Source of the DNA: Botryococcus braunii
Taxonomy: Eukaryota; Chlorophyta; Trebouxiophyceae
Assembly (NCBI GenBank): GCA_002005505.1
Contig: KV908426.1
Coordinates: 277,137 to 341,136, forward strand
Reading direction: 5' to 3'
DNA length: 64,000 nucleotides
Shown: in pieces, positions 1 to 64,000 of the stretch
Layout: each line of letters begins with the position of its first letter
How positions within the stretch are numbered: position 1 is the first letter of the stretch
Notes under the pieces: generated by a model
What the model saw: only the letters and a program-made list of their open reading frames with translations
What the model was told of the DNA's origin: nothing
The model's database searches: none
Made by a program: the position numbers and the translations under genes

Positions 1-248
1 GGCCCTTGTGGTGATCGTTCTAAACGGGTCCGCTTTGTCCCGGCCTCAATAACTTCTGAGGCCATCGCAGGGCCTTTAGGGCTACTAAACATAGACGTGA
101 TAATAGATGACATTGAAAGAGTCAATAATAGAAAAGTGAGTATTTCTGTCCATAAGTGTCTGGGTAGAAGTATTCCTGTCCATAAGTGTCGACGGAGCTG
201 ATCGACTGGGCCGATCGACGCGGCATATAAAATTCTGGCAAGTAGTAT
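1..248. other. Left flank of element A, unassigned
   Basis: This is the sequence outside the first LTR. Frame 1 stays open for about 65 codons, but I recognise no family in it. The 20-bp phrase around TCCATAAGTGTC occurs twice, near 144-162 and 170-190. The last five bases before the LTR are AGTAT, and they are not repeated at the far end of element A or D. It could be more of the host gypsy element E, but I cannot show that. Confidence 0.3.
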
Positions 249-962
249 TGTTGTAGGTAATGACATAGATCAGGTAATTACTTAGGGAGCATTACTGTTG
301 GACTTATTCAGAGGTATTCTTCTGACTCATCCTAGGCAAAACAGTCGTGCATGCCAGGCTGCCCTGGACGGCACAACACTGTTGGGCCTTAGGTGCAAAC
401 TACTGCATATTTCTTCCAGCTAGTCCTAGGAACTTGGCTGTGAAGCGACATAATTCCTTGACAGACCTCAGTCTTCCTCACGTAACTTCACATAGAGGTT
501 TGGATACCTTTGCATTGACTCACACAGCATCGTGGCACTCAGTGGAACTTGTTTTTGGGACCTCGAATACGTATTCGAGGTCAGTCAAACTAATTCTTAG
601 GCGGCCACATCAGTGTGTTTAATTTGGCACAGAAAATGGGACCTTTAGGTATTTTGTCTAGGAAACATCATCCGTATTGGATTACCAATTAGGGACCTTT
701 TGGAGTGAGAAGCTTTCAGGGACTCGACTTTTATCGAGTCCCTTGGGCGCCAAACACGGTCAGGTATTTAACTGCTGGAGGCGACAGACTCGTCATTCGT
801 TGGTTGGCCGAATCCTGTGCCACGGAATGGAAGTCCTGTCTGTTTGCTACAAGTTGAAGCTTGCTATTGCATATTTGATTTGTCTTTGAGACAGTCGCAC
901 TTGCTTATTGGTTGCCGCAAGGGAAGGCGCTCCTTTCGAACCTGTATCAGTCGCGCCAAAGG

Positions 963-1070
963 GTACGTTGTCACTTTGACAGAGGATAGAATAGCATGAT
1001 GTATTTGATAACCACTGCATTTGCAATGTTGCTCATTGCTCTGGCTAAATCGTAATGCTTGGGGCAATAG
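963..1070 (+). other. Putative intron 1 inside LTR A
   Basis: These 108 bp run from GTACGT to CAATAG and are present in repeat copy 1 but exactly missing from copy 2 of the same LTR (1,364-1,596). The joined flanks of copy 1 reproduce copy 2 base for base at the junction. The same pair occurs inverted in element D, with the intron at 19,207-19,314. A removed segment with GT-AG ends is best explained by splicing followed by reverse transcription. RNA evidence is not available here. Confidence 0.7.
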
Positions 1071-1135
1071 GTGTGTCGAGGTCTGACTGACGAAACCTCT
1101 ACAGTGCATTGACAAATCCTTTTGCGGACTTACAG

Positions 1136-1596
1136 GTATTGATGTAGTTGTGATTTAATGAGATAATTCCTATTTGGTTAGATATTTTGTTGACTGTCGC
1201 AAAACTGTGCTGTTAGGTCGTCAAGGGAACGAGTGTGCCGGACTCAGGTCCGGCACAGAACATGTCTGAGACGATGCTATGAAATCAGCTGATGAGAAAA
1301 GTAATTTATGCGTATATGAGATTGTGCCAGTAGGGCAAGCAGTAACATTGTCCCATGTAATCGATTCGTTGGTTGGCCGAATCCTGTGCCACGGAATGGA
1401 AGTCCTGTCTGTTTGCTACAAGTTGAAGCTTGCTATTGCATATTTGATTTGTCTTTGAGACAGTCGCACTTGCTTATTGGTTGCCGCAAGGGAAGGCGCT
1501 CCTTTCGAACCTGTATCAGTCGCGCCAAAGGGTGTGTCGAGGTCTGACTGACGAAACCTCTACAGTGCATTGACAAATCCTGTTGCGGACTTACAG
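1136..1596 (+). other. Putative intron 2 inside LTR A, containing repeat copy 2
   Basis: Copy 1 of the repeat ends in TTACAG at 1,135 and is followed by GTATTG, a plausible 5' splice site. Copy 2 ends in the same TTACAG at 1,596 and continues into the last 28 bp of the LTR. Joining 1,135 to 1,597 gives an RNA leader identical, apart from one base seen by eye, to copy 2 plus the LTR end. The equivalent interval in element D is 18,681-19,141. Confidence 0.65.
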
Positions 1597-1606
1597 GTGT
1601 TCTCTC

Positions 1607-1639
1607 TGCCCATAACCTTTCACAGGTTATGGGCCCACC
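1607..1639 (+). promoter_or_regulatory. Primer-binding site of element A within a hairpin
   Basis: The bases after the LTR, GGTTATGGGCCCACC (1,625-1,639), are complementary to the anticodon arm of plant-type initiator tRNA-Met and not to a tRNA 3' end. This is the half-tRNA type of priming known from Drosophila copia. The LTR end carries GCCCATAACC, the exact reverse complement of the first ten bases of the site, seven bases upstream. The LTR end and the primer site can therefore pair as a 10-bp stem with a TTTCACA loop. Confidence 0.8.
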
Positions 1640-1775
1640 TGCCCATCGAGCTACGCCGAAGCCAAGGTTTCAGAGTACGAGGAGTCCGCCTTGAATACCT
1701 GCTGCACGTCATATCCAGAACGATTCATATCTGCAAAGTGACCCAGACTTGCAGAAACCCATAACCCTTCACACA

Positions 1776-2511
1776 ATGACCCAGTCTGCGGAATCATCTC
1801 CAATGGACCAGCTGAACCAACAGCCTCCTGTAAGTCTGGGTGGTCAATCCACAGAACAGGAGAAGACAGCACTCCCAGTGGTTTCGATACTGACAGCCTT
1901 ACTGCACGAGGACACGACAAAGCCATCAACAACAAATGTTAAGGTAGCCCATCCCTTATTAAAGGATGGGTGGAATTTCAAGTCCTGGCTTTATGATCTG
2001 ACCACTGCAGCTATCCACAAGGAGTGCACGGAGGCCTTTCAGAAACCCCTTCCTTTCACGAGAGCAAATGCTGCTACCATGATGCTGATCACTGGCAGTG
2101 TCCCAGTGGAGTGGAGTCCTATGTTGACAATGAAGCCCTCTGCCTTTGATGCCCTGTTATACATAGCCAATAAGTTCACTGGAGGACACAACAAGTCTGT
2201 TAACCGCCAGTGGCTACATACACTCAAAACAGAGCACATGACCAGGGAGGAGACGTTCGAGACATTTGTCATGAAAAAATTCATACTTTTCCAGAACCTC
2301 CTGGACAACTCCCACTCCATTGACCCCGAAGATGTCACTAATGCTATTGTGGATTGTCTCCCCACTGAGCTAGCACAGTTCAAAGGAGCACTCTATGGGC
2401 ATTGCTGCGGGCGCTCCTCAGAAGATGTGGTAAAAATCCTGCAGAGCCATGCCTATGGTGCTGGCTTCAATGACCAGCTCCCTCGACCTCTTCCCAAGGC
2501 AGCGGCAGTCC
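1776..2511 (+). pseudogene. gag of copia element A, 5' part
   Basis: This frame starts at the ATG at 1,776 and encodes a copia-type Gag (capsid-like domain, UBN2/Retrotran_gag style). It is cut at 2,511 by insertion of element B; the open frame runs a few codons into the B LTR before stopping at 2,537. The sequence resumes after B at 10,006 with the duplicated bases AGTCC. The protein is almost identical to the Gag of inverted element D (18,501-17,731), differing for example at one Thr/Ala position, so the two copies are recent relatives. Confidence 0.85.
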
Positions 2512-3206
2512 TGTTGAGTTCTGAACATTATTATTGAATGCCTTGTGCTTTAAGTGATCTTCATGTGTGCACTATTAGGATATGGGTCCATTGAGAACAT
2601 AAGGTACCTTGAGACACGGCAGATTCTGGACGTTTTTCGAACATAAGGTACAATCCTATCTAGATCACACGTTTGTCGGATGAACTCTTAAGGCTGCCCC
2701 ACCGGAGTGAATACCAACTGGTTGTGAAAGATGCTGGGCATCACCAGATGCTAGTCTTGTCCGACAGTTGTGTGTGGCACTCAGCAGACAGTCGTACGGA
2801 CTGTAGCTGGAGTAACTTCGTCTATTGACGACCTGTCTGCTTTGTACAGGTACGGTGCGGCAGTGTGTGTTGTATCATTGTTGCTATTGTGAGAGTGAAC
2901 AAGCTTAGTGTACCCTGTAGTCACTCAAACAGATAAGGGACAGTGACTTCAGGGAGTATAGGCATGTACTTGAACGTAGCCGTCTAGAGCCTTATCTAGT
3001 GATTGCTTGATCGGTGCTTGTGTACAAGATAATGATGTAACGGAACTGGTTGTGAAAGATGCTGGGCATCACCAGATGCTAGTCTTGTCCGACAGTTGTG
3101 TGTGGCACTCAGCAGACAGTCGTACGGACTGTAGCTGGAGTAACTTCGTCTATTGACGACCTGTCTGCTTTGTACAGGGAAAGCCGATTGCCCATAACCT
3201 TTCACA
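2512..3206 (+). repeat. 5' LTR of element B (695 bp)
   Basis: The LTR starts TGTTGAG and ends TTCACA. An internal repeat of 134 bp occurs at 2,716-2,849 and 3,044-3,177. Copy 1 is followed by GTACGG; copy 2 ends TTTGTACAG and continues into the last 29 bp. The decamer CATAAGGTAC occurs at 2,598 and 2,642, and again twice in the coding linker of the same element. Confidence 0.95.
2850..3177 (+). other. Putative intron inside LTR B, containing repeat copy 2
   Basis: The interval begins GTACGG directly after repeat copy 1 and ends CTTTGTACAG, which is the 3' end of repeat copy 2 and reads as a good pyrimidine-rich acceptor. Removing these 328 bp joins copy 1 to the final 29 bp of the LTR and recreates exactly the copy 2 to LTR-end junction. 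The 3' LTR carries the same arrangement at 9,650-9,977. The LTRs of A and C show the same logic with unrelated sequence. Confidence 0.65.
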
Positions 3207-3220
3207 GGTTATGGGCCCAC
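3191..3220 (+). promoter_or_regulatory. Primer-binding site and hairpin of element B
   Basis: The site starts at 3,207 with GGTTATGGGCCCAC, complementary to the initiator tRNA-Met anticodon arm. The preceding LTR end has GCCCATAACC, giving the same 10-bp stem with a TTTCACA loop as in element A. Confidence 0.8.
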
Positions 3221-4077
3221 GCCCTTCCAGCTGAGCCAAGTAAAAGCAGGAGTGAAGGTCGTCTACGGATGGGTCAGACGTAAGCGTCAACAAAGGAGCT
3301 CGAGCATGGCGCAGCGGCGCAAGGGAACTCGAGTGTACCAGGACCATTATCTTACTCACAGTTTACCTTTTGTGATGGAATGTAGGGATTTCCCGGCATT
3401 TCTGGACATTTCCCTTACCCCCTAGCCTAGGCGCACATGTGGCGCACATGTCGTACGAGCAACGCGAGTACGCACGTGCCTAGCGTCTAGCCTTGGCTTC
3501 CTAGCCGTCGAATTCCATCGGATAGTTATGGACGTTACTCTCATAGTAGGATTCTAGGATATTTTCTAGATACTATTGTAGAGGTTTGGTGGACTAGTGC
3601 GCTACCATTGGAGGAACGTGAACACACGATCACGAACCACGGGAAGGAACGGATAGAGACGTAAGCCACGGGAAGACACGCACTCAGGTAATTTGGAAGC
3701 TTAGTAGACCACAAGTAGGGAGTGGAAGCTCCGTGAGGTGGGGGTTACTTGTAATTGGAAAGAGCGTCCAACTTGTCGGCCATCCGGCCTTGTCTCTCTC
3801 TCTCTCACAACTTGGAAATTCTCCCTAACTTGTGCATTCTACGACACCTTTCTGGGAAATTCATAATTGAAGTTTTAGCTGTGCTTTATCATTCATAGAC
3901 GTTGTCTAGAAGCACTGAGTGAGTCGGGCCGGACTCCGGCGCAAACTTCTGAGGGGAACATATCTGCTACTACTGTGCAAGACTGGCTGGTAAATTTCCA
4001 TGACATGGAGGGAATTGTAGGGTATTGCTGCATTCCAGAAGTTTATGAGTAAGTTTGGCTGGTGAAGTGACAATAGT
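3221..4077 (+). other. Untranslated leader of element B
   Basis: About 860 bp separate the primer site from the polyprotein start. No long frame or known motif is seen. It contains a short CT run near 3,787-3,806. Leader functions such as packaging signals are expected here but cannot be pointed to. Confidence 0.5.
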
Positions 4078-7000
4078 ATGACAAAAAGGGGCAAAGAAAA
4101 GGAAAGTAGCAGTGAAACAGCAATGTCTCAACCTGGAGAAGTCAGTGGGGCCACTCCAGGGCAGTCTATGACCGGGACACAATCAGCCACTGCAGAACCA
4201 AAGGTGGAGATTGACAAGGCAGCCTACATCCCCAATACCTCTAATCCAAAGATGACTGTCATGCTTGATGATGGAGGGCGCAATTTTGAATTTTGGTATG
4301 AAAATTTGGAGGCGTGCGCAAACACCAAGGGGGTCAGAGCGGCTTTGGAGAGGCCAATGCCAGGGTCGGTGGAGAACTCAGCCATCAAGCAGTGGCTGAT
4401 CCAGTCAGTTCCAGTCATCTGGCATTCTCAGATCTCATGCCACAAAGCAGCGTTCGACTTCATCGCGTGGGTGAAGAACAGTCACACTGGAGGGAGCAAC
4501 CAAGACATCAACCTTGAGTGGTACAAGGAAATGGAGCAGGGCATCAAGACAGGGGAGACACTCAAGGTCTACCTCTACAGAATGATGGATCTGGCTACAA
4601 GTCTCAGAAACAACGCGTTCATCCTCTTGGACCACAATGTTGGGGAGCTGATGGTGAAGGGCCTCCCTCCTGTGCTGAGGCTCGAGTCCCTGGAGGTTAT
4701 GGCAACCGACAAGCCGCCATTGGAGCTGATTCAAAGAATCCTGCGCGCCGCAGCCAGCCGTGGGTACAAGGACCCACCTGCAGAGGGAACACCTCAGGCC
4801 ATGGCAGCTGCAGCAGTGGCTGGTCCCTCTGGGGGGGTAGCTGGAGCGTCATCAAGCGCTGGAGCTGCACCAGGAGTGGGAGCAGTACCGGGAGTTGGAG
4901 CAGCACTACCAGCAAACGAACAGCCTCCCGCTGGCCCCTCTGCAACTACTTTTGGTGGCAGGGGGCGTGGACCTGGCAGGGCAAGAAGGCCCAGAGAGGA
5001 GCTTACATGCCACTTCTGCAAGGCAAAGGGCCACTTCATGACTGACTGCGGACCGCTCAGGCAGCTGCAGGCTCTGCATCAAAACATGCAAGCGGCAAGC
5101 GTTGGGCCTGCAGCTTACTGGGGCCAGGGAGGCCCACAGTCGTCTCCTCAAGCCTGGTGGGACCAGGGATCTGGCCGGGGTGGCCCGCCTTCATCCGCTT
5201 CCAGCCCTGGACCTCCTTCAGCATATAACTATCCAACAAGTCAACACACGTTTCCGGGGTGGCATTTACCACCTCCACCCCCTCCTTCTGGTGAGGCGAT
5301 GTTTATCTCTCTCAATGTGCTTGCCCCAACTTCGCATGGAGCTAGCAGCACATCTTGGTTAATAGATAGTGGTGCCTCTGTGCATATAGTCAATGATCTC
5401 ACATTGCTCCATAATCCAGTTATGCATAGACAGCCTCTTCCTCTGCACTTGGCAACCTCAGACGCCAAGGGAGGAATCATTGCATCTGGGTCTGTATGCC
5501 TTGTGAATGCAAGGCATGAAGTATTCTGGCTGCACAATGTGCAGTGTGTTCCTTCTGCGCATACCAACCTCATTTCAGTCACTGGTGCAATTCAGGATGG
5601 AGCATCTTTCCTGACTGACACTGCAGGTGGTTACACAGCCATGAAGGGACCTGAAGGGTGGTGTGGAGATATCACCCGCGCACGAGGTCTGTTTTTTTTG
5701 GAGTTTGTTAGTCCTGTCAGAGGGCAGCAAGTTGGCTGCAGACATATTGATCACATGGCTGAGGCGTCTCATCTTAGGAAAGGACACGTGTGTAGCGAGA
5801 GATCTCTGTGGCATGCTAGGTTAGGTCATCCTGGTGCCAGCAGCATGCAGAGGTTCTCCAAGGAAGATCTGGTTACAGGAATCAATATCTCCCTTGCTCC
5901 CTGCTCTGAGTGCCCCAAGCACTGTGAATCGTGTATACAAGGGAAACACTCCAGACCTCCTTTCCCTGTATCTTCCAGGCCTGCACATCACCCACTCGAT
6001 AGAGTCCATGTGGATACTGTGGGTCCCATATCACCTCCTGCCATCACAGGTGAACGATATTGGGTCACTGTAGTGGATGAAAGTTCACACCAAGTTGCCT
6101 CCCTGCCTGTGAAGTCAAAGGATTGCATCCCAAAGGCTGTGATAGACCTGCTCCGTTTTTGGCAGACCCAACGAGGCACGGTTGTGAAGTGTGTGAGGAC
6201 TGACAGGGGTTCAGAGTTCCTGAACCAGCAATTCAAAGAGTTTTGTGCTCAGCAGGGCACTAAGATGGAGTCCTCAGCGCCCTACACGCCTCAGCAGAAT
6301 GGGGTGGCGGAGAGGATGAATAGGACCCTGAAGGAGCGAACAAGGACTCTGTTGGTCCATGCTGCAGCAGACCCCTCCCTTTGGAAGGAGGCGCTTGAGA
6401 CAGCTACCCTCCTCTACAATGTGGGTCCTACTTCAGGCAGGTCCCTGACCCCCATGGAATTATTCTTTGGTGTCAAACCTGATGTGTCTGTGCTGCGCAC
6501 GTTTGGCTGTGTAGCCCATGTGCACATTCCCAGTGGCCAAAGGTCTGTTTTTGGGCCCAAGACCATCCCTGGGATGTTTACTGGTTATTGTCCCCAGTCT
6601 AAAGCGTATCGTGTGTACGTGGGGAATGGAGTGTGGAAGGAGAGTAGGGACGTCAGCTTTATCGAGCACTTGAGGGGGGCTGAGAGAGTGGGTCTATCAA
6701 AGGTCCAGCCTGGGTCTGTCTATGATTCTAGGATATCACCCCCCCTTGGCAGTGAGAATCTGGCAACGCCTCAAGCAATTCCCTCTGCTGCTCCACCCAC
6801 GTTCTGGGATGAGGAGGATGACCATGGAGTGGAGACGCTTTCCACTGGGGCTCCTGGGACCTCTGGACTTTGTGCTGGGGATCAGTCTGGAGACGGGACC
6901 ACAGCAGCACATGACCAAGGAAACCCCACCAGCCTGGATTCTACTGTTGGGACCCCAGAACCATCTCAGCACTCGTGGTCGGTGCTTGAGCATATGCAGA

Positions 7001-9291
7001 ATCTGGCCAGGGGGGGTGTAGAAACTCAATCCCAGGTAGAAAAAATGCAGAAGGTACAAGAGGGGTTGCGAATGCAGGGGAAGTCACAAATTCCCCTTCC
7101 TCCAGGGACCACCCTTACAAGGGAGCAGCGTTATGTACAGCGCGTGGCTAGGAGAGAGCATTCTGACATCCCATTGCATGCCCCTGACCCAGGTCAGGCA
7201 ATTGTGAGTGAGCCAAACATGGTTGGTCTCCCTGATATGCAGGGGCAGGTTGAGACAGTCGAGGCTATGTTCGGTGCAGATGTAAGAGATGAGAGCAGTG
7301 GGTTAGACATGCCAGCAGTAGGGGAAGCTGGTGCCCAATCCCAGTCACTGGCTAGTCATGCTTATGGTGTGCAGGCTGACATTGTAGGCGCAGCTCAGGC
7401 AAGTCTGGGTAGTGTGCCCAAGTGTGAGTCCAGGAGAGAGAGAGAGCTGCTGCTCCCCTCTGCATTGCGGAAGGTGCGAGAATGTAAGGGTGCTGCACAT
7501 GAGTCCAGTAGTCAAGGAGAGAGAGAGAGACTTGAGAAGGAATCAGATAATCCCGGCAGTACTGCCCAGTCCCAGCATAAGGTACATAATGTACCTTATT
7601 CTGGCAACCAGGGAGAGAGAGAGAGAGAAGGGAACAGCATCAGTAAGGCTGACAGCCCTGCTGCACCACAGCATAAGGTACAGAGTGTACCTTCTGTCAC
7701 GTTGGGAAAAGTTCACGTGCCCTCAAACTTGAGGGAAGCCCAGCGCTCACCTCAGTGGGAGTTTTGGCAGCAGGCAATGCAAGAGGAGATGGAGTCTTTA
7801 GACACCCATGAGGTTATGCAGTATGTGGAAAGACCCCATGGGCAGAAAGTTATCCCTGTTCATTGGATTTTTTCTACAAAAAACGATGCACATGGGAATG
7901 TCACTCGGTTTAAAGCAAGATTGGTTGCCCAGGGTTGCAGACAGATTCCTGGTATAGATGTTGGTGAGGTTTTTGCACCTACCAGCAGCTATGGTGCTAG
8001 GAGAGCTGTGCTGGCAGTGGCTGCCACACAAAATCTTGAGATCCACCAAGTGGATATCAAGACAGCTTTTCTCAATGGGGAGTTGGAGGAAGAGGTCTAT
8101 GTGACCCAACCACCAGGATTTGAGAATGGCAACACGAGAGTTGTGTGCAAGCTCAGGAAGGCACTCTACGGTCTTAAGCAAGCCCCACGGGCTTGGCACA
8201 AGACCTTGAGCGACAAGTTGAGCGTGATGGGGTATAGTGTGTGCAAGAGCGACGCTGGGGTATACATCAGGAGGGCCCCTGATGGTAATCTGTCGTTTAT
8301 TCTTGTTTATGCCGATGATCTTCTCATAGTTGCCAGAGTGGTTGCAGAGATTGAGTGGGGGAAAGAGTTATTGAAGAAGGACTTCACCATCCATGATTTG
8401 GGAGAGGTGAATGATTTCCTGGGGTGTCAGGTCCTACGCAATAGAGTTCAGGGCACTATTTCCATGAGTTGCACTCCCAAGATTGATGCTCTTGTGGAGA
8501 AGTTTGGCGTTGCTGATGATGGACGTGGGGTTGATACCCCCATGTCCAAGGACTTCGTGGCTAGCAGCAGACCCGAGTCCTCAGATGGTATGTCACATGG
8601 GGCTGGTACCCCTCTGCCACCTGGTCATCGATACTGCGAGTTAATTGGATCGTTACTGTACATAGCCAATACGACCCGGCCTGACATTTCTCAGGCTGTT
8701 GGAGTGTTGTCAAGGTATAGAATGACACCCACTACCTCACACTGGAATGAGGCCATTCGAGTGCTGAAGTACTTGAGAGATACCAGAGAGTTAGCTCTTA
8801 CTCTGGGTGGAAAGGGCCCTGAGCTAGAAGGCTATGTTGATGCCGACTATGCTGGGGACCTGGACCACAGGTATTCCACCACTGGCTATGTTCTATCAGT
8901 CTATGGTAGTGCCGTGGTTTGGGGAAGCAAGAAGCAGAGCTCAGTTGCTACCTCAACTGTGCAAGCTGAGTTTATGGCAGCTGGCCATATTGTGAAGGAA
9001 GCCAACTGGCTAAGGGGCTTCTTGGAAGAGATAGGGGCTGCACCTTGGAGGGTCAAAATTTTCTGTGACAACCAAGGATGCATTTCTAATTTACGGAACC
9101 CCCTGTATTCCAAATTCACAAAGCACGTTGCAGTAAGCTTCCACTACGCTAGGGAAGCTATGGCACTTGGGCAGGTAGATATCCTCTATGTGGAATCTGC
9201 ACGCAATGTGGCTGACATTATGACCAAGCCACTTGCCAAGCCCGTGTTTGTTGGTCATCGTGATTCACTAGGTTTGAGAAGATACACTTAA
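4078..9291 (+). CDS. Copia Gag-Pol polyprotein of element B (intact)
   Basis: This single frame of 1,737 codons encodes all functions for copia retrotransposition. In order it holds a Gag capsid-like region (about 1-230), a disordered Ala/Gly/Pro stretch, a CCHC zinc knuckle (C311, C314, H319, C324), an aspartic protease with DSGAS at D430, a GAG-pre-integrase HHCC zinc region with LWHARLGHP, and an integrase core with D646, D709 and E745 (35 residues between the last two). A long polar linker (about 880-1,210) precedes the reverse transcriptase (YADD at 1,411-1,414) and RNase H (DADYAGD from D1588). All catalytic motifs are present and there are no breaks. Gag and Pol are in one frame, so Gag excess must come from processing or RNA control. 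It is flanked by its own leader and purine tract. Confidence 0.97.
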   Translation: MTKRGKEKESSSETAMSQPGEVSGATPGQSMTGTQSATAEPKVEIDKAAYIPNTSNPKMTVMLDDGGRNFEFWYENLEACANTKGVRAALERPMPGSVENSAIKQWLIQSVPVIWHSQISCHKAAFDFIAWVKNSHTGGSNQDINLEWYKEMEQGIKTGETLKVYLYRMMDLATSLRNNAFILLDHNVGELMVKGLPPVLRLESLEVMATDKPPLELIQRILRAAASRGYKDPPAEGTPQAMAAAAVAGPSGGVAGASSSAGAAPGVGAVPGVGAALPANEQPPAGPSATTFGGRGRGPGRARRPREELTCHFCKAKGHFMTDCGPLRQLQALHQNMQAASVGPAAYWGQGGPQSSPQAWWDQGSGRGGPPSSASSPGPPSAYNYPTSQHTFPGWHLPPPPPPSGEAMFISLNVLAPTSHGASSTSWLIDSGASVHIVNDLTLLHNPVMHRQPLPLHLATSDAKGGIIASGSVCLVNARHEVFWLHNVQCVPSAHTNLISVTGAIQDGASFLTDTAGGYTAMKGPEGWCGDITRARGLFFLEFVSPVRGQQVGCRHIDHMAEASHLRKGHVCSERSLWHARLGHPGASSMQRFSKEDLVTGINISLAPCSECPKHCESCIQGKHSRPPFPVSSRPAHHPLDRVHVDTVGPISPPAITGERYWVTVVDESSHQVASLPVKSKDCIPKAVIDLLRFWQTQRGTVVKCVRTDRGSEFLNQQFKEFCAQQGTKMESSAPYTPQQNGVAERMNRTLKERTRTLLVHAAADPSLWKEALETATLLYNVGPTSGRSLTPMELFFGVKPDVSVLRTFGCVAHVHIPSGQRSVFGPKTIPGMFTGYCPQSKAYRVYVGNGVWKESRDVSFIEHLRGAERVGLSKVQPGSVYDSRISPPLGSENLATPQAIPSAAPPTFWDEEDDHGVETLSTGAPGTSGLCAGDQSGDGTTAAHDQGNPTSLDSTVGTPEPSQHSWSVLEHMQNLARGGVETQSQVEKMQKVQEGLRMQGKSQIPLPPGTTLTREQRYVQRVARREHSDIPLHAPDPGQAIVSEPNMVGLPDMQGQVETVEAMFGADVRDESSGLDMPAVGEAGAQSQSLASHAYGVQADIVGAAQASLGSVPKCESRRERELLLPSALRKVRECKGAAHESSSQGERERLEKESDNPGSTAQSQHKVHNVPYSGNQGEREREGNSISKADSPAAPQHKVQSVPSVTLGKVHVPSNLREAQRSPQWEFWQQAMQEEMESLDTHEVMQYVERPHGQKVIPVHWIFSTKNDAHGNVTRFKARLVAQGCRQIPGIDVGEVFAPTSSYGARRAVLAVAATQNLEIHQVDIKTAFLNGELEEEVYVTQPPGFENGNTRVVCKLRKALYGLKQAPRAWHKTLSDKLSVMGYSVCKSDAGVYIRRAPDGNLSFILVYADDLLIVARVVAEIEWGKELLKKDFTIHDLGEVNDFLGCQVLRNRVQGTISMSCTPKIDALVEKFGVADDGRGVDTPMSKDFVASSRPESSDGMSHGAGTPLPPGHRYCELIGSLLYIANTTRPDISQAVGVLSRYRMTPTTSHWNEAIRVLKYLRDTRELALTLGGKGPELEGYVDADYAGDLDHRYSTTGYVLSVYGSAVVWGSKKQSSVATSTVQAEFMAAGHIVKEANWLRGFLEEIGAAPWRVKIFCDNQGCISNLRNPLYSKFTKHVAVSFHYAREAMALGQVDILYVESARNVADIMTKPLAKPVFVGHRDSLGLRRYT

Positions 9292-9311
9292 AGCATGCAG
9301 GCAAGGGGAAG

Positions 9312-10005
9312 TGTTGAGTTCTGAACATTATTATTGAATGCCTTGTGCTTTAAGTGATCTTCATGTGTGCACTATTAGGATATGGGTCCATTGAGAACAT
9401 AAGGTACCTTGAGACACGGCAGATTCTGGACGTTTTTCGAACATAAGGTACAATCCTATCTAGATCACACGTTTGTCGGATGAACTCTTAAGGCTGCCCC
9501 ACCGGAGTGAATACCAACTGGTTGTGAAAGATGCTGGGCATCACCAGATGCTAGTCTTGTCCGACAGTTGTGTGTGGCACTCAGCAGACAGTCGTACGGA
9601 CTGTAGCTGGAGTAACTTCGTCTATTGACGACCTGTCTGCTTTGTACAGGTACGGTGCGGCAGTGTGTGTTGTATCATTGTTGCTATTGTGAGAGTGAAC
9701 AAGCTTAGTGTACCCTGTAGTCACTCAAACAGATAAGGGACAGTGACTTCAGGGAGTATAGGCATGTACTTGAACGTAGCCGTCTAGAGCCTTATCTAGT
9801 GATTGCTTGATCGGTGCTTGTGTACAAGATAATGATGTAACGGAACTGGTTGTGAAAGATGCTGGGCATCACCAGATGCTAGTCTTGTCCGACAGTTGTG
9901 TGTGGCACTCAGCAGACAGTCGTACGGACTGTAGCTGGAGTAACTTCGTCTATTGACGACCTGTCTGCTTTGTACAGGGAAAGCCGATTGCCCATAACCT
10001 TCACA
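9312..10005 (+). repeat. 3' LTR of element B (694 bp)
   Basis: The sequence matches 2,512-3,206 except for one missing T in the CCTTTCACA end. It is preceded by the purine tract and followed by the target duplication AGTCC. It holds the same internal repeat pair and putative intron (9,650-9,977). Confidence 0.95.
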
Positions 10006-10222
10006 AGTCCAAAGTCCATGACCTGAGCAGACCAGTCAGAGCAAGACAGAAAGAGTCAGAAAAGTCAGGTGCTGCGAGTGGGAGCCGTACACATCAGCAA
10101 GATGCAAAAATGGAAAAAGGTACTGAGAGGAGCAAGCTGGACAGAAAAGCATCACTGCAAGTGTTCCTCTGCATCCAACATACCATGTTCCATGTCCTAA
10201 AAACGCAGAATCCGTTCCTATC
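10006..10222 (+). pseudogene. gag remnant of element A, 3' part with zinc-knuckle region
   Basis: After element B the A sequence resumes at the target duplication and runs parallel to the zinc-knuckle part of the D copy. It carries several small deletions relative to D, so it cannot encode a working knuckle. It has TCA where element D has the stop TAA, which suggests that the stop in D is a later change. It ends abruptly against the inverted 3' LTR of D. Confidence 0.75.
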
Positions 10223-11587
10223 TGTGAAAGGTTATGGGCAGAGAGAACACCTGTAAGTCCGCAAAAGGATTTGTCAATGCACTGTAGAGGTTTCGTCAGT
10301 CAGACCTCGACACACCCTTTGGCGCGACTGATACAAGTTCGAAGGAGCGCCTTCCCTTGCGGCAACCAATAAGCAAGTGCGACTGTCTCAAAGACAAATC
10401 AAATATGCAATAGCAAGCTTCAACTTGTAGCAAACAGACAGGACTTCCATTCCGTGGCACAGGATTCGGCCAACCAACGAATCATTACATGGGACAATGT
10501 TACTGCTTGCCCTACTGGCACAATCTCATATACGCATAAATTACTTTTCTCATCAGCTGTTTATAGCATCGTCTCAACATGTTCTGTGCCGGACCTGAGT
10601 CCGGCACACTCGTTCCCTTGACGACCTAACAGCACAGTTTGCGACAGTCAACAAATATCTAACCAAATAGGAATTATCTCATTAAATCACAACTACATCA
10701 ATACCTGTAAGTCCGCAAAAGGATTTGTCAATGCACTGTAGAGGTTTCGTCAGTCAGACCTCGACACACCTATTGCCCCAAGCATTACGATTTAGCCAGA
10801 GCAATGAGCAACATTGCAAATGCAGTGGTTATCAAATACATCATGCTATTCTATCTCTGTCAAAGTGCAACGTACCCTTTGGCGCGACTGATACAGGTTC
10901 GAAAGGAGCGCCTTCCCTTGCGGCAACCAAAAGCAAGTGCGACTGTCTCAAAGACAAATCAAATATGCAATAGCAAGCTTCAACTTGTAGCAAACAGACA
11001 GGACTTCCATTCCGTGGCACAGGATTCGGCCAACCAACGAATGACGAGTCTGTCGCCTCCAGTAGTTAAATACCTGACCGTGTTTGGCGCCCAAGGGACT
11101 CGATAAAAGTCGAGTCCCTGAAAGCTTCTCACTCCAAAAGGTCCCTAATTGGTAATCCAATACGGATGATGTTTCCTAGACAAAATACCTAAAGGTCCCA
11201 TTTTCTGTACCTGATTAAACACACTGATGTGGCCGCCTAAGAATTAGTTTGACTGACTTTGAATACGTATTCGAGGTCCCAAAAACAAATTCCACTGAGT
11301 GCCACGATGCTGTGTGAGTCAATGCAAAGTTGTCCTAACCTCTTCGTGAAGTTACGTGAGGAAGACTGAAGTCTGTCAAGGAATTATGTCGCTTCACAGC
11401 CAAGTTCCTAGGACTAGCTGGGAGAATATGCAGTAGTTTACACCTAAGGCCCAACAGTGTTGTGCCGTCCAGGGCAGCCTGGCATGCACGACTGTTTTGC
11501 CTAGGATGAGTCAGAAGAATACCTCTGAATAAGTCCAACAGTAATGCTCCCTAAGTAATTACCTGATCTAGGTCATGACCTACAACA
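10223..11587 (-). repeat. 3' LTR of element D (1,365 bp)
   Basis: This is an inverted LTR of the A/D family with the same internal repeat pair. It is preceded, on the - strand, by the purine tract at 11,588-11,598 (CTTCCCCTTGG on the + strand). Small deletions against the 5' LTR are visible, for example near 10,640 and 10,930. Confidence 0.9.
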
Positions 11588-11623
11588 CTTCCCCTTGGAC
11601 GTTTCAGAGGTCCAGCTATTGTA

Positions 11624-14600
11624 CTACTTCTCAGGCAACGCCCACTGTAGTACATGCTTCTGGGTCAGGCGTGCTTCGGGGGAGTTACTAGTGAAGGAGG
11701 TAGCTAATCTCCTCACCCTCCGCCTTTGCCCGTGGTCACTCGGTCGTGGTGAACACCAGCCGGAAAATAAGACGTCACTCGCGTGAAACGACACCAAGTG
11801 TATTGCGGTGAATCTTGAACAACACAGGGACGAGTGGTTTCGTAAAGATGTCCGCCACATTCTTCTGGGTGGGACATACTTCACGTCCACGTCACCCTGA
11901 ATGACAGCAGCACGTGCATGGTGAAATGCCACAGCAACATGCTTGGTGTACTTGGAATTTACAAGATTCCGTAAATTCCGAACACACCCAGAGTTATCAA
12001 TGAACAGAGGAGGTTTCCACACATCAACATGAATCTCCTCCAAGAAACCGCGAAGCCAGATGGCTTCTTTGACAGCATGACTAGCAGCTCGAAACTCTGA
12101 TTCCACTGTTGATGTAGCAGTGGCACTTTGTTTCTTGCTGCCCCAAACAACTGACCCACCATAAACTTGGAACACGAAACCTGTAGTGGATGCTCGCATA
12201 TCTAGATCACCCGCATAGTCGGCATCGACATAACCCTCAAGAGGAGATGTGCCCCCACCAAGCTGGAGTGCAAGATCCCGAGTGTCCTTCAAATACCGGA
12301 CCACTCGAAGACCTTCTTGCATATGTGCAGTGGTAGGTGTGCCTCTATACCGTGAAAGAACCCCTACCGCATGAGCAATATCAGGACGTGTGGTATTAGC
12401 TAAATACAGAAGAGAGCCAATCAGCTCACAGTAACGATGCCCGGGTTCCAAAGCAACCCCAGCCCCATCAATGGGATTGGACTGAGTGGAGTGACTGGTG
12501 TGCACAAATGATTTACTCATGGTGTGTCATAGGCCCGTGTGTCACCACTAAGTCCAAAACTGTCCACCAATGCATCTATCTTCAGCCCACTACTCATCCA
12601 CATCAGCTTCCGCTCTCGATCTCGAACAATCTGACATCCCAGGAAATCCTTGACTTCCCCAAGATCATGAATAGAAAACTCTTTCCCTATAGTCTCCTTA
12701 AAGGCCAATACACGTGGGAGAGCCTTTGACATGATCAGCATGTCGTCTACAAAGAGAACCAAATACACAGGATCTTCCCCTGGAACATTTGACACATAGA
12801 TTCCTGCATCTGACATGCATGCAGTAAATCCATGTTTAGCCAGTGTGGCATCAAGCGTATGATACCAGGCACGTGGAGCTTGTTTGAGGCCGTACAGAGC
12901 CTTACGCAAGCGACACACTTGGGAACCACCATTGTGAAATCCTGGAGGTTGGGTAACGTAAACCTCTTCCTCCAGATCCCCATTCAAAAAGGCCGTTTTT
13001 ATATCGAGCTGATGAATTTCCATATCCTCAGCAGCTGCCTTACACAGAAGAACACGTCGAGCCCCAAAGCTACTGGTGGGTGCGAAGACTTCGTCCACAT
13101 CAATACCCTGAATTTGCCGACATCCTTGTGCAACAAGACGAGCTTTGTACCTTATAACATTACCATGGGCATCGACTTTTACAGAATAGATCCAGTGAAC
13201 TGGGATGACTTTCTTTCCTCTGGGTCTTTCAGTGTACTCAAAGCACTCATGAGCATCGAGAGAGTTCTTCTCCTCGATCATGGCTTGTTCCCAAAACACC
13301 CACTGATCAGACATTCGTGCCTCACGATAGTTACTTGGTACAGGAATCTTGCTAATCTCACTCCTGCAGGACTAGCAAGGCAAGCACGTAGAAAAGCAAT
13401 ACTGGCAGGTTCACTGGCATCCCCTCCTGAATCCGCGGTACGGAACACACATGAAGGCATCTCCCCACTGGGTTCTGCCCCATCTTGCTCATGCAAAATG
13501 TCTCTAACAATCCTGGCAGATCCTGCCCATGGATTATCTGAGCTCTGCCTTGTGGCAGATGGCAGATTATCAAAGAATGCAACCTTGCCTCTGGATCTCA
13601 TCTGACCCACTACTCTCCGTGCTTCCTGACTCCCGCTCTCATCTTCTCTCACAGCAGCAGCAGTTATCATCTCTTCATGTTCACATACCATCTCAGAATG
13701 GTCCACTGCGTCATGCACATTGCTAACTCGAAGTCGAGTTTCACGATCAGATTCACATTTTGCATTAACAAGCCTCCCTACAGCCTCATCACGTATATGC
13801 ATAGCAACAGCATTGTCATCGCTACACTGATCAACAGCACTTGAATCACCCTCCACTGCAGAGTCAGTGTCAACTCCAGTACCCCTCCCAGTACATTCAG
13901 CTTCTTCTGCTTCCCCTACGTCTCCTGCTTCCCCTGGTTCCCTGGACGTTGTAATCCCCCCTTCTTCTGTAATGGTGTCATCATGTACAGTGACGGTGGT
14001 AGGAGCTTCATCAGCAGCTTCGATCCCAGCCTGCTCTGTGATGTCACCAGACTTGGGTTGCTCTTTACGAGCATTTCGTTGCTGCAGACGCTCTGCACGT
14101 GTCAAAGCTCCAGGCTGCAGCTGGAAACGTGCCGTACCACCAGGCCAGGGGAATGCGCCCGGGGTGCGTGAAGTTGGAGACTTGGCCAGTGGTACTGCCA
14201 TGAGTCTAAGTCGGGCTATGGTGCGAATCCCTCCACTGGTGGTTGGTGCAGAGGTCCCATGCCTGGTAGCAGCATGCATGCGCCTGGGCACCTCACTGAC
14301 TCCAGGTGATTGGCTTGAGGATGCTGGACTGGGCGCAGTAGAACCAGGAGACCCCACTGGGGATGGCGCAACGGGGGCGCAGGGTGCAGTGAGGTTGGAG
14401 TGCCTAGTGCGCGCAGGGGGTGCACAAGGTGCGCGGGGTGCAGTGGGGTCTGGATGCAGTCGGGCAGTTTGATGGCGAGCTGGGGCGGGTTCATCGTCCT
14501 CGCTACTGTTGTCCTCCATGGGAATTGTTGCCTCAGTGGATGCAGGGGTCTCCAATTCCACAGGATTCAGGTCCTGGTCCAGGCTGGGTCCCGGTTGGGG

Positions 14601-15966
14601 TGAGGCTGGGTCCGGATCCAGGCTAGATCCAGGCTGTGCAGATACAGGACCGGGCCCAGCAGCTTGCAGCCCAATGGCAGACGCACCACGCTGGCTCTCC
14701 ACAAAATGTACACTCGGAGACACCACTGTCCTACCAGGCAGTCGGACCTTGTACCCCTTGGTGTGTGGACAGTATCCCACAAACATGCCTGCCTCAGACT
14801 GTGCACCCAAAGATGACACCTGGTGTTTGGCATGTTTCACGTATGCCAAACAGCCCCACTTGCGCAAATGGGACAGATCAGGGACAGAGCCAGTGAACAT
14901 TTCAAATGGGGTTTTCTCCTGACCAGAGACTGGCATCACATTATGTAAATATGCAGCAGTAAGCATTGCATCCACCCAAAGACTCTCATCTGCCTGAACA
15001 CCCAACAGCAATGTTCTGGCCTTCTCTTTCAATGTTCGATTCATTCTCTCAGCAACTCCATTCTGCTGTGGAGTATACGCGGCAGAGGTCTCAGTGTGAA
15101 TGCCATTCTCTGTACAGAACCCATGAAACGTTTTATTCAAGAACTCTGTGCCCCTGTCAGTCCTAACCGCCTTAACCTTGGATTCTGTCTGTCTCTCCCA
15201 GTATGTAATAGTGTCTGTCAAATGAGATGCAATGGAAGCCTTGCTAGTGACTGGTAACACTGAAACGAAATTAGACAACTCATCCACTACTGTGACAGAA
15301 AACTTTTCCCCTTCAACGCCAGGAGTTGACATGGCACCAACCGTATCCGCATGTATTCGATGCAGTACTCGAGGCGGCTCATGTGAACTTGGCTTGAGAG
15401 ATGGTTTACACTGCTTTCCCCGAACACAAGGGTCACAGTGAGTATCGCACTTTGAACAAGGAAGAAGGGACACAGGTATCCCAGTACACAACTCCTCCCT
15501 GCTCAAACGCTCTGTGGCTGTCTTCCCAGGATGCCCTAACCTCTCATGCCAAAGTTTTCGCAACTTGCAGTTATGTGCAGGTTTGTGCGCAGCATGATGT
15601 GCAGACATAGGGTGTACACACACTTGACAAGCCACCTGATATTTGGTGGGATAAATTCCCCTCAGAACATACAACCCATATCTTTCTACAATGCTGCACT
15701 CCCAACCCATGGGTCCCACCAGACTGCTGTAGGTCCCATTCTCACGTGGAACAAATTGAATACCATCCCTTACCCCAGCTGATACAGACAAGAGATTTGT
15801 GCTGGCCTGTGGAACACATTGTACATTATGGAGCCACAGTAACTGCCCTTCTGCATTCACCAGACACACACTCCCACTAGCAATGATGGAACCATGGGAC
15901 ACTGATGTAGCCAACTGCAGTTGACGTGGTTCTGTGTACACCGTGGGGTTCTGCAATACACCAAAG
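11624..15966 (-). pseudogene. Integrase, reverse transcriptase and RNase H part of element D pol
   Basis: The frame from the protease flank through the integrase core and the polar linker is open from 15,966 to 13,278. It then shifts near 13,350-13,390 into the reverse transcriptase frame (13,314-12,517, with LFVDDMLI in the active site). It shifts again by one lost base near 12,520 into the RNase H frame (DADYAGD) and once more near 11,880 just before the C terminus. Integrase catalytic residues and PYTPQQNGVAERMNR are present. The linker holds the short motif AKCESDRE, also found in B and C. Three frameshifts make this copy non-functional. Confidence 0.92.
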
Positions 15967-16131
15967 TGTAGCGCGCCGGTAGGCAGACGGTGCCGGGGCT
16001 CGTCCCCGCACGTGCCGGGCGGTACATTGGTACTGGGTGTAGCCTCGTAGGCTCGCACAGTATATGTTATGGTGTTCGGACCATACTAGCACTTTCGTCG
16101 GTGCACGGCCATCCTTTGCAAGAATATTACA
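15967..16131 (+). repeat. Left LTR of the TRIM-like element
   Basis: The 165-bp terminal repeat matches 17,253-17,417. The bases just inside it, TTTTGGTGGCCCATATCC, are the candidate primer-binding region, but I could not assign a tRNA. Confidence 0.9.
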
Positions 16132-17252
16132 TTTTGGTGGCCCATATCCAAGTCGGTGGACTTGCGATGTTGGTTGTTGATCCTGCTTGACGCTTAAGTG
16201 TGTCTTACGGATGGTGTAGATGCTTAAGTGTGTCTTCGTTGCTGCCTGTCGTTCTATTTGGGTTCTTTCCCACTAGATCGAAGGATCAACAACACCTTGG
16301 TATCTAGTTCATGGACTTTGGTTGGGAGAATCTATTCTTCGCACCCATATAAGATCCGATGACGGGGATGGTTCTGGCCTGCGAAGGTCGACGCCAAGCT
16401 TGGTGTGTGGATCCAAGCAAGAAAGTTCGGATTTTTCTGTAATCTTTCTAATGGCGTTTGGCTCCGCCGTTTCCGTGGGGACGGTGGGGGAGGAAGGTGG
16501 CACTTCACGATGGTGAGTGTGCGCTTCCCCTCGTTTGGTTTGCTTTGGGTTGCTAATCCTTTGCAATTGTTTTTCAACTTGCATTGCCTTAATGAAACTT
16601 TGGTGTTTCGAGCATATCGTTGGGATTTCGGTGGTAAAGTGTCAACTTTTCCGGATGCCGATCTTACACGGATATGACGAGGTGTTGCTTTGTTGATTGG
16701 CGCCGAGTAGCATGGAGCTGAAAATGCTTTCTATTTTCACAGTCTCTTTTAGTGCTCGGTTTGCTTAGTACTGCATTTATGGGGCCGTTGGAAAATGCCA
16801 TAAATGTGGATTGAGCTTTGCATGCTGGTTTTGCTTCCATCATTGCTTAATGAAGGATTTGTTCTTTTGTGTTGCGGCACATTAGACACTTCTTTTGTCT
16901 GCCTGGCCCAGTTGCCTCTGCTCCTTGCCTGGCATTGGTCCATAGACCCGTTCACCACGTGGGCCTCGTGGTGGGCAACGTGTCTTTGGGGGGAGGAGAG
17001 AGGGAGAGAGGAAGCTTACGCTGGATAGTGAGAAGAGAAAGAGAGATGAGGCTTACGTTGGGAGGTGAGAGCTGTGTACCCCATAGGGGAGTGACCATAT
17101 GATGACGGCCTTTGGCTGATGGTTGCGCTACAAGTTCCACGAGGCGTTGAAGCGATTCTCTAGGGTGTCTTCTCACATAAGGCATAAAAGCAACTCTCTA
17201 GACATCTCCTCTTAGGACCTCGCAGGAGCTTGGTCACCTAGGAGGGGGAGAA
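16132..17252 (+). other. Internal region of the TRIM-like element, no protein recognised
   Basis: These 1.12 kb carry only short frames and no Gag, protease, reverse transcriptase or integrase motif. A purine-rich patch with GAGAGAGGG phrases lies at about 16,992-17,055. The purine tract is at 17,240-17,252. Confidence 0.7.
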
Positions 17253-17417
17253 TGTAGCGCGCCGGTAGGCAGACGGTGCCGGGGCTCGTCCCCGCACGTG
17301 CCGGGCGGTACATTGGTACTGGGTGTAGCCTCGTAGGCTCGCACAGTATATGTTATGGTGTTCGGACCATACTAGCACTTTCGTCGGTGCACGGCCATCC
17401 TTTGCAAGAATATTACA
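17253..17417 (+). repeat. Right LTR of the TRIM-like element
   Basis: The 165-bp terminal repeat ends ATTACA and is followed by the target duplication CAAAG. Confidence 0.9.
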
Positions 17418-18501
17418 CAAAGTCATTAACCAGGTTGACAGTAGCCCCAGAGTCCACAAGCCATTCCTCGCACGAGTGCCCTATCCCACCACTCTGTAAT
17501 ACATTAAACGTCACACTGGGCAGTGAGATAGGAACGGCTTCTGCGTTTTTAGGACATGGAACATGGGTACTGTTGGATGCAGAGGGAACACTTGGCAGTG
17601 AATGCTTACTTCTGTCGCCAGCTTGCTCCTCTCCAGTACCCTTTTTCCATTTTGTGCACTCCTTGCTGATGTGTCCACGGCTCCCACACTCCCAGCACCT
17701 GACTTTTCGTGACCTCTTTCTGTCTTGCTCTTACTGGTCTGCCTCAGGGTCCTGGGACTTTGGGAGGACTGCCGCTGCCTTGGGAAGAGGTCGAGGGAGC
17801 TGGTCATTGAAGCCAGCACCATAGGCATGGCTCTGCAGGATTTTTACCACATCTTCTGAGGAGCGCCCGCAGCAATGCCCATAGAGTGCTCCTTTGAACT
17901 GTGCTAGCTCAGTGGGGAGACAATCCACAATAGCATTAGTGACATCTTCGGGGTCAATGGAGTGGGAGTTGTCCAGGAGGTTCTGGAAAAGTATGAATTT
18001 TTTCATGACAAATGTCTCGAACGTCTCCTCCCTGGTCATGTGCTCTGTTTTGAGTGTATGTAGCCACTGGCGGTTAACAGACTTGTTGTGTCCTCCAGTG
18101 AACTTATTGGCTATGTATAACAGGGCATCAAAGGCAGAGGGCTTCATTGTCAACATAGGACTCCACTCCACTGGGACACTGCCAGTGATCAGCATCATGG
18201 CAGCAGCATTTGCTCTCGTGAAAGGAAGGGGTTTCTGAAAGGCCTCCGTGCACTCCTTGTGGATAGCTGCAGTGGTCAGATCATAAAGCCAGGACTTGAA
18301 ATTCCACCCATCCTTTAATAAGGGATGGGCTACCTTAACATTTGTTGTTGATGGCTTTGTCGTGTCCTCGTGCAGTAAGGCTGTCAGTATCGAAACCACT
18401 GGGAGTGCTGTCTTCTCCTGTTCTGTGGATTGACCACCCAGACTTACAGGAGGCTGTTGGTTCAGCTGGTCCATTGGAGATGATTCCGCAGACTGGGTCA
18501 T
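17418..18501 (-). pseudogene. gag and protease start of element D
   Basis: The Gag frame starts at the ATG at 18,501 (- strand) and stops at TAA at 17,733-17,731. The same frame then continues open through a CCHC knuckle (CWECGSRGHISKEC) and the protease signature WLVDSGAT, as far as the TRIM-like insertion. Element A has TCA at the stop position. The stop is therefore either a disabling mutation or, less likely, a Gag/Pol readthrough point. Confidence 0.88.
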
Positions 18502-18652
18502 TGTGTGAAGGGTTATGGGTTTCTGCAAGTCTGGGTCACTTTGCAGATATGAATCGTTCTGGATATGACGTGCAGCAGGTATTCAAGGCGGACTCCTCGT
18601 ACTCTGAAACCTTGGCTTCGGCGTAGCTCGATGGGCAGGTGGGCCCATAACC

Positions 18653-20028
18653 TGTGAAAGGTTATGGGCAGAGAGAACACCTGTAAGTCCGCAACAGGAT
18701 TTGTCAATGCACTGTAGAGGTTTCGTCAGTCAGACCTCGACACACCCTTTGGCGCGACTGATACAGGTTCGAAAGGAGCGCCTTCCCTTGCGGCAACCAA
18801 TAAGCAAGTGCGACTGTCTCAAAGACAAATCAAATATGCAATAGCAAGCTTCAACTTGTAGCAAACAGACAGGACTTCCATTCCGTGGCACAGGATTCGG
18901 CCAACCAACGAATCGATTACATGGGACAATGTTACTGCTTGCCCTACTGGCACAATCTCATATACGCATAAATTGCTTTTCTCATCAGCTGATTTCATAG
19001 CATCGTCTCAGACATGTTCTGTGCCGGACCTGAGTCCGGCACACTCGTTCCCTTGACGACCTAACAGCACAGTTTTGCGACAGTCAACAAAATATCTAAC
19101 CAAATAGGAATTATCTCATTAAATCACAACTACATCAATACCTGTAAGTCCGCAAAAGGATTTGTCAATGCACTGTAGAGGTTTCGTCAGTCAGACCTCG
19201 ACACACCTATTGCCCCAAGCATTACGATTTAGCCAGAGCAATGAGCAACATTGCAAATGCAGTGGTTATCAAATACATCATGCTATTCTATCCTCTGTCA
19301 AAGTGACAACGTACCCTTTGGCGCGACTGATACAGGTTCGAAAGGAGCGCCTTCCCTTGCGGCAACCAATAAGCAAGTGCGACTGTCTCAAAGACAAATC
19401 AAATATGCAATAGCAAGCTTCAACTTGTAGCAAACGGACAGGACTTCCATTCCGTGGCACAGGATTCGGCCAACCAACGAATGACTAGTCTGTCGCCTCC
19501 AGCACTTAAATACCTGACCGTGTTTGGCGCCCAAGGGACTCGATAAAAGTCGAGTCCCTGAAAGCTTCTCACTCCAAAAGGTCCCTAATTGGTAATCCAA
19601 TACGGATGATGTTTCCTAGACAAAATACCTAAAGGTCCCATTTTCTGTACCTGATTAAACACACTGATGTGGCCGCCTAAGAATTAGTTTGACTGACCTC
19701 GAATACGTATTCGAGGTCCCAAAAACAAATTCCACTGAGTGCCACGATGCTGTGTGAGTCAATGCAAAGTTGTCCTAACCTCTTCGTGAAGTTACGTGAG
19801 GAAGACTGAAGTCTGTCAAGGAATTATGTCGCTTCACAGCCAAGTTCCTAGGACTAGCTGGGAGACATATGCAGTAGTTTACACCTAAGGCACAACAGTG
19901 TCGTGCCGTCCAGGGCAGCCTGGCATGCACGACTGTTTTGCCTAGGATGAGTCAGAAGAATACCTCTGAATAAGTCCAACAGTAATGCTCCCTAAGTAAT
20001 TACCTGATCTAGGTCATTACCTACAACA
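18653..20028 (-). repeat. 5' LTR of element D (1,376 bp)
   Basis: It has the same length as the LTR of A and lies in the opposite direction. The primer-binding site is at 18,638-18,652 and matches the initiator tRNA-Met anticodon arm. Repeat copy 1 is 19,315-19,482 plus 19,142-19,206 with the putative 108-bp intron at 19,207-19,314; copy 2 is 18,681-18,913. The right edge joins gypsy element E. Confidence 0.92.
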
Positions 20029-20248
20029 AATAGACATTCGATTGTTGTCTCCGGTGCCTCAGGTCGGACCTCTGTATTTCCGTTTGGCACCGTCCTTTGC
20101 CTGCATTAACTCAGCTGTCGCTTGCTATGCAGGAATCCTGACACTGTTTTTGATCAAATTGACATCAAATAATCGAATAGATGGACAAGAGGGCAACGAA
20201 GCTTGTAACAAAGGGCATAGCGATTATGATCATGATGTTAAACAGTTC
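20029..20248 (+). pseudogene. Gypsy element E polyprotein, fragment upstream of reverse transcriptase
   Basis: A frame of about 70 codons ends at the insertion point of element C. Deleting C and one copy of its target duplication keeps this frame continuous with the reverse transcriptase frame at 27,394. It therefore belongs to the linker between protease and reverse transcriptase of element E. No protease motif is visible because the sequence further upstream is lost at the D boundary. Confidence 0.7.
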
Positions 20249-20939
20249 TGAAATATTCTGGGCTTGGCGTATCCTGCATGGTGGCGGCACGGAGGGTGTT
20301 AGACGATGTCCTCCTACTTGTGCGTTGTTAAGTAGGCACGGACATATACAAGTCAAGGACTGGTTAGCAACTGATTGATAGACACCCGGAGTGCCACTAT
20401 AGTTCCAACCAAGTCTTACAATATCTCTCATCTCTCCTAACAAGGTGACGCAGTTCAAACACGCCTAACCTGCTCTCACCCAGGTCGTGTTCATTACTTT
20501 GTCCGATGAGCTAAACTCAACTCTATATGTCTAACATGTTCTAACAATGTTCATCTGAGTGCTAAATCCAGGAATACAATAAGGATTAAGTCACCTGCAT
20601 GGTGGCGGCACGGAGGGTGTTAGACGATGTCCTCCTACTTGTGCGTTGTTAAGTAGGCACGGACATATACAAGTCAAGGACTGGTTAGCAACTGATTGAT
20701 AGACACCCGGAGTGCCACTATAGTTCCAACCAAGTGCCTTCCCTATCCGTGCTTGCCCCATATGCCTCCTTTCTACAAACGTGTCTGTAACTTGCGTTAT
20801 GATAGTCTTCGTTCAAATGCATGTATTGCCTGGCAGAACTCAGGGTTCTGCCTCTCTTTCCTAATTGGTATTGTCTTCATACGGAGACTTGCCATTATTA
20901 CTCCTCTGAGGGAAAGGCATAAAATTAATTAACACAACA
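20249..20939 (-). repeat. 3' LTR of element C (691 bp)
   Basis: It starts, on the - strand, TGTTGTGTTAATTAATT and ends ATATTTCA. It is a copy of 26,698-27,388 with the same 141-bp internal repeat pair. Confidence 0.95.
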
Positions 20940-20957
20940 CTTCCCCTTGCCTTTACC

Positions 20958-23900
20958 TCACAGAAACTTGGCCAGTCCCAGTGAGTTACGATGTCCCAGA
21001 AACACTTGTCTAACTAGTGGTTTGGTAAAAATGTCAGCCACATTTCTAGCAGATTGAATGTACTTGAATTCAACCTGCCCCTTTGCAATAGCTTCACGTG
21101 CGAAATGACAGCTAATTGCAATATGCTTTGTGTGTTTGGAGTACACCGGATTCCTCAGGTGGTTTATACACCCTTGGTTGTCACAATGAATCTTCACTAT
21201 CCACGGTAACACTCCAATTTCCTCCAGGAAACCTCTCAGCCAATTTGCTTCCTTCACAACAGCACTTGCTGCCATGAATTCAGCCTCCACTGTTGAAGTG
21301 GCAACAGCAGATTGCTTTTTACTTCCCCACACTACTGCTCCTCCAAACACAGTGAGGACAAAGCCAGTGGTAGAGAAGCGATGATCCTGATCACCTCCAT
21401 AGTCGGCATCCACATAGCCTTCTAGCTCTATCTCCCCCCCTCCGAGAGTTAGAACCAAATCTCGGGTTCCTTTCAGATACTTCAACACACGGATGGCTTC
21501 ATTCCAATGTGCTGTGGTGGGAGATATGCGATAACGAGACAATACACCTACTGCCTGAGCTATATCGGGACGTGTGGTGTTGGCTATATACAGAAGAGAC
21601 CCTACTAACTCACAGTAACGGTGACCTGGAGGTAGTGGACTGCCAGCACCAATGCTGTCGCTCCCATCTCTCGGTGCAGGCCTTTGGGACATTACGAAAT
21701 CTTTTGTCATGGGAGTATCAGGTCCCACTGACTCAAGATCCAAGCCAAATTTCTCTACAAGTGCATCGATTTTAGGGATGCAACTCAGGGTGATCAGCCC
21801 TTTATCTCTATCTCTCATCACTTGACATCCCAAGAAATCCTTCACTTCCCCAAGATCATGGATGGTGAATTCTTTCTTGAGAAGTCCCTTCACTCTCTCG
21901 ATTTCTGACATGCCCTTGGAAACTATCAGAAGATCATCAACATAGATCAGCACATAGGACTTTCCTCCATCAGTAGAGCATCTCACATACACTCCCGCAT
22001 CACTCTTGCACACCTCATACCCCATGACTTCAAGTTTGTCATTCAGGGTTTTGTGCCAGGCACGTGGAGCCTGCTTCAGGCCATACAACGCCTTTCTCAA
22101 TCGGCACACAATATTCTTATCACCATTCTCAAAGCCAGGAGGTTGCGTTACATATACTTCCTCCTCGAGCTCACCATTCAGAAAGGCGGTCTTAACGTCC
22201 ACCTGATGAATTTCACAGCCCTCTCTTGCAGCAACAGCAAGCAGAGCTCTTCTAGCTCCATAGCTACTAGTAGGAGCAAAGACCTCCATCACATCCACTC
22301 CAGGGATTTGTCTGCATCCCTGTGCCACTAATCTGGCCTTGAATCTCACAACATTGCCATGTGCATCCATTTTCACTGAAAATATCCAGTGAACTGGAAT
22401 AACCTTATGTCCACGAGGTCTCGGAACATACTCCATGACCTCATGAGTATCTAGAGAATTTTGCTCTTCCTGCATAGCTGCCTTCCAGTATTCCCACTGG
22501 GGAGACATCTGTGCTTCTCTCAAATTAGAGGGAACGTGAATTTTCCCAAATCTGACACCTGTGTGCTTTTCCTCTGAATTGCCTGATTTTCTCTCACTTT
22601 GTCCAGAACCCACTACTCTTCCACTGACACTCGCTGAGTTACACATCACAGGCTCTCCAGTAGAAGTAGAATGCTCTCTCATAGCACGCTCTCGCTTGGA
22701 CTCACACTTGGCTTTGCACAAGTTACTCTGCTCATCCCTCACATCATCCTCCCATGCACAGGTACCTCTCGGACAGTCTTTGTAATTTGGAATCCCTTCA
22801 CATTGTCCAGACTTCCGATTCACCTCCTCAGACACACTCTGACATGCCTGCAAGAGTTCAGACTCTTCAGGTCTCTCACAAGCAACATCGGGATATGGCA
22901 GAGTGTCTGCATACTTCCCCTGATTTATGTGATCCACATGCCTCTCAGACCGACTGCATGTCACTGTTGGGAGTGACCTCACATCTCTGACATCACTCTC
23001 CCAGGCACAGGTACCTCTCAGTGAGCACTTGTAATTTGGTCTGTCTCCACAATGTCTGTGCTCCTGATTCACCTCCTCCTCTCGTCCCTTACATGGAGTC
23101 AAGGATGCAGATCCTGTCTCCCGCTCACAATCATGTTTGGCTGGTGCAGAGAAAGCATATGATGCTTCCTCTGACCGGTGGCTGCCACCACAGTCCCGTC
23201 CAGGAGTGCTCTGACTGGACGGGTTGCCAGAAGAACTCTGCATGGTCACATCTCTTACATTTCTCTCAGTCACTGAACAAGACCCACCCATACTGCTCAG
23301 CTCCCCGGGACCATTTGCAGCTTTGCATGTAGCTGCCCCCCTCACTGCACTCACATGCAATTCATGCCCCTCATGTGAATCACCCTCTAGCTGCACTTCC
23401 CCTGGTCCCTGTGACAGAGAGTCACATTCAGTCAACCCCTCTCGCTCTCTGCTCTCTCCCTTCTCCTGTGGCAGCAGGAGGTCTTTGGCGGCAGTGCGTT
23501 GTTCGTGTCGTTGAGCCCGGGTCAGGCCATCCAATTGGTGGTTGCGGCAATCAGACCTAGTTGGTCTGAGGACCTCCTGGGCTCGCTCCATCTGCGGTCG
23601 AAGGTGGGAGTCCTGTCTCACTCCTCTGGCTAAGTCCTGTACTGCCTCCAGGGTTTGATCCATCTCCACTGGGTCACACAGTCTTCTGGATTCAGGCTCG
23701 GGCTCAGCCTCACTGGGGGGTCCTGTGACAGGCTGTGTGGGGAGGTTGCTGGAGGCTGGCAGGTACTCAGGCTCACTGTGTGGGTCATCAAGATCTGTCT
23801 CAAGGCTGATGTTGGTTGTGCCAGGGGAGGTGCCGGGAAAGACTGGGGGAGTGTCACTTGCAGAGGGCTCAGGACACAGAAACTCTGTAGACTGTGTTGA

Positions 23901-26360
23901 GGAAACGCTCATGCCAACCCGAGAGGCTCCCCTGAGGTGCTCCACGAAAACCACATCTCTGCTCTCCTTCCAGATACCCCCTCCCACATAGATCCGATAG
24001 GCTTTGGAGGAGGCTGAGTAACCAGTAAGCATCCCTGGCACAGTTTTAGGGGAAAACACAGAGCGCTGGACATCAGGAATGTGCACAAAGGCCAAGCAAC
24101 CCCAGGTACGCAGTGGGGTTACATTTGGTTTGTAGCCAAAAAATAATTCTGATGGCGTGCGGTCCCTCCCGGTACTGGGACCCATGTTCAGTAGGGTGCA
24201 TGCAGTTTCCAGGGCCTCCTTCCACAACGTTGGACTGGCAGCTGCAAAAGCCAGAAGAGTCCTGGTACGTTCCTTGAGGGTGCGATTGGCTCTTTCAGCC
24301 GCTCCATTCTGTTGCGGGGTGTAAGGAGCTGAGGTCTCCAATTTAGTCCCCTGGGATGCACAAAATTCTTTGAACGTGGCATTCAGAAATTCAGTTCCAC
24401 GGTCACACCGGACACACTTCACTTTGGTTTTCTTCTGGGTCTGCCAGTATAGAATGAGGTCCCTCACAGCAGCACTGATGGCATCTTTGGACTTCACAGG
24501 CAGGACCGCCTTTAACTGAGATGACTCATCCAAAGCAGTCACCCAGTAACGTTCACCAGTTACTGCAGCAGGAAAAATGGGGCCCACAGTGTCAATATGT
24601 ACTCTGTCAAGTGGTTCAACAGCTGGTCTACTGCTTATTCCAAATGGAGGCCGAGACGTCTTTCCCTCAATACATGCTTCACAGTAGACTGGACAATTGG
24701 AGCAGGGACATAGGGATGTATCAAGTCCCGAGACCAGGTCCTCATTGGTTAGGCGCTGCATCCATGTTTCACCTGGATGTCCCATTCTGCTATGCCAGAG
24801 GTATCGTCTGGCACAGTTGTGTGAGTTTTGGGTGGGGGTTTTGGACTTCACAGCAGCTGAAATTCTTCTGTGGTTAACACTGGGACTCAGAGCTACAACT
24901 TGATGAATATAAAATAGCCCTTTCTCTGCACTGATCCGAGACCTCCAGCTGTTTGGACCACAGACTTCAGTGAACGCTCCAACATCATCTGTGCGAAAGA
25001 CTGCCCCATCCCGCAATGCTGCAGATACTGACAGTATGTTTGAGGTTGCAGAAGGAACACACTGAACATGATGTATCCACAGGGGAACTCCCACTCGACT
25101 GAGGATGCAGACAGAGCCTGATGCTACAATTCCTCCAGTGGCATCTGAAGTGGCCAGATGTAATGGGATGGGTTTGGCATGCACAGTTGGATTATGTAGT
25201 AGGGTCACATCATTCACCAGATGTACAGATGCTCCACTGTCCACCAGCCAGGATTGCAGAGACGAATTTCTGACAGGAGTCTTCAGGATGTTGAGGGAAA
25301 TTATGTATGGCATACCTCCAGGTGGTGGAGGTGGGGGAGCTGGGGGTTGGAACCATGCCGGAAAGGCATCCAGTCCAGGGTGCGCCAGCTGGGCTGCAGG
25401 AGGGTGTGGGCCACCCATATGTGGAGGTCCCTGTGGCCACATTCCCTGCAATTGTTGGACCGCTGCCACTACGTTCCGTTGGGTCTCCTCGTCCCGCTTC
25501 CTCTTTCGACAGTCCCTCCAGTAATGCCCCTTCTTATTGCAGTAGTTGCAGATGCCCTTAGTCTCGGACTTGGCCTCAGAGACAGTTGGTTGGGCCTGCT
25601 GATGGACTGCACTGGCAGCTGGTGGGGTATTGGCTCCACTGGAGCCTTGTCCAAGAGCCAAAACCCTTGGTTGGCGAGGAGCATATTCATCAAAACCCAC
25701 TGCAGCTGCTGTGTTGCGCAGAAGTCCAGCCAGCTTCTCCAGGGGTTGTGCTGCAGCAGTTGTGATCATTCCTGGCTCTTTAGCTGCATCAGGCAAGCCC
25801 TGCACAATCTGGGTTGCAACGTGTGCATCCAGTAGAGCATGGTTGTTCCTGTCAAGGCATGCCTTCAGGTTGATCATTCTGTTGACATATTGCGAAATCG
25901 TCTCGTCATGTTTCATTCCCTGGCTCATTTCTTGGAGCCAATCTGCATTGGCCTCGATATTATATCCACCAATAAACTTTCTGCAGATGAACTCATATGC
26001 ATCATAAGCAGAGGGCAGATTAGACAGAGGTCCCAGCCATTCCTCTGGGACTGACTCATAAATCAGTAACATTGCGGCTGCGTCATGTGCTGTACCAGGC
26101 ATAGCCTCCAGGATGGCAGGCAAAGACCCTTTTGACTCATTTGCTGCCAAAAATGCATTCTTCCAAACAATAATATTTGTCCCCCGTTCCTTCAGTTTTA
26201 TGTGTACCTTGACATTTGTTGGGATAATCTTGGGCAGCTCATCTCCGCTGCCTCTTGAGGTGCTGGGAGTACACGGTTCTCTGATGGGTGTGGATGAGGC
26301 TGGTTCACTGCTTGACGTTGATGCTCCACTAGCTGATGATCCTTTCTTCTTGGAAGTCAT
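20958..26360 (-). CDS. Copia Gag-Pol polyprotein of element C (intact)
   Basis: A single frame of 1,800 codons starts at the ATG at 26,360. It holds a Gag capsid-like region, a CCHC knuckle (C271, C274, H279, C284), an aspartic protease with DSGAS at D374, the GAG-pre-integrase zinc region (LWHSRMGHP), an integrase core beginning with D590, a very long polar linker, reverse transcriptase with YVDD at 1,473-1,476, and RNase H with DADYGGD. The linker contains an internal repeat built on GTCAWE-DDVRDE/GTCAWE-SDVRDV units and the short motif AKCESKRE. No frameshift or stop is seen. Its ATG overlaps the stop of an upstream ORF in the arrangement ATGA. Confidence 0.97.
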   Translation of the reverse strand: MTSKKKGSSASGASTSSSEPASSTPIREPCTPSTSRGSGDELPKIIPTNVKVHIKLKERGTNIIVWKNAFLAANESKGSLPAILEAMPGTAHDAAAMLLIYESVPEEWLGPLSNLPSAYDAYEFICRKFIGGYNIEANADWLQEMSQGMKHDETISQYVNRMINLKACLDRNNHALLDAHVATQIVQGLPDAAKEPGMITTAAAQPLEKLAGLLRNTAAAVGFDEYAPRQPRVLALGQGSSGANTPPAASAVHQQAQPTVSEAKSETKGICNYCNKKGHYWRDCRKRKRDEETQRNVVAAVQQLQGMWPQGPPHMGGPHPPAAQLAHPGLDAFPAWFQPPAPPPPPPGGMPYIISLNILKTPVRNSSLQSWLVDSGASVHLVNDVTLLHNPTVHAKPIPLHLATSDATGGIVASGSVCILSRVGVPLWIHHVQCVPSATSNILSVSAALRDGAVFRTDDVGAFTEVCGPNSWRSRISAEKGLFYIHQVVALSPSVNHRRISAAVKSKTPTQNSHNCARRYLWHSRMGHPGETWMQRLTNEDLVSGLDTSLCPCSNCPVYCEACIEGKTSRPPFGISSRPAVEPLDRVHIDTVGPIFPAAVTGERYWVTALDESSQLKAVLPVKSKDAISAAVRDLILYWQTQKKTKVKCVRCDRGTEFLNATFKEFCASQGTKLETSAPYTPQQNGAAERANRTLKERTRTLLAFAAASPTLWKEALETACTLLNMGPSTGRDRTPSELFFGYKPNVTPLRTWGCLAFVHIPDVQRSVFSPKTVPGMLTGYSASSKAYRIYVGGGIWKESRDVVFVEHLRGASRVGMSVSSTQSTEFLCPEPSASDTPPVFPGTSPGTTNISLETDLDDPHSEPEYLPASSNLPTQPVTGPPSEAEPEPESRRLCDPVEMDQTLEAVQDLARGVRQDSHLRPQMERAQEVLRPTRSDCRNHQLDGLTRAQRHEQRTAAKDLLLPQEKGESREREGLTECDSLSQGPGEVQLEGDSHEGHELHVSAVRGAATCKAANGPGELSSMGGSCSVTERNVRDVTMQSSSGNPSSQSTPGRDCGGSHRSEEASYAFSAPAKHDCERETGSASLTPCKGREEEVNQEHRHCGDRPNYKCSLRGTCAWESDVRDVRSLPTVTCSRSERHVDHINQGKYADTLPYPDVACERPEESELLQACQSVSEEVNRKSGQCEGIPNYKDCPRGTCAWEDDVRDEQSNLCKAKCESKRERAMREHSTSTGEPVMCNSASVSGRVVGSGQSERKSGNSEEKHTGVRFGKIHVPSNLREAQMSPQWEYWKAAMQEEQNSLDTHEVMEYVPRPRGHKVIPVHWIFSVKMDAHGNVVRFKARLVAQGCRQIPGVDVMEVFAPTSSYGARRALLAVAAREGCEIHQVDVKTAFLNGELEEEVYVTQPPGFENGDKNIVCRLRKALYGLKQAPRAWHKTLNDKLEVMGYEVCKSDAGVYVRCSTDGGKSYVLIYVDDLLIVSKGMSEIERVKGLLKKEFTIHDLGEVKDFLGCQVMRDRDKGLITLSCIPKIDALVEKFGLDLESVGPDTPMTKDFVMSQRPAPRDGSDSIGAGSPLPPGHRYCELVGSLLYIANTTRPDIAQAVGVLSRYRISPTTAHWNEAIRVLKYLKGTRDLVLTLGGGEIELEGYVDADYGGDQDHRFSTTGFVLTVFGGAVVWGSKKQSAVATSTVEAEFMAASAVVKEANWLRGFLEEIGVLPWIVKIHCDNQGCINHLRNPVYSKHTKHIAISCHFAREAIAKGQVEFKYIQSARNVADIFTKPLVRQVFLGHRNSLGLAKFL

Positions 26361-26629
26361 AATTCCCCAGTTGTCTTATAACTCCAGTACTCGCAAGGTA
26401 GCAGCAAGATCTTACTTCTGAACCAGGTGGGTTGAGCTAACGGACAGCCAACGTGAAGGTGAAAGATGTAGTCTTTGACGATAAAGGCTCTCTCGTCAGG
26501 ATTGCGGTCTCCACGTTGTCCTCCTTCTCTGATTAGTTCGTTGTATGACGGAGGTCCTGATCTCAAGCGCGCTGGAACGTTGAGGTTGGTGGTCTTCCTG
26601 GCTGTTTGCTTTGTCCGCTTCTTCGCCAT
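26357..26629 (-). CDS. Leader ORF of element C with a histone H3 tail-like N terminus
   Basis: A 90-codon frame lies between the primer site and gag. It starts MAKKRTKQTARKTT, and RTKQTARK is identical to residues 2-9 of histone H3, spanning both Lys4 and Lys9. The rest (a charged middle, then an aromatic C-terminal part) shows no further likeness to H3 or any family I know. Its stop codon overlaps the Gag start as ATGA, an arrangement that would suit termination-reinitiation. Whether it is translated is unknown. Chance likeness of a basic peptide is possible, but eight consecutive matches are unlikely. Confidence 0.5.
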   Translation of the reverse strand: MAKKRTKQTARKTTNLNVPARLRSGPPSYNELIREGGQRGDRNPDERAFIVKDYIFHLHVGCPLAQPTWFRSKILLLPCEYWSYKTTGEL

Positions 26630-26681
26630 TCACAGTCTAGTGAGCTCCGATTTAGGCGCCACCCACTCTCAGCATCCGAGC

Positions 26682-26697
26682 CCGTGGGCCCATAACC
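26682..26697 (-). promoter_or_regulatory. Primer-binding site of element C
   Basis: On the - strand the site reads GGTTATGGGCCCACGG directly after the LTR end ATATTTCA. It matches the initiator tRNA-Met anticodon arm as in A, B and D. The LTR end of this family lacks the complementary GCCCATAACC, so no hairpin forms. Confidence 0.8.
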
Positions 26698-27388
26698 TGA
26701 AATATTCTGGGCTTGGCGTATCCTGCATGGTGGCGGCACGGAGGGTGTTAGACGATGTCCTCCTACTTGTGCGTTGTTAAGTAGGCACGGACATATACAA
26801 GTCAAGGACTGGTTAGCAACTGATTGATAGACACCCGGAGTGCCACTATAGTTCCAACCAAGTCTTACAATATCTCTCATCTCTCCTAACAAGGTGACGC
26901 AGTTCAAACACGCCTAACCTGCTCTCACCCAGGTCGTGTTCATTACTTTGTCCGATGAGCTAAACTCAACTCTATATGTCTAACATGTTCTAACAATGTT
27001 CATCTGAGTGCTAAATCCAGGAATACAATAAGGATTAAGTCACCTGCATGGTGGCGGCACGGAGGGTGTTAGACGATGTCCTCCTACTTGTGCGTTGTTA
27101 AGTAGGCACGGACATATACAAGTCAAGGACTGGTTAGCAACTGATTGATAGACACCCGGAGTGCCACTATAGTTCCAACCAAGTGCCTTCCCTATCCGTG
27201 CTTGCCCCATATGCCTCCTTTCTACAAACGTGTCTGTAACTTGCGTTATGATAGTCTTCGTTCAAATGCATGTATTGCCTGGCAGAACTCAGGGTTCTGC
27301 CTCTCTTTCCTAATTGGTATTGTCTTCATACGGAGACTTGCCATTATTACTCCTCTGAGGGAAAGGCATAAAATTAATTAACACAACA
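26698..27388 (-). repeat. 5' LTR of element C (691 bp)
   Basis: The LTR holds a 141-bp direct repeat: copy 1 at 27,044-27,184 and copy 2 at 26,723-26,863 (both read on the - strand). Copy 1 ends CCATGCAG and is followed by GTGACT. Copy 2 ends with the same CCATGCAG and continues into the last 25 bp of the LTR. Confidence 0.95.
26723..27043 (-). other. Putative intron inside LTR C, containing repeat copy 2
   Basis: The 321-bp interval begins GTGACT and ends ATGCAG on the - strand. Removing it joins repeat copy 1 to the LTR end and reproduces the junction found at copy 2. The position of donor and acceptor relative to the repeat is the same as in LTRs A, B and D, although the sequences are unrelated. 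Confidence 0.65.
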
Positions 27389-27393
27389 AGTTC

Positions 27394-30300
27394 GAACCTG
27401 CTTTTGGGCCTACAAACAAGGCCGATGTCCCTTCTGATAAAAGTGGATTGAATCACCCCATTTGTCAACACCTTCGTGCTGAGTTCAGTGATGTCTTTTT
27501 TGAGAAATTAGAAGGCCTACTCCCTGATAGACATCTGTTCCACACTATCCCATTGTATAGTGAACATGTTCCTCCATCCCGACCTGGTTACCGTTTAGCT
27601 TTGCCTGAGTTGCAAGAAGCACAGAAACAGGTTGCTGAACTTCTTGAGCAGGGATTGATTCAGCCAAATTGCAGTCCGTTTAGCAACCCTGTTCTGTTTG
27701 TGAAGATAAAGGATGACACATTGCGTATGGTTATCGATTATCCTGCGTTAAACCGCATTACTGTTCCTGATCGTTATCCTCTCCCGCGGATTGATGAGTT
27801 GCTTGATAAACTGCAAGGTGCTGTGTTCTTTACAAGTCTTGATTTACTCTCTGGCTATCATCAAATTCGCTTGCAAGAGGAAGATGTTCCCAAAACTGCT
27901 TTCCGTGTCCCTTTTGGCCATTATGAGTTCAAAGTCCTACCCTTCGGTTCGACAAATGACCCCGCTACCTTTCATCGTATGATGAATCGCGTATTCCATG
28001 ACTTTGTGGCTGAAGGCTTTGTGGTAGTGTACCTTGATGATGTTTTGATCTTCTCTAAAACCGAAGAAGAGCATAAAGAGCATTTGCTGAAAGTTTTCGA
28101 GTGCCTACGTGAAGATAAAGTGTTTGTGAAGCTAAAGAAGTGTTCTTTTTGTCAGCCTGAACTAAGCTATCTTGGCTTTATTGTGGGGAAACATGGAATC
28201 AAGATTGATCCGGATAAAGTCGCAGCTATGATGAAGTGGGTCGTACCGGCGGCTGCCACTGAGGTACGACAGTTTTTGGGCCTCTGCAATTTTTCGCGGA
28301 AATTTGTACAAGGGTATAGTCAACTTGCTGCCCCGTTGAATCACTTATTGCGAAAAGGTGTGCCTTGGCTGTGGACTGATGCATGCCAAAAAGCTTTTGA
28401 TGGGTTGAAGTGGGCCATCACAAATGCCCCAGTGTTGGCAATCCCTGATCTCTCCCCGAATGCTCCTAAGTTTCGGATCGTGTGTGATGTCTCAAAGAAT
28501 GGTGTTGGTGCTGTGCTTGAGCAAAATGGACGTCCATGTGCCTATATGAGCCGGAACTTTTCTGATGCTGAGAGAAATTATCATGTCACCGAGCAAGAGT
28601 TGGCTGCTGTGTGTATGTATGGCATTGACTGATTGGCGATGTTATCTCCTTGGGAAACCCTTTGAAATGGTCACTGATCATGCAGCAAACACGTTTTTGC
28701 CGTCCCAATCGGTTTTGAGCCCTCGGCAAGCCAGGTGGTCGGAGTTGCTCCGGATGTACTCTATAGAGTGGAAGTATGAGCCCGGTTGTACTAATGTTGC
28801 GGACCCTTTGAGTAGGAATCCAGCGTTCATAGTTAGTCCTTTGGTCCTCCTAGGGGCTCTGTTCAGCTTAGGGCCGCAATGGGGGGGCATAGGACATCGT
28901 ATTAGGTGTGCTGTACTTACGCGCAGGGGGGCGCGTTCCACTGGAGGCGGTACTGCCCCTCCATTAGGTGGGGTGGTCCCTGGAGCAGCAAGTGACTCGG
29001 GCGACGCGTGCCCGGATGGGTTCACCATATGGTGCCCCGAGGGGGAAGACTGGTTGCACCGCATACGGACCGCATATGAGAAGGATCATCTTCTAAGGGA
29101 TGGGCGTAAAAGACAAAGAGCGAAGTTGGTCGCGAAAGATGGTTACTGGTTCCGTGGAAAAGCAATGTGTGTGCCCGAAATGGCAGGTGGTAAAGATAAA
29201 GAGCTCAAAGAAGCCATTCTCAAAGAAAACCATGAAGTGCCACAGGCAGGCCATGTGGGCCGGACTAAAATGTTGGAGAAAATACAATGGTATGTTTGGT
29301 GGCCGAAGCTGAGGGAAGGTGTTGAACATTTTCTTCGCGTTTGTGATGCATGCCAGCGCAACAAGGTGGATACCTCACTGCCAGCTAGTCTGCTGCAGCC
29401 TCTTCCAACTCCTTCACGAAGGTGGGAAAGCATCTCTATGGATTTTATTACTGACTTACCCAAAACGGTGAACGGGAATGATGCTATCCTTGTGGTTGTG
29501 GACAGACTGTCTAAATATGCGCACTTCATCCCAACAACTGATCAGCTTTCTGCTGAAGGTCTTGCTGATGTGTTTGTGGATCGTGTGTTTAAGCTGCACT
29601 GTATGCCTAAAGGGTGTTGACTGATCGCGGAACGGTGTTCACGAGTGCCTTCACTAAAGCGTTGTTTAAAATTTTGGGCACGAGGTCTGTCTTTTCAACG
29701 GCTTATCAACCACTGGCTGATGGACAAACTGAGCGTGTGAATCGCATTGTGGAAGACATGTTGAGGCATTATGTTAGTCCTACCCAACATGATTGGGATG
29801 TGCATGTGCCAGCCGCGGAATTTGCTTACAACAATGCTTATCAAGAATTCGTTCGCACAACTCCCTTCCGGTTGGTGTATGGGGAGGATCCTATTGAGCC
29901 GTTTGCAGTGATATCTGGAACCACTTTCCCGTTGGCTAAAAGGTGCAAGATTTGCTATAAAGGTGCAAGATGATCTTGCGCTATTGAAGCGCAACCTGAT
30001 TGAAGCACAGGATAGGCAGCGCACCTATGCTAATCAGGGGCGGAGACATGTTGAGTATGAAGTTGGGGAAGAGGTAATATTGTCCACTAAGAATATTCGT
30101 TGGAAGCACCGGGGCACCAAGAAGTTTTTGCCTCGTTTCATTGGGCCATTCAAGATTTTGGCTAGAATTGGCGCTGTTGCATATAGGCTGGAGTTGCCTG
30201 ATGAGTACACCATTCACAATGTGTTTCATGTGTCGCTGTTGAAGCCATATCATAAGGGTGTCAATGTGGCGCCCGCACCTCCGCCAGATTGGATTGATGG

Positions 30301-30660
30301 TGATTGGGAATACGAGGTGGAGTGTGCAATACGAAAAAATACTTGATAAAATGGAAAGGCTACGGGCCTGAGCGTAACTCATGGGAACCAGAAGCAGGAT
30401 TAATAGAACATGCCCAAGAGGTTGTCCAGGAGTACTGGGCTGGTCGCGCTCTCAATGAGAGGTGGGAACAAGGAAGCGCACGAAAGGTGTCGCGGCTGCA
30501 GGCACCGGTACTACGAAGCGAACTAATGAGCATGCCTCAGCAACTAAGAATACTGCGCCTAAGAAGAGGCGGACTTAGACATGGAGAGGCGATCTTTTCC
30601 TTCACTTGTTTGTTGCGGGTACAGCGTGGCTGCCCGCCGGGGGGAGGGAGAAGGGCTTAG
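27394..30660 (+). pseudogene. Gypsy/chromovirus element E: reverse transcriptase, RNase H, integrase, chromodomain
   Basis: This Ty3/gypsy Pol has reverse transcriptase with YLDDVLIF, RNase H, an HHCC integrase zinc finger (about 29,230-29,370), an integrase core with LTDRGTVFTS and DGQTERVNR, and a C-terminal chromodomain with KYLIKWKGY. The frame is broken by a 4-bp TATG duplication near 28,612, a one-base loss near 29,613, a short duplication of AAGGTGCAAGAT near 29,940-29,975, and a shift just before the chromodomain near 30,330. Chromodomains in this group read methylated histone H3 and steer integration to heterochromatin. This copy is dead and is also split by element C. Confidence 0.93.
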
Positions 30661-31178
30661 TTGCTCCCCGCGTGTCACCCCGTTGTTATACAAGTGGGAA
30701 GTGCAGTACGGTGAGCTGTATCGCGCACGCATGATTTAAGTGTAGATCATCGATCCACTTTGAAGCCCGCCATGGCAATTTAAAGCAATGAATAACGATG
30801 ATGAACAAAGCTCACTGACGTACCCTGGCGTACCTCACCATTGGAGGCTCAACAAACTTGTCGCCAAAGCTATCTGTGTAAAGAATATTGTTGCTTGAGT
30901 GTAGACTACATGTACACTGGTTGTAGAACTCTTACCTTATAGAGTCTTGCTCGTGATGACTGCTCTGATCTCAGCGAGGACGCTCCCATGTAGGGGAGGG
31001 GGAAGTTGTAACGGCAGGAAGCTGCCAGGTCCTGAAATGTCTAGGATTCCGGGTCTAGAACGTGGCTCGCGTCTTGGCGTCGAAGGAAGTCCCGGTGCTG
31101 GCCGGCTTGTAACAGATTCCGCTGAAGGCTCTAATCTGACTGGTGTGTCATCGTTCTCTCTCTTCCTTTGCCATCTCA
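30661..31178 (+). other. 3' flank of element E with possible LTR start
   Basis: No gene is seen. A purine tract GGGGAGGGGGAAG followed by TTGTAACGG at about 31,003-31,023 looks like a polypurine tract against the start of a gypsy LTR (TGTAAC at 31,017). The candidate LTR is cut by the F remnant after about 160 bp. Confidence 0.4.
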
Positions 31179-32390
31179 GCACCCATCTCATTTGTCCCAA
31201 AGAAGGATGGTGGCTGGCGTCTGTGTATAGACTATAGGGCTTTGAATAGGATTACTGTTAGGAACTAGCATCCTCTTCCTCGTATAGATGAAATGTTTGA
31301 GCAATTGTATGGAACTTGTGTATTCTCTAAGCTTGATCTTGCCTCTGGTTATCACCAAATTAGGATGCATGAGGATAGTATTGAGAAAACCGCTTTTAAG
31401 ACTAGGTATGGACATTACGAGTTTACTGTTATGCCCTTTGGTCTTACCAATGCACCTGCAACGTTTTAGTCTGTTATGAACTCTATCTTGGCTCCCTTCA
31501 TTGATAGGTTTGTGCTGGTATACCTAGATGATATCCTTATCTACTCTAAATCCGTTGAAGAGCACATGGAGCATTTGAAGACTATGTTGACAGTGCTCAG
31601 GGAACATAAATTCTATTGTAAAAGATCTAAATGTGAGTTTGTTGCTAAGCAGGTAGAATACCTAGGGCACCTGTTGACCCCTCAAGGGATCCAAGGAAGG
31701 TACTTGAGGTAGGTACTTGAGCATGTTTGAGTTTGTTTATTACAACTCCATTCAAGCCTGTACGTTGGAGACACCCTTCTTCTTAAACCACGGGCGTCAT
31801 CCCCTCACCCCCTTGTCTTCTGCTGTTCCTTCACGTTCTGCAAATCCTGCTGTTTCTGAGTGGGTTGAAGGGCTGCAGAATGCTTTGAAAAGTGCAAAGT
31901 CTAACTTAGCATCTGCACAGCAACGGCAAAAATCTTATGCAGATAGACGAAGACGAGACCACCCTTTTTAAGGGGGGGGCCAGGTGTTGTTGGCAGCTAG
32001 GAAAAACCAGCTATCACCTGGGCTCTCGTCAAAGCTATCAGCTAAGTATTTCGGGCCTTTTACTGTTGCTGCAGCAGTTCGTAAAAGAGCTTTTAAGCTT
32101 GTTTTGCCTGGCACTGTAAACATACATCCTGTGTTTCATGTTTCCCAATTGAAGCCTTATGTGCCTTCATCTTCATCTATGACTGTTACTTCACCTCCTC
32201 CTTTGTATGCAGATAAGAGCGTGGTGGCGTTTACGAAGTTGAGGCCATCATTGCCAAGAAGAGAGTTGGGCAATCTTGGAGGTACTTGGTCAAGTGGACT
32301 GGATACGATGAGACAGAGAATACTTGGGAGCCTCTTGCCCATGTTCGCCATCTGGCAGATGAAGTGGCAGCAGCACCAGTCTTTTCCTAA
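31179..32390 (+). pseudogene. Gypsy/chromovirus element F remnant
   Basis: A second, different Ty3/gypsy Pol begins abruptly inside reverse transcriptase (PKKDGGWR, later VYLDDILIYS) and breaks off near 31,700. It resumes at about 31,720 in the integrase C terminus (RHPLTP), so RNase H and the integrase core are deleted. It ends with a chromodomain at 32,229-32,390 (YLVKWTGYDETENTWEP) that is intact in its own frame and closes with TAA. In-frame TAG codons occur near 31,265 and 31,467. Reading the 3' part needs a frame change near 31,970 and another before the chromodomain. Confidence 0.9.
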
Positions 32391-33112
32391 GTCCCACTTG
32401 CGGGCAGTCTCTTGCTGAGCCACTTGCGGCTTCCTGGCCATTTGAGGCATTTCCAGCCACTTGCGGCTGATGACCCTTGGACTTCAATACCAGCCAGCTT
32501 GGATCTGGGAGGGAGGGAGGGTGGAAGGGTCTGGGAGGGAGAGGGATCATGGATTGGGGGTTGCATGCATGTCTCTTATTCACTTGGTTTGCATGGGTTA
32601 TGTTTCCTTTACCCACGGCTCCATTTTGTGATGCACTTGCTGCTGGTTGCAGTGTATTTGCAAATTGTAGTTCCGTGTTTGCATGAATTGCTTGGTATCT
32701 TACCCATGAGATACATCATGTATGGCAGTTACTGTGTATACGGCTTGCTGCTCTAGACAATATGCCTTGTGCCTTTGTTGGAAAGCCACCTCAAGCGAAG
32801 GTTACACTGCGAGGCAGGGTAACCGGACCTAAGGTCTGGACAAGTGCTAGTCTGAGGACTCAACCTAATTGTTTCATCACTGGTGTGAGTGCTGTCTAGA
32901 GAGTTCGTCCCCTAGGTAGGAGGAACCACCTGGCTGACGATAGTCCTTAGATTGTTAAGGTATTCGGTCATTGAGCAGATGAGTCCCTCGTCTGTGTCGT
33001 GATAACTTGCCTTGTGGCTAAATGCGCTAAATTAATTAATTTGGCAAAGGCGCGCCAAAAAATTTGGTTTTAGCGGCAACCCTGTCCGTCAAGAATACTT
33101 AACACCTCTGTT
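32391..33112. other. Unassigned sequence after element F
   Basis: No gene is seen. A G-rich purine patch lies near 32,509-32,550. TGTTGGAAAG at 32,776 could open a copia LTR ending at 33,153, but no target duplication supports it (GCCTT on the left, TAAAG on the right). Confidence 0.35.
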
Positions 33113-33153
33113 GTGGACATTACAGGTGTTCTCTCTGCCCATAACCTTTCACA
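33113..33153 (+). repeat. Copia LTR end fragment
   Basis: These about 40 bp, with TTACAGGTGTTCTCTCTGCC and the end CCTTTCACA, match the last part of LTR A (1,585-1,624). No primer site follows, so this is a solo or truncated LTR end. Confidence 0.75.
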
Positions 33154-35471
33154 TAAAGTCATTCCTCCGCACCCGGAAATCAACCTCGCACATGTTTATG
33201 ATATTAATCAGAACAGCAGCAGAGGAAAATATAGTTATGCGCGCTGTTCTACACGCAGATTGGCGATCAAGATGACGGGCCGGCATGCACCCATCAGCAT
33301 GGTAAAGCCGTGAAGACAGTTTATGTGGTGTTGGCGCGAGCGAAAGCCCGGCAAAAGGGTTCCCACCTGCTGCTTCGTCCGAGCCATGTCCAGGCTATCG
33401 GGAGCAGGAGCGAGTTTATTCATGCCGGACCAAATGGGGCCTTAAAGGCGAGGTGACTGCCACACTGTAGTTGGACGGGTGGGAGCACGAGGGATGTTTG
33501 GCTTCGACCCGGGCTGCTGCATGAAAGAGGCTGTGTAGGGAAGAACAGGTTGGGAGTTTGAGGTCTGGGATCACATGAGGACTCGCACGCTGGGATGCCG
33601 TTACACTGAGTTTCCAGCCGGTTGAAATTACTCCGAGTGTTGAAGGTAAATTTCCCTGGCAACATGAGCTAGGAACTCGTGGCCGCTTGCTTAGAGAAGG
33701 GGGGACCTTATGGACCGCCTTATGTAGTCGATGGAAAATAAACCGTCGGGGCACGTACCTGTCTAAGCCGATGATTCAAATCAACCGTAGCCGTAAGCCA
33801 ACCGTCGGCCGTGGTGCGAATGTTGCTGAAACCCCACAAACAACGCCCAACTTGCACGTGTCCGCCAAGCACGAATGTGCGATGGGGACCGTGAAGATAT
33901 GTGGGATTGGATTACGGTGAGGACAATTTGCCATTTTCAGCCTAGGGGGATTGTTGATGGAGCCGTAATAGTTAAACCACATCCTTGGGCCTGAAACCCG
34001 CTTCCCTATTCTCTTGCAACCCCCAAAAAAACCCCAACCGAGACGCATCTGGTGGACGGCTTCAGCAGGCGGACAGTGGCCCATCTGGTTTTGTAAAAGA
34101 ATGCAGTGCAGAACTTAGTGCGACTTCGTTGACCCAACCCCCCCCCCCACCCCCATCGATATCGCATGTACACCCCCTTCCGTTGACAAGACAGAAACTT
34201 GCGGACCCATGACCTGTCTGGACATGCACGCACACCTGACCGGACTGGACTCGTTCTATACACGTATGCACGTACGGATATCGACCTTTAAGCACGTACG
34301 GATTCTGTGTTCAAAGGTGAAGTGAATCATATCAGTCTCTCGTCGGATTCCGTATTTGTATGTGTAAAGTATTCATGTAACATGTTGAGTCTTTAACATA
34401 AAGACACGTCATAAGACTGACAGGAGTTCTGCAAGAAGCGCAGTCGCGTTGTATCAGTCCACACGCTTATTCAACAGATACCATGTTAAAAGTTCCAAAC
34501 ATACTTTGGGAATCGAAGACTGTGCGTATTACGATGCCCCCGCATCCAGAGCAGAGTTTTTAGCCTCGGGGGGTGGTCCCCATTTGGTTTGGTTGAAGCA
34601 ACACGGTCAGATTACACTATCAAGATCGGTTCAGGCAAGTCAAGACAGACCGGACCACCAGGATCCTTTGCCCCAAGCATTATACAGGAAATCAATCAAT
34701 TGCTTCAAACATAGGCCTCCGTGCCTGCCATGTATGTATGCCATCTGCTTTGCATGTGGCGAATTGCTACCACATCTCAGCAATCCCACGTGTTGCACGC
34801 CCAACAACACTTACCAGACAGTATGATAGAGGGCAGCTTAGCTTCCACAAACGACTTAACAAGATATGTCAGTGGAAGGAGCCGGTAGTAGTCCCAGACC
34901 ACCGGAGACGGGAAGCACGTTCATTGGCACGAGCCGAGTCTATAAACTTCACCGATGTGGACAACCCTGGGAAAACAAAAACAAAACAAAACAAACCCTG
35001 GGAAAGGCAAAGGGAGAAAACTGGCAGCGAAACCCAGCCCAAAGTATTATGCATTGCTCGCCCAAGAGGCACTTCCACCGCCAACAACAGCGAGCCCTTC
35101 GACCCCCGGAACTCCCGGAAACTTTAAACTTACAAGTGGTTCTGGCCCTTGCAGAATACTATTTCACACAAGCAACAAAGTTTCCCAGGTGAGGAAAGCA
35201 CTGTCGTTACCCCCCTATTCCCTCCGAGAACCCTGGCACATATCTCTCCCACCTAAACCCTCTCGAAAAAAATCGGGTCCGCTTGATTGGCACGCTTGTC
35301 CGTAAAATCTCTTCAATCACAAACCAGTTGCCGCAAGGCTGCCTGCCCCAACAAGGTGGCATGGGGACAAGGCGTCAACCATCACAGACCCCGGACACCC
35401 TCAACCTCGTTTAACCATGGATGCACTGCAGCTCCAGCTTCCACGTCTCGTGAACGCAGTCTTGCGCGGTT

Positions 35472-35516
<45 letters not shown>

Positions 35517-35770
35517 ACACACACACTCTCCCCCCCCCCCTCGCTGTCTCTCACTGTCTATCTATCCCCCCCTCCCCAGCCCCTCTCTTTCTCTGCAAGC
35601 ATGCATGTGCATGTATGCCTTCTGCACGTGTGCGAATGTCGTGCCTCCAAAGGTGGCCACCACGTAAATCATCGTGCAGCAGGCAGACCTTCACCTGTTC
35701 CGCGTGTCGGCATCTGGGTCTGCCGCACTCGAGCCCAAGAGGGTGTAGCTGCAGCGTGTGATGAATGCGG
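33154..35770. other. Intergenic region without recognisable gene
   Basis: Only short overlapping frames on both strands are seen, none with a motif I know. The region includes a C-run near 34,138-34,152 and a (CA)n tract at 35,473-35,526. It should contain the 3' end and polyadenylation signals of the IF-2 gene. Confidence 0.5.
35473..35526. repeat. (CA)n microsatellite
   Basis: About 20 CA units followed by a short break and CT/C-rich sequence. It lies just beyond the IF-2 stop codon. Confidence 0.95.
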
Positions 35771-45967
<10,197 letters not shown>

Positions 45968-47438
45968 CTGTAAACGAACTCTACATCCTGAAATCGAGCC
46001 CCATCGCCTCTGCATTACCAGCCGCACCTGCCCGGCACTTGCTTGCACTTTCATTCCCGCTCCAAAAGCCACCCAGACCCTCAGTCACACATAGGAGACT
46101 ACAGGGTCCACATTTGGTCTGAAAGGCTGGGTGGTGACCACATACACATGTCCCAGGAAAAGAAACACTGCAGAGCATTTTCAAACGAGAAGGTAGTACG
46201 ACTGTCTGGCAGCCTAAGCCGTATTTGGAAGGAAAAGTAGCTAAATACTTGTGACACAGAAACAGTGGCATGCAAAACTAGCACAGAGGGCCACGGCGCA
46301 ATCAAGTTGCATCGCATTTATTTGACTGCCGCGTATGGGTCGCTCCAGGACTTATCCACAACACCTTTCAGGAATGACGAGGAAAATGAGACGCACAGTC
46401 CATAGTCTTGACACCAAACCCACGTGTGAGCATTATCAGCGTGTGGAGCGCGACAGTTGTATTGAAAACACTCCTCACATCTGTTGGTCAACTCTCATTT
46501 CCATTACGTGTCCCCCCAAAACGTTGGCGCCCCGAGAAGCTATGAGGGGCCGCCACCACTGGTGGCCTCTCTCGCTCGCTCTGAGTGGACTTTCAACCGG
46601 AGCACCAGTTTGTGCTTGGCAGGCGCGTAAGCATGGCCTATAAAGATTTCGCAAATGTATTTTGTCCACTAGACAATTTTCACGTTAAGGGACATACGAG
46701 GTTGAGGCAGTGACGAGAGAAGACGGCATTCCAAGGCACGATGGGTAAGATCGAGAAGATATAAAGCTTGCAAGTCGCCACTACCAAAGCAGCACCGGCA
46801 TAGTACAGGGTCCAAACGTCTACCGGTCGCTATCAACAGTTGCCGCACGCCGATCATTTCCGTTCAATATTAAATACATGTTACTTTAGCATAAACCCAT
46901 CTTACTGAGATTAACATACAAGAAGTTCATGTCTAAATTATAATCAATTTGCGAGACTTGTTGTAGCGTTTTTTTCATGGTCCCTTGGACACGACACATT
47001 GCAGACACCGTCCATGTCGTGGGGAATCGAGCGATCGGTACCATGGAGACCGCGGATAACCATACGGAAAACGAACATGAAGAGAGCAATCCCTTGATCA
47101 AACTCTAAAATCTTAAAGACATCACAAATTGCCAGAAAAAAGAAAAGTTTGTAATTGTGGTAAAGCATCGGCCGTCACAAGAGGGGGGGACCGCAGGGAT
47201 CTGCAACTGTTGTCTTGGGACATCTGCAAGGGGTTAGGTTTTTCCTCGAGCTGGGTATTGAAGGGCAGCTATGCTCTAACAGGTGTACTACCCTGCCATA
47301 TTTGCCAGATAGGCAATGTGCAGTCCTTTCCTTGTGGCCTGTGGTGCCCTGGCTCCTAGCAGTTGAGCCGGTGGGTGGCACCCCCGGGCTAGTTCCAATT
47401 CTAGATGCACAAAGGCTAGTGTCAACGAAAAGAGGACG
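45968..47438. other. Shared 5' region between divergent IF-2 and COG4 genes
   Basis: The two genes point away from each other. These 1.47 kb should hold the 5' exon(s) of IF-2, both promoters and the COG4 leader. The sequence GTTTACAG against 45,967 reads as a splice acceptor for IF-2 on the - strand, so its first exon lies further right. I see no clear TATA box or convincing exon. Confidence 0.5.
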
Positions 47439-58565
<11,127 letters not shown>

Positions 58566-58589
58566 CAGCCTCCTTGCCGGGACCTTCAT

Positions 58590-58682
58590 TGTGTGGCTCA
58601 CGGAGACACGCAGGTGCGATAATTCCTGGGCCAGCGCATCACCTTCTCCCCCATGAGATCGCCCTCCTCGTCCTGTGACAGT
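58590..58682 (+). pseudogene. Decayed duplicate of the COG4 coding end
   Basis: About 90 bp directly after the COG4 stop repeat the end of its last exon with mismatches and small deletions: CTCACGGAGACACGCAGGTG against CTCACGGAGGCGCAGGTGCG, then TCCTGGGCCAGCGC, CTTCTCCCCC and CTCCTCGTC-TCTGA-like endings. It is out of frame and lies in the likely 3' untranslated region. Confidence 0.8.
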
Positions 58683-60435
58683 GGGAACTCGAGCGAGGTA
58701 GAGTTTGTGTGGAATTTCGGCGCAATTTCCTTCCTTTCGAGTTGGGACAATCCCGGCCGTGGCAAATTTCGGACTGGAATGCGACCTCGTTTGAGTTGCC
58801 AGTGACAGCTTCGTCTCCGGACCTCTCATTGTGCGTCTCCCCCCATGCGCGCTGGCGTAGTGACCCGGAGCGTGTGCTGCTGAAGTTCGGAAAAAGGGGA
58901 GGGGGGCGGGGTTGAAGGCTTTGGTAGGATGCTTGGTGGTGATCAATTCATTTGTCATCCCGGTGTTGGCGCAACCATGGCTGTGGCAGAGAAAGCTGAA
59001 GGCGACCCCCCCATCTCAGCGCACGGACACAGCGGTTTTAAGCGTGGCTCTCATCAAAGTAAACGCAGGATTATTTAGAATAAAGAGTGAAGCCTATCCT
59101 TACCGCACACCATAAATCTTGCATGCGCGTACGCAGATCATTTGTACTTCCCTATCTATTGCTAAGTAGGTGTGAAGCCTATCAGTCCAGGCTCTGCTCT
59201 TTTAAAGCAAGTGAAGTCAGGAAGTTCAGGATTTGTCACAACAAACGAGGTGAAGCCCAGCAGTTCAGCGTTGCTCTTATAGATGATGATAAGCCCAACA
59301 GCTCAGGCCTTGCTCTTTTGCCAGTCCAGCCTGGGATGAATGTAGCCTCTCACAAATGAATCCGAGGAAAACCTGGTGCAAATTGTAACCGGCAGTCGTC
59401 TCGCCAGAAGAAGACCACTTGTGTCAATGTGAAACTCACAAGATTGAAGCAGCACAGATCCGGCCCTCGGGGGCCCCCCGGGGGACGGGGGGTGGAGTAG
59501 GAATTTGTTTAGACTTAAAGTGAAGCATATGCTAACCGCAAACCCACCAATTTGTTTGTCAGCTTGGCAAACTGGTCAGAGCACCTCTAAACGGTAATGC
59601 ATGGTACATCGTTTGGCCTTTCCCTGGCGGTTCTCACATTACAACACCTCTCTTTACTCACCTCCCATGCAACTGACCTCACAGATGGTGCTCCTAACCC
59701 GACCTGGCCTGCTTGCGATGTGCACATTGCAGATGAAAGCGCCTGTAGAAGAGAGGAAGCCGCCGCATCTATGTGTCCTAAAAAGGGAACAAGAAAGCAG
59801 CTTAGGCTCGGCAAGCCTCCTTTCCGAGCATTAGCTCACCTCAATTCTAATACGACTGCTGCCCTTGCTCTGCGTCAGCCAAAATTTATGTTGGCTAATG
59901 AGTTTTCATTGTTTCTGGAGAGCTTTTCTACCTCATATATTTTTCGGGAGTAATCCATACCTCCATGATCCTTCACAAGATGGTGTACTTCCTCAAGACA
60001 ATCTCCTGTAAATACTATCCAGTACACGTTTAAAAAACTAAAAGGTTAAGAATAACAGTCCGCCGTCTGCATGTCTATACCTGTCTACCACGAGTACAAC
60101 TGATCCATATCCCTTGAAAATGTATGAATGGCTGGTTTTAACCTGTGCCGAGTTTTGTGGAAGTTGCCAGTCAAGTATGGCATCGTCAGGCCCATAATTC
60201 AGGCAGTGGTATGGCAGACAGGGACAATCACGCTGCCACGTAGCATATCACAAACAGGTCAAGCAGCAGTGGGCCGACTTTCTCCAAGCATGGATGTATG
60301 AGATGCTTCCAAAAAAAGTCGCCCAAATGCATCGCTCTCATAGCTACATTGGGCAGAAGAACCATTTGTTGCCCACGAATGGCTAAGGGGCAGGGAAGGA
60401 CGGACGCTGTGGCTGATGTAAGCCTCAGATTCGTT
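58683..60435. other. COG4 downstream region
   Basis: No gene is recognised. AATAAAG occurs near 59,080, but the polyadenylation site cannot be fixed. It holds the short repeats at 59,168-59,322 and a GC palindrome-rich patch near 59,464-59,492. Confidence 0.5.
59168..59322 (+). repeat. Three degenerate copies of a 28-bp phrase
   Basis: Copies start near 59,174, 59,252 and 59,291. Each has an AAGCCCAACAG-like head and a TTGCTCTTTT-like tail. A shorter GTGAAGCCTATC echo lies near 59,087. Spacing is irregular. Confidence 0.6.
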
Positions 60436-61268
60436 TTAGGCTTCCCGTAGCTTGCTCGCTATCTGCCCGATCACTTTGTCCATGGGCCCAGGCTTTGAGC
60501 TGTCCTCTGCTGATTGCTTGGCCTTCAAACCCTCCAGATGCTCCAACATGTCATCGATTTCTGTCTCGCCGGCCTGCTTGATGGCGTATTCGCCGCTGGG
60601 AAGTCCCTCGCACACCATGGTCCCTGGAGGATCACATGCCCCACCTGTTTTTAAGACGCTCCCCTACCAGACAAAGTTCAACAAGTTGGTGAAAAGCTTT
60701 GTCTGATTGGTGCAGCTTGAACTGCGAATTAAAGAGGCAAAGCCAGGTGTGCTTTCTAGGGCATCGTGTAGAGTTGCAGCCGACGTTCTGCAATTATCGA
60801 GAACAGATTGATGGGGGCAAAACACCACCCAGTTGCAACAATGTGCAAGTGTGCCTGCAATATAGATTACAGCCCTGAACGCAAAACCCTTATAACTGTA
60901 ACATCCTTGTTAGTCTCCTGCTAAGGGGTCCCCTTACCATCCTCCAGCACGTAACAGTATGTCAAACAGTCTCTTGGGTTGTCGAGACTACACTGCTTGG
61001 GAGTATCCTGCACATTCCCAGTTACAGCCTTATCACTGGCGAACTTACACAGAATATACAAGAAAAAGCCTCGTCATTTTTCAACTTACTGTCTGGGTCT
61101 CCACGGACTCGATTCTATAGTTTCCAGGCTCAAGAAAGTCGCAAACTAGGTATCCTTCCGCTGCAGGATTGACCAGCTGTATCAGTTTCCTGTGTTTATA
61201 TATTCAGCTTATAAACGAATAAGATGTATTGTACCTGACATGTAGCACTTGATTCCGTCATCGGCATC
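60436..61268 (-). CDS. Unrecognised spliced gene, partial model
   Basis: I do not recognise this gene. Exons inferred on the - strand are 61,268-61,240 (DADDGIKCY), 61,189-61,090 (LVNPAAEGYLVCDFLEPGNY), 61,043-60,938 (CSLDNPRDCLTYCYVLEDG), 60,854-60,668 (LAHCCNWVVFCPHQSVLDNC) and a final frame closing at 60,436 (EIDDMLEHLEGLKAKQS). The first four join in phase at GT-AG-like borders. The last one does not join in phase with the donor at 60,668, so its border or identity is open. The middle is rich in cysteine, which hints at a secreted or disulfide-bonded protein; the final frame is acidic and helical. Upstream exons are not identified. Confidence 0.5.
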
Positions 61269-64000
61269 CTGTGAGCATGACACAGACGGTTATCACTCGA
61301 ACTCCAAGTACGGGAACTCGTCACTGCCAGCATTAAAACCTAGAAACCCAAGGCCAATCGACAAATCTATATCTGACACGGTATAACCACTTGCAAGGAC
61401 TCTATGGCGAGATTTTGGGTCTCATAGATACTCCTCCGGTTTGGCCGGAATGATAACGAGGGGCAGAGGCGTACCCTTATTTCAGAACCGTCCACTTGGC
61501 ACCTTACACACACATTGCGAGGGCTTAGTCGACATCTTTGCACTTTAAACAAGTAAGGACGCATATGCATTGTCTGCACGACTGGGCCTACATGGACGAA
61601 TGCCATGACCAGAGATGAGGTTGCTTAAAGTGTACGGTTACGTTAGCCGATGGAACCAAGCCTGCTACGTTGCTTCAAGCAAAGTCAATAATGAAGGACG
61701 ATGTTCCTGGGTATGCAGTTCTTTAAAACTCTGCCGTAGACATCAGACTCCCTCCGACAAGTGTCTCAGCTTGAGGGGCCCGGATTGGGTCACCCGACTT
61801 GCGTGCCGGATTGAGTCCCCTGCTAGGCTGACTAGCCTGGCTGAGGCTTGACTCAAGCCTCAAGCCGCTTGAGGCTCGCAACTCAGGGTTTGGAATAGGG
61901 TAGGTGACTGCAACTAGCAGTCTTTTACAAGCAGAAGTCATTCGTGCTTTGGTGCGATCCCCTTTTCACCCTCCCCCCAGGGAAGGGTAAGCAGCTCTTC
62001 CCCTCTCTACAGGGAACCAGGGACGAGCTAGAATTGAGCAAGAGCGCCCCAACATCCCTGGCCAAAAAATGGCGTGACGGCTGAGGGATGTGACTGTTTT
62101 TACCTTGAATTGCCGAGCCAGCTTGCATCTCAAATCCCACCAGGACATCCAAGTCTCAGCACGAGTTGAAATTGAAATGTGTACCGAGGACCTTTCTTCA
62201 CATATGTGCATGCGCAAGGTCAACCATGTCTTCTGTTTCATGTGCTCGGCTTTCTGTGTTGGGACTGGTTTGCAGCTGGCCTCCACAATACGTATACAAT
62301 AAGGCCTCATGCCAGTCCTAACTGTCTCGTCCGCGCTTGTGATTAATGGATGAGCCAGAGGTCAGCATCACTGGCCACTACATTTTCACCACCTGTCTAA
62401 GTCACCTTCACTCCCCATCATCCCTTCCTCCTCCACCCTCGCTTCTCGCAAGCATCATTAGGAATCTTCCCTTCATGATTTGTACCATACTTACTGTAAC
62501 TGCACTCTCATGTGGTATCTGATCTGCCTTGCATACAGGCACTGCCCGTAATTTCGTCAAGTTATGAGTTTTTGTCTAGGGCAATCTGTTCAGGGGTGCA
62601 GGATCCATGGCCAACACGCTTTTGTCACATCATTCCTCTTCCACTCGATCCCGCTTTCAGCATTGATGAACCCCAGAATCTCAACCATGGATGTGAACGA
62701 CAATGCCAATGCCTTCCTAAACTGCATGGCGGTTACTCGACTCGGAGAATAAAAAGCTGAAATATGACGCTATGGGTCAAGCATTGCCCATGTTCCTCAA
62801 CACTCAATCTCCCAGGAGTCCTGGGCGAGGACGCTTTACAACAAAGAGCTTTCGATTCCACATCGCTCAAAGAGTGTGCTGTTTGGCAGAATTCTCTTGG
62901 GTCATAAGGTTTACGGAGCGTGATGCAGTGCCCAAGCTCCATCCAATGTATCAAACGGATGAGACAGGCCAAAGAACTTCAGTAATCATCAGTTCTTCCA
63001 AACAACAAACAACTCAAAAATTGCACGACATCTCAGAAGAAGGCACGAGTCATTTATGAATGCAACGCTTGGTGGCAGTGCCAGGTATACCACCATGCTG
63101 TAAACCTCACATCATCTCATGTCTGTCCAGTCAAGGCAGTTTGTGACAGCTATACTGTGTATGCATCTCACTGTTAAAAGGAATGGGATTTGGACAAACG
63201 TCTCGAAGGGATTATGGCTTTGTGAATCAACGTCACATTACACTGGACAGCAGATGCCGCTCGACGGACCATTAAAGCTTTATATGCCATGTACAACTTT
63301 CATGACTTCCACATTTAGCCTCTAACAATTCCGTTACTATGCCAACCACTTCCTGAGATAGATCTCAGCGCATTTTCAATCCAGAATTTTCTATTAGCCC
63401 ACTTCTCTAATCACGGACAACCCACTCACCAGGTCTCTGCAACTGTCTTGCACAACATATTTCATCAGAGCTACGATAGACCTTGGTGACAGCCACAACC
63501 CACCCCAGCCCTAAATAGAGACTTAGTACCCTGTCTCCAAGCGCTCTATGTGTGACATAGCCAACAAAAGCCAATGCCCTCCAGAAATATGTCTTAAGCA
63601 CAAGCCAGGGTACGGGCTTCAGAAACATCGGAGTTTTGAAGTCTGTATAACAGCATGTAGTCAATGCTCCCAATACCTTTTTCCCAGCATAAAATATCCT
63701 TCCAGCATAACGGTTGCCTGCCAGGCTGCACAACTTTTCCACATCACAGTTGCATTCTTGTCAAACCCAGCCATGGCAAATTAACTTGCATGGGCTCAAT
63801 CACCCATCACCCATATCGCAAATTGCACAATTTAGCCATGGCAAACACTCGACGCATAGACCCATCTCAAATGGAAAATTAAATGAACCAACTCAGGCAT
63901 CTAAATAAAATACAGACTTAGCTCTTCACACTGCAGTGGCACAAACGCTACAGTATTCATGTTTTCGAGTGCGATAACAGCGTTCTTTGAATTGTTTTTA
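61269..64000. other. Right-hand region without recognised gene
   Basis: Only short frames are seen. A frame on the - strand around 61,367-61,606 may belong to an upstream exon of the neighbouring gene but lacks a clear splice fit. Short inverted phrases such as GAGGCTTGA/TCAAGCCTC occur near 61,841-61,875. I see no repeat tract, RNA gene or retrotransposon here. Confidence 0.45.

Follow-up and report, generated by a model that had tools for sequence, protein, structure and literature searches.

Copia LTRs of Botryococcus braunii that hold an intron-split leader and a second, intronless copy of it

Introns in transcribed regions should vanish through spliced RNA, and the nested copia elements that open a 64-kb stretch of the 176-Mb genome of Botryococcus braunii (the whole stretch analysed, hereafter the window) raise the question of how an LTR might keep such introns. 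A first-pass annotation had described direct repeats with GT and AG borders inside these LTRs and had proposed that a spliced leader takes part in replication. We thus analysed the repeats, their edges and their distribution in the genome, and the LTR design that emerged would offer a concrete way around the expected loss.

Leader copies in the copia LTRs

Element A is split by element B, inserted at 2512-10005, and is followed on the minus strand by D, a second A-family element (10223-20029), and by C (20249-27388) (Table 1). The elements are Ty1/copia by their genes, gene order, LTR ends and target duplications. The integrase domain rve precedes RVT_2 in a single polyprotein in the B and C frames, RVT_2 is also present in the A family, and direct LTRs with TG...CA ends and 5-bp target-site duplications (TSDs) were found for B, C, the loci L034 and L038 and all seven short-LTR elements described below, with no TSD at D or L009. 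In tblastn searches, the regions downstream of the leaders of groups F, G and H were matched, and that of group E was not. Penelope-like elements have a different reverse transcriptase; the algal elements carry RVT_2 and rve. In half-tRNA-primed copia elements, such as Drosophila copia and Volvox Osser, the primer site lies directly after the LTR and faces the anticodon region of initiator tRNA, and we know of no intron or doubled leader in LTRs of that type. The putative primer site adjoining the algal 5' LTRs, GGTTATGGGCCCACNNNC, occurs at 1,340 sites and presumably fits initiator tRNA.

Table 1. Positions of the copia features in the window
Feature	Position	Strand
A 5' LTR (TG...CA)	249..1624	+
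A TATA-like box TATTTAA, 30 nt 5' of copy 1	765..771	+	
A copy 1 exon 1; putative transcription start 795 (C, then A)	795..962	+	
A internal intron GTACG...AATAG, not in copy 2	963..1070	+	
A copy 1 exon 2	1071..1135	+	
A last intron; contains TGTAA and the whole of copy 2	1136..1596	+	
A TGTAA, poly(A)-signal-like motif before copy 2	1356..1360	+	
A copy 2 (spliced leader copy), ends ACAG	1364..1596	+	
A LTR tail, the last leader exon	1597..1624	+	
A putative primer-binding site, GGTTATGGGCCCAC	1625..1638	+
B 5' LTR, nested in A, TSD AGTCC	2512..3206	+	
B copy 1, single exon, followed by GTACGG	2716..2849	+	
B intron; contains TGTAA (3036-3040) and copy 2	2850..3177	+	
B copy 2	3044..3177	+	
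B putative primer-binding site	3207..3220	+	
B gag-pol frame; integrase before RVT_2, copia order	4078..9291	+	
B 3' LTR, plan as in 5' LTR	9312..10005	+	
D (A family) 3' LTR	10223..11587	-	
D (A family) 5' LTR; two-exon plan as in A	18653..20029	-	
C 3' LTR, TSD GAACT	20249..20939	-	
C gag-pol frame, copia order	20958..26360	-	
C putative primer-binding site	26684..26697	-	
C 5' LTR	26698..27388	-	
C copy 2	26723..26863	-	
C intron; contains TGTAA (26869-26865) and copy 2	26723..27043	-	
C copy 1, followed by GTGACT	27044..27184	-	

The LTR holds a leader split by introns (copy 1) and, downstream, the same leader without introns (copy 2). We realigned the LTRs with a local aligner that takes long copy 1 gaps at a flat cost and has no knowledge of splice sites, and all repeat coordinates that had been assigned to the A, B, C and D LTRs held. 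The two copies differ at 0 of 135 positions in B, at 0 of 142 in C, and at 2 of 235 and 1 of 233 in D, and in A the aligner returned copy 2 as copy 1 minus a 108-bp GT..AG intron. Depending on the group, copy 1 has one, two or three exons; the three-exon form, found in L010, L050, L021, L037 and L025, contains two introns of about 85-92 bp that are missing from copy 2. As a rule, GT stands right after copy 1, and AG ends copy 2, 8-29 nt before the primer site. In A, GT also follows copy 2, so that a GT after copy 1 alone does not distinguish the copies, and several last-intron donors (GTACGG, GTGCGG) look weak. Since the internal introns are missing from copy 2 and the junctions are GT..AG, copy 2 therefore relates to copy 1 as a cDNA to a split gene.

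Other groups were located through the matches to the shared primer site, which yielded a sample of 70 LTR rows from 68 loci (winA is L001 and winD is L002, each counted twice), comprising the 8 best A matches, the first 30 primer sites listed, 20 chosen sites, all 8 variant primer sites and the 4 window LTRs. Both copies were present in 62 of the 70 rows, and the intronless single-copy form in five (L034, L038, L056, L087 and L091); as for the remaining rows, L053 is truncated, L039 is decayed as judged by eye, and no LTR was seen at L086. GT..AG was found at 79 of 85 junctions (internal, 21 of 23; last, 58 of 62), where 2-3.5% is expected by chance, although the families are related and the counts thus not fully independent. 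The GT after copy 1 and the AG ending copy 2, claimed by the first-pass annotation, recur in the other copia LTRs sampled, with six failing junctions in five rows (L009, L021, L044, L084 and L085). In controls, the top aligner score among 60 shuffled rows was 13, and when 100 random 1500-mers were drawn from the window, 3 scored at or above the cut-off of 60, but not one of these had GT..AG at every junction. Two of these three cover a 165-bp perfect direct repeat in the interior of D (15967-16131 and 17253-17417), which lacks GT/AG. Five viral contigs carrying the primer motif had no such LTR plan.

We considered whether the copies could be plain duplications, with coincidental GT and AG borders and no splicing. 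The GT that follows both copies in A and the weak-looking donors would suit such an origin, but the junction count rejects chance borders, and the absence from copy 2 of internal introns of about 85-108 bp rejects simple duplication, so that this origin is hardly credible. The plan itself is common to the groups, as had been proposed for three families, but the repeats in fact fall into eight groups or more, some with three exons; clustering at 85% gave 15 clusters, of which L048 is a misaligned B copy. The repeats had also been called unrelated between families; most between-group pairs were indeed not alignable, but five aligned at 0.55-0.63 identity and B/B' at 0.77, and thus not every pair is proved unrelated.

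Renewal of copy 2 and signals at the copy edges

We then compared the copies within and between elements. Copy 1 and copy 2 of one element are mostly 0.98-1.00 identical, with the lowest values in L044 (0.917) and L025 (0.930), whereas identities between elements are 0.76-0.95 in group E and 0.57-0.64 for the H subfamilies. In trees, copy 1 was nearest to its own copy 2 in all eight E and all four H elements (12/12 together), in 5 of 8 cases in B/B', where the test is uninformative because the sequences are nearly identical, and in 1 of 2 in G. These trees show, as far as sequence relationships can, that copy 2 is remade and not merely inherited. Among A, B and C the reverse transcriptases share 62-76% identity, and with that of H they share 51-54%, which argues that the plan outlived a deep divergence and, by this measure, is old.

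A spliced leader might instead have been pasted once into an ancestral LTR, the copies having since been kept alike by ordinary gene conversion. The copies lie close together and are mostly identical, many of the sampled elements are young, several LTR pairs being without any mismatch, and copy 1 and copy 2 of L044 do not pair in the tree, all of which would be compatible with such a history. However, one plan is found in groups whose exon number varies from one to three and whose repeats differ greatly, copy 2 starts at other U3 positions in L042 and L110/L111, intronless elements exist in several variants also known in full form, and conversion should also spread or erase introns. We thus regard this history as very improbable, and prefer the repeated remaking of copy 2, to which ordinary gene conversion could add some homogenisation.

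Dating of the LTR pairs gave little: for the first 15 of 20 mates, 3 were not found, 1 was only 39 bases long, 7 were cut to about 368 bases and 4 were whole; for the last 5, 3 were found, 1 was missed and 1 read N. The pair L009/L064 was dropped as a dating pair, since it has no TSD and its site patterns are like those of two separate elements. Its LTRs differ by 6%, with copy 1 equal to copy 2 in each LTR at five differing sites, and it is likely a chimera of two elements.

The edges of the two copies carry different signals. AT content reaches its maximum of 0.74 at -30 to -25 of copy 1, with none at copy 2, and a TATA-like box lies near this position in A, B', E and G, with a less distinct one in C; none stands there in F, and it is weak or lacking in B and H. 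Copy 1 begins at a step from a pyrimidine to A in 12 of 14 subfamilies, the exceptions being L025 and L085 (G, then A); C is represented in this count by the window copy winC, and its variant L013 has G followed by C. The base preceding copy 2 is a purine in all 14. TGTAA, in turn, lies at -10 to +2 of copy 2 in 13 of the 14 subfamily representatives. It is fully inside the 40 nt upstream of copy 2 in 53 of 62 rows and crosses the edge in six H rows, where its last A is the first base of copy 2; it is absent from this edge in L042, L057 and the misaligned L048. In contrast, TGTAA was found within 40 nt upstream of copy 1 in 0 of the 62 rows, and elsewhere in U3 and the intron at 4 of 7,459 positions.

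UGUAA is the chlorophyte poly(A) signal and peaks about 17 nt before the cleavage site (PMC1868727). With this spacing, TGTAA would set the end of the RNA some 10 nt into copy 2, short of the acceptor, and the terminal R used for transfer would probably be only about 10 nt long. In L110 and L111 (8 nt) and in L042 (5 nt), copy 2 is extended to the left by U3 bases, which start behind a T or a C and take the place of part of TGTAA and of what lies beyond it. Such an extended copy 2 is what would be expected as the trace of a strong-stop cDNA made from a slightly longer RNA. Genomic DNA thus retains single-base footprints of the presumed transcription start and strand transfer. Judged by these signs alone, the LTR seems to depart from the standard U3-R-U5 layout, in which one R serves as both start and end of the RNA: the start signs lie at copy 1 and the end signs at copy 2. 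The promoter would hence be separated from the terminator, whereas the usual LTR has both around one R.

Intronless LTRs

The genome also contains LTRs of the form U3-leader-tail, without the introns. L034, which stood among the first 30 loci, has two such LTRs of 370 bp and the TSD AAGTC, and another seven elements (C, five; B', two) have 370-bp intronless LTRs on both sides, with 0-5 mismatches and 5-bp TSDs. These seven were picked because both sites stood in the lists of short-LTR hits, so that their both-short state is not an independent result. Short-LTR sites make up 22 of 444 in C and 67 of 562 in B', where two of the 67 are left-extended full LTRs. In A, 25 sites lack intron 1 and 128 have it; among the 25, every one of the 23 that were read is fully spliced as far as the tail. 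Of the 128, 93 were classed (60 read, 31 matched whole, and 2 read in the window and L095) and 35 were not; among the 60 read, 59 continue into the last intron and 1, the only short LTR of the 93, into the tail. Depending on the family, intronless products thus account for about 5-16% of sites, a natural tally of such products, and they exist in several sequence variants that also exist in full form. Loss of intron 1 alone through splicing in the 3' LTR was rejected, having been seen at 0 of the 23 read sites.

Recombination between the direct repeats could also yield short intronless LTRs, which would then be uninformative on replication. In one-exon families the product would be identical, the seven both-short pairs were selected as pairs, and in L038/L063, an element with the TSD GGATG, the 5' LTR is intronless whereas the 3' LTR is full, the two being alike in all other respects, which reflects either a single-LTR deletion or a plus-strand slip. 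Some short LTRs thus come from deletion, recombination or slippage. However, L034 was not so selected and yet has both LTRs short and a TSD, and independent shortening at the C frequency predicts about one both-short element at most, against at least five that exist. Furthermore, if crossovers in A fell according to exon length (168:65), about 10 short LTRs retaining intron 1 would be predicted per 128 for 25 fully spliced ones, against one observed among the 93 classed. The both-short elements and the A counts rule out recombination as the sole source, and as a general account it is unlikely.

TGTAA was not found in any of the seven short 5' LTRs read, which suggests that such LTRs would fail to form a proper RNA end and that the intron owes its retention to the end signal inside it. 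An intronless element without TGTAA is thus probably a dead end.

A proposed replication cycle and known systems

Taken together, the observations very probably reflect a cycle in which transcription starts at copy 1, the leader is spliced, strong-stop cDNA is transferred into copy 2, and copy 2 is rewritten in each round. Transcription would begin in the 5' LTR, where copy 1 starts. The internal introns would be removed from the leader, and the end of copy 1 would be spliced across copy 2 onto the final 8-29 nt of the LTR, which border the primer site; this joint is seen as a cDNA-like relation in DNA, not as RNA. Reverse transcriptase would then copy the spliced leader into strong-stop cDNA. 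In the 3' LTR, the genomic RNA would stop about 10 nt into copy 2, past TGTAA but short of the acceptor AG, so that the last intron could not be spliced there and would survive. The strong-stop cDNA would pair with this RNA end, as the footprints at the copy edges suggest, and be extended through the unspliced intron and copy 1. The new LTR would accordingly combine an intron-bearing copy 1 inherited through the parental 3' LTR with a newly made, spliced copy 2 that derives from the parental 5' LTR; pairing of the strong-stop with copy 1 instead would give the intronless elements without TGTAA that are found in the genome.

We infer transcription, splicing, polyadenylation and transfer themselves from these traces. 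The cycle outlined by the first-pass annotation fared well, as sequence signs were found for each of its four predictions, namely that the two copies evolve in concert, that copy 2 lacks all copy 1 introns, that the left edge bears a start signature and that a poly(A) site lies in copy 2 upstream of the acceptor. The same annotation had regarded premature polyadenylation as solved by the intron, which holds only in part. The intron does hold the signal, but since the 5' transcript has it only through the intron, splicing must outrun polyadenylation there. As both LTRs contain the same sequences, splicing would have to prevail in the 5' LTR and fail in the 3' LTR, and the packaged RNA would also have to keep the internal introns of A and H. 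It is probable, with less assurance than for the cycle as a whole, that splicing is an obligatory step of replication, with copy 2 rewritten every cycle, one to three spliceosomal introns carried indefinitely and the intronless offspring sterile. If this is true, a lineage of LTR retrotransposons stores an intron-bearing leader to start its RNA and a spliced leader to end it. The LTR design makes intron retention, the choice between 5' and 3' poly(A) sites and the first strand transfer testable in an alga with more than 1,000 such primer sites.

Parts of this design have counterparts elsewhere. In HIV-2/SIV, an intron lies within the R-U5 leader and its splicing is optional, and we know of no spliced leader copy stored in the LTR. 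In spumaviruses the acceptor lies downstream of the LTR and, to our knowledge, foamy viruses keep no intron inside the LTR, whereas the algal acceptor is inside the LTR, at the end of copy 2. The algal LTRs resemble those of foamy (spuma) viruses, without being members, in having a donor within the LTR upstream of a poly(A)-signal-like motif. In the foamy virus LTR, the major splice donor lies upstream of the poly(A) signal, and U1 snRNP bound to it suppresses 5' polyadenylation, independently of splicing according to a section heading; the portions of that paper used here name no second, spliced leader copy (PMC3694450). By analogy, the donor after copy 1 may act in a similar manner against 5' polyadenylation. 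The barley copia element BARE has two TATA boxes in its LTR and produces separate transcripts for translation and replication, with the R domain in one pool only; its intron lies in the gag-protease part, its replicating RNA is unspliced, and the consulted portion of the source describes no second leader copy (PMC3735527). Penelope-like elements retain introns through retrotransposition, for which self-priming on an antisense template has been proposed (PMC3846280). In searches of open-licence full texts, no published description of a spliced leader copy inside an LTR was found.

The LTR tails of A, B, B' and G contain CCCATAACC or a close variant, a sequence reverse-complementary to the first bases of the primer site (window 1608-1638 and 3190-3220), whereas it was not seen in the tails of C, E, F and H. 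In the former groups the tail and primer site could thus fold as a hairpin, and the tail presumably has some likeness to the initiator tRNA anticodon loop. The Lhc genes of the genome fit a green alga: one Lhc exon has its best matches in chains of 9kqp and 6zzx, and a second in the repeat-built chains of 9vfj, where the score adds up over several domains; no rbcL was found. For the C reverse transcriptase, the best match among named relatives comes from Micractinium, with 42% identity, and a 95% identical relative of the C polyprotein, P0025, is present in the JGI and ENA sequence sets, indicating that close relatives have already been sampled elsewhere. Adjoining C, 27448-29620 on the plus strand encodes a set of domains like that of Ty3-type elements, with RVT_1, RNase H and an integrase zinc-binding domain. 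Finally, the region 35000-57100, which is free of these elements, contains many short-period repeat tracts on both strands, with self-matches offset by two bases.
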